Source: Pegea sp. RAD2-039
Lineage: Eukaryota > Chordata > Thaliacea > Salpida > Salpidae
DNA: 64,000 bases
Assembly: GCA_034620365.1 (NCBI GenBank)
Contig: JAQGEQ010000334.1
Coordinates: 1 to 64,000, forward strand
Direction: 5' to 3'
In this document: in pieces, positions 1-64,000 of the stretch
How positions within the stretch are numbered: position 1 is the stretch's first letter
Layout: each line of letters begins with the position of its first letter
Position numbers and translations under genes: made by a program
Notes under the pieces: generated by a model
The model's database searches: none
What the model was told of the DNA's origin: nothing
The model's input: only the letters and a program-made list of their open reading frames with translations

Positions 1-583
1 TAGAGTTGCTGATTTTTATGTTTTTCAATACAGTAATGAGCTTGTTGTGTGGAACAGAATCAAAAGCTGTAGCAAAATCAAGGTATATGATGTCACATGG
101 AGTATTACTTTCGTAATGAGCTGTAAGCTCATTGAAAAATGTGAGATGTTGAGTCAAAGAAGATCTTTGCTTAACAAAGCCATGCTGGACATCAGATATT
201 AGATGATGCTCCGTCAAATGGCTAGTTATATGGTTGTGAATGATGTGTTCTTGAGTTCTGCAGATAACCGAAGTCAGCGAAACTGGTCTGTAGTTAAGTG
301 CAGTGTTTCTGGAACCCTTCTTATAAATTGGAGTAATAATAGCATTCTTCCAAATTTGTGGAAGTCTTCCCCGCTTAAGAGTCATGTTAAAGAGTAATGA
401 TAAGGGTAGCGCTAAAGAAGGAGTACTTTTTCTTAAAAACAAAGCTGGGATTTGATCTGGGGTGTTGGAAACTGTTGATTTTAGAGAAGAAATAGCCTTA
501 GATACTATATCAACTGTTATGTCTAGATCTACCGTCTCAGAGATATTTGAAAGGATATTGGAGTAGGAAATAGTAGGAGTACG
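1..583 (-). mobile_element. Non-LTR retrotransposon fragment, reverse transcriptase domain
   Basis: Read on the minus strand, the whole segment is one open frame of about 190 codons and runs off the window edge. It contains typical non-LTR reverse transcriptase motifs in order: NTPDQIP, ITPIYKKG, NYRPVSLTS, QHGFVKQRSS and YLDFATAFDSVPH. The last is palm motif A, with the catalytic aspartate in LDF. The YADD motif would lie beyond base 1. At about 583 the frame hits a stop, and the sequence changes to text that also follows hairpin repeat D near 31,463. This looks like a 5'-truncated insertion. The style resembles CR1/jockey-like elements, but I cannot assign the clade. The lack of stops suggests a fairly young copy. 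Confidence 0.85.
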
Positions 584-1550
584 TTAAATGTTTTATCTTT
601 CATTTGACTTCTTAAACTAAAAAATCATTTCAAAACATATTTCTTTGCGTCAAGTTGGTTCTTGATTTAAACATAAGTAATCAATACGAAGCAAAAGCTT
701 ATTTCTTAGATCAGTTTCCATGATGAACAAATCATTTTCTTATTCAAAAAGCTATAAAAGTCAAAACAAACAACAGTTATAGATGTCAGCTTTCAACTAC
801 GTTTTTTTTTCCTCCTTAGAAAATTTTTTTTTAGGAAATTCAACAAAAAAATTTAGAATATTTATTATTTACCTTCAAAGTTTACTTTTGTTGATAATTT
901 AACAAATGCGCTTGTTGTTGCAAACCTATTGGATTTTAGTTAGTAGAAAAATAATATATAAATTGATAACAACTTGAATTAGAAAATTGTCAAAAAAAAT
1001 TAATTTCATATTTTTTAGTGCTATTCTTTTCTATCTAGAAAATTAATTAATAAGTTTTATTTAAAAATGTCGCTAAACATCAATCAGATATAATTTATAT
1101 TTTAATATTAAAAAAAGCAAAATAAAAGTTAAGAAATATGCTATTAGAATGCTCTTGTATTAAACTCTTAAGTCAAAAAGTTTACATAAATTTTAGTTAT
1201 TGATTACTATACGTGTATTATTTTGTATATTTATTAAATTATTAAAATAAATTAATTATAATCTAAATGAAATCAAAAAAATCCTAATCTCGATTGAAAA
1301 CCATTGGAATGTATTTAGGATTGTATTGCAGTTCACAACTGTACAAATCACTTTTAGTGAAAATAACTTCAAAACAAATCAGGAGAAATATTGTTGTTAC
1401 TTATAAAAAACTTTTTTTTGTCTTTTGTTATCATGAAATCTACTTTTCTCTGTTTCAACTTAATATTAAGATAATTTTATTTTAAAATATATGATGAATA
1501 AATAAGGAACTTCATTTCTAAAAATTTGTTTTCAAGAACTTTATTTTTTT
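584..1550. repeat. A+T-rich array sequence without gene
   Basis: No coding signal. The part from 640 to 1,020 matches 19,920-20,290 and 43,770-44,130, sharing the text around CTATAAAAGTCAAAACAAAC. From about 1,000 it matches 28,975 onward. It is a piece of the duplicated array upstream of the first A unit. Confidence 0.6.
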
Positions 1551-1557
1551 CTGTTTC

Positions 1558-1671
1558 AACCCACAAATATGAGACTAAAACTGGCTTATTAAAAAGGTCA
1601 ATTTCTGTTCATATACACTGGAATTGGAAAGCTCTTCTGATCCTAAGATTTAGAAACTGACATACTCAGTT
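1558..1671 (+). ncRNA. Family A Sm-RNA-like unit, copy 1
   Basis: The 5' block starts AACCCACAAATATGAGAC and ends AAAAAG|GTCA, so AG|GT is present. The Sm-like stretch is AGATTTAG. It is followed by hairpin AACTGA-catac-TCAGTT at 1,655-1,671. The upstream text TTCAAGAACTTTA and CTGTTTC is shared with most other A copies. Conserved block H follows at 1,716-1,752. Confidence 0.45.
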
Positions 1672-2109
1672 GAAGTTAAACACAGACATTCTACAGATTT
1701 TTGATCTTGTTGAATATCAATTATTGTTAAAGCCGGTTTCTAATTAGATTAACAAGTACTGTGAGTGTAAAAAATGTCAGAATATTTTTTTCTGGTGTTT
1801 GTATTTGTTCATCTTTTTAGCATACATGAAGCAAGAGATCAGATTTTATCATATTATTAGATTCTTTGTGATCCTCATAAAAGATATTGGTTTGTAGTAG
1901 AAAAACGCTTTAACAGAATTTTTAAGCTAATTCACTTATTTTTCCTATATTTATACATAATCTAATGTTTACTAAAAACAAAAGTTTAAAAATTCTTTTG
2001 TAGAAATGAATTTTGAATCATAAATAAATTTCGCTCTAATTTATGCTAAATAAATCTAAATATTGCGGAATATATAAAAATTTTATAATTATTGTGTTTA
2101 AGTTTCTAT

Positions 2110-2480
2110 TTAAATATGATTTACATTTTATTTAATTATTTTGTAAATATTTTATACAAAAATTTGATCTAATATCAAAATACAAATTCTAATTTTGAAG
2201 AGATTTTACAGAGTAAATTCATTTTTATTTATCTCTATTTTAGTTGTTATGCAATTTGTTTTAACTAAAAAGAACTTCAAGTTAATTCTGTAAAAAGTAA
2301 ATTACTTAAACATACAAACAAAAAATTTTATTTGAAATAAAATTTCCGTAAAATAACATTTTTAGGAAGTAAAATTTTAATATTATATTACATATATTCT
2401 CCTTATGAAAATTTGCTTGTAAAATTCAAAAGTTATTTCCTTTAAAAACGATAAACTAAAGATTGAGATTACTTTATACA
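2110..2480. repeat. Local duplication, partner at 6,655-7,040
   Basis: About 370 bases are nearly identical to 6,655-7,040, including the text around GATCTAA...TCAAAATACAAATTC and the start of a C unit. The copies part at about 2,495 and 7,050. There the second copy switches into a D repeat. Confidence 0.75.
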
Positions 2481-2563
2481 ATAGTTTTGAAATTCATTAC
2501 ATTGAACGAACGTTCTTGTTGGTGTTGTTTTTGTAATTTTAGAACCTGTCCTTTTTTAAGGGT
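2449..2563 (+). ncRNA. Family C Sm-RNA-like unit, copy 1
   Basis: The 5' part contains AAAGATTGAGATTAC. A mid-unit inverted repeat GAACG-aa-CGTTC is present. The Sm-like stretch is GTAATTTTAGAACC, followed by a small hairpin CCTT-tttt-AAGG at 2,550-2,561. It has no AG|GT at the position used in A and B. Confidence 0.35.
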
Positions 2564-2710
2564 GACATAAAGATAAACTTTGCTTATCCTAGTAAAGCTA
2601 AATGGAAATGTTTTTTTATAAATAGTAAGTATTATATAGTTTTGACATATTAAAATTACTAAAGAAAAAATCTATAAACTTTTACTCAATTTCATTTTAT
2701 AATTATTTTA

Positions 2711-2760
2711 ACAATGAAATTCTTTACTATCTGTATCTCTTGCAATATATAATGGGCTCA
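2711..2760 (+). repeat. Block E, diverged copy 1
   Basis: It aligns with the better preserved E copies (TTTACTATCTG...CTTGCAAT...GGGCTCA). It sits between a C unit and an A unit, the position E has elsewhere. The CATC...GATG stem of other copies is lost here. Confidence 0.5.
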
Positions 2761-2862
2761 AACTAGTTTAGGGCAAATTTACTAATTTTCTTTTAATTTC
2801 AACTATATTAAGACATTAATTATTTCATTACATTAACTTCTATTGAACAAACACACTCTTTC

Positions 2863-2974
2863 AAAACAAATTTGAGACTAAAACAGCCTTATTTATAAGG
2901 TTAGCTCTACCAGTTGACAGGGTGATTTAAGCTTCCCATCTTCCGTTTAAAATTTTGAGACTGATATATTCAGT
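2863..2974 (+). ncRNA. Family A Sm-RNA-like unit, copy 2
   Basis: The 5' block ends in a short stem CCTTA-ttta-TAAGG directly before GTTAGC, with AG|GT kept. The Sm-like stretch AAATTTTGAGA precedes hairpin ACTGA-tatat-TCAGT at 2,960-2,974. Nearly the same sequence recurs at 58,358 (copy 21). The 5' edge has lost the usual AACCC. Confidence 0.5.
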
Positions 2975-2984
2975 TGTCTATAAA

Positions 2985-3600
2985 AATAATAAAGATGACA
3001 ATAATTTGTTTCGTAAAATATTTGTGTGAAGAAGTAAAGAATGTACTTTGTATTTATTTATATATTCTATTGTTTATCATGTATTTATTTTCTTTAAAAT
3101 TCAAATTTATTTAAACTAATATTTAATTGTATTGACATTTTTGATAAAATTACTTTTAAACATAAATATTGTAGTTGTCTAGCGCTTGTCTTTTTCAGTT
3201 GTCTTTCTTTTGGTAGTTGTTTTCATTTACCTTTTCAACATAGACCATACATAAAGACAGGTTTTTTTTCATGCCTCGTAATTTTCTCTGTTGCTTATAA
3301 GAATTATTTCAATTAAGTCAATTTTTTTTTATTTTTTTTAAAGCTTTAATGTAATTATATCTTATCAAAAAAACATAGATCTGAAATATTATTTTTGTTT
3401 TTAAACTTTTTAATCAAATGTAATGATGTGAGATTCTACATAAAGTTTACAATTTGCTTCTTAGTATATTTACCCACAAGATACATTTTATAAGGGTTTA
3501 TGTGTTTTTGAGTGAGAAAACTAGCAGATACTTTGACTGATTCATAAAAAATATAATTTTTTTATTAAATTACACGTCGTATCCGTTAAAACTTAGTTGA
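2985..3600. repeat. A+T-rich spacer of the array
   Basis: No gene seen. The part from 2,985 to 3,240 is a diverged match to 58,490-58,760, downstream of A copy 21. The remainder is A/T homopolymer-rich. Confidence 0.5.
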
Positions 3601-3624
3601 TAAAATTTTCAAATTAATTTTTTT

Positions 3625-3740
3625 CAGCATCACAAACTTAGGATTGAAAGCACTTCATACATAAGGTTTAAGATTTAATGCAATCTGCTTATTGACGTCA
3701 AAAAGATTATTCTTTTTGGAACCTGTTAAATGTTACGGGT
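3625..3740 (+). ncRNA. Family B Sm-RNA-like unit, copy 1
   Basis: The 5' block starts CAGCATCACAAACTTAGG and ends ATAAG|GTTTAAG. Inner hairpin AGATT-taatgc-AATCT lies at 3,671-3,686. The Sm-like stretch is TTCTTTTTGGA, followed by terminal hairpin ACCTGT...ACGGGT (3,721-3,740), closed partly by G-T pairs. Downstream GATTTTATGGTAAATAAT and ATGCTAGTGAAGCAT are kept in the other B copies. Confidence 0.5.
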
Positions 3741-3759
3741 GATTTTATGGTAAATAATG

Positions 3760-5740
3760 TTTATGCTAGTGAAGCATTATAAAAGATTTTTTATTGAAAC
3801 TAAATTTCTATCTCTGTTTAAATGATTATCACTTATTTAAATAATTTGCTGTTGATTTTATAAGTTGCAGCAACTTATTAGCTTCTTTTACTTATTATTT
3901 TACTTTTCTATGCATTCTTTCTGAAGCTGAACAGTTTTCAGTTATAATTGAAAAAAATTTTTGTAAAAAGTTAGTCAATCAGAACTGTTGAAACCAAACC
4001 AACTTCACAGTATTTACACAAGTAGTCAATTTGGAAATTAATTTTCTTTTTTCAAATTTAACTTCATATTTACATCTAAAAAAACTAGTTAGAAGTTACC
4101 ATACTGTTATTGATTTATCAAACAATATTTTAACAGCTTTATGAAATATTGCTTAATAATTTTTTTTACAAAAAATTATTTTTAATCTTGTTTTCAATTA
4201 ATAGTTGTTTACTTTTGAAAAACAAAAGTAGATTTCTATATTTTATCAAAGCAAATTGTTTATATTAAAAATAAAAACCAGTAACGCTACCTTCTATCGA
4301 AAACCTTTAAAAACTACCATGAAAGATTTAAATCTAATGGTATCTTAAAAATCAGTAGAAAACTGCATAATGACGTCCTTGTATTGTATGCATAAGAAAA
4401 ACGTTTCTTATATACAATTATAAATTTCCTAAAATTATAAATCAATTCCTTAAGAAATTTTAAATACAAATTTTTCTTTTTAAATTAAAGATTCATTTTG
4501 AATTGATCATTTTGCTTTTTTTCCCGTTTTAGCACAGTTAGCAAAATATAATAAAGAAAGATAATTTTAAACTAAGAAAATTTATTTTAATTTTTAGAAA
4601 TACTTTATTGATAGATGTAAACCTTTCTATTAGCTATAAAGTATTAATTTTTTTCTACATTTCATCTAAATTAAATAAATATAATAATAACTTCTTGTTT
4701 TTATCAATTAACTGAAAAAAGTACAATTTTTCTTTCATGGAAATAGCAATTTACTTTAAAGTATATTTGATTACAAAATATATTCCAAAAAGTTTTTGGA
4801 TAAAACTGATAAAGTTTTGATTATTTTAAAAATATTTAATAGAAAAATTTGTTATAAAATCAAAATACAAATAATAATTTTGAAGGATTTTTAGAGAGTA
4901 AATTCATACTTATTTATATAAATTTTAGTTGTTATATAATTCGTTATAACTAAAAATAAATAAACAAAAGTCTGTAAAAAATAGATTACGTAAACATATA
5001 AAAAAAAAACAATTTTATTTGAAATGGTTTCTAATGATTTATTTACTAATATTTCAAATTTTAAAACGGTTAAACTTACTAACTTAAAATTAATTAAAAT
5101 TTTGTGTTAAATATCATGAAGAAAATCATGTATTTATATTAAACATATATTTTTTTTCTATTTAAACAAAAGTAAAATCAAAAATTACGAAATTGTGTGC
5201 TTCACAATATTAAATAAGCTACCGATAATCTAAAACAAACGCTAATAGATTAATTTTTTGTAGATCTTAATCTCTATTTACTATTAACAAATCGACTTAG
5301 AAAAGAAAATGCAGATAGAATTTATTGATATATTTTATTGTGTTTCACGTTTTTTGTTTCCTTTAAATTTCAAATTCAATAAAACTTTTAACCATTTTTA
5401 AAGGACATTTTTGCTCAAGATACTTTTAAACATAAATAATTTGTTTCATAGAAAAGTTATTTTTCTTAAAAATGAAAGTTATTAATTGACGGGATTAAAA
5501 ACCAGAAACGCTACTTTCTATCAAAAACCGATGAAAACTACTATAAAAGATTATAATTCTAATAAAATGATAAAAATCAGTAAATAAACTGGATAATGAC
5601 ATCTTACTATACTTTATACTACAAAACACATAAGTTTTGTAATTATAATTATAAATTTCAGATTTCTATTTCATCAGTTTCTTAACAAATCCTACTAAAT
5701 AAAAAAACATATTTTGGATTTATCGTAACTTGATTTTTTT
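3760..5740. repeat. Array spacer with diverged duplications
   Basis: Downstream of B1, 3,800-4,400 matches 32,080-32,680 (text around GAAGCTG.ACAGTTTTCAGTTATAATTG). The part from 4,840 to 5,480 matches 8,930-9,550 and 51,240-51,820. No intact reading frame of note and no recognisable gene. Confidence 0.5.
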
Positions 5741-5749
5741 CTATCTTAT

Positions 5750-5862
5750 CCCACAAATATGAGACTAAAGCAGGCTTATTTATAAGATTATTTTTACAAG
5801 TTGACAGAATGTGTAATATGTTTGAATATTATGAACGACTTTGGAAACTGAAACATTCAGTT
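5750..5862 (+). ncRNA. Family A Sm-RNA-like unit, copy 3
   Basis: The 5' block is well kept (CCCACAAATATGAGACTAAAG) but ends ATAAGATTA, so the AG|GT is lost. The Sm-like stretch is ACTTTGGAA, followed by hairpin AACTGA-aacat-TCAGTT at 5,846-5,862. Confidence 0.4.
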
Positions 5863-6974
5863 GAATTAAAAGAATAATTTTTAAAAGTATTTTGGTCTTG
5901 GTGAAATTCAAATTTCAGACCTTTAATTCATTACTTTCTTAACAAATTAAAAAACAAATTCTATTTGAAAATAAAATACCATTTGGATTTATAATTGTGA
6001 TTGCTTTTCTGTTTTAGCACAATTAGCAAAAAAATAAGAAAGATAATTTTAAACTAATCAAAAAATTTTATTTTGTAAAAATACTTTTTTGATAACTCTA
6101 AACCTTTCTACTTGCTTTATTTTATTAATTTTGTAGTACATTTCATCTAAACTCAATAAATCAAGTAATAACTCGTTGTTTTATCTTATGTTTGTATTCT
6201 TTTATAGAAATTGAAATTTACTTTTAAGTATATTTGATTACAAAATATAATTCAAAATATTTATGCATAAAAATGAGAAAGTTTTGTTTATTTTTTAAAT
6301 ATTTCAGAGAAGATTTGATTTAAAATCAAAATACAAATAATAATTTTGAAGATTCTTTACAAAGTAAATTCATTTTTAATTTTATAAATTCTAGTTGTTA
6401 TGCAATTTGTTATAACTAAATACAACTTCAAGTTAAGTATGTAAAAAGTAAATTACATGAACATAGAGACAAAAAATTTCATTTGAATTGTTTTCTAATA
6501 ATATATTTACTAAAATTTCAAATTTTAAATCAGCTAAACTTACTAACGTAAAATTGATTCTACAATTATGTTAAATAAGATGAAGATAATTATGTATTTA
6601 TATTAAACTTTTTTATTTATTTACAAAATATATTTCAAAATGTTTTTGGATAAAAAATGTGAAAGTTTTAATTATTTTATAAATATTTCATACCAAAAAT
6701 TTGATCTAACATCAAAATACAAATTCTAATTTTGAAGAGTTTTTACAGAGTAAATTCATTTTTATTTATCTATATTTTAGTTGTTATGCAATTTGTTTTA
6801 ACTAAAAAGAACTTCAAGTTAATTCTGTAAAAAGTAAATTACGTAAACATACAAACAAAAAATTTCATTTGAAAGTAAATTTCCGTAAAATACCATTTTT
6901 AGGAAGTAAAATTTTAATATTATATTACATGTATTCTCCTTATGAAAATTTGCTTGTAAAATTCAAAATATATT

Positions 6975-7052
6975 TCCTTTGAAAACGATAAACTAAAGAT
7001 TGAGATTACTTTATACAATAGTTTTGAAATTCAATAAATTGAAAGAACTTGG
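6975..7052 (+). repeat. Family C 5' half, truncated copy 2
   Basis: It is identical in style to the first 75 bases of C copy 1. At about 7,050 it breaks into the text that precedes hairpin repeat D. The Sm-like region and terminal hairpin are missing, so it looks like a recombination joint. Confidence 0.55.
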
Positions 7053-7085
7053 TTTAGTTTTTTTTAATTAAACTATTTATTTGCA

Positions 7086-7120
7086 AATCACAGCAGTCGC
7101 TAGCTGACGCTGTTGGTACT
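7086..7120 (+). repeat. Hairpin repeat D, copy 1
   Basis: This copy shows the strongest stem in the family. CAGC and GTC (one bulged A between them) pair with GAC and GCTG around a GCTAGCT loop. It ends TGTTGGTAC like most other copies. Confidence 0.6.
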
Positions 7121-7724
7121 TGATTTTAACTTTTTTTTTCATTCTGAAAAGCCATTTTAAAAGAAGAATATTTTTTTAAGTACGATTAAATATTAATGGG
7201 TGTTACTTAGCTCTTATAGAATAGGTTTTAGAATAGAATCAATACTAAATCAATTTGAAAGAGCAAAGTCATTAAAAATCAATTTAGATATCATTTTTCA
7301 GAAATATTGGTGAACGACTGTTAAATATTTTGCTTTTTGAGTGTCATTGTTACTATAACTGAAAGTTTCTTCTACGAAAATTCTAATTATTTTTTACAGT
7401 ACTTTTGAGAAATCTATTATACTTGTTCAAAACATCAGTACATTACTTTTTAACAAGGTTGTTTTAATTTTTCATAGAATTGACAGCTATGAGACTGTCT
7501 TCCTATTGCATTATAAAACTTTTCAGCTTAACAGATCATCTTACATATCATAAACCTATTTATTCGTTTTAATTAAACAAAACATACTAGATGTCGATTT
7601 AGCAGCTTAAGTTGATTTGATTCTTAATGCAAATGTTCGGTAATACAAAAACTAAGCGAGTTGTTTGTTTTTAGGTTTAGTTTAATTTATTTTGTTTCTT
7701 AAAAATCAAACAAGTTATATGTAG

Positions 7725-7758
7725 ATCACAGCTTCCGCTAGCTGTCGCTGTTTGTACT
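7725..7758 (+). repeat. Hairpin repeat D, copy 2
   Basis: It lies 640 bases after copy 1 and keeps CCGCTAGCTGTCGCTGTT. It is preceded by the TTTTGTTTCTTAAAAATCAAACAAG text that leads several D copies. The left arm is CACAGC, so the outer stem is partly weakened. Confidence 0.6.
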
Positions 7759-8320
7759 TTGTTTTAACTTTTTTGTTTGATTACTAATTCTGAAAAAGTA
7801 TTTTAAAACGAGAATTTTTTTCTGATTTTTTGCAAAGTTATTAACTTCACAGAGTAAGCCCTTTTGGTAGTAATCAGATGTAACCTACCCTAAAATGAGC
7901 TTACACACTCAAATATTTTAAATTGCATCATCAATACAATTAAATAATTCGTTTTCTGTATATTTTAGATCTTTCTATTTTTTTTTAAATCTTTTACAAT
8001 ACTTATGGAAAACAACTTTGGAATAATTTGTATCAGATAATATTTTGTTGAGCTCAACTACGGATTATTATTTGATATAGATTAAAAACATTTTAAATGA
8101 AATTTAAAAAAAAATCAAACATCACTTTTCAAAGTATCCAAAACACTTTTAACTAATAAATTTGGGATAGTTGTTAACTTTTAATGCTTTAATGAAGTTG
8201 CATCTAATCACAAAAAGTCTAATTATGAGAATATCTTCCTGGTTTTTAATTTAAAAAAAAACATAAAAATGAAACTTCTATTTAGAGTTTGCAATTTGTA
8301 TTTTGAACTATCTTTGAATC

Positions 8321-8442
8321 ATGAAACAAATTTGAAACTAAAACATGCCTGTTTTTAATGTTTAGTGGTTTCTAACAGCAAGTAAAGTGGATTAAACAAT
8401 GATTCCCTAAACCAGTTTTAGATTTGGAGACTGATTTCAGTT
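8321..8442 (+). ncRNA. Family A unit, copy 4, degenerate
   Basis: Only ACAAATTTGAAACTAAAACA is clear in the 5' block, and no AG|GT remains at the usual place. The Sm-like stretch AGATTTGGAGA is kept. The terminal hairpin has shrunk to ACTGATTTCAGT. It is probably a decayed copy. Confidence 0.3.
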
Positions 8443-8599
8443 GAATTAAAAGCACAACTTTCTACAAACTATTATAATTTTTTTTAAGTTTATGCTTTGA
8501 GCATAATATTTTAAAAGCATGTTGGTTTTGGTAAATTTTAAATTTCAGACCTTTACTTCATTACATCCTTAACAAATTTAAAAAAAATCGTTTTTTTTT

Positions 8600-10320
8600 A
8601 AATAAAATACCTTTTGGATTTTTAATTTTCCTGTTTTAGCACAGTTCGCAAAAAAAAATAAGAAAGATAAATTTAAAATAAAAACAATATTTTATTTTTT
8701 AGAAATATTTTTTCGATAACTGTAAACCTTTCTACTAGCTTTAAAGTATTAATTGTTTAGTACATTTCATCTAAACTAAATAAATCTAGTAAAAACTTCT
8801 TGTTTTTATCTTATGTTTATATACTTTCATAGAAATTGCAATTTGCTTTTAAGTATATTTGATTACAAAATATAATTCAAAATATTTTTGGATAAAAATG
8901 AGAAAGTTTTGGTTATTTTATAAATATTTCAGAGAAAATTTGTTTTAACATCAAAATACAAATAATAATTTTGAAGAGTTTTTACAAAGTAAGTTCATTC
9001 TTATTTATTTAAATTTTAGTTGTTAAATGATTCGTTATAACTAAAAATAAATTTACTAAAGTCTGTAAATAGTAGATTACCTAAACATAGAAAAGCAATT
9101 TTATTTGAAATGTTTTCTAATAATATATTTTTAATATTTCTAATTTTTAAACATTTATACTAACTAACTTAAAATTAATTATGTATTTATATTAAACTTA
9201 TTTTTTTTTTTATTTAAAAAAAAGTAAAGTCCAAAAATTACGAAATTGTGTGCTTCACAGTATTAAATAATCTACTTATAATCTAAAACAAACGCTAATA
9301 GATTAATTTTTTGTAGATCTTAATCTCTATTTACTATTAACAAATCGACTTAGAAACGAAAATGAAGATAGAATTTATTTATATATTTTATTGTTTTTCA
9401 CGTTTTGTGTTTCCTTTAAATTTCGAATTCAATTAAACTTTTAGGCATTTTTAAAAAACATTTTTCCTATAGATACTTTTAAACATAATTAATTTGTCAT
9501 TGATAAAAGTTATTTTTTTTTAAATGAAAGTTCTTATTTGACAAGATTAAATTTATAAAAAAATTGTATTCGAAAACAAACAAGAGAGTTTTTCAAAATT
9601 AATTGCTTTAATAACAAGTTTAGTTTATAGAAAAGTTTTTTTTTTTTAATTTCACAATGCAACTAAAACATAAAATTAGTAGGACTGTAGTAAGAAAATA
9701 AGGAATTTCTGGATAATAAAATTTTGCAAAAATTGCATAATTTCAAAATTAAAGATTTACCAAAGTTTGTAGAAAGTAAACATTTTAAAATTTCAATTCG
9801 AAAACCTTAGATTAAAATGCAATAATATTTAACATGAGTATAACGAATTTTACCTGATATTCGAGTGTTATTATTAATATTATCGTTGATTACTATTTTG
9901 AGGTTGAACAAGTTTCAACTTATAAATTATATAAATTATTTTTCTAATAAAAGTAGAAACCTAAGCAAACATATCAAGCTACAAACACTAGGAGTGGTTA
10001 AGGATCTATTTTATTAAAATATTATATTATTCGTTTTAATTCTATTTTTTTTTTCTGAACTAGGAGAAATGGAAAATATTTTCAACATAAACTACTGAAA
10101 GTGTAAACTTAATTGAATTTTAATTTAATAAATAAAGAGTACTAATTATACAATTTTAACAATATAAACATCAAATGCATAGAAATATATAAGAAATGTT
10201 ATTATCAGTGTGAATATTTAAAAATGCTTTAAAAGTTTTCTTATTGTCTTTTCTTATTATTATTAATAATTATTATTATTTTCTTATTGTGTTTTCTAAT
10301 TTTTTATTGCCAATTTTGAA
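8600..10320. repeat. Array spacer, A+T-rich
   Basis: The part from 8,930 to 9,550 repeats 4,840-5,480. The part from 9,560 to 10,320 matches 20,880-21,620 and 56,225-56,960, which precede B copies there too. A TTATTA-rich simple repeat lies near 10,255-10,280. No gene seen. Confidence 0.5.
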
Positions 10321-10333
10321 GCTATTTTTTTGA

Positions 10334-10450
10334 GCAACAGAAACTTAAGATTGATACCACCTTATAAATAAGCATTTAGATTTGACACAATCTGCATAAT
10401 TGCAGAAATCAAGAGTGTTACTATTTTGAAACCCGTTTCTTCTTACGGGT
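10334..10450 (+). ncRNA. Family B Sm-RNA-like unit, copy 2
   Basis: Inner hairpin AGATT-tgacac-AATCT keeps its stem with a different loop from copy 1. Sm-like ACTATTTTGAA is followed by a perfect terminal hairpin ACCCGT-ttcttctt-ACGGGT. The exon-end position reads ATAAGCA, so the donor-like GT is lost. Confidence 0.5.
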
Positions 10451-10537
10451 GATTTTACGGTAAATAACATTAATGCCAGTGAAGCATTATAAAAGATTTT
10501 TTACTGAAATTAAATTTCTATCTCAGTTTAGAGGATT

Positions 10538-10729
10538 ATGACTCATTTCAATACATTTGCTGTTGTTGTTCTGAAGTGTTACAGCATTTATTTATTATTC
10601 TACTTTCTTCTGTTAGAAAATTTTCGTAAGAAACATTTAAAAGAAATTGTAGCAGAGAAATTTCAGTTATGTTCATCTACTGATTGTTGTTTGTTAAAGA
10701 TAATAGTACTTTCAAATAACATTATATAA
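10538..10729 (+). CDS. Hypothetical short ORF, 63 codons, downstream of B
   Basis: The ATG-started frame encodes a hydrophobic stretch (FAVVVLK...LLFYFLLL) followed by a basic, amphipathic-looking part (ENFRKKHLKEIVAE). Three shorter copies at 21,835, 33,078 and 57,200 are all intact. This copy reads past the stop the others use. No family is recognised. It could be a small membrane peptide or simply conserved flank of the RNA unit. Confidence 0.25.
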   Translation: MTHFNTFAVVVLKCYSIYLLFYFLLLENFRKKHLKEIVAEKFQLCSSTDCCLLKIIVLSNNII

Positions 10730-11085
10730 AAAGAAAGTCAAACTAAGAAAACTAGTTTTTATTCCTATTTTTTGGGATAGTTGTACATTTTTTGTTATTT
10801 TTATGGTCGTTATTTTTTGTTATAGTTAAATTAACTTTAGTATATTGACCTTATTTTTTTCACTTATTGAAAAAACGGTAAATGTCAGTTTCTTCATATA
10901 GTTTGTAATTTGCCTTCTTCTTATATTAGAGACAAACTAAAATCGTAAAGGTATTGTGTTATAAAATAGAAAGTTTATAAAGTTTTTTGAATTTGATTTT
11001 AGAAAGTATAATTTTGAAATTATATTATATATAATATTGTCCTTAGAAAATTTCCCTATAAATTTTAAAAGTTATTTTTGTTGAG

Positions 11086-11217
11086 AACCACAATCTTTTG
11101 AGACATGAGACAAAGATTGAGACTACTTGACTTAAAAGTTTGTAAAATCAACGTATTCAACGTACGTTCTTGTTGCTTATACTCATGTCATTTTGGAATC
11201 TGCCTATTTTTAGGGGT
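11086..11217 (+). ncRNA. Family C Sm-RNA-like unit, copy 3
   Basis: The 5' part contains ACATGAGACAAAGATTGAGA. The middle has palindrome AACGTACGTT. Sm-like GTCATTTTGGAA is followed by CCT-attttt-AGG and GGTGACTTTATGG, a tail shared with B. The downstream CTAATGCTAGTGAAGC text is also shared with B. Confidence 0.4.
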
Positions 11218-11358
11218 GACTTTATGGTAAAAATCGCTAATGCTAGTGAAGCAGAAATAAGATTTTTTATGAACAGTAAATAGTACATAATTTAAACAAA
11301 ATATGTTTCTACAAAAAAATTCTCCAAACTCTTACTCAATTTCATCGTATAGTTATTT

Positions 11359-11432
11359 AAACAATGAGATGCTTTACTATCTGCATCCCATGCAATGTAA
11401 TATAGGCTCACCCCATCAATCAACTCGTTAAA
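11359..11432 (+). repeat. Block E, copy 2
   Basis: It lies about 140 bases after C copy 3 and 140 before A copy 5. It contains TGCATCCCATGCAATGT, where TGCAT and ATGCA can pair, and GGCTCACCCCAT. It is a diverged version of the later copies. Confidence 0.55.
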
Positions 11433-11568
11433 ATTGAAGTTACTACTTCACATCTAATTTCAACTTTAATAAGACAAGAAGTACTTCATTACATTTACTT
11501 CTCTTTAACTATTTGAGAAACTTTATCTATAAAAATTTGTTTTTAAGAAGTTTACTTTTTTCTGTTTC

Positions 11569-11686
11569 AACCAACAAATATGAGACTAAAACTGGCTTAT
11601 TTATAAGGTCAATATCTTTCATGTATACTAGTCTTACAAAATTCTTGTCTTTTTTTTATAACATTTTGAAACTGAAATATTCAGTT
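11569..11686 (+). ncRNA. Family A Sm-RNA-like unit, copy 5
   Basis: The 5' block ends CTTATTTATAAG|GTCA with AG|GT intact. Sm-like ACATTTTGAA is followed by hairpin AACTGA-aatat-TCAGTT at 11,670-11,686. CTGTTTC lies just upstream. Block H follows at 11,716-11,757, with AAAGCCGGTTTCTAATTAG. Confidence 0.5.
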
Positions 11687-12942
11687 GAATTTTACAACAG
11701 AGACATTGTTGATTTTGTTGATTATCATTTAATATTAAAGCCGGTTTCTAATTAGTTAAACAGTAATTGACAAGTACTGTGAGTGTATAAATGTCTGAAT
11801 AATTTTTTTTCTGGTGGTTTTATTTGTTCATCTTTTTAACATACATGAAGCAAAAGATCAGATTTTATGATATTATTTGATTCTTTGTGATCCTTATAAA
11901 AGATATTTTTTATTTAGTTGAAAAACGCTTTAACAGAATTTTCATCAAATTAATTTATTTTATGTATACATAATCTAATTTTTTATAAATATAAAAGTTT
12001 AAAAATTCTTTTCAAGAAATGAATTTTGAATCATAATTAAATTCCGCTGTAATTTATGCTAAACAAATCTAATTAACGAAGAATATATGAATAATTTATG
12101 AATATTATGTTGAAGTTTCTATTTAAACATGATTTACATTTTGATTAACGGCTAAATCTAAAGTAATGTCGATCAGAACAATTATTCTGAAAAATCATTT
12201 GAAAAGCAGAATATTTTTCTTAAGTAAGATTCGTTATTGAACTCTGGAAGTTAGCTCTTAAAAGTTTGATTTTAGACTGTTTAACTGACAATGGTATTAT
12301 TGATAAATTAATATAGTTTCAGAAACAATTTAATAATATCATTGCGTTCGTCATGAACAATTTGTATTACTAATGATTTGCGTCAAGTTTTTTTATTTAA
12401 ACATAATAAATAAATTACGAGAATAATGTTACTTTTTAAATTCTTTTCTATGAATTATGCAATTCATTTCTCATTCAAGTAGTTATACAATCGAAAGCCA
12501 AAGTAAATCATAGCTCTAAATGTAAATTTTAAAGGTAAACAAATATTTGTTTAGAACTCATGCAAAAACAGTTTTACGAAATATATTGTTTACCTTTAAA
12601 GTGTAATTTTTGTAGATAATTCAACAAATGCACTATAAATGAGATATTAAAACATTTTTCATTTATCTAGTAAAAACTATAAATCCAGAAATTGAAAATA
12701 AAAAATTCTTGTTCTTCAATCATCAATCAAATATATTTTTTATTTTGATATTAAGTGAAAGAAAAATTAAAGTTAAAAACATATATTTTCTGCTTTTAGT
12801 AAAATCAATTTTCATTTGCGTTAACCCCATAAATCATGTACTGAAAAAAGTCAACATAACAATTTTAAACAAACAAGTTCTTTGTCTTTGGCTTAGTTTA
12901 ATTTATTTTATTTCTAACATTTTATTCAAACAAATTATTTGT

Positions 12943-12978
12943 AATTCACAACATCCGCCAGCTGTCGCTGTTGGCACT
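12943..12978 (+). repeat. Hairpin repeat D, copy 3
   Basis: CAACA and TGTTG can pair as outer arms. The centre reads CCGCCAGCTGTCGC, containing CAGCTG instead of the GCTAGC of other copies. The partner in the duplicated block is at 36,454. Confidence 0.6.
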
Positions 12979-13483
12979 TTATTTACCTTTTTTCTTATTT
13001 AATTTTTTATTCTGAAAAATCAAAAAGTTTGCTTACTTTTATTCAGCTTCAAATTAACCCAAGATCAAGCCCTTGAGCCTGGGTTTACCTATGAGTCCAA
13101 ACATAAAATAGTTTATCATAACATATTTTCTTCGGACAAAACTGAGTTTTTTAGTAATACTTTGTAGAGAGCTCAATGCCCTTGGCTAATTTCAATGCTT
13201 GTTTTACATACTAACTTTTCTAAGACATAGATTTGTGTTGAGTAGGTTTATATTATAAATTTTAAATTATTTATTCAAGAAATTAGCAAAACCGTACACC
13301 TACTGTGAGTCGAAAATTATTTTAATCGTTTAATTTTAACAAAACATAGCAGTAATTAGTTTAAGGGCTTATGATGAATGATTTTCCTTACACATGTTTG
13401 TTAACAGCAAAACAAACAGATTCGGTTTTTGTATTTTTAAATTTAATATATTTTGTTTCTCAGAATACAAGCAAACATTTTTA

Positions 13484-13516
13484 AGCATTAACAGTTGCAA
13501 GCTGTTGCTGTTGATA
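13484..13516 (+). repeat. Hairpin repeat D, copy 4, diverged
   Basis: AACAG...CTGTT arms are kept around TTGCAAGCTGTTG. The sequence between is altered, so the fold is conserved more than the sequence. It lies 540 bases after copy 3, a D-D pair also seen at 36.45/36.98 kb. Confidence 0.5.
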
Positions 13517-14317
13517 GTTCACTGAAACATTGTTATTTTTCGCGTTTGGTTTTATTTCTTTTATTGATAAATTGTTTTTGATTTACAAGATGGATATTTT
13601 CTAACAACAGTTTAACAACAAATTGTTGCGCTTAGCAATGATAGAATTCAATTTAGACTACTTAATTACCTAATTTTGTACTGACTGTTTGTATAAGATT
13701 AAACGTTTTTAGTAATAAGTAAATAATATTATTACACTTGTCATAAACAGCTTCTGTTATCTTTGATTTGTATGTACTATTATCTATTTTTGAATTATCA
13801 GTAGATAGAGAATTTCGGATTATTGTTTTTCAAGATATTTCTAGAGACTTTGTTCAACAGCTTAACTGACAAAATGTTCGACTACTGATTGTTGTTTATT
13901 ACAGACAGAAACGCTTTCAAATAACATTATTTAAACAAAATTCAAATTAGGGAAATTATTTTTTACTTTGATTACTTGGGATAGTTGTAAGCTTTTATGT
14001 TATTTTGAATTTCATTCTTTTTTAATAGAGGTAAAATACATTTAATATATTCATCTCTTTTTTTAATAAAAATATTTTTATGTGAGTTTCTTAATATAGT
14101 TTGCAAATTGCTTTCTAGTTATATTAGAGATAAAACATTCTATTTGAAAAAGTTCAAGTCTATAAATAAATAAACTATAATCTTAATTGTATTGTGTATT
14201 GAAAGAGAAAGTTTAGAAAATCTTAAAATAACATTTTTAAGAAGAATGATTTTAATATTATATCACATGTATTGTCCGTAAGACATTTCCCAGTAAAATT
14301 TAAAAGTTATTTCTGTT

Positions 14318-14400
14318 GAAAAACATTAACTAAAGACTGAGATTACTCAATTGAGTATGAGAGAATTTGTCTGAAGTCGGTTTGACAGAATTTATCTGTA
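14318..14400 (+). repeat. Family C 5' half, truncated copy 4
   Basis: It keeps AACTAAAGACTGAGATTACTC and contains the 14-bp perfect palindrome TACTCAATTGAGTA (14,344-14,357). The Sm-like end is missing. It stands about 600 bases upstream of the zinc-finger start, as in the paralogous block. Confidence 0.5.
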
Positions 14401-14990
14401 TAAACATCACAATTAATATGTATATCGCTTGCTTATTGAAATGAAAAAATCATTGAAAAAGTATGTGAATTGTTGTTTCAGAGAATTAAATCAAAATAAG
14501 CTATATGTTATGATATGTAAATGATTTTACAGCAGAAAACATTTACAAAAATCAAATCAAATTATCAATTCAGGAAAGTAAAAATATAAACGTGTTGAAA
14601 AGCTTTTCCTTATTTATAGATATTGTTAAAAGCTTTCTTTGATTTTCCAGTGAGAAGATTTACTTTTGAAAACCGAGTGCAAACTATACTCTATCATTGT
14701 TTAATTTGTGTTTATTTTGTATTAGTTTTACTTTTGTTTGTTATTACTTGATTATCATTTAATTATTTAGTAAAATTCTTAAAATATTTTGTATTGTTGT
14801 TTTTAATATAATTTTACAAACTTGCAACATATCGTTAAAAAAACGATTAAAGAATAAGCCTACTTATGAATTCAACTGTTTTAAAATTTAATAGTTTTAG
14901 AATTTCAAATAAATTTTCTTCATAGAAACACCTGTCAGTTTCACTCTTAAAAGAACATAGGGATTACGAAAAATTCACGTTTTCCTTAAT

Positions 14991-15773
14991 ATGGATGAGA
15001 GACAAAACAATGGATTCAATCAGAAAAGAAAAACATCAAACTTAAATGTGGAATATCCTAAGCAGAGACTGATGTGGTATCGTAAGAAGATTACTGACCA
15101 GCATAATTTGCAAACTATGCGAGAAGAAAAGGAACATAAAAAGAAAAATCTAATATCTCAAGGTAGCACAGAGGCTAAATTTGAATGTTTTGTATGTGAG
15201 AAAAGATTTAAGTTTGAATCAAATCTGAAGTCTCATGAAAGAGCTCACACTGGTGAAAAGCCTTTCGAGTGTGCTGTTTGCCTGCGATGCTTTTCTCATA
15301 AGTCAACCCTTAACAGTCATAAAAAAACTCATACTGGTGAAAAGCCTTTCGAGTGTGCTGTTTGTCTGCGATGCTTTTCTCATAAGTCAACCCTTAACAG
15401 TCATAAAAAAACTCATACTGGTGAAAAGCCCTTCCAGTGTAATATATGCCTTCGATATTTTTCTCGAAAATCATCTCTTGCTTATCATGAAAGAACTCAC
15501 ACCGGTGAAAGGCCTTTCCAGTGTGATTTGTGTAGAAAAAGATTTTCTCTGAAATCAACTATGGATAGACATGAAAGAACTCACACCGGTGAAAGGCCTT
15601 TTCTGTGTGATGTGTGTGGAAAAAGATTTTCTCAGAAGTCAACTTTGTATAGCCATGAAAGGACTCACACCGGTAAAAAGCCATTCCAGTGTGGCGTGTG
15701 TGGAAAAAGATTTTCTCAGAAGTCAAATGTTAATCGTCATGAAAAAATACACTTTATTAAATCTGTTCAATAG
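14991..15773 (+). CDS. C2H2 zinc-finger protein, seven fingers
   Basis: Intronless ORF of 260 residues, a probable nuclear DNA-binding protein. Residues 1-63 are basic and carry no recognisable KRAB, BTB or ZAD domain. Seven C2H2 fingers follow at about 64-86, 92-114, 120-142, 148-170, 176-198, 204-226 and 232-254, each C-X2-C-X12-H-X3-H. They are joined by TGEKP, TGERP or TGKKP linkers, and a short tail (FIKSVQ) ends the protein. Fingers 2 and 3 are identical, and their DNA repeats almost exactly over 84 bases, a sign of recent finger duplication or conversion. The base-contact positions are serine/threonine-rich (QKST, HKST, LKST), with QSN and arginine in the last finger. The ATG is the first in frame and is shared with the 38.6 kb paralogue. 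The target and role are unknown. Confidence 0.92.
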   Translation: MDERQNNGFNQKRKTSNLNVEYPKQRLMWYRKKITDQHNLQTMREEKEHKKKNLISQGSTEAKFECFVCEKRFKFESNLKSHERAHTGEKPFECAVCLRCFSHKSTLNSHKKTHTGEKPFECAVCLRCFSHKSTLNSHKKTHTGEKPFQCNICLRYFSRKSSLAYHERTHTGERPFQCDLCRKRFSLKSTMDRHERTHTGERPFLCDVCGKRFSQKSTLYSHERTHTGKKPFQCGVCGKRFSQKSNVNRHEKIHFIKSVQ

Positions 15774-17230
15774 ATCATTTGCACAATTTTAAACAAAACA
15801 CATCTATTTTGTCATGAAAGTACGTAAAACAGTCAAACTTGATTAGAATTTTTCGTGAATAACTTTGTTAAAAATAAACATTCTTATTCATAAAACGCCA
15901 ATTTGATTAAGATCCGTAAACGATTTATTCAAATTATTTTTCAACGATTCTGAAGATTACTTTTTTTAAAGATGTGTGGTTAGTTCCTTCACTTTTTGTT
16001 CCTGAACTTTTAAAAGAATTTTTAAAAATAATTTTGACAGCGGTATGTACAAACAATGTTTGATCGTTTTGTTTTCCATTAGACTATGATAAGATAAAAT
16101 TTTACAAAGTAAGTTCACACAGAAAATTTTTTGGTTAGTAATAGAGATACCTAAGGAAGTTTAATATAAGATGATCCAATTTTTTTGATATCAAATCTAA
16201 AATTTACCAACCTCATTATGGAGCTCTACCTAAGTCACGAAAGATAAGATAAATTTTTGAAAAGTCAGAAAAGTATTTAAACAAATTTCGAGTTAAAAGA
16301 AAACTTCTAAACTTCTTAAATGTTTTGTCATTCCAAACATAGAAGCAAAAATTTTTATATTATATGTTTTCTAACAATATATTTACTAATCATTTAAATT
16401 TTATAACCGCTAAACTTGCTAGCACAAAATTGATGTCGAATTTTTGTTGTTTATAATGAGGAAGATTATGTATTTTAATAAACTTAATTATTTTTGTGTC
16501 TGTTTTTATAAGTAAAATAAGAAAATTACCAAATTTCGTGAATCACAAAATTCAAATAAGCTACTCTTAATATAAAACAGACATTAAGTTGTTAATTTTT
16601 ATATAAAATCTTATGGCTATTTACTATTACAAAATCGACTTTTTGTTAAAAAAATCCTAAAGAGAGTTAATCTAATCTTTAAAAAGTCACTTTAAAAGTT
16701 ACTTTTAAATATATTTGGTTACTAATTAAGTTTCAAAATATTATTAAATAAAAAGTTTTAATCCAGAAGTTGAATATCAAATTGAGTTTAAAAAAAATTA
16801 AATTTAGCATTATGACCATATATCTTCTTGGTAACTTTGATTGAAGTTTATTGAAAATTATTCAATTCCAAATTCGTTCAAAGCTATTCAATTATGAGAA
16901 ATGGAGTATAGTGTTTGTATAATAAAGTTTATGGTGTAAACTGGTAAAAAATTGAATTCGTTAAGAATTATCTATTCCGAACTCCAAACCCTTGGATGAT
17001 TTCAACTTTCTTTTATTTTTTAACATATAAAAAATATTATATTTTTACTGAGTAAGAGTACTTTTTAAATTTTATAAAAATTACTGATGAAATTAGCAAA
17101 ATTCTACAGCTATTGCGCGTGGAAACTTATTTTCATCGTTTATATTATCATAAATATGCTAATCCTAGTGAAGATAAATGGAAATGTGTTTTTATAAATA
17201 GTTAGTATTACATAATTTTTACAAAAAATT
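15774..17230. repeat. 3' flank of zinc-finger gene, duplicated
   Basis: It matches 39,462-40,910 with few differences, so the duplication extends well beyond the gene. It is A+T-rich with no other gene seen. From about 16,080 it also resembles 25,500-26,100 and 61,300-61,920 more distantly. Near 17,157 the text CTAATCCTAGTGAAG is the tail seen behind C units, but no C unit remains here. Confidence 0.6.
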
Positions 17231-17280
17231 ATTACTAAAAAAAATCTTTTTACTCTTACGCAATTTTATTTTATACTTAT

Positions 17281-17356
17281 TTAAACAATGAAGTGCTTTA
17301 CCAGCTCCATCCATTGCGATGTAATGTGAGCTCACCCGATAAACTTACTCGTTGAA
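17281..17356 (+). repeat. Block E, copy 3
   Basis: It contains GCTTTACCAGCTCCATCCA, then TTGCGATGTAATGTGAG and CTCACCCGAT. CATC and GATG can pair. The following GACAAGAAGTACTTCATTAC carries palindrome GAAGTACTTC. A copy 6 starts 340 bases after the block. Confidence 0.6.
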
Positions 17357-17624
17357 AGTGAAATTATTACTCAACATCTGATTTCAACTTTAATAAGACA
17401 AGAAGTACTTCATTACATTTACTGCTCATTAACAAATACATTCTTTTCAAACTTTTTTATAGGAAACAAATATTACTTTTTACATACAACATTTACTAAG
17501 AAATTGTCGTTTCTTTGGTTGGTAAGTATAAATAGAAAATTATAATTGAATCTAAAAAATAATACGAATAAATAAAAACTTTATTTTTAAATGTTTTTTT
17601 AAGAACTTTACTTTTTTCTGTTTT

Positions 17625-17739
17625 AACCCACAAATATGAGACCAAAACGGGTTTATATATAACATTATGTTTCCCAGGTTAAGCTTACGTGTATCATTTC
17701 TCTTATCATAAATCCATTTGGAAACTGATACATTCAGTT
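17625..17739 (+). ncRNA. Family A Sm-RNA-like unit, copy 6
   Basis: The 5' block is intact (AACCCACAAATATGAGACC) but ends TATATAACATTA, without AG|GT. Sm-like CCATTTGGAA is followed by hairpin AACTGA-tacat-TCAGTT. A second, 5'-less A copy follows with its hairpin end exactly 150 bases further on. Confidence 0.45.
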
Positions 17740-17827
17740 GAATTTAAAAGCATAGTTTTTATACAGAATGTTTGTTTTGATGAATTTCAATTATTAGGGA
17801 AGTCGCTTACTTAGTCCTGATTTTTTT

Positions 17828-17889
17828 CAATTAACATCAAAGCTGCCAAATCTTGTTTCATTATTTTTTAAAAGCTGATCATTTCAGTT
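17828..17889 (+). repeat. Family A 3' half copy 7
   Basis: It consists of a middle part (CATCAAAGCTGCCAAATC), Sm-like TTATTTTTTAAAAG and hairpin CTGA-tcatt-TCAG. The 5' block is absent. Block H follows (17,928-17,972) with near-palindrome GATAATTAATTATC. Confidence 0.5.
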
Positions 17890-18232
17890 GAATTAAAAGC
17901 TATCTATTCAACAGGTTGTTGGTGTTGTAGATAATTAATTATCAATAAAGTCGTTTCTAACGAGATTGGTAATTGGTGAAAGTGAAGGAATTGTCTTTTT
18001 GTGCTTGTTTTCTGGTGCTTGTCTTTCTGAATTGTCATTCTTTTGGTGGTTGTTTTTGTTTATTTTTTCAACTTACATAAAACTTAAAGAGGAAAAAAAT
18101 GCTGTTCTTGAGTTTTGAAAAGAATTTTTTAAAAATGCTTTGAAACCACGTTCGAAAAACAATTTTTGATCATTTGATTTTTCTGAAAGTTCTGATATAA
18201 TTTGTACTATTAAAAAGTATTGTCATTCTACA

Positions 18233-18303
18233 GCATTTGTGTTTCGGTGGTAGATTTCTCGCCTACCAAGCTGCAGGGGCAGGTTGGATTCCCACCGAGG
18301 TAG
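18233..18303 (+). pseudogene. tRNA-Gly-like sequence, copy 1
   Basis: It resembles tRNA-Gly(GCC): D-arm text TTCGGTGGTAGA, then TCTCGCCTACCAA, and GGTTGGATTCCCACC as T-arm. The anticodon position would read ACC. The acceptor arms (GCATTTG and AGGTAGA) do not pair, and the T stem has mismatches. It is therefore a pseudogene or a tRNA-derived repeat. It is present at the same place in all three copies of this duplicated block. Confidence 0.65.
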
Positions 18304-19608
18304 ATTTAGTTATGTCTACAAAATCTGATTTTTTTCTAAAAATAAAAGATTAAAAACCTTTTCCAGAAATGAAATTTGAATCATAAGTAAATTCTGCTCT
18401 ATTTTATGCTAATTAAATTAAGATAATGCCGATTATTGAAATTTTCATTAAATATTGGATTAATGTTTGCATTAAAATAAGATTTTCTCAGTGATTAACC
18501 ACTACGTTTAAGTAATGTTGATCCAAACAAACATAATAATAAATAAATGTTTATAAATTAACAATTAAGCTCATTATGTGAAAAATGAGGAAGATTTGAT
18601 TATTTTATGAATACTTTTCAGACAATTAAGTTACAAATAGTAATTTTGAAGGATTTTCATAAAAAAATAAATTTCTACTAATAAAAATATTAATTGTCAT
18701 ACAAATGGTTATAAATAACAGTAAGTAACTAAATTCTGAAAAAAGTTGATAAGGTCATAAAAAATTAAACCTCAATGATAATCATTTTAAATTTAGAAAC
18801 AAGCAATTTCATTTAAAATATCATCTAATAATATTTTAACTAATAATAAAAATTTTAAAACAGCTAAGGAAGCTACTTATTATCCAAACCAATCGTTAAT
18901 AAGTTAATTGTTTTTTCAATTCTTAATCTATAGTTACTTTTACAAAATCGATTTTCGGTTTAAAAAAATCCTATAGAGAGTTAATCTAAGCTTTAAAATG
19001 TCAAGTATGGTCTAATTTCTTTTATAAACGATAACAACCTAATTTTTGCGTTTGAAAATCATACCAGTAAACCATATGCAAGTTAAAAGGTAGCAGTTGA
19101 TAAACTGCTTGGTAATATTGATTACAGTTTTGTTGAAATTCAATCAACTTCAAATTAATATGATATTTAGTCAATTAAACAAATCAGACCGTTGTACCTA
19201 ATCTCTTTCAGTCAGTGTAAAGCTATTTATGAGCTTCTTATAATCTACTGTTTGTGGTGTAAACTGGTAAAACCTTAAAATCGTTATAAATTAATTTTTC
19301 AGAGATCAAAGCCCTTGGATAGTTTCAACTTTTGTTTACTCACTAACTTTTCTAAAATATAAATTTTGCTGACTAAATGTGTATTTTAAATTAAAAAGGA
19401 ACTATTGAAGAAATTGGCAAAAGGTTACATCTACTAAGTGTGGAAAATTATTTTAATTGCATTAATTTAACATTAAGTATCAGCATATAATTGAAGGGCT
19501 GATTTTATTTTTTATAAAAATGTTCGGTGATATTAAAATAAAGCAAGTTATTTGTTTTTGGCTTCGTTTATCTTTTTTTTGTTTCTTAAAAATCAAACAA
19601 GTTATTTG

Positions 19609-19644
19609 TAAATCACAACATCCGCTAGCTGTCGCTGTTGGTAC
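19609..19644 (+). repeat. Hairpin repeat D, copy 5
   Basis: CAACA...TGTTG arms enclose CCGCTAGCTGTCGC. It is led by AAAATCAAACAAGTTATTTG and followed by CATTCTGAAAAACCATTTTAA. It is identical to the 43.46 kb copy over this stretch. Confidence 0.65.
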
Positions 19645-20630
19645 TTTATTTTAACTCTTTTTTTATTTCTCATTCTGAAAAACCATTTTAAAACAATGGT
19701 ATTATTGTTAAGTACGATTCAACATTAAACTGCCGCACTTAGCTCTTATAGAATCGATCTTAGGCTGTTTAACTGCATACTTTTGTAGTGACAATCGTAT
19801 TACTGACAAATAAATTATATCTTGTTAATAAGTTACCAGTCAACGATATACTCTAGCAAAGTTCAATAAAGTTTCTAAAACGAATTAGTAATATTATTAC
19901 AATTGTCATAAACATCTTCTGTCATTAATGATTTGTTTGCGTCAAGTTTGTTCTTGATTTTAACATAATAAAGCAATACGAAGCAAAAGTTTATTTTTTA
20001 GATCAGTTTCCATGATGAACAAGTCATTTTCTCATTCAAAAAGCTATAAAAGTCAAAACAAACAACAGTTATAGCTTTTAGTTTTCAACTATGTATTTTT
20101 TTCCGTTAGAAAAATTTTTGTTTAAGAAATTCAACAAAAAATTTTAGAATCTTTACAATTTACCTTCAAAGTTTACTTTTGTTGATAATTTAACAAATAC
20201 GCTAGTTGTTGCAAACTTATTCGATTTTAGCTAGTAAAAATATAATTTATAAATTGATAACAACTTTAATTGGAAAATTGTTTAAAAAATTAATTTCATT
20301 ATTTTTTGTTCTATGCTTTTCTGTATCTAATTTTAACTCTATTCAGACAAGGAGTATTTGATTACATTGGTTTCTCTTTAACACATACATACTTTTCAAT
20401 TATTAATATTGCAAACAGACATTAATTTTCAATTATATAGTCTACTAAAAAGGTTATTTTTCTTTATTTTTAAGCATAAATCGAAAACTACAATTCAAAA
20501 TCTAAAAAATAATATGGTTGCATATTAATACATAATTATTATTATTATTATTTATGTTATTACTAATACTATTTTTTATTTATTTTTAATATTTTGTTTT
20601 TCTTTCATGAAGTTTACTTCTATTTGTTTT

Positions 20631-20742
20631 AACCCACAAACATGAGATTGAAACAGCTTTACTTATAACGCTGGATTTTTCAACTGACATCTTCTATCAC
20701 TCGATTCTTGAAAATGCAATTTGGAAACTGATAACTTCAGTT
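20631..20742 (+). ncRNA. Family A Sm-RNA-like unit, copy 8
   Basis: The 5' block AACCCACAAACATGAGATTG leans towards family B in its GATTGAAAC. It ends TTATAACGCT, so AG|GT is lost. Sm-like CAATTTGGAA is followed by hairpin AACTGA-taact-TCAGTT. Block H lies at 20,764-20,810. Confidence 0.45.
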
Positions 20743-21627
20743 GAATTAAAGTTAGCTTCTTATTGTTGATTACCAAATATCAATAAATTCGCTTTCTACT
20801 GAGATTAGCTAGATTTTTTTATTTTGAGCTTTTTATATTTGGAATACTAATTTCAGCATTTTACATAAAAGTCACTTTAAATTCAATAAAAAAATTGCAT
20901 TAGAAAACAAACAAGACAGTTTTCCAAAATTAGTTGCTTTAATAACAAGTTTAGTTTATAGAAAAGTTTTTTAAAATTTCACAACTAAAACATAAAATTA
21001 GTAGGACTGTAGTAAGAAAGATAAGGAATTTCTGAATAATAATATCTTGCAAAAATTGCATAATTTCAAAATTAAAAGATTTACCAAAATTTGCAGTAAG
21101 TAAACATTTTAAAACTTTAACTCACAAACATTAGATTAAAGTGCAATAATATATAAGATGAGTATAACAAAATTTTACCTGAAATTCGGGTGTTATTATT
21201 AACGTTATCATTAATTATTATTTTGAGGTTGAACAAGTTTCAACTTATAAATTATATAAATAGTTTTTCTAATGAAAGTAGAAACATAAGCGAAAATATC
21301 AAGCTAAAAAACACTGGAGGTTGTTAAGGATCTATATTATTAAAATATCATATTATTTTTGTTTATTCTTAAATTTTTTATTGAATATATTTTCTGAACT
21401 GCAAAAATGGAAAATATTTTCAACATAATTTACTGAAAGTGTAAACTTATTAGAATATTAATTTACTAAATTAAGTTAACAAATTATACAATTTTAACAA
21501 TCTAAACATCCAATACACAGAAATATATAAAAAATGTTATTATCAGTGTCATTATTGAAAATGCTTTGAGAATTTTTTTTTATTTTCATTTAAAAATTAG
21601 TCATTACAATTTTTAAGCTATTTTTTT

Positions 21628-21746
21628 CAGCACCAGAAACATAAGATTGAGACCACTTTATATATAAGGTTTGAGATTCAACTCAATTTGCGTAGATGCA
21701 ACCATCTAAAAAGTTTTTGTAATTGGAGCCCGTTTCTTCTTACGGG
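21628..21746 (+). ncRNA. Family B Sm-RNA-like unit, copy 3
   Basis: It begins CAGCACCAGAAACATAAG and ends the 5' block TATATAAG|GTTTGAG with AG|GT present. Inner arms AGATT and AATTT are partly mismatched. Sm-like AGTTTTTGTAATTGGA precedes hairpin CCCGT-ttcttctt-ACGGG (21,729-21,746). Confidence 0.5.
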
Positions 21747-21834
21747 TAATTTTTCGGTCAATAACATTATTGCAAGTGAAGCATTATAAAACACTTTGTA
21801 TTGAAATGAAATTTCTATCTCAGTTTAGATGATT

Positions 21835-21972
21835 ATGACAAATTTAAATTTATTTGCTGTTGTTGTTCTGAAGTGCTGCAACATTTACTTAATATTCTTC
21901 ATTCTTCTGTTAGAAAACTTTCGAAAGAAACATTTAAAAGAAATTGTAGCAGAGCAATTTCATTTATGTTAA
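21835..21972 (+). CDS. Hypothetical short ORF, 45 codons
   Basis: It starts MTNLNLFAVVVLKCC, continues with a hydrophobic stretch (LIFFILLL) and ends in a charged tail with KKHLKEIVAE. It begins about 90 bases after B copy 3. Differences from the other copies include silent changes (AAC/AAT, CGA/CGT). The function is unknown. Confidence 0.25.
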   Translation: MTNLNLFAVVVLKCCNIYLIFFILLLENFRKKHLKEIVAEQFHLC

Positions 21973-22378
21973 TGTACTGTTTGTTGTTTGTTAAAGATAA
22001 TAATACTTTCAAATAACATTATTTAAACAATAGTGAAACTAAGAAAACTAATTTTTACTCCTATTACTTGGGATAGCTGTAAATTTTTATGTTGTTTTTA
22101 ATGTTGTTATTTTTTGTTAAAGTTAATTTAACTTTAGTAGATTCACCTTATTTTTTTCATTTACTGAAAAAACGGTAAATGTGAGTTTCTTCATATAGTT
22201 TGTAAATTGCTTTCTAGTTATATTAGAGACAAACTAAAATCGTAATGGTATTGTGTTTTAAAACAGAAAATTTATAAAGTATTATAAATTTGATTTTACA
22301 AAGTATATTTTTGAAATTATATTATATATATTGTTCTTAGAAAAATTGCTTATAAAATTTAAAAATTATTTTTGTTGA

Positions 22379-22512
22379 GAACCACAATCTATTGAGACAT
22401 GAAACAAAGATTGAGACTACTTGATTTAAAATTTTTTAACAATAACGCATTAAACGTACGTTCTCGTTGCTCATATTCATGTCATTTTGGAATTTGTCAT
22501 CTTTTCAGGGTG
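22379..22512 (+). ncRNA. Family C Sm-RNA-like unit, copy 5
   Basis: It keeps ACATGAAACAAAGATTGAGA, a CAACG-like region around AACGTACGTT with CGTTG, and Sm-like GTCATTTTGGAA. The terminal hairpin is weak here (CATCTTTTCAGGG). Confidence 0.35.
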
Positions 22513-22650
22513 ACTTTATGATAAATATCGCTAATCCTAGTGAAGCAAATATAAGATTTTTAATGAAGAGTATTTAATACATAATTTTAACAATTTAATT
22601 TTAATCAAAAAAAATCTTTAAACTCTTACGCAATTTCATTATATAATTAT

Positions 22651-22728
22651 TTAAACAATGAAATGCTTTACCGGCTGCATCCCTTGCGATGTAAGATGAG
22701 CTCACCCCATAAGTTAACTCGTTAAAAG
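22651..22728 (+). repeat. Block E, copy 4
   Basis: It contains CTTTACCGGCTGCATCC, then CTTGCGATGTAAGATGAGC and CTCACCCCAT. CATC/GATG arms are preserved. The A unit expected about 270 bases later is missing in this copy of the duplication. Confidence 0.6.
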
Positions 22729-23417
22729 TTAATTTACTACTTAACATTTAGTTTCCATTCTAATAAGACAAGAAGTTTTTCATTACATTACTTCTATTTA
22801 ACCAATACATCCTTTTTTAACTTTAGTATTGCAAACATTTATTTTTTTACATACAAACTTTACTAAAGATGTTTTTTTTTTTTAAATATAAATCAAAATC
22901 TTTAGTTCAATATTAAATAATAATACAAATAAAAAAAGAGAATTATTTTTAAAAACACTACTTAAAAGGAGACTTTTGTCATGTATTGTAATTTCTGTAT
23001 TGCTTAAAAGAGTTATTTCTACTTAGTCAACATATCTTTTTGATATTTTGTTTTTTTAGACTATGATAAGATTAAATATACAAAGTTGGTTGCTATAATA
23101 ACAAGTTAAATTTATAGAAATTTTATTTTTTAATGCAACTAAAACATAAAAATAGTAAGACTGTAGTAAGAAAATAAGGAATTGTTTAATAATAAAATCA
23201 AGCAAAAATTGCATAATTTTAAAAATCTACCAAATTTTGCAGAAAGTAGACATTTTAAAATTTTAACTTAGAAACCTTAGATTAAAATGCAATAATATAT
23301 AACCTGTGTATAACGAAGTTTTACCTGATATTTGGGTGTTATTGTTTATGTTATTGTTTTTTATTATTTTGAGGTTGAATAAGTTTCAACTTATAATTTA
23401 TATAAAATTATTGTTGT

Positions 23418-23532
23418 TCAGCATCACAAACTTAGGATTGAAACCACTTCATACATAAGATTTAAGATTTAATGCAATCTGCTTATCAACGTCAGAAAGA
23501 TTAGTTTTTTAAACCCGTTAATTGTTACGAGT
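23418..23532 (+). ncRNA. Family B Sm-RNA-like unit, copy 4
   Basis: Inner hairpin AGATT-taatgc-AATCT is perfect. Sm-like TTAGTTTTTTAAA precedes terminal arms ACCCGT and ACGAGT, which pair with one mismatch. The 5' block ends ATAAGATTTAAG, without AG|GT. Confidence 0.45.
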
Positions 23533-23791
23533 GATTTTATGGTAAATAATCTTTTTGCTAGTGAAGCATTATAAAAGATCTGTTATTGAAATTAAATTTC
23601 TTTCTCTGTTTAAATGATTATCACTTATTTAAATAATTTGCTGTTGATTTTTTGAAGTGCTGCAGCTTAGTTGCATCTTGTACTTATTATTTTACTTTTC
23701 TATACATTCTTACTGAAGCTGAACAGTTTTCAATTATAATTTAAATACTATTGTATAAAGTTAGTCAAGCAGAACTGTTAAACAAAATACC

Positions 23792-24404
23792 AAATTTATT
23801 TATTTATTTATTACACTAAATGTGAAGGAGGGTGCCTAAAGAGAGCACCTCTCGCTAACACACATTCTCACAAATTAGATCTATTTGACGTGTAAACGAA
23901 AAAGTATATGACAATGAAGAATTGCACAGAATCATAGTATTGTAAAAGAGAAAAATTCACAGTTTAGAAATGGCAATGTTGGCGATATTATAACAATTCA
24001 GCTTTTTCTTGAACAGCATAAGTGATTTTGACATGACAATCTCTGATGGCAGATTGTTCCATGTACTGATTGTGCGGTATGAGAAAAAAACTTAATCTGG
24101 TTAACGTTGCTGGTGGAGTGGGCTTATTAAGATGTAATTTATGTCTTCTAAGTTGATATAACTTGAAGGAGGGACTAATGGAGAAAAAGTCATCAAACTG
24201 AAGATCAATTAGGTTGTGAATAATTTTAAAAATCAGAATGAGGTCGTATTTAATTCTTCGGATTTCCAAAGTATCTAGATTGAAGAAGCTGAGACGATGC
24301 TTATAACTCTCGTATTTGATATTAAGTTTGCTGCAAACCAATCTCGTAAATTTTGCCTGAACAGATTCGATTTTTCTGATATCACCATATTTATACACCA
24401 TAGA
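23792..24404 (-). mobile_element. LINE 3' fragment, reverse transcriptase C-terminal region
   Basis: On the minus strand this encodes the region after the polymerase palm: GDIRKIESVQAKFTRLVC, then RLSFFNLDTLEIRRIKYDL, then TWNNLPSEIV. This is the usual C-terminal signature of CR1/jockey-like elements. It ends in a 3' untranslated part and a (TAAA)n tail, visible as ATTTATTTATTTATT at 23,795. Near 24,085 a run of seven A (six in the 59.9 kb copy) breaks the frame. It is 5'-truncated. The junction sits in the flank of B copy 4, at the same point as in the 59.6 kb copy, so one insertion was later duplicated. Confidence 0.85.
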
Positions 24405-25060
24405 ATTTATACAAGTAGTCAGTTTCAAAATAAAACTTTTTCAAAAATAACTTCGTATTCACATCTGAGAAAAGCCAGTTTGAAGTTACTATAGAAAATC
24501 TCTTTGACATTTTAGATTTATCGAAAGAATCTGTAGTTGACTTTATCTGTAGTAAAATTTTATCGATGGTAATAATGAATAATCATGTCTTTATAGTAAT
24601 CTTGTTGCGTAATAAAGTTTTATATTGTAAACAATGTGAATGGATTTTACAACGTAATCATTGATTTGTTTAAATGTTTAATCATTCTACAGTTCGCAGA
24701 AAGCAGCAAAATAGATAGCTAAATGAAAAGAGTTCTGTTAAGGATAAATTATACGAACTTCACTATTCTAAAATGTTTAGAAAATTAAATTAAATTTTCT
24801 ATTGTCTCTTAAGAGAAATTTAGAAAAAATAATTTAGTTAGAGGAAAATTAATTTAGAGCTTTTTCAAAACAGTAGAGATTTGAAATCAAAGTGTTGAAA
24901 AAACATCGTTAAAACTTTACTAAAAATATCTTAAACCAAAACCTATACAAAGCACTTTTAGCAAAAACAACTTCAAAACAAATAGCTAAATATAAGGAAT
25001 TGTTTTGGATTATGCAAAAGTTAATTTCGTTTTTTTGTTTTCATGACCTTTACTTTTCTC
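24405..25060. repeat. Array spacer between LINE and A9
   Basis: It is A+T-rich and matched base for base, with few changes, by 60,216-60,875. No gene seen. Confidence 0.5.
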
Positions 25061-25065
25061 TGTCT

Positions 25066-25190
25066 AAACCCACAAATTTGAGACTGAAACAGGATTACTT
25101 ATAAGGTTGGGTTTTTTTTTTTCTTTCAAGCTGTAGCTAAAATCTACTAATTTAATTTCTCCTTAAACTTGGAATCTGATATTTTCAGTT
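25066..25190 (+). ncRNA. Family A Sm-RNA-like unit, copy 9
   Basis: AAACCCACAAATTTGAGACTG, ending TTATAAG|GTTGGG with AG|GT intact. The Sm-like part is weak (TTAAACTTGGAA). The hairpin is CTGA-tattt-TCAG. A long T run lies in the middle. Block H is at 25,226-25,263. Confidence 0.45.
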
Positions 25191-26488
25191 GAATTAAAAT
25201 AAAAAATTACAGATTGTTGTTATTGTTGGTTATCAATAAAGCTGTTTTCTATTGAACTTAGCCTCTGCTTAAAATGCAAGAATTGTCTTTTTGGTATTTG
25301 TTTTCGTTTATATTTTCAACATACATAAAACATACAGACACAACGTTTAAATATTATTAAATTAGTTGTGTGGCTTTTAAGTGATGATTCTATTTAGTCA
25401 AAAAACGCTGTTCTTGAACTTATAATAGAATTTTAAGAAAATGCTTTTGACACACCGCGTTGGACAAACAATTTTTGATTGTTTTGTTTTTCATTAGACT
25501 AATAATTAACGAAATTAAATAAATAAATAAATTAGATTAAAAAAATATTTTGGGTAATAAGCATACATGAAGAAGACTAATATAAGATGATCCAATTTCT
25601 TGGATTTTAACTAAATTTTACCAGCTTCATTTTGAAGTTCTACCTAAGTCAAGAAGGATAAAATAAATTTTGAAAAATCAGAAAAGTATTTAAACAAATT
25701 TTGAGTTCAAACAAAACTTCTAAACTTCCTAAATGTTTTGTCATTCCGAACATAGAAGCAAACATTTTTATTTAAAATGTTTTCTAAAAATATATATTTA
25801 TTAATATTTCAATTTCTACAGCAGCTAAATTTGTTAACATGAAATTGATGTCGAATTCCCTTTCTTTATAATGAGGAAGATCATGCATTTATAATAAATC
25901 TATTTATTTTGATAACTGTTTTTAAAAGTAGAATAAAAAAATTATCAAATTTCGTGATTCACAAGAATTAAATAAGCTACTCTTAATCCAAAATAGACAT
26001 TAAGTTGTTAATTTTATTTAAATTCTTATGTCTATATACTATTACAAAATCAATTTTTTGTTTAAAAAAGCCTAAAGAGAGTTAACCTAAGCTTTGAAAA
26101 GTCGTTTAGGCTTTATGTTTTTTTAAAAGTAATAATATAAAGGTTAAATACATTTCAACTTTTTTTGCGTTTGAACATTATATGAGGGAACCGAGTGCAA
26201 GTTAAAAAGTAATACTTGATACACTGCTTGTTAATATCTATAGAGGAGTATGAATTTCATTCAACTTCAAATTAACCCAAGATATAGGCCAACATTCGTC
26301 TGTGAATTTTGTTCTAATTCTTGTGTACTCAGCATATAATTATATAAAAGCTTTGTATTTACTGTTTTGTAAACTACTGTTTGTAGTGTTAAGTGGTAAA
26401 ACCTTATAATTAAAAAAAAAACACGACGAATAATTAAGAAATTAATTTATTTATTTGGTTTTTACGGCCCTTATTTTTTTTCTGTTCC

Positions 26489-26600
26489 AGCCCACAAATA
26501 TGAAATTAAAACAGGCTTATTTATAAGGTTATCTTTTAGTTGACAGACAATTTATACTCTGTATTGTGACGGGCCTATTTGGAAACTGATATATTCAGTT
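26489..26600 (+). ncRNA. Family A Sm-RNA-like unit, copy 10
   Basis: The block ends CTTATTTATAAG|GTTATC with AG|GT intact. Sm-like CTATTTGGAA is followed by hairpin AACTGA-tatat-TCAGTT. After the hairpin it reads AACAGTGAAA rather than the usual GAATTTAAAA. Confidence 0.5.
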
Positions 26601-26699
26601 AACAGTGAAAACACACAGTTGTACAGATTATTGGTTTTGATGATTTTCAATTATATCACTTGAATTTTAAATAATTTTAAGAAAATGCTTTTGTCAATC

Positions 26700-27570
26700 A
26701 ATATTTGATATTTTAGCATTTCTTTCAACTATGAAAAGATCGATTATTACAAAGTAAGTAACTTCAAAAAGTATGTTCTTTTGTTAGTAAGGTATAACTA
26801 AAGTATATTATTAAGGGGAAGTGTTACCTGCCCTCAAAGATGTTTACACAATAAAATATTCTAAATATTATCATCAATACATTAAAAAGTTTGTTTGCTA
26901 GTTTTTCTAGATAATTCTATATTTTTTGTTTAAATTGTTTTATTGCTTAATCGAAATTGCAATTTGCTTTTATGTATACTTGGATAAAAAATAAATTTCA
27001 AAATGTTATTCAATAATAAATTATAATCGAGAAGTTGTATCAAAAATGGTGTTTTAGAAATCTAAATGTTAAATATGGCATTAAGACTATATTTCACCTT
27101 GTTAATATTGATTGAAGTTTGTTGAAATTTATTCAACTCCAAATTAGTTTAAATATATTCCTTCATTAGAAATGGAGCTTTGTTTCAGTTTATTATTATA
27201 TAAAAGCTTTTTATATTCTAGTATTTGTGGTTTAAACGGGCAAAAAATTGAATTCGTTAATAATCATCTATTCAGAACTCAATACCCTTGGATAATTTCC
27301 ACTTTCTTTTATTTTTTAACGTATAAAAATATGATATTTTTGCTGAACACTTGTACATTTTAAATTTAATTAAAGTCACTGATGAAATTAGCAAAGTTTA
27401 CAGCTATTGCGCCGTAAAATTATTTTGATCGGTTATGCTATCAAAAATATGCAAATCCTAGTGAAGCTAATTGAAAATGTGTTTTTATAAATAGTAAGTA
27501 TTAAATAATTTTGAAAAATTAAATTTACTTTAAGAAAATCCTTAAACTGTTATGCAATTTCATTTTATAC
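26700..27570. repeat. Array spacer
   Basis: It is duplicated at 62,480-63,380. The text near 27,449 (CAAATCCTAGTGAAGC) is again the C/B tail without the unit itself. The 63-codon frame at 27,172 is A+T-driven and not supported as a gene. Confidence 0.5.
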
Positions 27571-27574
27571 ATAT

Positions 27575-27650
27575 TTAAACAATGAAATGCTTTACCAGCT
27601 ACATCCCTTGAGATGTAATTTGAGCTCACCCCATAAACTTACTCGTTAAA
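27575..27650 (+). repeat. Block E, copy 5
   Basis: ACATCCCTTGAGATGT gives a CATC/GATG stem of the same shape with one loop change. The GAAGTACTTC palindrome follows. A copy 11 begins about 275 bases later. Confidence 0.6.
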
Positions 27651-27923
27651 AGTGAATTTACTACTCAACATCTAATTTCAACTCTAATAAGACAAGAAGT
27701 ACTTCATTACATTTACTTCTCTTTAACAAATACATTCTTTTCAAACTTTTTTATAGGAAACAAATATTACTTTTTACATACAACATTTACTAAGAAATTA
27801 CAGTTTCTCTTTTTTTAAGTATACATCAAAAACTATAATTGAGTCTAAAAAAATAAATGCGAATTAATAACAAGTTTATTTTTAAATGTTTTTTTTTTCA
27901 AGAACTTCACTTTTTGCTGTTTT

Positions 27924-28038
27924 AACCCGCAAATATGAGATTAAAACAGGTTTATATATAAGATTATGTTTCTCAAGTTGATATAATCTGATTTCATGCT
28001 GTGTTAACGAATTCATTTAGAAACTGATACATTCAGTT
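27924..28038 (+). ncRNA. Family A Sm-RNA-like unit, copy 11
   Basis: AACCCGCAAATATGAGATTA, ending TATATAAGATTA, so the donor-like GT is lost. Sm-like TTCATTTAGAA is followed by hairpin AACTGA-tacat-TCAGTT. It is paired with half copy 12, whose hairpin ends 149 bases later. Confidence 0.45.
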
Positions 28039-28123
28039 GTATTTAAAAGCATATTTTTCTTCAAATTGTTGGTTCGGATGAATTTCAATTACTATTGAAG
28101 TCGCTTTCCAAGGCCTGAATTTT

Positions 28124-28187
28124 TTCAGTTGACATCAAAGCTACCAAATCTTGTTTCATTATTTTTTAAAAGCTGATAAATTCAGTT
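28124..28187 (+). repeat. Family A 3' half copy 12
   Basis: It has GACATCAAAGCTACCAAATC, Sm-like TTATTTTTTAAAAG and hairpin CTGA-taaat-TCAG, with no 5' block. Block H follows at 28,227-28,268 with its palindrome degraded. Confidence 0.5.
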
Positions 28188-28636
28188 GAATTAAAAGCTA
28201 TTTATTCAACAGGTGGTTGGTGTTGTTGATAATTCATTACCAATAAAGTCGCTTCTAACGAGATTAGTAATTGGTAAAAGTGAAGAAATTGTCTTTTTGT
28301 ACTTGTTGTCTGGTATTTAATGTATTTAATGTTGAAAAATACATGCCTTTGGCTAATTTCAACCTTTTTTTATTTACTAAATTTTATAAATTATAATTTT
28401 TGCTAGCTAAGTTCACATTTAAAATTAAAAAAAATTATTGAAAGAATAGAAGTTTTACACCTACTGTGTTTAGAAAAATATTTATATGAGATTTAATTCA
28501 ACATAAAATATCAGCAAAAAACCTAATAGCAGATTTGATTTTCTATATAAATGTTTGCTAATAACAAAATCAAGCAAGTTGTTTGTTTTTAGGTTTAGTT
28601 TACTTTATTTTGTTAAAAATAAAACAAGTTACTTTT

Positions 28637-28671
28637 AAGTCACAACATCCGCAGGCTGTCGCTGTTGGTAC
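28637..28671 (+). repeat. Hairpin repeat D, copy 6
   Basis: CAACA...TGTTG arms are kept. The centre reads CCGCAGGCTGTCGC, so GCTAGC has become GCAGGC. Confidence 0.6.
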
Positions 28672-28974
28672 TAAATTTTTTTTTAAATTTGATTTCTCAT
28701 TCTGAAAAACCATTTTAAAACAAGATTATTTTTCTTTAGTACGATTTAATAATAAACTGTGGCACTTAGCACTTAGCTCTTGTAGAATTGATTTTAGACT
28801 GTTTAACTGCTTACTTTTGTACAGACATTCGTATTACTGACAGATAAATTATATCTTATTAATGAATTACATGTCAAAGATATAATTGAACAAAATTTTA
28901 AAAAGTTCTAAAACAAATTAATAATACTATTACAATTGTCATAGGAATCTTCTGTCATTAATGAATTGTGTGCT

Positions 28975-30180
28975 TTTATTTGGAAAATTGTTAAAAAAAT
29001 TAATTTCATATTTTTTAGTGCTAAACTTTTCTATCTAGAAAATTAACCTAAAAATTTTATTTAAAAAAAGTCGCTAAACATCAATCAGATATAATTTATA
29101 TTTTAATATTAAAAAAAAGCAAAATAAAAGTAAAGAAATATTTTTTTAGACTGCTGCTGTATTAAACTGTAACATCAAAAAGTTTACATAAATTTTGTTT
29201 ATTGAGTACTATACGTGTAATATTATGTAGATTTATTAAATTATCAAAATAAGTTGATTATAATAAAAATAAAATCAAAAAAATCCTTATCTCGCATAAA
29301 CACTATTGCAATGTATTTAAGACTATATCGCAGTTCATAGCTGTACAAAGCACTTTTAGTGAAAATAATTCAAAACAAATCAACAAAAATAAGGTATTGT
29401 TACCACTTATATAAAACTTATTTTTGTTTTTTGTTTTTCATTAAATTTACTTTTCTCTGTTTCAACTTATAGTTAAGATAATTCTATTTTGAAAAATATG
29501 ATGAATAAATAAGGAACTTCATTTCTAAAAATTTGTTTTCAAGAATTTCACTTTTTTTCTGTTTCTACCCACAAATATGAGACTAAAACTGGCTTATTTA
29601 TTAGGTCAATTTCTTTACAAATAGACTGGTTCTAGAAAGTTCTTCTCATAAGTCCAATTTAATTTTGAAACTGATATATTCAGTTGAATTTAAAATCACA
29701 GACACTCTACAGATTGTTGATTTTGTTGATTATCAATTATTATTAAAGCTGATTTTTAATTAGGTTAACAAGTACTGTGAGTGTAAAAAATGTCTGAATA
29801 TTTTTTTCTGGTGGTTGTACTTGTTCATCTTTTTAACATACATGTAGTAAGAGATCAGATTTTATGATATTTTTAGATTCTTCGTGATCCTTATAAAATA
29901 TTTTTTTATTTAGTCGAAAAACGTTTTAACAGAATTTTTAATCAAACTTATTTGTTTATCTATATTAATAAACAATCTAATGTTTTCTAAAAACAAAAGT
30001 TTAAAAAACCTTTTCCTGAAATGAATTTTGAATCATAAATTAATTCCGCTCTAATTTATGCTAATTAAATTTAGATAATGCAGAATATTGAAACTTTTAT
30101 TAAATATTTGGTTTAAGTTTGCATTTAAAAAAATATTTTCTTTTTGATTAACGACTACGCCTAAGTAATGTTGATCACAT
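28975..30180. repeat. Duplicate of 1,000-2,110
   Basis: The sequence and order match the window start (TCGCTAAACATCAATCAG text, A unit, block H, AAGTACTGTGAGTGT text). A weaker third copy lies at about 49,300-50,400. Confidence 0.75.
29567..29685 (+). ncRNA. Family A Sm-RNA-like unit, copy 13
   Basis: TACCCACAAATATGAGACTA, ending CTTATTTATTAG|GTCA, which still has AG|GT. Sm-like TAATTTTGAA is a good consensus match. The hairpin is AACTGA-tatat-TCAGTT. Block H is at 29,727-29,768. Confidence 0.5.
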
Positions 30181-30199
30181 GAAACATATTTGTTTATTT

Positions 30200-31420
30200 T
30201 TTCAACTTATATAAAATTTAAAAAAGAAAAAAATGCTGTTCTTGAAATTTTAAAAGAATTTTAAGAAAATGCTTTTGATACCACGTTCGAAAAACTATTT
30301 TTGATCTTTTTGCTTTTCTTTGAATTATAAAAAATCAGATTTCATAAAGTTATTAATTTATTAAAATAGCGATTACTAAACTAACTGAAATAAATAGTTC
30401 TATCACAGATAAATAATACAAGTTACAATAATTCTACAATTTAAACAAATTTTTCAATATGATTATTCAATATGATTGTTCAACAAAATTAAAAAAGTAT
30501 CAAGTAAAAGATAATATTATTATTACAACTTTTATCACCAAATTTTGAGATTTTAGTTTATGTCAATTTCGATAATAATTTAGAAATAGTAAATGAGTTA
30601 TAAACAACTCGATTTACAAAATCAAATCAAAATTAACTGTTATCAAACTATTATTCAAATTAGAATTTTTGATTTATGAGAAATCATTGAAAACTGTATC
30701 TTTAGTTTATATTCTTTGTTTAAAGTTTTGTACAAAATCATCCTTAAAAACTTTAATACATCTCCTGGGTAAGTTTTTCTTATACTACCAAAACGTTGTA
30801 ATTTTTCTAACCTTTAGGTATAAATAAGAAATGTCTTATAGCAAGAAGTTGTCTTATAAAACAAATAAATTTTAAAGTAATATTTAATAAAAAATTATAA
30901 TCCATAAGTTTAATATCAAATTGAGTTTTAAATATTGAAATGGAAAACGTAGCATTACTACCATATTTCTCGTTGGTAAATTTAATTGATGTCTGTTGAA
31001 ATTTATTCAACTCCAAATTAGAAAAAAGTGAAGTATTCATAGGAGAATGACCTTAGTTTCAGATTGCTATTATATAAAACCTTCTTGTAATCTAGTATTT
31101 GTGGTGCAAACTGGTAAAAAATTGAATTTGGGGGATAATTTCAATTTTCTTTTACTTTTTAATTTATAAAAAATATAAGTTTTTACTGAGTAGGAATACA
31201 TTTCAAATTTAACAAAAATTTTTAAGAAATTAGCAAAATTTTACAGCTATCGCCTGCGGAAAATTATTTTAATGAATTTAATAGATCATAGCAGCAAATA
31301 ATTTAGTAGCATAAGTTGATTCAACTTTCTATACAAATGTTTATTAATAAGACAATTAAACAAGTTATTTGTTGTTATATCAGTTTAATATATTTGGTTT
31401 TCAAAACTTTTGTCGAATTA
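30200..31420. repeat. Array spacer
   Basis: The part from 30,200 to 30,460 shares the AAAATGCTGTTCTTGA and ATAAATAGTTCTATCACAG text with 41,780-41,990 and 53,290-53,500. The rest is A+T-rich with TAAATT-type simple sequence. The minus frame at 30,807-31,040 has no recognisable product. Confidence 0.45.
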
Positions 31421-31426
31421 TTTGTA

Positions 31427-31460
31427 AACTTGAACAGTCGCTAGTTGTCGCTGTTAAACT
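31427..31460 (+). repeat. Hairpin repeat D, copy 7
   Basis: GAACAGTCGCTAGTTGTCGC followed by TGTTAA. Outer arms are AACAG and CTGTT. The sequence after it is the same as that abutting the LINE at base 584. Confidence 0.55.
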
Positions 31461-31947
31461 TACGTTAAATTTTTTATTTTTCATTTGACTTCTTAAACTA
31501 AAAAAATCATTTCAAACCAAAAAAATTTTCTTAAATACAACTTGATGTTAAAATGCGGCACTAGCCATTAGATAATTGGTTTTTAACTATTTAACAGCCT
31601 ACTTTTGTACTGAATTTCTTCTTACTGACAAATAAACTAATCCTTATTAATCTACTACATACTAAAAATATGTTTCCACAAATTTATTAAGCCAATAAAA
31701 ACAGATTAATAATATAATTACGATTGTCATGATAAACTTCCGTCATTAATGCAAAATTGTTTTTGATTTAAGCATATGAATAGAATGAGAAGCAAATGTT
31801 CTATTGTTAGAAACATTTTCTATAATATACATATATTAGTATATATATAATCAAATCAGTTTATTGTTCAAGAAACTATATAAGCCAAAACAGACAAGAG
31901 TTATAGCTGTCAGTTTTCAACTGAATATTTTTCATCGTTAGAAAACC

Positions 31948-32040
31948 TACCACTTCATATATAAAGTTTAAGATTTAATGCAATCAGCTAATCAACGTCA
32001 AAAAGATTATTTTTTTTGGAACCCGTTAATTGTAATGGGT
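31948..32040 (+). ncRNA. Family B unit, copy 5, 5'-truncated
   Basis: The unit starts abruptly at CTACCACTTCATATATAAAG, lacking the first 20 bases. Inner hairpin AGATT-taatgc-AATC(A) is slightly weakened. Sm-like GATTATTTTTTTTGGA is the longest seen. Terminal hairpin ACCCGT...ATGGGT keeps pairing through a T-G pair. Confidence 0.4.
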
Positions 32041-33077
32041 GATTCTATGGTAAATATTCTTTATGCTAGTGAGGCATTATAAAAGATTTTTTATTGAAAC
32101 TAAATTTCTATCTCTGTTTAAATGATTATCACTTATTTAAATAATTTGCTGTTGATTTTTTGAAGTTCATCAACTTAGTAGCATCTTTTACTTATTATTT
32201 AACTTTTCTATACATTATTACTGAAGCTGGACAGTTTTCAGTTATAATTGAAAAACTTTGTAAAAAGTTAGTCAATCAGAACTGTTACAACCAAACCAAA
32301 TTCACATTATTTTCACAAGTAGTCAATTTGGAAATCAATTTCTTTTTTCAAAAATAACTTTTTATTTACATCTAAGAAAAACTAGTCAGAAGTTATTATA
32401 CTTTTATAGATTTATCAAACAATATTTTAACAGCTTTATGAAATATTGCTTAATAATTTTTTCACAAAAAATGTTTTTAAATGTTGTTTTCAATTAATAG
32501 TTGTTTACTTTTGTAAAGCAAAAGTAGATTTCTTTAATTTATCAAAGCAACTGTCCATATTAAAACCAAAAACCAGAAACTTTGCATTCTATCGAAATCC
32601 TTTCAAAACTACCATCAAGGATTTAATACTAATAATATTTTCGAAATCAGTATAAAAACTTCATGATGACGTGCTTGTTGTAATTTATGGAGAAAAAAAA
32701 AACGTTTGTTAATTAAAATGTAAATTTCAGAATTTTAATTCATCAATTCCTTAACTAATTCTAAATCCAATTTTTCTTTTTAAATTTACAATTAATTTTG
32801 GATTTATCAATTTGCTTTTTTAAGTACTATAAGAAGTCAGTCAAGCAGAACTATTTATACAAAACCATCCTGATGAAATTTACACCACTAGTCATTATAA
32901 AGTTTGATTTTTTTTAATTTAGCTTCTTATTTACATCTAAAAAGAACTAGTCAGAAGTTACTAAACTGTTATTGATTTATCAAAAGATATTTAACAGCTT
33001 TATGAAAAATTGCTCAATAAATTTATTACATAAACAAGTTTCTTTTTCTCAAAAATTTGCAATTAGTTAAGATGATT

Positions 33078-33215
33078 ATGACTAATTTAAATTTATTTGC
33101 TGCTGTTGTTCTGAAGTGCTGCAACATTTACTTATTATTCTACTTTCTTCTGTTAGAAAATTTTCGTAAGAAACATTTAAAAGAAATTGTAGCAGAGAAA
33201 TTTCAGTTATGGTAA
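33078..33215 (+). CDS. Hypothetical short ORF, 45 codons
   Basis: It starts MTNLNLFAAVVLKCC, runs through LLFYFLLLENFRKKHLKEIV and stops after KFQLW. The B unit that should precede it is absent here; upstream sequence is A+T-rich. The frame is nevertheless intact. Confidence 0.25.
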   Translation: MTNLNLFAAVVLKCCNIYLLFYFLLLENFRKKHLKEIVAEKFQLW

Positions 33216-33219
33216 TCTA

Positions 33220-35130
33220 CTGATTATTGTTTGTTAAAGATAGTAATACTTTCAAATAAGATTAATTAAAGAAAAGTCAAACTAAGATAATTAATTTGTA
33301 CTCCTAATACTTTGGATAGTTGTAAAGTTTTATGTTAATTTAATGTCATTACTTTTTGTTAGAGTTAAATAACTTTAATATATTTACCTTAATTTTTTTA
33401 TTTATTGTAAAAACGGTAAATGTGATGTTCTTCATATAGTTTGTAATTTGCTTTCTATTTATATTAGAGACAAACTAAAATCGTAAAAGTATTGTGTTTT
33501 AAAAGGTAAAGTTTAAAAAATTTTTTAATTTAATTTTAGAAAGTGTAATTTTGAAATTATATTACATGCATTCTCCTTAGAAAATTTCCATATATCATTT
33601 AAAAGTTATTTTTGTTGACAACCACAATCTATACAGATTATTGTTTGATATAGATTATATATATTATATATAGATTATAAACTTTTTAAATAACATTTAT
33701 TACAAAAATTGAAACTAACCAAAATAAAGAAATGAATTGGAAGCTAAAGTTTTAATGTTTAGATCAGTTTTTATGATAGACACAGATCATTTTCTCATTC
33801 AAGAAGTTATATAAGCCAAAACCGACAACAATTATAGTTTCCATTTTCAACTAAATATTTTTTTCCGCTTTTAATAATTCTAAAATTTAAAATTCTAAAT
33901 ATTCTAAATATTTTTTTTTAAGAAATCTGAAAAAAAAATTTTAGAAGCTCTATAATTTACTTTGAAAGTTGACTTTTGTTGATAATTTATCAAATGCGCT
34001 ATATGTTTAAAAATTATTTGATTTTTGTTAGAAAAATGTAATCTGGAATTTGAAGACAAGTTGAATGGGAAATTTGTTGACCAAATTATATTCATTAAAT
34101 AGTTTTTTGCTATGATTATCTTTGTAGAAAATTAACTATTAAATCTTATTCTAAAAAGTTTCTAAGCTCAGTCAGATATAAATTATATTTTAATGGTCAA
34201 TAAAAGCAAATTATGAAATTGATACTGTTTTATTAAACGGCTGCTGTTTTAAACTTTTACGTTAAAAAGTCTTTATAAATGTTTGTTATTGAGTAATATA
34301 TGTAAATTTTTAGAACAAAAGTAGATTTTTTAAGTTATCAAATTAAGTTAATTTCACTGCAGATAAAATAAAAAAAATGCCAATTTAGATTTAAAACCTC
34401 TAAGAACTATGATAAAAGACTTTATTTTTAATAAAATCCTTAAATCCAGTAAAAAATAAATAATGGCGTCTTTGTTGTAATTCTGAAAAGGAATAAAGTT
34501 TTGAACAGTAAAAAATAAGAAAGAATTTTTGACATGCTTATTGTTTTGTCTAAAAAATCTTAAAATTGTTTGAAATAAAAGTACTGTTTGCAAAAAACTG
34601 TATAACTAAATGGTTATAGGGAAATTACGAAAACTTTTCTAAAATTTGTTGTACAATGTTTAACCATTAATTATGACTTAAATTTACTTCTGTAAATTAT
34701 GAATAACTTTCTTTAAGTATTAAAATTCGTTGCAGCATTTCTTTATTTCGCCAAAATAATTTAGTTGTAGGAAAAACATCTCAAATATACTTTGTTTAAA
34801 AATGTATGATTGAAAACTTTGATTTTTTGGTAAAAATTAAGTTCAAGCTTTTGCAAAAAACCCGATTTTTGAAATCAAAGCGTTGAAGAGAATATTATTA
34901 AAACTTTAGAAAACAATTTATATATTAGAAACTGTACAAAGCACTTTTAATGAATAATACTTAAAAGAAGTATTTAAAAATAAGGTGTTGTTGCCACTTA
35001 TATAAAACATTTTTTTGCATTTATTTTTTTGAAATTTACTTTTCTCTTTTTCAACTTACAATTTTGATAATTCTATTTTAAAATATATGATATATAAATA
35101 AGAAACTTTATTTCTAAGATATTGTTTTCA
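33220..35130. repeat. Array spacer
   Basis: The part from 33,220 to 33,640 matches 10,700-11,090 up to the C unit, whose start (ACCACAATCTATAC) is cut off at about 33,640. The rest is A+T-rich. The minus frames at 33,904-34,095 and 34,354-34,593 have no recognisable product. Confidence 0.5.
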
Positions 35131-35153
35131 AAAACATTACTTTTTTGTATTTC

Positions 35154-35269
35154 AACCCACAAATATAAGAATAAATCTGGTTTATTTATAAGGTCAATAT
35201 CTTTCATATATACATAACTTACAAAATTCTTGTCTTTTTTGTAGCATTTTGAAACTGATATACTCAGTT
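35154..35269 (+). ncRNA. Family A Sm-RNA-like unit, copy 14
   Basis: AACCCACAAATATAAGAATA, ending TTTATTTATAAG|GTCA with AG|GT intact. Sm-like GCATTTTGAA is followed by hairpin AACTGA-tatac-TCAGTT. Block H is at 35,310-35,352. It is the partner of copy 5, and its 5' block has drifted more than the 3' end. Confidence 0.5.
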
Positions 35270-36453
35270 GAATTTAAAAACACAGACATTCTACAGATTG
35301 TTGATTATGTTGATTATCATTTATTATTAAAGCCAGTTTCTAATTAGGTTAACAAGTACTTTGAGTGTAAAAAAGTCTGAATATTTGTTTCTGGTGGTTG
35401 TAATTGTTCATCTTTTTAACATACATGTAATAAGAGATTAAATTTTATGATATTTTTAGACTCTTCGTTATCCTTATAAAACCTATTTTTTATTTAGTCG
35501 AAAAACGCTTTAACAGAATTTTCATCAAATTTATTTATTTTATGTATACATAATCTAATTTTTTATAAAAATAAAAGTTTAAAAATTCTTTTCCAGAAAT
35601 GAATTTTGAATCTAAAATAAATTCCGCTATAATTTATGCTAAACAAATTTAAATAATAAAGAATACATAATAATTTTATAAATATTGGGTTGAAGTTTCT
35701 ATTTAAACATGATTTACATTTTGATTAACGGCTAAATCTAAAGTAATGTCGATCAGAACAATTATTCTGAAATATCATTTCAAAACCAGAATATTTTTCT
35801 TAAGTAAAATTCGTTATTGATCTCTGGAAGTTAGCTCTTAAAAATTTGATTTTAGACTTTTTAACTGACAATGGTATTATTGACAAATAAATTAAATCTC
35901 ATTATTGTATTCCATTTCAAAAATATAGAATTTTAATTTTGATTATAGTTTCAAAAACAAATTAATAATATCTCTGCGCTTGTCATGAACAACTTCTATT
36001 ACTAATGATTTGCGTCAATTTTTTTCGATTAATTATGTCTATTATTAAAAACAAATAATTGTTTAGAACTCAAGCGTAAACAGTTTTACGAAATATATTG
36101 TTTACTTTAAAGTGTACCTTTTGTAGATAATTCAACAAATGCACTATAAATGAGATATTAAAACACTTTTCATTTTTGCTAGTAAAAACTATAATCCAGA
36201 AATTGAAAATAAAGAATTCTTGTTCTTCAATCATCAATCAAATATATATTTTATTTTGATATTAAGTGAAAGAAAAATTACAATTAAAAACATATATTTT
36301 CTGCTTTTAGTAAAATCAATTTTTCTTTGTGTTAACCCTATAAATTTTGTACTGAAATAAGTCAACATAACAATTTTAACCAAACAAGTTGTTTGTCCTT
36401 GGCTTAGTTTAATTTATTATATTTCTAACATTTTATTCAAACAATTTATTTGT

Positions 36454-36488
36454 AATTCACAACATCCGCCAGCTGTCGCTGTTGGCAC
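36454..36488 (+). repeat. Hairpin repeat D, copy 8
   Basis: Duplicate of copy 3, with the CCGCCAGCTGTCGC centre and TGTTGGCAC end. Confidence 0.6.
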
Positions 36489-36976
36489 CTAAGTTACCTT
36501 TTTTTTATTTAGTTTTTTTTTTCAGAAAATCAAAAAATTTGCTTGCTGTTATTCAACTTCAAATTAACCCAAGATGAAGCCCTTGAGCCTGGGTTTACCT
36601 ATGAGTCCAAACATAAAATAGTTTATCATAACATATTTTCTTCGGACAAAACTGAGTTTTTTAGTAATACTATGTAGAGAGCTCAATGCCCTTGGCTAAT
36701 TTCAATGCTTGTTTTACATACTAACTTTTCTAAGACATAGATTTGTGTTGAGTAGGTTTATATCTAAAATTTTAAATGTTGAAAATTTTACACATGCTGT
36801 GAGTCGAAAATTATTTTAATCGTTTTATTTTATCAAAACATAGCAGTAATTAGTTTAAGAGCTTATGATGAATGATTTTCCTTACACATGTTTGTTAACA
36901 GCAAAACAAGCAGGTTTGGTTTTTGTATTTTTAAATTTAATATAATTTGTTTCTCAAAATACAAGTAAACATTTTT

Positions 36977-37011
36977 AAGCATTAACAATTGCTATCTGTT
37001 GCTGTTGATAG
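36977..37011 (+). repeat. Hairpin repeat D, copy 9, diverged
   Basis: Duplicate of copy 4. AACA and TGTT remain, but AACAG has become AACAA, shortening the stem by one pair. Confidence 0.45.
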
Positions 37012-37802
37012 TTCACTGAAACATTTTTATTTTTGCTTTTTTTTTATTTCTTTTATTGATAAATTGTTTTTGTATTACAAGATGGACATTTCCTCACAAC
37101 AGTTTAATAACAGGTTCTTGCGCTTAGCTATGATAGAATTGAATTTAGACTACTTAATTACCTAATTTTGTACTGACTGTTTGTATAAGATTAAAAGTTT
37201 TTAGTAATAAGTAAATAATATTATTACACTTGTCATAAACAGCTTCTGTTATCTTTGATTTGTTTGTACTATTATATAATTTTGAATTATCAGTAAATAA
37301 AGAATTTCGGATTATTGTTTTTCAAGATATTTCTAGAGATTCCACAGCTTATCTGACAAAATGTTCGACTACTGATTGTTGTTTATTACAGACAGAAACG
37401 CTTTCAAATAACATTATTTAAACAAAATTCAAATTAGGAAAATTATTTTTTCTTTTGATTACTTGGGATAGTTGTAAGCTTTTATGTTATATTGAATTTC
37501 ATTCTTTTTTAATAGAGGTAAAATACATTTAATATATTCATCTCTTTTTTTAATAAAAAATTTTTTATGTGAGTTTCTTAATATAGTTTGCAAATTGCTT
37601 TCTAGTTATATTAGAGATAAAACATTCTATTTGAAAAAGTTCAAGTCTATAAATAAATAAACTATAATCTTAATTGTATTGTGTATTGAAAGAGAAAGTT
37701 TAGAAAATCTTAAAATAACATTTTTAAGAAGAAAAATTTTAATATTATATTAGATGTATTGTCCGTAAGAAATTTCCCAGTAAAATTTAAAAGTTATTTC
37801 TG

Positions 37803-37885
37803 TTGAAAAACATTAACTAAAGACTGAGATTACTCAATTGAGTATGAGAGAATTTGTCTGAAGTCGATTTGACAGAATTTATCTG
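37803..37885 (+). repeat. Family C 5' half, truncated copy 7
   Basis: Duplicate of the 14.3 kb fragment, with the same TACTCAATTGAGTA palindrome at 37,831-37,844. It is followed by about 125 bases not present in the first block. Confidence 0.5.
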
Positions 37886-38594
37886 TATACTCTGAAGTGT
37901 AATGTCTCGCTAATTGTATATTTATACATTATAGTGTTTACTTTCATAAAAGATGTTAAGTTTTCAAACCAAAACGTTCCAATTTATTTATAATCCAGAT
38001 ATAATAATTCATCACAAGTAATATGTATATCGCTTGCTTTTTGAAATGAAAAAATCATTCAAAAAGAATGTGAATTGTTGTTTCAGAGAATTAAATCAAA
38101 ATAAGCTATATGTTATATTATAAATGATTTTACAGCAGAAGACATTTACAAAAATCAAATCAAATTATCAATTCAAGAAAGTAAAAATATAAACGTGTTG
38201 AAAAGCTTTTCCTTATTTATAGATATTGTTAAAAGCTTTCTTTGATTTTCCAGTGAGATGATTTACTTTTGAAAACAGAGTGCAAACTATACTCTATCAA
38301 TGTTTAATTTGTGTTTATTTTGTATTAGTTTTACTTTTGTTTGTTATTACTTGATTATCATTTAATTATTTAGTGAAACGCTTAAAAGATTTTGTATTGT
38401 TGTTTTTAATATAATTTTACAAACTTGCAACAAATCGTTAAAAAAACAATTAAAGAATAAGCCTACTTATGAATTCAACTGTTTTTAAATTTAATAGTTT
38501 TAGAACTTTCAAATAAATTTTCTTCATAGGAACAACTTTCAGTTTTCCTCTTAAAAGAACATAGGGATTTTGAAAAATTTACATTTTCTATAAT

Positions 38595-39461
38595 ATGGAT
38601 GAGAGACACAACAATGGATTCAATCAGAAAAGAGAATCATCAAACTTAAATGTGGAATATCCTAAGCAGAGACTGATGTGGTATCGTAAGAAGATTACTG
38701 ACCAGCTTAATTTGCAAACTATGGGGGAAGAAAAGGAACCTAAAAAGAAAAAACTAATTTCTCAAGGTAGCACACAGGCTAAATTTGAATGTTTTGTATG
38801 TGAGAAAAGATTTGAGTTTGAATCAAATCTGAAGTCTCATGAAAGAGCTCACACTGGTGAAAAGCCTTTCGAGTGTGCTGTTTGCCTGCGATGCTTTTCT
38901 CGAAAGTCAACCCTTAAAAGTCATAAGAGAACTCACACTGGTGAAAAGCATTTCGATTGTGCTGTTTGTCTTCGATGCTTTTCTCATACGTCAACCCTTA
39001 ACAGTCATAAAAAAACTCATACTGGTGAAAAGCCCTTCCAGTGTAATATATGCCTTCGATATTTTTCTCGGAAATCATCTCTTGCTTATCATGAAAGAAC
39101 TCACACCGGTGAAAGGCCTTTCCAGTGTGATGTGTGTAGAAAAAGATTTTCTCTGAAGTCAACTATGTATAGACATGAAAGAACTCACACTGGTGAAAGG
39201 CCTTTTCAGTGTGATGTGTGTGGAAAAAGATTTTCTCAGAAGTCAACTTTGGATAGCCATGAAAGAACTCACACCGGTAAACAGCCATTCCAGTGTGGCG
39301 TGTGTGGAAAAAGATTTTCTGAGAAGTCAACTGTCAATCGTCATGAAAGAACTCACACCGATGAAAAGCCATTCCAGTGTGGCGTGTGTGGAAAAAGATT
39401 TTCTCAGAAGTCAAATGTTAATCGTCATGAAAAAACTCACTTTATTAAATCTGTTCAATAG
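38595..39461 (+). CDS. C2H2 zinc-finger protein, eight fingers
   Basis: Intronless 288-residue paralogue of the 14,991-15,773 gene, with the same basic N-terminus and FIKSVQ end. Eight fingers lie at about 64-86, 92-114, 120-142, 148-170, 176-198, 204-226, 232-254 and 260-282. The extra one is finger 7 (CGKRFSEKSTVNRHERTH), joined to finger 8 by an altered TDEKP linker. Relative to the paralogue, finger 2 changes histidine to arginine at helix position -1 and finger 3 has HTST instead of HKST. Other changes fall mostly at helix position 5. All zinc ligands are present, so both genes look functional. The gene lies in the same surroundings as its paralogue, so it was copied as part of the larger block. 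Confidence 0.92.
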   Translation: MDERHNNGFNQKRESSNLNVEYPKQRLMWYRKKITDQLNLQTMGEEKEPKKKKLISQGSTQAKFECFVCEKRFEFESNLKSHERAHTGEKPFECAVCLRCFSRKSTLKSHKRTHTGEKHFDCAVCLRCFSHTSTLNSHKKTHTGEKPFQCNICLRYFSRKSSLAYHERTHTGERPFQCDVCRKRFSLKSTMYRHERTHTGERPFQCDVCGKRFSQKSTLDSHERTHTGKQPFQCGVCGKRFSEKSTVNRHERTHTDEKPFQCGVCGKRFSQKSNVNRHEKTHFIKSVQ

Positions 39462-40960
39462 ATCATTTGCACAATTTTAAACAAAACACATCTATTTTGT
39501 CATGAAAGTACGTATAAGAGTCAAACTTGATTAGAATTTTTCGTGAATAACTTTTTTAAAAATAAACATTCTTATTCATAAAACACCAATTTGATTAAGA
39601 TCCGTAAACGATTTATTCAAATTATTTTTCAACGATTCTGAAGATTACTTTTTTTAAAGATGTGTGGTTAGTTTCTTCACTTTTTGTTCCGGAACTTTTA
39701 AAAGAATTTTCCAAAATACTTTTGACAGCGGTATGTACAAACAATGTTTGATCGTTTTGTTTTCCATTAGACTATGATAAGATAAAGTTTTACTAAGTAA
39801 GTTCACACAGAAAATTTTTTGGTTAGTAATAGAGATACCTAAAGAAGTTTAATATAAGATGATCCGATTTTTTTGATATCAAATCTAAAATTTACCAGCC
39901 TCATTATGGAGCTCTACCTAAGTCAAGAAAGAAAAGATAAATTTTTGAAAAGTCAGAAAAGTATTTAAACAAATTTCGAGTTAAAAGAAAACTTCTAAAC
40001 TTCTTAAATGTTTTGTCATTCTAAACATAGAAGCAAAAATTTTTATATTATATGTTTTCTAATAATATATTTACTAATCATTTAAATTTTATAACCGCTA
40101 AACTTGCTAGCACAAAATTGATGTCGAATTTTTGTTGTTTATAATGAGGAAGATTATGTATTTTAATAAACTTAATTATTTTTGTGTCTGTTTTTATAAG
40201 TAAAATAAGAAAATTACCAAATTTCGTGAATCACAAAAGTCAAATAAGCTACTCTTAATATAAAACAGACATTAAGTTGTTAATTTTTATATAAAATCTT
40301 ATGGCTATTTACTATTAAAAAATCGACTTTTTGTTTAAAAAAATTCTAAAGAGAGTTAATCTAAGCTTTAAAAAGTCACTTTAAAAGTTACTTTTAAATA
40401 TATTTAGTTACTAATTAAGTTTCAAAATATTATTTAATAAAAAGTTTTAATCCAGAAGTTGAATATCAAGTTGAGTTTAAAAAGTTAAATTTAGCATTAT
40501 GACCATATATCTTCTTGATATTTTTAATTGAAGTTTATTGAAAATTATTCAATTCCAAATTCGTTCAAAGCTATTTAATTATGAGAAATGGAGTATAGTG
40601 TTTGTATAATAAAGTTTGTGGTGTAAACTGGTAAAAAATTGAATTCGTTAATATTCATCTATTCCGAACTCAATATCCTTGGATGATTTCAACTTTCTTT
40701 TATTTTTAACATATAAAAAATATAATATTTTTACTGAGTAAGAGTACTTTTTAAATTTTATAAAAATTACTGATGAAATTAGCAAAATTCTACAGCTATT
40801 GCGCGCGGAAACTTATTTTCATCGTTTATCTTATCATAAATATGCTAATCCTAGTGAAGATAAATTGAAATTTGTTTTTATAAATGGTAAGTATTACATA
40901 ACTTTGACAAAATATTATTACTTAAAAAAGTCTTTTTACTCTTACGCAATTTTATTTTAT
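39462..40960. repeat. 3' flank of second zinc-finger gene
   Basis: It is nearly identical to 15,774-17,280. A+T-rich, no further gene. The 80-codon frame at 40,799 overlaps the C/B tail text and block E and is not conserved in the partner. Confidence 0.55.
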
Positions 40961-40966
40961 ACTTAT

Positions 40967-41041
40967 TTAAACAATGAAGTGCTTTACCAGCTCCATCCAT
41001 TGCGATGTAATGTGAGCTCACCCGATAAACTTACTCGTTGA
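40967..41041 (+). repeat. Block E, copy 6
   Basis: It has the same CCATCCATTGCGATG centre and CTCACCCGAT ending as copy 3. The GAAGTACTTC palindrome follows at about 41,090. Confidence 0.6.
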
Positions 41042-41310
41042 AAGTGAATTTATTACTCAACATCTAATTTCACCTCTAATAAGACAAGAAGTACTTCATT
41101 ACATTTACTGCTCATTAGCAAATACATTCTATTCTAACATGAGTATAAGAAACAAGTACTACTTTTTACATACAAAATTTACTAAGAAATTGTCGTTTCT
41201 TTGGTTGGTAAGTATAAATAGAAAACTATAATTGAATCTAAAAAATAATACGAATAAATAAAAACTTTATTTTTAAATGTTTTTTTAAGAACTTTACTTT
41301 TTTCTGTTTT

Positions 41311-41425
41311 AACCCACAAATATGAGACCAAAACAGGTTTATATATAAGATTATGTTTCCCAGGTCAACCTTACGTGTATCATTCCTCTTATCATAAATC
41401 CATTTATAAACTGATACATTCAGTT
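41311..41425 (+). ncRNA. Family A Sm-RNA-like unit, copy 15
   Basis: AACCCACAAATATGAGACCA, ending TATATAAGATTA without AG|GT. The Sm-like part has weakened to CCATTTATAA. Hairpin AACTGA-tacat-TCAGTT is intact. It is paired with half copy 16, hairpin end 150 bases later. Confidence 0.4.
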
Positions 41426-41511
41426 GAATTTAAAAGCATAATTTTTCAACAGAATATTTGTTTTGATGAATTTCAATTATTAGGGAAGTCGCTTACTTAG
41501 TCCTGATTTTT

Positions 41512-41575
41512 ATCAATTGACATCAAAGCTACCAAATCTTGTTTCATTATTTTATAAAAGCTGATAATTTCAGTT
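41512..41575 (+). repeat. Family A 3' half copy 16
   Basis: Sm-like TTATTTTATAAAAG and hairpin CTGA-taatt-TCAG. Block H at 41,612-41,657 contains the 18-bp perfect palindrome TTGATAATTAATTATCAA (41,614-41,631). Confidence 0.5.
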
Positions 41576-42076
41576 GAATTAAAAGCTATTTATTCAACAG
41601 GTTGTTCGTGTTGTTGATAATTAATTATCAATAAAGTCGTTCCTAACGAGATTAGTAATTGGTGAAAGAGAAGGAATTGTCTTTTTGTACTTGTTGTCTG
41701 GTTCTTGTCTTTCTGAATTGTCTTTTTTTCGGTGTTTGGTTTTGTTTATATTTTCAATTTACATAAAACTTAAAGAGGAAAAAAATGCTGTTCTTGAGTT
41801 TTGAAAATAATTTTTAAAAAATGCTTTTAAACCACGTTCGAAAAACAATTTTTGATCTTTTGACTTTTCTTTAAAATAAAAAAAATCAGATTTTAGAAAG
41901 TTATTAATTTATCAAAACAGAGATTACTTAACTAACTGAAATAAATAGTTCTATCACAGATAAACAATACAAGTTACAATAATTCTACAAATTTAACAAA
42001 TTTTTTGCTTGATTTGTTTGTTTATGAACAAAGTTCTGATATAATTTGTACTATTAAAAAGTTTTGTCATTCTACA

Positions 42077-42147
42077 GCATTTGTGGTTCGGTGGTAGATT
42101 TCTCGCCTACCAAGCTGCAGGGGCAGGTTGGATTCCCACCTAGGTAG
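42077..42147 (+). pseudogene. tRNA-Gly-like sequence, copy 2
   Basis: As in copy 1 but with TGGTTCGGTGGTAGA in the D-arm, closer to a standard A box. The acceptor stem is still unpaired and the T stem imperfect. The 3' side reads CCCACCTAGGTAGA. Confidence 0.65.
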
Positions 42148-43458
42148 ATTTAGTTATGTATACAAAATCTGATTTTTTTCTAAAAATAAAAAATTAAAAT
42201 TCTTTTCCAAAAATGAAATTTGAATCATAAGTAAATTCTGCTCTATTTTATGCTAATTAAATTAAGATAATGCCGATTGTTGAAATTTTCATTAATTATT
42301 GGATTAACGTTTGCATTTAAAAAAGATTTTCTTCTTGATTAACGACTACGTCTAAGTAATGTTGATCCAAACAAACATAATAATAAATAAATGTTTATAA
42401 ATTAACAATTAAGCTAATTTTGTGGAAAAATGAGAAAGATTTGATTATTTTATGAATACTTTTCAGACAATTAAGTTACAAATAGTAATGTTGAAGAATT
42501 TTCATGAGAAAAATAAATTTACTAATAATAAAAATATTAATTGTCATACTAATGGTTATAAATAACACTAAGTCTAACTAAATTCTGAAAAAAGTTGATA
42601 AGTTCATAAAAAATTAAACTTCAATGATAACCATTTTAAACTTAGAAACAAGCAATTTCATTTAAAATATCATCTAATAATATATTAACTAATAATAAAA
42701 ATTTTAAAACAGCTGAGGAAGCTACTTATAATCCAAACCAAACACTAATAAATTAATTTTTTTTTTCAATTCTTAATCTATAGTTACTTTTACAAAATCG
42801 ATTTTCGGTTTAAAAAAATCCTATAGAGAGTTAATCTAAGCTTTTAAAAGTCAAGTATGGTCTAATTTCTTTTATAAACGATAACAGCCTATTTTTTGCG
42901 TTTGAAAATTATACCAGAAAACCATATGCAAGTTAAAAGGTAGCAGTTGATTCACTACTTGGCAATATTGTTTACAGTTTTGTTGAAATTCATTCAACTT
43001 CAAATTAAATTGATATTTAGTCAATCAAACAAATCAGACCGTTGCACCTAATCTCTTTCAGTCAGTATAAAGCTATTTATAAGCTTCTTATAATCTACTG
43101 TTTGTGGTGTAAACTGGTAAAACATTGAAATCGTTATAAATTAATTTTTCAGAGCTCAAAGTCCTTGGCTAGTTTCAACTTTTTTTTACTTACTAACTAT
43201 TCTAAAATATAAATTTTGCTGACTAAATGTGTATTTTAAATTAAAAAGAAACTATTGAAGAAATTGGCAAAAGGTTACATCAACTACGTGTGGAAAATTA
43301 TTTCAATTTCATTAATTTAACATAAAATATCAGCAAATAATTCAAAGGATGATTTGATTTTCTCTACAAACATTCAGTAATAACAAAATCAAGCAAGTTG
43401 TTTGTTTTTGGCTTCGTTTATCTTTTTTTTGTTTCTTAAAAATCAAACAAGTTATCTG

Positions 43459-43494
43459 TAAATCACAACATCCGCTAGCTGTCGCTGTTGGTAC
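43459..43494 (+). repeat. Hairpin repeat D, copy 10
   Basis: Same sequence as copy 5, within the duplicated block. ACAAG...CTTGT-like text precedes it (AACAAGTTATCTG). Confidence 0.65.
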
Positions 43495-44149
43495 TTTATT
43501 TTAACTCTTTTTTTATTTCTCATTCTGAAAAACCATTTTAAAACAATGGTATTATTGTTAAGTACGATTCAACATTAAACTGCCGCACTTAGCTCTTATA
43601 GAATCGATTTTAGGTTGTTTAACTGCTTACTTTTGTAGTGACAATCGTATTACTGACATATGAATTAAATCTTGTTAATAAATTACCAGTCAACGATATA
43701 CTCTAGCAAAGTTCAATAAAGTTTCTAAAACGAATTAGTTATATTATTACAATTGTCATGAACATCTTCTGTCATTAATGATTTGTTTGCGTCAAGTTTG
43801 TTCTTGATTTTAACATAATAAGGCAATACGAAGCAAACGTTTATTTTTTAGATCAGTTTCCATGATGAAAAAGTCATTTTCTCATTCAAAAAGCTATAAA
43901 AGTCAAAACAAACAACAGTTATAGCTTTTAGTTTTCAACTACGTATTTTTTTTCGTTACAAAAATTTTTTTTTAGGAAATTCAACAAAAAAAATTAAAAT
44001 ATTTATAATTTACCTTCAAAGTTTACTTTTGCTGATAATTTAGCAAATCAGCTAGTTGTTGAAAACTTATTTGATTTTAGCTAGTAAAAATAAAATCTAC
44101 AAATTGATAACAACTTGAATTGGAAAATTGTTGACAAAATTGAATTCAT

Positions 44150-45187
44150 TTTAAAAAATTCATAAAAAGTCTGTAGCAGATAGTTTTTAGTTGAGCTCAA
44201 ATATTGGTTAACTTAAAATTTAAATAAACTGTTTTTAAGGCCATACAATTATTATTATTTACAGGTAAAAGCAAATGTTTCAGTTTTACAACATCATATG
44301 CTTTTTTTATCTGTAGAGTTCATGATCATTAAATTCATTTTAATTTGTAGTTTTGTTTGTGTTTTATTTACAAATTAAAATTACTGAACCGTGACCACGT
44401 GTTTTTACTATCAGCAATTATGACGTCATTAATTTGGCAATCATTTGTACATTTGTACAATATTAGAAAGTTAGTTGAAACCAAAAACTTAATTTGTTAG
44501 CAAGTTAATGAAAACGTCTAAATGTGTTTCAATGACCTCATGCTTTATTTTTTAATTCGATTTAAGATTATTTACGACTTTTATAGAATAAACACCTTGG
44601 ATCATCACAAAAAATAAGGTAAAGATTGAAATAGATCTCAAAAAAGATATTATATCTCTTAATCTAATAAGCTTTTAATTAGACTAAGTTAATTGTAAAT
44701 GGATCAAGCGAAAAGTTATTACTTTCTAAAATTAAACAATTTTCACCGAATTGTCTTTTTTTTTCGCTTTCCAGTATTGTTTTGATTTAGTTATTTAAAT
44801 AGTAGTAATCAGGTTGAATAGAAACAGGATAAACATTCTTACATAAGTTTAATTTGCCTTGCGTTTACAGTCGAGTAGTTTTTCAAACTAGTTAAAATTG
44901 AAAGTTGTTTACCGTTTTTAAACCAGCATATTCTTTTTAAATATAAAGTAGCATTTATTAAGCTTTTTATTTAATTGATATAAATTATAATTTCTATGAA
45001 GTTTGTTTACAAAAATATTGTCATTATTTATAAACTCTGATAAAATCATCCGTAACTTTCTAATTGATCTCTAGAACAACTTCATTAACTGTCTTCAACA
45101 ATAAATCACTACTCGTAATTCGACTTCTTAATCTTCTGTTGCAGCGTCGATTTTATAAAAAAATGTTATTTCATCTATTTATTTAAA
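44150..45187. other. Unique sequence downstream of the cullin gene
   Basis: This stretch does not match the repeat families. It has a perfect CRE-type palindrome TGACGTCA at 44,421-44,428 and an E-box CACGTG at 44,396-44,401. No exon encoding the missing C-terminal cullin region is visible on the minus strand here. AATAAA on the minus strand lies at 45,183-45,178. Confidence 0.5.
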
Positions 45188-47999
45188 TTACAAAGAAAAA
45201 CCCTTTATTCCGGAGTTGTCGGTGATGTGACGCTTAAAGTCCTCGTTGGTTGTGATGGAGAATTTCATGTTATTGAACATACTTTCGAGTTTGCTGGTGA
45301 ACTGGCATCCACATTCAGTCTGAAATTCGATGACGTCTCGCGATTGAAGACGTAGTTGATAAAAAAAGTAAACAAACCTTCAATTTGGCGATCATGTTTT
45401 TCTCAGAGTCATCTGAGATACTTTTGTTGGTGAGAAGACGTCTACTGAGATGCTGTTTGTAGTAGCGCTCAAAACTATCTTTTTCTTGCAGAAAGCGAAA
45501 TAGCGACATCGACTTTTCCAGGACGCTTTCAACGTCTTGTTCAGATAACTAGAAAGATCGGAATGATTATGAGGGCACTGGGTTGTTTTAAACTAACCAT
45601 TTTATTTCCATCTTCAGTTTATCATCGATAAACAACGAGAGGTACTCTGGTGACTTCGGGTTGAGATTAACAAACCATTCAAAGTCAACCCCGATCATCT
45701 TCTTAAAGATATTATCATTTTTGAATGATTTAGTCAAAAAGTCATCCATACGATCTTTGAGGTTCAGCAAGCTCTACAAGGTTGAAAGTTAAAAGGTTAG
45801 ATGATAAATAGAAAGAAGTACCTGGATGTAATCCACTGCAAACTTTTGACTACAATCTTCAACAAGAGCTTTTCCCTGCTCTCGAAGGTACACACTCACA
45901 CAATCCTTCAAAGTCAAAAGACCTTCAGGAACTCTTTCAAACAACTTGTACATACGAAGAAGATCTGTAAACAAACACCAGTTTTATATTTAACTTATGT
46001 GGTTAGAGAAATCCAACAAACCCTCTTTTTTATCATTCCTTAACATGTGAACAGCTCCAGAGTTTTCCATCTCAACTATGGTACGCATGTGCTTCTGGAT
46101 CAGCTCGCTTTCAAGAACTGAATAAAAAAAACAAATTTGAAGCTGGTCGATGATGATGAGGGTGTCTAGGTACCAGATATTATAGCTGGTTCGCTCGTTG
46201 GATTAAGATAATAACGCGCTCTTTCGACTTCCTCTTCGATTCTAGCTTCAACTTTATTGATGTAGCCAGAGGTGCTGTTTTCAGCTAACAATTTCTGGCT
46301 TTCCAACTACAAATGATAATTAAATTGGAAATGTTTATGATTCTTAAGGAGGATTTTTTACTCTATAAAATTCAGCCGACTGATGCAAAAAAAGCGATCT
46401 CAAATTGTTGCTCGTAAACGTCTCGGTTATTCAGCGATAAAGTCGTGAGCATCATGCAAGCGCTTCTGATAGAACCTCTGAAAGTAGAAGATGTTTAGAA
46501 AGATGTTTTAAACACTCTAGAGTCATCTACCTGTCAACATCTTCCCCCTTTCGTTCGCGAGCTACGAGATCTAGAAGCAATTCTTCAAGATAACTTCCTA
46601 TCTCCTTGTGGCGGATCACTTCATCTCGAAAGAGTTTTAATCCCAGATGATAAACATTATCAACGTTATTTTGAGACACATAAACTCGATCCTTTATGAA
46701 AAAGATGTGAGAAGATCAACATGTAGGTAAAGATACTGACCATAAGCGTCATGGTGTAGCTGATCTTTACCATGCAGGTTAGATGGTCTTCCCAAGCAGC
46801 GTTCAGTGTAGACAGGAAGTTGTTCTTCAGTGAAGCAATCACATCAACACTAACCTGAATTAAAAGGAGTTTTTTTCACTAAATAAATCTCTAAAAGTCA
46901 TTTTAGACAAACAGAACCACCCAATTACACCCGATGTTCGATGACTGTCAGATGGGACAGTGGCATCAACGTCCAGCTAGTGTCTGTCTAGGTTAGGACC
47001 TAATAGGTGGCCAATTATTTAGAAAATATTTATAAGAAACATCTTTTGATGTGAGCTTTGCCAAAAAAACTATAAAAATGATCGACCCAAATTCCAACAA
47101 CCAATCACCTTTAGACGAAGATGGTCAGTGACCACCTCTCTCAATCCATTGTACAACTTCTCGCCATGCTCATGAATAACCATCATGTACGCATTCCTAT
47201 AAATTTCTTCAAATCTAAGACTACCCTCGTTTTTGTTTTGAATTTGTTGGATTGCTTTTTTGAGCAGATCCCAGTTGTTCAAGAAGTATCGGTCATCCAC
47301 TGTCATCTAGAAAAAAAAAATCAGATTTTATATTTTCATTTTCTTTGTATGAAAATTTTTTTATCAAATTAAAATAAAAAAATAGTGAATAAAAACAGAA
47401 TTTTTGAGAATCAAAAATGTCATATCAACCAATAAGTTGATTTCCTTTTACATAAGCTGGCTAACTTAGACTGAAAGTTTATAACTGCTCAACTTATAAA
47501 AGCCTGAAAACTGAAGTTAGCACCTAATTTCTATTATAAATATTTTCACTCAACTTTGATAAAACGCATTTTGCAGAAATTTGTTGTAAAAATAATATAA
47601 AAATGGGTTAAATATATTTGTAAAAAAAGTTTATCATAAAATAAGTAAAAAAACACAAGTTTCTGAAAATCACAAAATGTAATGATTTATATAATTATTA
47701 ATATATAGATGAAAACCAAATGTTTGAATTATAAAACTAATTATAATTCCTACTCTAATATTTGATAAAGCTTTAATAAAATCTCTATAAATGTAAAATT
47801 AATTTAAAACTATAAGCATAGCAAGTTAACTTCAAATTACAAATAAAAAATCAACAGTATATTACTATCAACATTTTAGCAAAAAATGAAATTCTTTAAT
47901 CCACTATATTTAAACCAGTACAACAAAATTGATATCAAAAATGATTAAAATTTCTATCACTTTATTAGTGTCTGAATAGTTTGAATCTCGATGAAACAT
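45188..47999 (-). CDS. CUL3: Cullin-3-like gene, C-terminally truncated, one frameshift
   Basis: CUL3 proteins scaffold ubiquitin ligases: the N-terminal half binds BTB adaptors, the C-terminal half binds RBX1 and is neddylated. Proposed exons, 5' to 3': 47,999-47,961 (tentative, 13 codons after an in-frame stop), 47,306-47,109, 46,854-46,741, 46,691-46,531, 46,477-46,362, 46,306-46,174, 46,117-46,022, 45,964-45,822, 45,773-45,594, 45,548-45,378 and 45,319-45,188. Introns are 45-58 nt, apart from 654 and 254 nt at the 5' end, with GT-AG ends. Diagnostic CUL3 stretches are [42 protein letters not shown] and [12 protein letters not shown]. The frame ends at TAA (45,190-45,188), giving about 490 aa instead of about 768. 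The rest of the cullin homology domain, the RBX1-binding part and the neddylation lysine are therefore missing. A run of seven T (46,393-46,387) shifts the frame by one; six T would restore the family sequence. It may be a decaying paralogue, or an adaptor-binding half protein if the frameshift is a sequencing error. Confidence 0.88.
46855..47108 (-). other. Oversized intron with G+C-richer insert
   Basis: This intron is about five times longer than most introns of the cullin gene and less A+T-rich. It contains inverted repeat ACTGTC-agatgg-GACAGT (46,944-46,961). The insert may be an old mobile fragment; I do not recognise it. Confidence 0.4.
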
Positions 48000-48180
48000 G
48001 TGGCTGCTTCGCGTGTTTGTTTCAAAGTATGTAGGTGTTTGTCTGCATAAACAAAAAAATCATGACGTCGTACATCGAAAGTAGAAACGAGAAAAAACAC
48101 CCTCTACAACCAGCATCATAAACATGAAGCGATCGTGCCTCAGTCACGTGCAAAACAATTGTTAAGATCATTTAAGCACG
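48000..48180 (-). promoter_or_regulatory. Likely promoter / 5' untranslated region of the cullin gene
   Basis: A short G+C-richer island lies directly upstream of the tentative first cullin codon. It carries a CRE-like TGACGTCG (48,063-48,070) and an E-box CACGTG (48,145-48,150). In the cullin frame a TGA lies upstream of the proposed ATG. A TTTATGCAG acceptor-like site at about 48,045 could be a cis or trans splice site. Confidence 0.35.
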
Positions 48181-49330
48181 TTTAAACAATATTTTTAATA
48201 TGCACAAAAAAATACTTTTAAGCTAAAAATGTATTCTTTTAGAAAGATACAAAAAAAAACTTAAATTTTCTGGTGCTTTAAATAGTAAAACAAAAACAAT
48301 AATTAAAACATAACAAGTAAAAGCAGTAGCAGCCAAGTTTAGCTAACTACACTATTTTTCAACAACATTAAATATTCGAAAAGTAATTTAGTCTGTTATA
48401 ATCAAAAAGATACATAACCTTACATTCAGAAAACCTAGCACTGTACTATTGCTTAAACTATAGATCCCATATACTTAAAACAAAATGTTCTATTATTAAG
48501 TTACTCGTGTAGCAGGCTACAGATTTATATAACAACTGAAAAAGAAACATAAATTTTTTATCTTGTCTTTAAACCACAAGGAGATAACATAAACACTTTT
48601 GCAATCAGAAAACTTAACTTTGCGCTTTTAGCTTAAGTAACGGATCTAGAAAAAGCTTACATGAAACGTTTTTGAATTTAAAATGTTGATCAAACCTAGT
48701 AATACCTTAAAATTTAAATTAAATTTTTAAGCAGAAATGATTTTGTACGCAAAAAAGTTATGAAAATGAAATGAATTATTATTTTGAAAATGAATTTGAA
48801 AAAACCATTCTAAGTAATGGTAGCTGGACGAAATTTTAAAATGATTCAAAAAGCTGACATTACGACTGCAAAACATTTTTTCCTTTTATTTACACAATAG
48901 ACTCATATAAATAAACAATATAAATCCTAAAAGTATTTTTACACAAAACTACCACTGAAGTATTTTGGTACTTATAAGATGATGAAATAATTCTGTCTTT
49001 TTAAAATTAATGAACGTCAAAAAGTACTTAAATACAAAAAAGCAAAAAAAAAACAATATATAAGAAAACAATCTAAATAACCATAAACAAAACTTCTGAA
49101 CGTAAGTATATACAATAAATAAATGTTTGCTTGCATTTAGCTGCTTCAAACTCACTTTTACAATTTTTTAAAGATATAAAGCTAGATAAATATGAACTTT
49201 TAACAATTAAACTAGATATTTATCAACTATCAGTGGTAAATGTTGAAAAATATATGATCGAAAATTTTTATTATTTGCTTAAAAATTTAATTCAAGCTTT
49301 TGCAAAAACCAGAATTTTGAAATAAAATCG
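48181..49330. other. A+T-rich unique sequence
   Basis: No gene recognised. The overlapping frames at 48,949-49,155 (minus) and 49,131-49,325 (plus) look compositional. Similarity to the array resumes at about 49,300. Confidence 0.5.
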
Positions 49331-49596
49331 TTGACGAGAATATTATTAAAACTTTGGAAAACATCTCATAAAATAAAAACTATGCAAAGCACTTTTAATG
49401 AAAATATTTCAAAACAAATCAAGAAAAATAATTTTGTCATATATATGATACTAATTTTTTCTTTTGTTCTTATAAAATTTACTTTTCTCTGTTTCAACCT
49501 GTAATTAAGATAAATCTATTTTAAAATATATGATGGATAAATAAGAAACTTTATTTTTAAAAATTTGTTTTTAAGAACTTTACTTTTTTCTGTTTC

Positions 49597-49713
49597 AACC
49601 CATAAGTGTGAAACTAAAACTGGCTTATTTATAAGGCCAAATTCTTTCCATTTAGACTAGTTTTAGAAAGCTCTTTTGTTAAACCTAATATTTTGAAACT
49701 GATGTACTCAGTT
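49597..49713 (+). ncRNA. Family A Sm-RNA-like unit, copy 17
   Basis: AACCCATAAGTGTGAAACTA, ending CTTATTTATAAG|GCCA, a GC rather than GT at the donor-like site. Sm-like ATATTTTGAA is followed by hairpin AACTGA-tgtac-TCAGTT. Block H is at 49,751-49,794. Confidence 0.45.
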
Positions 49714-50954
49714 GAAGTTAAAACACAGACATTCTACAGATTTTGATTTCGTTGATTATCAATTATTATTAAGGCCGGTTTCTAATTAGATTAACAAGTA
49801 CTGTGAGTGTAAGAAATGTCCGAATATTTTATTTTCTGGTGGTTGTATTTGTTCATCTTTTTACATACACGAAGCAAGAAATCAGATTTTATGATATTAT
49901 TAGATTCTCTGTGATCCTAATAAAAGAAATTTGTTATTTAGTCGAAAAACGTTTTAACAGAATTTTTAAGCAAATTTATTTATTTTATCTATATTTATAA
50001 ACAATCTAACATTTTCTAAAAATAAAAGTTTGAAAATTCTTTTCCAGAAAAAAATTATAAATATTAAGTTGAAGTTTCTATTTAAATAAGATTTACATTT
50101 TGATTAACGGCTACATCTAAATTATTGTCGATCAGAACAATTATTCTGAGAAATCATTTCAAAACAATAATATTTTGTTAAGTACAACTTGTTCTTAAAC
50201 TGTGGCACATAGCTCTTAAAGATTTGAATTTAGAATGTTTAACTGACAATGGTAACGTTGACATAAAAATTATGTCTTATTAATGTATTCCAGTTCAAAA
50301 ATATAGATATATAATTTTCATAAAGTAGTAAAAACAAATTACTAATATCATTGTGTTTGTTATGAACAACTTCTGTTATTAATGATTTGCGTCAATTTTT
50401 TAATTTTAACATAAGAAATAACTTACAAGAAAACTGTTACTTTTTAGATCACTTTCTATGAATTATGCCATTCATTTCTCATTCAAGAAGCTAGATAAGT
50501 CAAAATAGATAATATCTATAAATGTACATTTTAGATTAATCATTTCTGTTACTAAAAACAGATTTTTGTGTTGAAATGAAACAAAAACAGTTTTACAAAA
50601 TATATTGTTTACCTTTAAAGTGTACCTTTTGTAGATAATTCAACAAATGCACTATAAATGAGATATAAAAATATTTTTCATTTTTGTTAGTAAAAACTAT
50701 AATCCAAAAATTGAGAATCAAGAATTTTTGTTTTTCAATCATCAATCAAATATATTTTTTATTTTGATATTAAGTGAAAGAAAAATTAAAGTTAAAAACA
50801 TATATTTTCTGCTTTTAGCGAAATCAAGTTTCATTTGCGTTAACATTTTAATATTGTACTGAAATAAGTCAGCATAACAATTCTAAACAAACGAGATGAT
50901 TGTCATTGACTTAGTTTAATTTATTTTATTTCTAAAATTTGATTCAAACAAATT

Positions 50955-50988
50955 ATTCACAATATCCGCCAGCTGTCGCTGTTGGCAT
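50955..50988 (+). repeat. Hairpin repeat D, copy 11
   Basis: CACAATATCCGCCAGCTG, then TCGCTGTTGGC. The left arm CAATA no longer pairs fully with TGTTG. The centre is as in copies 3 and 8. Confidence 0.5.
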
Positions 50989-50999
50989 TTTATTCTATC

Positions 51000-52480
51000 T
51001 TTTTTTATTCAATTTTTTATTCTGAAAAACAAAACATTTGCTGCTTTAAATTTGCTGCTTACTTTTGTACGGACCATTGTATTACTGACAAATAAATTAA
51101 ATCCTTTTAATAAATTTTAATGCTAAATTTGCTAACAAAAATCATTTGCACAGTTAGCAAAAAATAATAAGGCAAGATAATTTTAAACAAAGAACAAACC
51201 AGAAAAAGCTTTGATGATTTTATAAATATTTTATAGAAAAGTTTGTTTTGAAATTTAAATACAAATAATAATTTTGAAGAGTTTTTAGAAAGTAAATTCA
51301 TTCTTGTTTATATAAATTTTAGTTGTTCTATAACTCCTTATAACTAAAATTAAATTAATTAAAGTCTGTAAAAAGTAGATTACGTAAACATATAAATAAA
51401 CAATTTCTTTTAAAATGCTTTGTAATAATATATTTATTAATATTTTAGATTTTTAAACGGTTAAATTTACTATGTTAAAATTAATTAATATTTTGTGTCA
51501 AATTTTATGAAGAATATTATGTATTTATAATAAATTTGTTTTATTTAAAAAAAATAAAATCGAAAATTACGAAATTGCATGATTCACAATAGTAGATAAG
51601 CTATCTATAATCTAAAACGAACGCAACTAGATTACTTTTTTGTAGATCTTAATCTCTATTTAATATTAACAAATCGACTTAGAAAAGAAAATACAGATAG
51701 AATTTATTTATATATTTTATTGTTTTTCACGTTTTTTGTTTCCCTTAAGTTTCAAATTCATTTAAACTTTGATGCATTTTTTAAGGACATTTTTGCTAAA
51801 GATACTTTTAAACATACATAATTTGTTGATTTAAACTACTGGTTATTGTTTTATATAAATAATCAGTAAAAAAAAATATTATCATTTTTCCATAGCTGTA
51901 AACGATTTTAGTCGCTTTAATGTATTCATTATTTATTATTATTTACATCAGTTTGTATGATAAACAAATCATTTTCTCATTCAAGAAGATATATAAGCCA
52001 AAATAGACAAAAGTTCTATATGCCAGTTTTTCACTAAATATTTTTTTCTGTTAGAAACAATTTTTAGAAGCTTTATAGTTCACCTTACAAGTTTACTTTT
52101 GTATATAATCTAATAAATACGCTTGATGTTTCAAATTTATTCGATTTTTGCTAGTAAAAAATATAATTATATAACTAATATAATATAATGTAGAAATTGA
52201 AAACAGTTTGAATTGAAACAGTGTTGAAAAAAAAATTTTTATATAAATTTTTTTTTGCTTTGATATTCTGTGTAAAAAATTAACTATTAAACTTTATCTA
52301 AGACCGTCGGTAAGCATCAATCACAGATAATCTATATACAAATTTTATATCTTATAAAAAAAACTAGTTAAAAGCAAATTTACTGCTCCTCATTTAATTT
52401 CAACTCTATTAAGACAGTAAGTATTTCATTACTTTTACTTCTCTATAACAAACACACTCTTTTAAGTTAACTCTTTTAAA
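51000..52480. repeat. Array spacer
   Basis: The part from 51,240 to 51,820 is the third copy of 4,840-5,480. The remainder is A+T-rich with TATAATATAATG-type simple sequence near 52,170. No gene seen. Confidence 0.45.
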
Positions 52481-52490
52481 CTTTTTAGAA

Positions 52491-52560
52491 AAATGAAATG
52501 ATTTACCAGCTGCATCCCTTGCGATGTAATATGAGCTCACCCCATAAATTCATTCGTTAA
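52491..52560 (+). repeat. Block E, copy 7
   Basis: TTTACCAGCTGCATCCCTTG, then CGATGTAATATGAGCTCAC. CATC/GATG arms are intact. The sequence upstream differs from other copies, marking a block boundary near 52,480. Confidence 0.6.
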
Positions 52561-52830
52561 AAGTGAATTTACTACTTCACATCTATTTCCACTCTAATAA
52601 GACAAGAAGTACTTCATTACATTTTCTTCTCTTTAACAAATAATTTCTTTTCAAACTTGATTATAAGAAACAAATACTACTTTTTACATACAACATTTAC
52701 TAAGAAATTGTAGTTTCTTGGGTTTTAAAGTATAAATCAAAAACTATAATTAAATATAAAAAAATAAATGAATAAATCAAAGCTTTATTTTTAAATGTTC
52801 TTGTTTTAAGAACTTTACTTTTTCTGTTTT

Positions 52831-52943
52831 AACCCACAAAAATGAGACAAACAGGTTTATGAATAAGATTATGTTTCTCATGTTATCCTAAATTGTATCA
52901 TTTCTGTTTTCTTAATTTCATTTAGAAACTGATATATTCAGTT
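52831..52943 (+). ncRNA. Family A Sm-RNA-like unit, copy 18
   Basis: AACCCACAAAAATGAGACAA with a small deletion, ending GAATAAGATTA without AG|GT. Sm-like TTCATTTAGAA is followed by hairpin AACTGA-tatat-TCAGTT. It is paired with half copy 19, hairpin end 148 bases later. Confidence 0.4.
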
Positions 52944-53028
52944 GAATTTAAAAGTATAATTTTTCTACAGATTGTTGGTTTTGATGAATTTCAATTATAT
53001 TAAAGTTTATTTCTATGGCCTGATTTTA

Positions 53029-53091
53029 TCAGTTGATATCAAAGCTACCAATTCTTATTTCATTATTTTTTAAGAGGTGATAATTTCAGTT
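53029..53091 (+). repeat. Family A 3' half copy 19
   Basis: Sm-like TTATTTTTTAAGAG, with hairpin arms TGA and TCA around TAATT, weakened on the left. Block H (53,129-53,170) carries the same 18-bp palindrome as near 41.6 kb, at 53,130-53,147. Confidence 0.45.
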
Positions 53092-53589
53092 GAATTAAAA
53101 GCTATCTATTTAAGAAGTTGTTGGTATTGTTGATAATTAATTATCAATAAAGTCGCTTCTAACGAGATTAGTAATTGGTGAAAGTGCAGGAATTGTCTTT
53201 TTGTACTTGTTGTCTGGAGTTTGTCTTTCTGAATTGTTTTTCTTTCGGTAGTGGTTTTTTATTTTTTCAATTTATATAAAACTTAAAGGAGAAAAAAATG
53301 CTGTTGTTGAATTTTTAGAAGAATTTTAGGAAAATGCTTTTTAAACCACGTTCGAAAAATAATTTTTGATCTTTTGACTTTTCTTTAAATTATAAAAAAT
53401 CAGATTTTATAAAGTTATTAAATCATTAAAACAGCGATTACTTAACTAACTGAAATAAATAGTTCTATCACAGATAAATAATACAAGTTACAATAATACT
53501 AAATTTTAACAAGTTTTTTGCTTGATTTGTTTGGTTATGCACAAAGTTCTGATATAATTTGTACTATTAAAAAGTTTTGTCATTCGACA

Positions 53590-53660
53590 GCATTTGTGGT
53601 TCAGTGGTAGATTTCTCGCCTACCACGCTGCAGGGGCGGGTTGGATTCCCACCGAGGTAG
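53590..53660 (+). pseudogene. tRNA-Gly-like sequence, copy 3
   Basis: The best preserved of the three: TGGTTCAGTGGTAGA matches a tRNA A box, and GGTTGGATTCC matches a B box with one change. The anticodon loop is CTACCAC. The acceptor ends still fail to pair, so a working tRNA is unlikely. Confidence 0.65.
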
Positions 53661-54969
53661 ATTTAGTTATGTTTACAAAATCTGATTTTTTTCTAAAACA
53701 AAAGTTTAAAAATCTTTTCAAGAAATGAATTTTGAATCATAAATAAATTCCGCTCTATTTTATGATAAACAAAGTTAAATAATGCAGAATATTGAAACAT
53801 TTAATAAAAATTGGGGTGAGGTTTGCACTTAAAAACGACTTTCTTTTTGATTAACGACTATGTCTAAGTAATGTTGATCACAACAAACATAATAACAAAT
53901 AAATTCGTATAAATTTAAAACTAAGCTCATTTTGTGGAAAAATGAGAAAGATTTGATTATTTTATGAATACTTTTCAGACAATTAAGTTACAAATAGTAA
54001 TGTTGAAGAATTTTCATGAAAAAAATATATTTTCTAATAATAAAAAAATTAATTGTCATACAAATGGTTATAAATAACCGTAAGTCTAAGTAAATTCTAA
54101 AAAAAGTTGATAAAGTCATAAAAAATTAAACCTCAATGATAATCATTTTAAACTTAGAAACAAGCAATTTCATTTAAAATATCATCTAATAATATATTAA
54201 CTAATAATAAAAATTTCAAAACAGCTAAGGAAGATACTTATAATCCAAAACAATCGCTAAAAAGTTAATTTTTTGTTCAATTCTTAATCTATATTTACTT
54301 TTACAAAATCGATTTTCGGTTTAACAAAATCCTATAGAGAGTTAATCTAAGCTTTTAAAAGTCATGTATGGTGTAATTTCTTTTAAGAATGATAACAACC
54401 TATTTCTTGCGTTTGAAATTTATACCAGGAAACCATATGCAAGTTAAAAGGTAGCAGTTGATACACTGCTTGGTAATATTGTTTACAGTTTTGTTGAAAT
54501 TCATTCAACTTCAAATTAATATGATATTTAGTCAATCAAACAAATCAGACCGTTGTACCTAATCTCTTTCAGTCAGTATAAAGTTATTTATAAGCTTCTT
54601 TTAATCTACTGTTTGTAGTGTAAACTGGTAAAACCTTGAAATCGTTATAAATTAATTTTTCAGAGCTCAAAGCCTTTGGCTAGTTTCAACTTTTGTTTAC
54701 TCACTAACTTTTCTAAAATATAAATTTTGCTGACTAAGTGTGTATTTTTAATTAAAAAGGAATTATTGAAAAAATTGGCAAAAGTTTACATCTACTACGT
54801 GTGGAAAATTATTTTAATCGCTCTAATTTAGCATAAAATATCAGCAAATAATTTAAAGGATGATTTGATTTTCTATACAAACGTTCGGTAATAACAAAAT
54901 CAAGCGAGATGTTTGTTATTCGTTTAGTTTAATCTTTTTTTGTTTCTTAAAAATCAAACAAGTTATTTG

Positions 54970-55005
54970 TAAATCACAACATCCGCTAGCTGTTGCTGTT
55001 AGTAC
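54970..55005 (+). repeat. Hairpin repeat D, copy 12
   Basis: CAACATCCGCTAGCTGTTGC followed by TGTTAGTAC. The outer arms are reduced to AACA/TGTT. Confidence 0.55.
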
Positions 55006-55993
55006 AAAAATATATATTTTTTTAATTCGATTTCTCATTCTGACAAACCATTTTAAGACCAGAATTTTTTTCTTTAGTATGATTCGATATTAAAATGTGG
55101 CACTTAGCTCTTAATGAATTAATTTTAGACTGTTTAATTCCTTATTTTTTTACTGACAATCTTATTATTGACAAATAAATTAAATCTTATTAATGAATTA
55201 CATGTCAAAGATATACTTGAACAAATTTAATAAAATTTCTAAAACAAGTTAATAATACTATTACAATTGTTATCGACATCTTCTCTCATTAATGATTAGT
55301 CTGCTTTAAGATTGTTTTTAATTATAAAAATAAGAAATGAATACGAAGCAAAAGTTTATCTTTTAGATTACTTTCCATGATGAACAAATCATTTTCTTAT
55401 TTAAAAAGCTATAAAAGTCAAAACAAACAACAGTTATAGCTGTCAGTTTTCAACTATGTTTTTTTCCCGTTAGAAAAAATCTTTTATTTAAGAAATTCAA
55501 CAAAAAGTTTTAGAATCTTTATAATTTACCTTCAAAGTTTACTTTTGTTGATAAATTAGCAAATACGCTAGTTGTTGCAAACTTATTTGATTTTATCTAG
55601 TAAAAATATAATTTATTAATTGATAACAACTTTAATTGGAAAAGTGTTTAAAAACTTAATTTCATTATTTGTTGTTCTATGCTTTTCTGTATCTAATTTT
55701 AACTCTATTCAGACAAGGAGTATTTGATTACATTGGTTTCTCCTTAACACATACATTCTTTTCAATTATTAATATTGCAAACAGATATTAATTTTCAATT
55801 ATATAGTCTACTAAAAAGGTTATTTTTCTTTATTTTTAAGTATAAATCGAAAACTTCAATTCAAAATCTGCAAAATAATATGGATGCATATTAATACATA
55901 ATTATTATTATTATTTATGTTATTACTAATACTATTATTAATTTATTTTTAATATTTTGTTTTTATTTCATGAAGTTTACTTCTATTTGTTTT

Positions 55994-56105
55994 AACCCAC
56001 AAACGTGAGATTGAAACAGCTTTACTTATAAGGCTGGATTTTTCAGCTGACATCTTCTATCACTCGATTCTTGAAAATGGAATTTGGAAACTGATAACTT
56101 CAGTT
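55994..56105 (+). ncRNA. Family A Sm-RNA-like unit, copy 20
   Basis: Partner of copy 8: AACCCACAAACGTGAGATTG, ending TTATAAGGCT. Here AAG is present but is followed by GC. Sm-like GAATTTGGAA is followed by hairpin AACTGA-taact-TCAGTT. Block H is at 56,127-56,173. Confidence 0.45.
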
Positions 56106-56992
56106 GAATTAAAGTTAGCTTCTTATTGTTGATTACCAAATATCAATAAATTCGCTGTCTACTGAGATTAGCTAGATTTTTTTTTTTTGGAACTTTTTTT
56201 TATTTGGAATACTAATTTCAGCATTTTACATAAAAGTCACATTAAATTCAATAAAAAAATTGCATTCGAAAACAAACAAGACAGTTTTCCAAATTTAGTT
56301 GCTTTAATAACAAGTTTAGTTTATAGAAAAGTTTTTGAAAATTTCACAACTAAAACATAAAATTAGTAGGACTGTAGTATGAAAGATAAGGAATTTCTGA
56401 ATAATAATATCTTGCAAAAATTGCATAATTTCAAAATTAAAAGATTTACCAAAATTTGCAGTAAGTAAACATTTTAAAACTTTAACTCACAAACCTTAGA
56501 TTAAATGCAATAATATATAATATGTGTATAACAAAATTTTACCTGATATTCGGGTGTTATTATTAACGTTATCATTAATTATTATTTTGAGGTTGAACAA
56601 GTTTCAACTTATAAATTATATAAATAGTTTTTCTAATGAAAGTAGAAACATAAGCGAAAATATCAAGCTAAAAAACACTGGAGGTTGTTAAGGATCTTTA
56701 TTATTAAAATATTATATTATTTTTATTTCATTCTAAATTTTTTATTGAATATATTTTCTGAACTGCAAAAATGGAAAATATTTTCAACGTAATTTACTGA
56801 AAGTGTAAACTTATTAGAATATTAATTTACTAAATTAAGTTAACAAATTATACAATTTTAACAATATAAACATCCAATACATAGAAATATCTAAAAAATG
56901 TTATTATCAGTGTCATTATTGAAAATGCTTTGAGAATTTTTTATTATTTTCATTTAAAAATTAGTCATTACAATTTTTAAGCTATTTTTTTT

Positions 56993-57112
56993 CAGCACCA
57001 CAAACATAAGATTGAGACCACTTTATATATAAGGTTTGAGATTCAACTCATATTGCTAAGATGTAACCATCTAAAAAGTTTTTGTAATTGGAGCCCGTTT
57101 CTTCTTACGGGT
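56993..57112 (+). ncRNA. Family B Sm-RNA-like unit, copy 6
   Basis: Partner of copy 3: CAGCACCACAAACATAAG, ending TATATAAG|GTTTGAG. The inner stem is altered (TCATATTGC). Sm-like AGTTTTTGTAATTGGA and terminal hairpin CCCGT...ACGGG are identical to copy 3. Confidence 0.5.
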
Positions 57113-57199
57113 AATTTTTCGGTTAATAACATTATTGCAAGTGAAGCATTATAAAACACTTTGTATTGAAATGAAATTTCTATCTCAGTTTAGATGATT

Positions 57200-57337
57200 A
57201 TGAATAATTTAAATTTATTTGCTGTTGTTGTTCTAAAGTGCTGCAACATTTACTTAATATTCTTCATTCTTCTGTTAGAAAATTTTCGAAATAAACATTT
57301 AAAAGAAATTGTAGCAGAGCAATTTCATTTATGTTAA
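57200..57337 (+). CDS. Hypothetical short ORF, 45 codons
   Basis: It starts MNNLNLFAVVVLKCC and ends EQFHLC. It differs from the 21.8 kb copy by two replacements (T to N, K to N) and two silent changes. It follows B copy 6 directly. Confidence 0.25.
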   Translation: MNNLNLFAVVVLKCCNIYLIFFILLLENFRNKHLKEIVAEQFHLC

Positions 57338-57744
57338 TCTACTGTTTGTTGTTTGTTAAAGATAATAATACTTTCAAATAACATTATTTAAACAATAGTG
57401 AAACTAAGAAAACTAATTTTTACTCCTATTACATGGGATAGCTGTAAATTTTTATGTTGTTTTTAATGTTGTTATTTTTTGTTAAAGTTAATTTAACTTT
57501 AGTAGATTCACCTTATTTTTTTCATTTATTGAAAAAACGGTAAATGTGAGTTTCTTCATATAGTTTGTAACTTGCTTTCTAGTTATATTAGAGACAAACT
57601 AAAATCGTAATGGTATTGTGTTTTAAAACAGAAAATTTATAAAGTTTTATAATTTTGATTTTAGAAAGTATATTTTTGAAATTATATTATATATATTGTT
57701 CTTAGAAAAATTGCTTATAAAATTTAAAAATTATTTTTGTTGAG

Positions 57745-57878
57745 AACCACAATCTATTGAGACATGAAACAAAGATTGAGACTACTTGACTTAAAAGTTT
57801 TTAACATCAACGCATTCAACGTACGTTCTCGTTGCTCATATTCATGTCATTTTGGAATTTTTTATCTTTTCAGGGTGA
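57745..57878 (+). ncRNA. Family C Sm-RNA-like unit, copy 8
   Basis: Partner of copy 5. CAACGTACGTTCTCGTTG allows CAACG/CGTTG pairing. Sm-like GTCATTTTGGAA. The terminal hairpin is weak (TTATCTTTTCAGGG). Confidence 0.35.
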
Positions 57879-58014
57879 CTTTATGATAAATATCGCTAAT
57901 CCTAGTAAAGCAAATATAAGATTTTTAATGAAGAGTATTTAATACATAATTTTAACAATTTAATTTTAATCAAAAAAAATCTTTAAACTCTTACGCAATT
58001 TCATTATATAATTA

Positions 58015-58090
58015 TTTAAACAATGAAATGCTTTACCGGCTGCATCCCTTGCGATGTAAGATGAGCTCACCCCATAAGTTAACTCGTTAA
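58015..58090 (+). repeat. Block E, copy 8
   Basis: Identical in its core to copy 4. Here the A unit that should follow is present, 270 bases later. Confidence 0.6.
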
Positions 58091-58357
58091 AAGTTAATTT
58101 ACTACTTAATATCTAGTTTCCATTCTAATAAGACAAGAAGTTTTTCATTACATTACTTCTATTTAACCAATACATTCTTTTCTAACTTTAGTTTTACAAA
58201 CAAATATCTTTTTACATACAAACTTTACTAAAGATGCTTTTTTTTATTTTTTAAATATAAATCAAAAACTTTAATTCAATATTAAATAATAATACAAATA
58301 AATAAAGAGAATTATTTTTAAATCTTTATTTTCATGACTTTTACTTTTTTCTGTTTC

Positions 58358-58471
58358 AACCCACAAATTTGAGACTAAAACAGCCTTATTTATAAGGTTA
58401 GCTCTACCAGTTGACAGGTCGATTTAAGTTTCCCATCTTCCGTTTCAAATTTTGAGACTGATATATTCAGT
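58358..58471 (+). ncRNA. Family A Sm-RNA-like unit, copy 21
   Basis: CTGTTTC upstream, then AACCCACAAATTTGAGACTA, ending CCTTATTTATAAG|GTTA with AG|GT. Sm-like AAATTTTGAGA is followed by hairpin ACTGA-tatat-TCAGT. It is missing from the paralogous block at about 22,951. Confidence 0.5.
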
Positions 58472-58479
58472 TTATAAAG

Positions 58480-59220
58480 ATAATAAATTTATACAAAGTC
58501 TAATAATAATAAAAATAAAGTTGACAATAATTTGTTTCGTAAAATATTTGTGTGAAGAAGTAGAGACTGTAGATAGTATTTATTTTAATATTTTATTGTT
58601 TATCATGCATTTTATTTTCTTTAAAATTCAAATTCATTTAAACTTATATGCAATTGTATATGACATTTTGGGTAAAATTACTTTTAAACATAAACATTGT
58701 TGGTGTCTAGTGCTGGTCTTTTTTAGTTGTCCTTCTTTTGGTGGTTGTTTTTATTAATTTTTTCCATATACACACTACTTAAAAGGAGAATTTTGTCATG
58801 TATTGTAATTTCTGTATTGCTTAAAAGAGTTATTTCTACTTTGTCATCATTTTTTTTTGATATTTTGTATTTTTAGACTATGATAAGATTAAATATACAA
58901 AGTTGGTTGCTTTAATAACAAGTTAAATTTATAGAAATTTTATTTTTTAATGCAACTAAAACATAAAATTAGTAAGACTGTAGTAAGAAAATAAGGATTT
59001 TTTTAATAATAAAATCAAGCAAAAATTGCATAATTTTAAAAATACCAAATTTTGCAGAAAGTAAACATTTTAAAATTTTAACTTAGAAATCTTAGATTAA
59101 AATGCAATAATATATAACCTGAGTTTAACGAAGTTTTACCTGATATTTGGGTGTTATTGTTTATGTTATTGTTTTTTATTATTTTGAGGTTGAATAAGTT
59201 TCAACTTATAATTTATATAA
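58480..59220. repeat. Array spacer
   Basis: The part from 58,490 to 58,760 matches 2,985-3,240. The part from 58,770 onward matches 22,960-23,410. The 101-codon frame at 58,452-58,757 overlaps this conserved flank and has no recognisable product. Confidence 0.5.
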
Positions 59221-59233
59221 AATTATTGTTGTT

Positions 59234-59348
59234 CAACATCACAAACTTAGGATTGAAACAACTTCATACATAAGATTTAAGATTTAATGCAATCTGCTTA
59301 TCAACGTCAGAAAGATTAGTTTTTTAAACCCGTTAATTGTTACGAGTG
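59234..59348 (+). ncRNA. Family B Sm-RNA-like unit, copy 7
   Basis: Partner of copy 4. Inner hairpin AGATT-taatgc-AATCT is intact. Sm-like TTAGTTTTTTAAA and terminal arms ACCCGT/ACGAGT. No AG|GT. Confidence 0.45.
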
Positions 59349-59607
59349 ATTTTATGGTAAATAATCTTTTTGCTAGTGAAGCATTATAAAAGGTCTGTTA
59401 TTAAAATTAAATTTCTATCTCTGTTTAAATGATTATCACTTATTTAAATAATTTGCTGTTGATTTTTTGAAGTGCTGCAACTTAGTTGCATCTTGTACTT
59501 ATTATTTTACTTTTCTATACATTCTTATTGAAGCTGAACAGTTTTCAATTATAATTTAAATACTATTGTATAAAGTTAGTCAAGCAGAACTGTTAAACAA
59601 AATACCA

Positions 59608-60216
59608 AATTTATTTATTTATTTATTACAATAAATGTGAAGGAGGGTGCCTTAAGAGAGCACCTCTTGCTAACACACATTCTCACAAATTAGATCTATT
59701 TGACGTGTAAACGAAAAAGTATATGACAATGAAGAATTGCACAGAATGATAGTATTGTAAAAGAGAAAAATTCACAGTTTAGAAATGGCAATGTTGGCGA
59801 TATTATAACAATTCAGCTTTTTCTTGAACAGCATAAGTGATTTTGACATGACAATCTCTGATGGCAGATTGTTCCATGTACTGATTGTGCGGTATGAGAA
59901 AAAACTTAATCTGGTTAACGTTGCAGGTGGAGTGGGCTTATTAAGATGTAATTTATGTCTTCTAAGTTGATATAACTTGAAGGAGGGACTAATGGAGAAA
60001 AAGTCATCAAACTGAAGATCCATTAGGTTGTGAATAATTTTAAAAATCAGAATAAGGTCGTATTTAATTCTTCGGATTTCCAAAGTATCTAGATTGAAGA
60101 AACTGAGACGATGCTTATAACTCTCGTATTTGATATTAAGTTTCCTGCAAACCAATCTCGTAAATTTTGCCTGAACAGATTCGATTTTTCTGATATCACC
60201 ATATTTATACACCATA
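59608..60216 (-). mobile_element. LINE 3' fragment, uninterrupted C-terminal RT frame
   Basis: Duplicate of the 23.8-24.4 kb fragment. With six A near 59,900 the frame continues through SYRTISTWNNLPSEIVMSKS to a stop, about 150 residues in all. The first eight residues of the apparent ORF come from flanking host sequence, because the element is truncated at its 5' end. TAAA-type tail at 59,610-59,627. Confidence 0.85.
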
Positions 60217-60880
60217 GAATTTATACAAGTAGTCAGTTTCAAAATAAAACTTTTTCAAAAATAACTTCGTATTCACATCTGAGAAAAGCCAGTTTGAAGT
60301 TACTATAAAAAATCTCTTTGACATTTTAGATTTATCGAAAGAATCTGTAGTTGACTTTATCTGTAGTAAAATTTTATCGATGGTAATAATGAATAATCAT
60401 GTCTTTATAGTAATCTTGTTGCGTAATAAAGTTTTATAATGTAAACAATGTGAATGGATTTTACAACGTAATCATTGATTTGTTTAAATGTTTAATCATT
60501 CTACAGTTCGCAGAAAGCAGCAAAATAGATAGCTAAATGAAAAGAGTTCTGTAAAGGATAAATTATACGAACTTCATTATTCTAAAATGTTTAGAAAATT
60601 AAATTAAATTTTCTATTGTCTCTTAAGAGAAATTTAGAAAAATTAATTTAGTTAGAGAAAAATTAATTTAGAGCTTTTTCAAAACAGTAGAGATTTGAAA
60701 TCAAAGTATTGAAAAAACATCGTTAAAACTTTACTAAAAATATCTTAAACCAAAACCTATACAAAGCACTTTTAGCAAAAACAACTTCAAAACAAATAGC
60801 TAAATATAAGGAATTGTTTTGGATTATGTAAAAGTTAATTTCGTTTTTTTTGTTTTCATGACCTTTACTTTTCTCTGTCT

Positions 60881-61004
60881 AAACCCACAAATTTGAGACT
60901 AAAACAGGATTAATTATAAGGTTGGGTTTTTTTTTTCTTTCAAGCTGTAGCTAAAATCTACTAATTTAAATTCTCCTTAAATTTGGAAACTGATATTTTC
61001 AGTT
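60881..61004 (+). ncRNA. Family A Sm-RNA-like unit, copy 22
   Basis: Partner of copy 9, ending TTATAAG|GTTGGG. The Sm-like region is better preserved here (AAATTTGGAAAC). The hairpin is AACTGA-tatt-TTCAGTT. Block H is at 61,040-61,077. Confidence 0.45.
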
Positions 61005-61079
61005 GAATTAAAATAGAAAATTACAGATTGTTGTTATTGTTGGTTATCAATAAAGCTGTTTTCTATTGAACTTAGCCTC

Positions 61080-62280
61080 TGCTTCAAATGCAAGAATTGT
61101 CTTTTTGGTATATGTTTTCGTTTATATTTTCAACATACATAAAACATACAGACACAACGTTTAAATATTATTAAATTATTTGTGTGGCTTTAAAGTGATG
61201 CTTCTATTTAGTCAAAAAACGCTGTTCTTGAACTTATAAAAGAATTTTAAGAAAATGCTTTTGACACACCGCGTTGGACAAACAATTTTTGATTGTTTTG
61301 TTTTTCATTAGACTAATAATTAACTAAATTAAATAAATAAATAAATTAGACTAAAAAAATCTTTTGGGTAGTAATAAGCATACATGAAGAAGACTAATAT
61401 AAGATGATCCAATTTCTTGGATTTTAACTAAATTTTACCAGCTTTATTTTGGAGTTCTACCTAAGTCAAGAAGGATAAAATAAATTTTGAAAAATCAGAA
61501 AAGTATTTAAACAAATTTTGAGTTCAAAGAAAACTTTTAAACTTCTTAAATGTTTTGTCATTCCGAACATAGAAGCAAAAAATTTTATTTAAATTGTTTT
61601 CTAATAATATATTTATTAATATTTCAATTTCTACAGCAGCTAAATTTGTTAACATGAAATTGATGTTGAATTCCTTTTCTTTAGAATGAGGAAGATTATG
61701 TATTTATAATAAATCTATTTATTTTGATAACTGTTTTTAAATGTAGAATAAAAAAATTATCAAATTTCGTGATTCACAAGAATTAAATAAGCTACTCTTA
61801 ATCCAAAACAGACATTAAGTTGTTAATTATATTTAAATTCTTATGTCTATATACTATTACAAAATCGATTTTTTGTTTCAAAAAGCCTAATGAGAGTTAA
61901 CCTAAGCTTTGAAAAGTCGTTTAAGCTATATCTTTCTTTAGACGTTATAATATAAAGGTTGAATACATTTCAAATTTTTTGCGTTTGAACATTATATAAG
62001 GGAACCGAGTGCAAGATAAAAAGTAGTACTTGATACACTGCTTGTTAATATCTATAGAGGAGTATGAATTTCATTCAACTTCAAATTAACCCAAGATATA
62101 GGCCAACATTCGCCTGTGAATTTCGTTCTAATTCTTGTGTACTCAGCATATAATTATATAAAAGCTTTGTATAATCTACTGTTTGTAGTGTTAAGTGGTA
62201 AAACCTTATAATTAAAAAAAACACGACAAATAATTAAGAAATTAAATTTTTCTGTTTGGTTTTTATGGCCTTTACTTTTT
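61080..62280. repeat. Array spacer
   Basis: Copy of 25,265-26,480, with 61,300-61,920 also resembling the flank 3' of the zinc-finger genes (AAGATGATCCAATTT and GTTTTGTCATTCC text). No gene seen. Confidence 0.5.
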
Positions 62281-62290
62281 TTCTGTTCCG

Positions 62291-62396
62291 ACCCACAAAT
62301 ATGAAACTAAAACAGGCTTATTTATCAGGTTATCGTTTCCAGTTGACAGACAATTTATACTGTGACAGGCCTATTTGGAAACTGATATAATCAGTT
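62291..62396 (+). ncRNA. Family A Sm-RNA-like unit, copy 23
   Basis: Partner of copy 10. The block ends CTTATTTATCAG|GTTATC, so AG|GT survives a change in the adjacent base. Sm-like CTATTTGGAA is followed by hairpin AACTGA-tataa-TCAGTT, a loop change only. Confidence 0.5.
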
Positions 62397-63384
62397 AACA
62401 ATGAAAATACACAGTTGTATAGATTATTGGTTTGGATGATTTTCAATGATATCACTTGAATATTAAATAATTTCAAGAAAATGCTTTTAACACCGCGTTT
62501 GTCAATCAATATTTGATATTTTAGCATTTCTTTCAACTATGAAAAGATCGATTATTACAAAGTAAGTAACTTCAAAAAGTATGTTCTTTTTTTAGTAAGG
62601 TATAACTAAAGTATATTATTAAGGGGAAGTGTTACCTGCCCTCAAAGATGTTTACACAATAAAATATTCTAAATATTATCATCAGTAGATTAAAAAGTTT
62701 GTTTGCTAGTTTTTCTAGATAATTCTATATTTTTTGTTTAAATTGTTTTATTGCTTAATCGAAATTGCAATTTGCTTTTATGTATACTTGGATAAAAAAT
62801 AAATTTCAAAATGTTATTCAATAATAAATTATAATCGAGAAGTTGTATCAAAAATGGTGTTTTAGAAATCTAAACGTTAAATATGGCATTAAGACTATAT
62901 TTCACCTTGTTAATATTGATTGAACTTTGTTGAAATTTATTCAACTCCAAATTAGTTTAAATATATTCCTTCATTAGAAATGGAGCTTTTTTTCAGTTTA
63001 TTATTATATAAAAGCTTCTTATATTCTAGTGTTTGTGGTGTAAACGGGCAAAAAATTGAATTCGTTAATAATCATCTATTCAGAACTCAATACCCTTGGA
63101 TAATTTCCACTTTCTTTTATTTTTTTAACGTATAAAAATATGATATTTTTGGTGAACACTTGTACATTTTAAATTTAATTAAAGTTACTGATGAAATTAG
63201 CAAAGTTTACAGCTATTGCGCCGTAAAATTATTTTGATCGTTTATGCTATCATAAATATGCAAATCCTAGTGAAGCTAATTGAAAATGTGTTTTTATAAA
63301 TAGTAAGTATTAAATAATTTTGAAAAATTAAATTTACTTAAAGAAAATCCTTAAACTGTTATGCTATTTCATTTTATACATATT

Positions 63385-63460
63385 TAAACAATGAAATGCT
63401 TTACCAGCTACATCCCTTGCGATGTAATGTGAGCTCACCCCATAAACTTACTCGTTAAAA
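63385..63460 (+). repeat. Block E, copy 9
   Basis: TTTACCAGCTACATCCCTTG, then CGATGTAATGTGAGC. CATC/GATG arms are intact. The GAAGTACTTC palindrome lies at about 63,506. Confidence 0.6.
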
Positions 63461-63731
63461 GTGAATTTACTACTCAACATCTAATTTCAACTCTAATAAG
63501 ACAAGAAGTACTTCATTACATTTACTTCTCTTTAACAAATACATTCTTTTCAAACTTTTTTATAGGAAACAAATATTACTTTTTACATAGAACATTTACT
63601 AAGAAATTACAGTTTCTCTTTTTTTAAGTATACATCAAAAACTATAATTGAGTCTAAAAAAATAAATGCGAATTAATAACAAGTTTATTTTTAAATGTTT
63701 TTTTTTTAAGAACTTCACTTTTTGCTGTTTT

Positions 63732-63845
63732 AACCCACAAATATAAGACTAAAACAGGTTTATATATAAGATTATGTTTCTCAAGTGATATAATCTGATT
63801 TCTTTCTGTGTTAACGATTTCATTTAGAAACTGATACATTCAGTT
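63732..63845 (+). ncRNA. Family A Sm-RNA-like unit, copy 24
   Basis: Partner of copy 11: AACCCACAAATATAAGACTA, ending TATATAAGATTA. Sm-like TTCATTTAGAA is followed by hairpin AACTGA-tacat-TCAGTT. It is paired with half copy 25, hairpin end 149 bases later. Confidence 0.45.
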
Positions 63846-63931
63846 GAATTTAAAAGCATATTTTTCTCTAAATTGGTGGTTTTGATGAATTTCAATTATT
63901 ATTGAAGTCGCTTACTAAGGCTTGATTTTTT

Positions 63932-63994
63932 TCAATTGACATCAAACCTACCAAATGTTGTTTCATTATTTTTTAAAAGCTGATAATTTCAGTT
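63932..63994 (+). repeat. Family A 3' half copy 25
   Basis: Sm-like TTATTTTTTAAAAG and hairpin CTGA-taatt-TCAG, cut by the window end a few bases later. Confidence 0.5.
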
Positions 63995-64000
63995 AAATTA

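Follow-up and report, generated by a model that had tools for sequence, protein, structure and literature searches.

The 64,000-nucleotide stretch analysed here (the window) carries 46 short repeated units, which we regard, with about even confidence and on sequence grounds, as part of a lineage-expanded, diversified superfamily of U7-sized Sm-class RNA genes. Each gene would give a capped RNA of about 48–67 nt (longer in some family D units), made of a leader of about 21–40 nt, a spliceosome-type Sm site on which an Sm ring would assemble, and a terminal 6-bp hairpin. The leaders would be allowed or driven to diversify, in contrast to an unchanging promoter, Sm site, and hairpin. Leaders that are unstructured in family A and in a further genomic cluster, C102, would base-pair with other RNAs, and the array would form a repertoire of antisense guides or adaptors, built as Sm-RNPs and acting as U7 does.

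Array Units in the Window and in the Genome

The profile search gave 20 primary units of family A, 11 of family B (four diverged and one partial, without promoter), 5 of family C, and 10 of family D. Five further finds, each about 150 nt downstream of an A unit, were A-type 3′ halves lacking a promoter. The primary units, in window positions, are as follows.

1562–1671, +, family A unit (from start of PSE to end of hairpin)
2450–2562, +, diverged family B unit (profile search; limits approximate, by eye)
2865–2975, +, family A unit
3631–3739, +, family B unit (to end of first hairpin)
5752–5862, +, family A unit
8325–8442, +, family A unit, diverged, short hairpin loop (missed by strict hairpin pattern)
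9799–9919, +, family C unit
10338–10449, +, family B unit
11089–11217, +, diverged family B unit (limits approximate)
11573–11686, +, family A unit
16850–16933, −, family D unit, degenerate promoter
17629–17739, +, family A unit (predicted RNA about 17684–17739)
19132–19256, −, family D unit
20635–20742, +, family A unit
21123–21244, +, family C unit
21634–21746, +, family B unit
22383–22512, +, diverged family B unit (limits approximate)
23269–23390, +, family C unit
23425–23531, +, family B unit
25071–25190, +, family A unit (missed by strict hairpin pattern)
26249–26385, −, family D unit, long leader
26493–26600, +, family A unit
27121–27229, −, family D unit
27928–28038, +, family A unit
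29570–29685, +, family A unit
30995–31103, −, family D unit
31949–32030, +, partial family B unit without recognised promoter (limits approximate)
35158–35269, +, family A unit
40537–40620, −, family D unit, degenerate promoter
41315–41425, +, family A unit
42982–43106, −, family D unit
49601–49713, +, family A unit
52835–52943, +, family A unit
54493–54617, −, family D unit
55998–56105, +, family A unit
56488–56608, +, family C unit
56999–57111, +, family B unit
57748–57877, +, diverged family B unit (limits approximate)
58362–58472, +, family A unit
59084–59205, +, family C unit
59240–59346, +, family B unit
60886–61004, +, family A unit
62063–62187, −, family D unit
62294–62396, +, family A unit
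62929–63037, −, family D unit
63736–63845, +, family A unit

The repeated units are real and lie beyond chance. A loose scan of the window for PSE, TATA, Sm site, and perfect hairpin returned 26 sites, 24 of them at array units, against 0–6 sites (mean 2.65) in 20 Markov-resampled windows. The original prediction, that a conserved block, a variable middle, an Sm-like run, and a terminal hairpin recur in families A, B, and C, was confirmed across the window. It had placed all units on the plus strand, which is wrong: the fourth family, D, lies on the minus strand (PSEs for example at 19256, 27229, 31103, 43106, 54617, 62187, and 63037), and on the other genomic stretches compared it was also opposite in strand to its A/B/C neighbours. 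The proposed unit of 110–130 nt comprises promoter plus predicted RNA. Growth by segmental duplication was borne out by duplicated stretches of about 59–96% identity, the closest of them at offsets of 11.5, 23.6–23.8, and 35.4–35.8 kb.

The family extends far beyond the window. In the AT-rich, animal-like genome searched (105.7 Mb, 387 contigs), pattern counts gave 196 A-type tails (control: 0) and 504 C/D-type tails (control: 5), and further clusters were found on C102, C23, and C64. In these three clusters a PSE-like motif with at most 4 mismatches stood 70–110 nt before the tail in 20/20 fetched places; by eye it was at the usual place in 19/20, locus L150 being the exception. The tail pattern was absent from viral contigs, and its two bacterial places among genome contigs were taken as chance. 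No described array of such genes was found among the papers listed for the part of the literature covered, which is weak evidence.

Promoter of the Units

The conserved 5′ block had been taken for a part of the RNA, wrongly. It is almost certainly, as judged from sequence, the snRNA promoter of this genome, a PSE plus TATA arrangement common to the genome's own U1, U2, U5, and U6 genes. CCCACAAAnnnnnAAACTT and a TATA box were present at its U1, U2, and U5 genes. Among all 61 motif-located matches, where overlapping loci may show one gene twice and poor placements were kept, the distance from CACAAA to the RNA start was 54–58 in 41/46 U1/U2/U5 matches (U1: 55–58 in 10/10, U2: 55–57 in 16/18, U5: 54–55 in 15/18) and 61–63 in 15/15 U6 matches. 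By eye, the TATA of typical array units lay about 23–28 nt from CACAAA, as in U1/U2/U5 (about 31 in U6), a spacing of the pol II type rather than the U6 type. As the typical unit opens with a PSE, a TATA box, and a spacing of the U1/U2/U5 kind, transcription by RNA polymerase II would be expected to begin some 55 bases past CACAAA. A few units had no clear TATA, and two D units had degenerate promoters.

A weight matrix built only from the U genes placed 15 of its 21 best window rows on array units (14 distinct units), and random windows reached the score of those 21 rows in 2, 8, 7, 4, and 10 rows. With this matrix 30/39 units exceeded 5 bits, the random comparison being made at the best-21-row score. 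A PSE-like motif stood at the expected place in 69/98 A, 48/61 B, and 42/45 C rows. An upstream element resembling TGACGTCA was seen in 0/37 array units; exact copies of it occurred at 3/4 U1, 8/10 U5, 2/10 U6, and 0/11 U2 genes.

Predicted RNA

The predicted RNA opens with a variable leader, which is followed by an Sm-like site and a terminal hairpin of 6 bp. Among the 37 units measured of the 41 given, 32 had a length of about 48–67 nt; by family, A, B, and C gave 48–67 nt, and D gave 53–81 nt. In most units the leader took up 21–40 nt directly at the predicted start. Of the 41 window units given, 37 matched the strict hairpin pattern, with the 3′ hairpin placed after an Sm-like site. The Sm-like sites (AATTTTGA, ATTTGGA, ATTTTGAG, and similar) are of the spliceosomal type.

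In a covariation check, the hairpin of families A/C/D did not show the lack of covariation that would have contradicted the original prediction, and 97.2% of its cells were paired. In A/C/D, 32 cells carried double changes, a value reached by 0/500 shuffles. The five pairs with a double change were not above the shuffles (reached by 361/500), and the six further pair types were reached by 500/500. Stem covariation arose mainly between families. The consensus fold of family A (63 distinct RNAs) contained only the terminal 6-bp hairpin, and that of family B (41 distinct RNAs) only a weak 3-bp pairing.

The expectation that the units hold none of U1, U2, U4, U5, or U6 was upheld by the Rfam models, which gave no match in the window at the gathering score and six at E ≤ 10, all outside the spliceosomal, U7, SL, and SmY families. 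The predicted array RNAs appear unlike any RNA family that could be matched. The array and the U1/U2/U5 genes of the same genome are alike in PSE, TATA, and start-site spacing, and both have an Sm-like site before a 3′ hairpin; unlike the spliceosomal RNAs, the predicted array RNA is much shorter, has a variable leader, and does not match the U1/U2/U4/U5 models. The array product is probably an Sm-class RNA. Of the original prediction, the snRNA-type genes and the order of Sm-like site and hairpin are supported; its comparison with SL RNA and SmY is disfavoured, because the units have no fixed splice donor and, in A/C102, no conserved 5′ hairpin.

Leader Divergence and Alternative Explanations

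Relative rates in family A (30 loci) were 0.19 for the promoter, 0.19 for Sm site plus hairpin, 0.44–0.48 for the near flanks, 1.04 for the leader block, and 1.18–1.44 for the far flanks. By sub-clade, one showed a leader rate 2–3 times that of the near flanks, another a rate 1.0–1.3 times as high, and a third no difference. The contrast was weaker in B and C over the parts listed (leader: 1.36 and 1.50, promoter: 0.79 and 0.91, flanks: 0.85–1.38). Leaders were more diverged than near flanks in A and C102, and about 2–4 times as diverged in older duplicate pairs. The nine C102 leaders gave mismatch 0.544 and gaps 0.285, much like shuffled leaders (0.582 and 0.245), and the other parts of these units gave mismatches of 0.184 (upstream 60 nt), 0.288 (downstream), and 0.039 (Sm site plus hairpin). 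The four youngest duplicate pairs showed no leader excess, with 28/538 leader sites and 896/16973 flank sites changed. Nor were the promoters of these pairs clearly conserved, the youngest pair giving 14/288 against 126/4394. Positive selection on every leader was considered and is weakened, because the young pairs lack an excess and the far flanks are equally fast.

Folding z-scores marked the leaders of A (+0.36, 37 leaders) and C102 (+0.26, 10 leaders) as unstructured; those of B, C, and D leaned to structure with a mean z of about −1 (5, 4, and 8 leaders). A wider structured 5′ domain was not seen for A and C102 and was weak for B, C, and D.

The array could instead be a mostly non-functional tandem satellite, in which snRNA-type genes were amplified with their surroundings, many of them drifting, and the leader is the unconstrained part. 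This explanation is rather unlikely. In its favour, the A leader rate does not exceed that of the far flanks, the young pairs have neutral leaders and promoters that are not clearly conserved, promoterless halves and degenerate D units occur, and 29/98 A rows lack the PSE-like motif at the expected place. It does not account well for A promoter and Sm-plus-hairpin rates of about 0.4 of the near flanks, compensatory hairpin changes, the layout kept in the separate clusters C23, C64, and C102, or leader divergence above the near flanks.

Precursors of piRNA-like RNAs are a considerably less probable product. Here snRNA-type promoters would feed Piwi with the variable first 21–35 nt, and the Sm site and hairpin would end and protect the precursor. 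The position of the variable leader at the predicted start would suit this, but in the array no RNA parts are more conserved than the Sm site and hairpin, and we know of neither as a conserved element in 21U precursors. According to PMC6436959, the motifs of nematode piRNA genes are clustered and have their origin in the snRNA-gene SNAPc motif; type-1 piRNA (21U-RNA) genes resemble the array in their snRNA-derived promoter, many short clustered units, and an own 5′ sequence in each, and differ in that the array has a conserved Sm site and hairpin and a full PSE plus TATA. The 21U precursors are given in PMC7917550 as 28 nt long, from over 15,000 loci, whereas the array units number in the hundreds.

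Equally improbable is an SmY-like role, in which only the Sm core would function, buffering or recycling Sm proteins, with the leader as a spacer. As this would have it, strong conservation within the predicted RNA of A and C102 is confined to the Sm site and hairpin. A pure spacer is expected to diverge like the near flanks, so the leader divergence of the older pairs argues against it. SmY RNA has a stem-loop 5′ as well as 3′ of the Sm site, and the z-scores of A and C102 leave no SmY-type 5′ hairpin. SmY and SL RNAs are short Sm-class RNAs in multigene families; the predicted array RNAs are alike in this.

Spliced-leader RNAs with variable leaders are very improbable. An Sm site plus hairpin and multicopy clusters are common to SL RNAs, and as splice donors the B leaders outscored their shuffles (4.50 against 3.28, 6 units). 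However, no 5-nt bin of the A leader from +46 to +80 fell below a mean difference of 0.27, so no donor is fixed, and GT-anchored donor scores did not exceed their shuffles in A (3.17/3.37), D (2.75/4.03), or C102 (2.27/2.71) and were level in C (4.40/4.35). The rotifer SL sequence, used as a query with one mismatch allowed, had no match in the genome.

Many copies of true U7 snRNA genes are the least credible explanation: size and order (about 60 nt; leader, Sm site, 3′ hairpin) fit, and the genome has histone stem-loops (35/73 matches over the cut-off; at a loose E-value 9/14 control genomes also match, none over the cut-off), but the copies number in the hundreds, differ in their leaders, have Sm sites of the spliceosomal type, and show no Rfam match. 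The U7-type Sm site is AAUUUGUCUAG, which the array units do not have. Against the downstream regions of two near-identical histone genes, 57 leaders gave a mean match of 12.0 (shuffled: 12.4), not beyond shuffles; the best single leader was reached by 2% of its own shuffles.

Possible Function of the Leaders

HSURs are Sm-class, base-pairing RNAs, few in number and viral, whereas the array is a large, diversified cellular family. At least one of these small nuclear RNAs acts through other RNAs, by target-directed microRNA decay, according to PMC12687793. In U7 the 5′ leader is antisense. PMC7026596, in whose text the string AAUUUGUCUAG was not found, reports that altering the U7 5′ end can change the choice of target. 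An antisense function of the array leaders is plausible, at somewhat less than even confidence.

Within the reading of the array as a diversified Sm-class family, we suggest more tentatively that several hundred Sm-RNP guides may use hypervariable single-stranded leaders to find targets that change quickly, for example the transcripts of transposons or viruses. It is a similarly speculative suggestion that such a repertoire might serve RNA-guided defence or gene control on an snRNP chassis, not on Argonaute. If the genes are expressed, the target-finding part of U7 would here vary from gene to gene, and snRNPs, so far a few machines of fixed function, would become a repertoire that can be programmed. 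This would parallel the way in which nematode piRNA genes arose from snRNA promoters. To our knowledge, it would then be the largest Sm-class RNA family. Even if they are silent, the array clearly illustrates the spread of an snRNA promoter in hundreds of copies.

The antisense of 37 leaders was compared with ZNF genes, retrotransposon pieces, and other predicted RNAs of the window, and in either direction the mean longest match differed from that of shuffles by no more than 0.5 nt. Besides its histone stem-loops, the genome has C2H2 zinc-finger genes and retrotransposon frames.

Units of the Array in the Window

At the level of sequence, the array is present in hundreds of copies, in which the promoter is of the snRNA type, the Sm-like site and hairpin are conserved, and the leader varies. 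The genome comprised 105.7 Mb in 387 contigs, and the GC content of the window was 20–32% in 2-kb steps. About 31 units in three families had been predicted originally. Units were found at the predicted places and families A, B, and C were all present, but the profile search gave 46 primary units and a fourth family, D, had been missed. With profiles from window copies, A had 20 primary units, B 11 (4 diverged and 1 partial), C 5, and D 10. The D units lay on the minus strand, so the claim that all units were on the plus strand was incorrect. In the 244 kb searched, profile rows of full extracted length numbered 98 for A, 61 for B, 45 for C, and 59 for D, where some rows matched part of the profile only and the A rows included 3′ halves. 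Additional to the 46 units, the profile search gave five promoterless A-type 3′ halves, located about 150 nt 3′ of A units, which probably arose by tandem half-duplication.

Promoterless A-type 3′ halves (hairpin positions are estimates based on the profile start)
near 17873, plus strand, A-type 3′ half
near 28172, plus strand, A-type 3′ half
near 41559, plus strand, A-type 3′ half
near 53077, plus strand, A-type 3′ half
near 63978, plus strand, A-type 3′ half

Promoter of the Units

The genome search for its own snRNA genes gave 19, 15, 15, and 19 matches for U2, U6, U5, and U1, of which 19, 13, 15, and 18, respectively, were over the cut-off. In the fetched matches, CCCACAAAnnnnnAAACTT followed by a TATA box was observed upstream of U2, U6, U5, and U1 genes. 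The 5′ block of the array units was conserved as predicted, but judged by comparison with these upstream regions it is a promoter. The distance from CACAAA, a part of the PSE, to the RNA start was 55–58 nt in 10/10 U1, 55–57 nt in 16/18 U2, 54–55 nt in 15/18 U5, and 61–63 nt in 15/15 U6 matches; this set of 61 motif-located matches may hold one gene twice via overlapping loci and retained 5 misses, in which the motif was apparently misplaced. Spacing therefore differs between the polymerase II genes and the polymerase III gene. As the PSE-to-start distance in the upstream regions of loci L031–L050 and L121–L143 was 61–63 for U6 and mostly 54–58 for U1, U2, and U5, PSE–TATA spacing may set polymerase choice in this genome. 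In plants, polymerase choice is set by this spacing. By eye, the TATA box of typical array units was at the polymerase II place. T runs stop polymerase III, and those in the leaders and Sm sites would halt it, which agrees with polymerase II for the array units.

Of the 21 top-scoring window rows of a weight matrix built on the U genes alone, with array sequence excluded, 15 lay at array units (14 distinct units), and 30 of 39 units exceeded 5 bits. Five random windows gave 2, 8, 7, 4, and 10 rows at the same score; the enrichment on array units was therefore clear but not absolute. An exact TGACGTCA element was present upstream of 3/4 U1 and 8/10 U5 genes examined, and upstream of 0/37 array units. 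U2, U5, and U6 genes were interleaved at about 1–2 kb in several clusters (contigs C32, C39, and C81).

Predicted RNA and Terminal Hairpin

The predicted RNA start was set at +55 from the promoter motif by analogy with the U genes, and the real start may be several bases off. Predicted RNAs were 48–64 nt in A (18 units, leaders 21–37 nt), 52–58 nt in B if ending at the first hairpin (6 units), 66–67 nt in C (5 units), and 53–81 nt in D (8 units), with 32/37 units in the range of 48–67 nt. A second conserved hairpin-like stretch, resembling TGATTTTATGGTAAATA and then a TAGTGAA hairpin, followed B units (window 21746–21790, similar elsewhere), so B RNAs could be longer than predicted. This stretch recurred upstream of A units, there lacking a clear B promoter.

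The consensus fold was the terminal hairpin alone in A (63 distinct RNAs) and C (35 distinct RNAs), and only a weak 3-bp pairing in B (41 RNAs). The hairpin of A, C, and D consisted of a 6-bp stem closed by a 5-nt loop. Two A and two D units did not match the strict hairpin pattern; the former were omitted from the covariation set and the latter added by hand. In the resulting set (33 hairpins of the window, 18 of them distinct), 97.2% of stem cells paired and 32 cells were changed on both sides, which 0/500 shuffles reached. Double changes in 5/6 stem pairs were equalled by 361/500 shuffles, and the 6 further pair types by 500/500. The signal came mostly from the contrast of A with C/D; ATTGAA/TTCAAT and GTTGAA/TTCAAC stems covaried within D.

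Copy Number and Genomic Distribution

One-unit DNA searches gave 145 (A), 77 (B), 98 (C), and 125 (D) first-look candidates, and the best 40 of each were all on contigs C134 (234,909 bases, beginning with the window), C92, C96, and C283. Pattern searches for the tail (Sm site and hairpin), whose counts include pseudogenes at the 2–3 mismatches allowed, gave genome-wide totals of 196 A-type tails at ≤3 mismatches, with 0 in the control, and 504 C/D-type tails at ≤2 mismatches, with 5 in the control. Among the matches listed, A-type tails were on C134, C92, C96, and C283, and C/D-type tails on C92, C96, and also C23, C64, and C102. These places were clustered and not scattered, which argues against a dispersing SINE. 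All 20 places fetched on C23, C64, and C102 contained the tail and a PSE-like motif (≤4 mismatches) 70–110 nt before it; by eye, 19 of them, all except locus L150, had the PSE at the usual place and a TATA-like stretch after it. The exact tail pattern had 2 matches in genome_contigs and 0 in viral_contigs.

Divergence of the Leader

The predicted variable middle and the conserved Sm-like run with its terminal hairpin were both borne out in 30 A loci (3.2-kb context). Mean pairwise difference per 5-nt bin was 0.00–0.16 in the promoter, 0.28–0.42 across +46 to +80, and 0.01–0.09 in the Sm site and hairpin; the variable part began at about +46. Flanks within about 450 nt differed by 0.03–0.25 per 20-nt bin. 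A pairs at 0.10–0.13 flank divergence showed a leader divergence of 0.427 (72 pairs, not independent). Nine units of the C102 cluster were 13–18% apart upstream and 29% downstream, and their leaders were as unlike one another as shuffled leaders. The L157/L160 pair had 4.8% diverged flanks and 44% diverged leaders (gaps counted), against 0–12% in the other ten pairs with <7% flank divergence, which suggests that leader change occurs in jumps.

In the partition model, the A leader rate (1.04) was about twice that of near flanks (0.44–0.48) and not above that of far flanks (1.18–1.44). Leader to near-flank ratios in three A sub-clades were 2–3, 1.0–1.3, and equal. Among the model rows listed, B and C leaders gave 1.36 and 1.50 compared with 0.85–1.38 for flanks. 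The four youngest window duplications showed equal leader (0.052) and flank (0.053) divergence, and seven older, partly overlapping pairs showed 0.294 and 0.137. The far-flank rates, sub-clades, B and C rates, and youngest duplications count against a simple selection-for-diversity story. We read the leader as a segment without ordinary constraint, replaced or diversified over time; selection for its diversity is likely, not proven. Leaders of A (z +0.36, 37 leaders) and C102 (+0.26, 10) folded no better than shuffled ones, B, C, and D leaders (5, 4, and 8) slightly better (z about −1), and all 71 together gave −0.04.

Proposed Mechanism and Comparison with Known RNAs

In the proposed mechanism, SNAPc and polymerase II would produce short capped RNAs from the units, an Sm ring would form on them, and the free leader would base-pair with target RNAs. 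The nearest working model is U7, in which, according to PMC7026596, the 5′ end sets specificity and altering that end alters specificity. The units were not assigned to U7 itself, because their leaders lacked complementarity to the two histone downstream regions read (the target comparisons covered a few local sequences) and their Sm sites were of the spliceosomal type. A silent satellite, as an alternative to this mechanism, appears rather unlikely. In nematodes, the piRNA promoter motif derives from an snRNA motif, according to PMC6436959; a similar piRNA origin of the units is unlikely. SL RNA was disfavoured as the units have no fixed donor, and compared with SmY, the 5′ stem was absent in A and C102 units; B, C, and D units may have one. 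New Sm-class snRNAs are still turning up in well-studied animals, and the available part of the source describes no family like this array (PMC4053861).

Other Genes within the Array

Two closely related C2H2 zinc-finger genes lay inside the array as part of its segmental duplication. Three open frames, from their translated motifs, presumably are fragments resembling non-LTR retrotransposon reverse transcriptase.

Other genes and open frames in the window
14961–15770, plus strand, C2H2 zinc-finger gene with 84-base finger repeats
38574–39458, plus strand, C2H2 zinc-finger gene with 84-base finger repeats
2–583, minus strand, open frame
23991–24440, minus strand, open frame
59775–60254, minus strand, open frame
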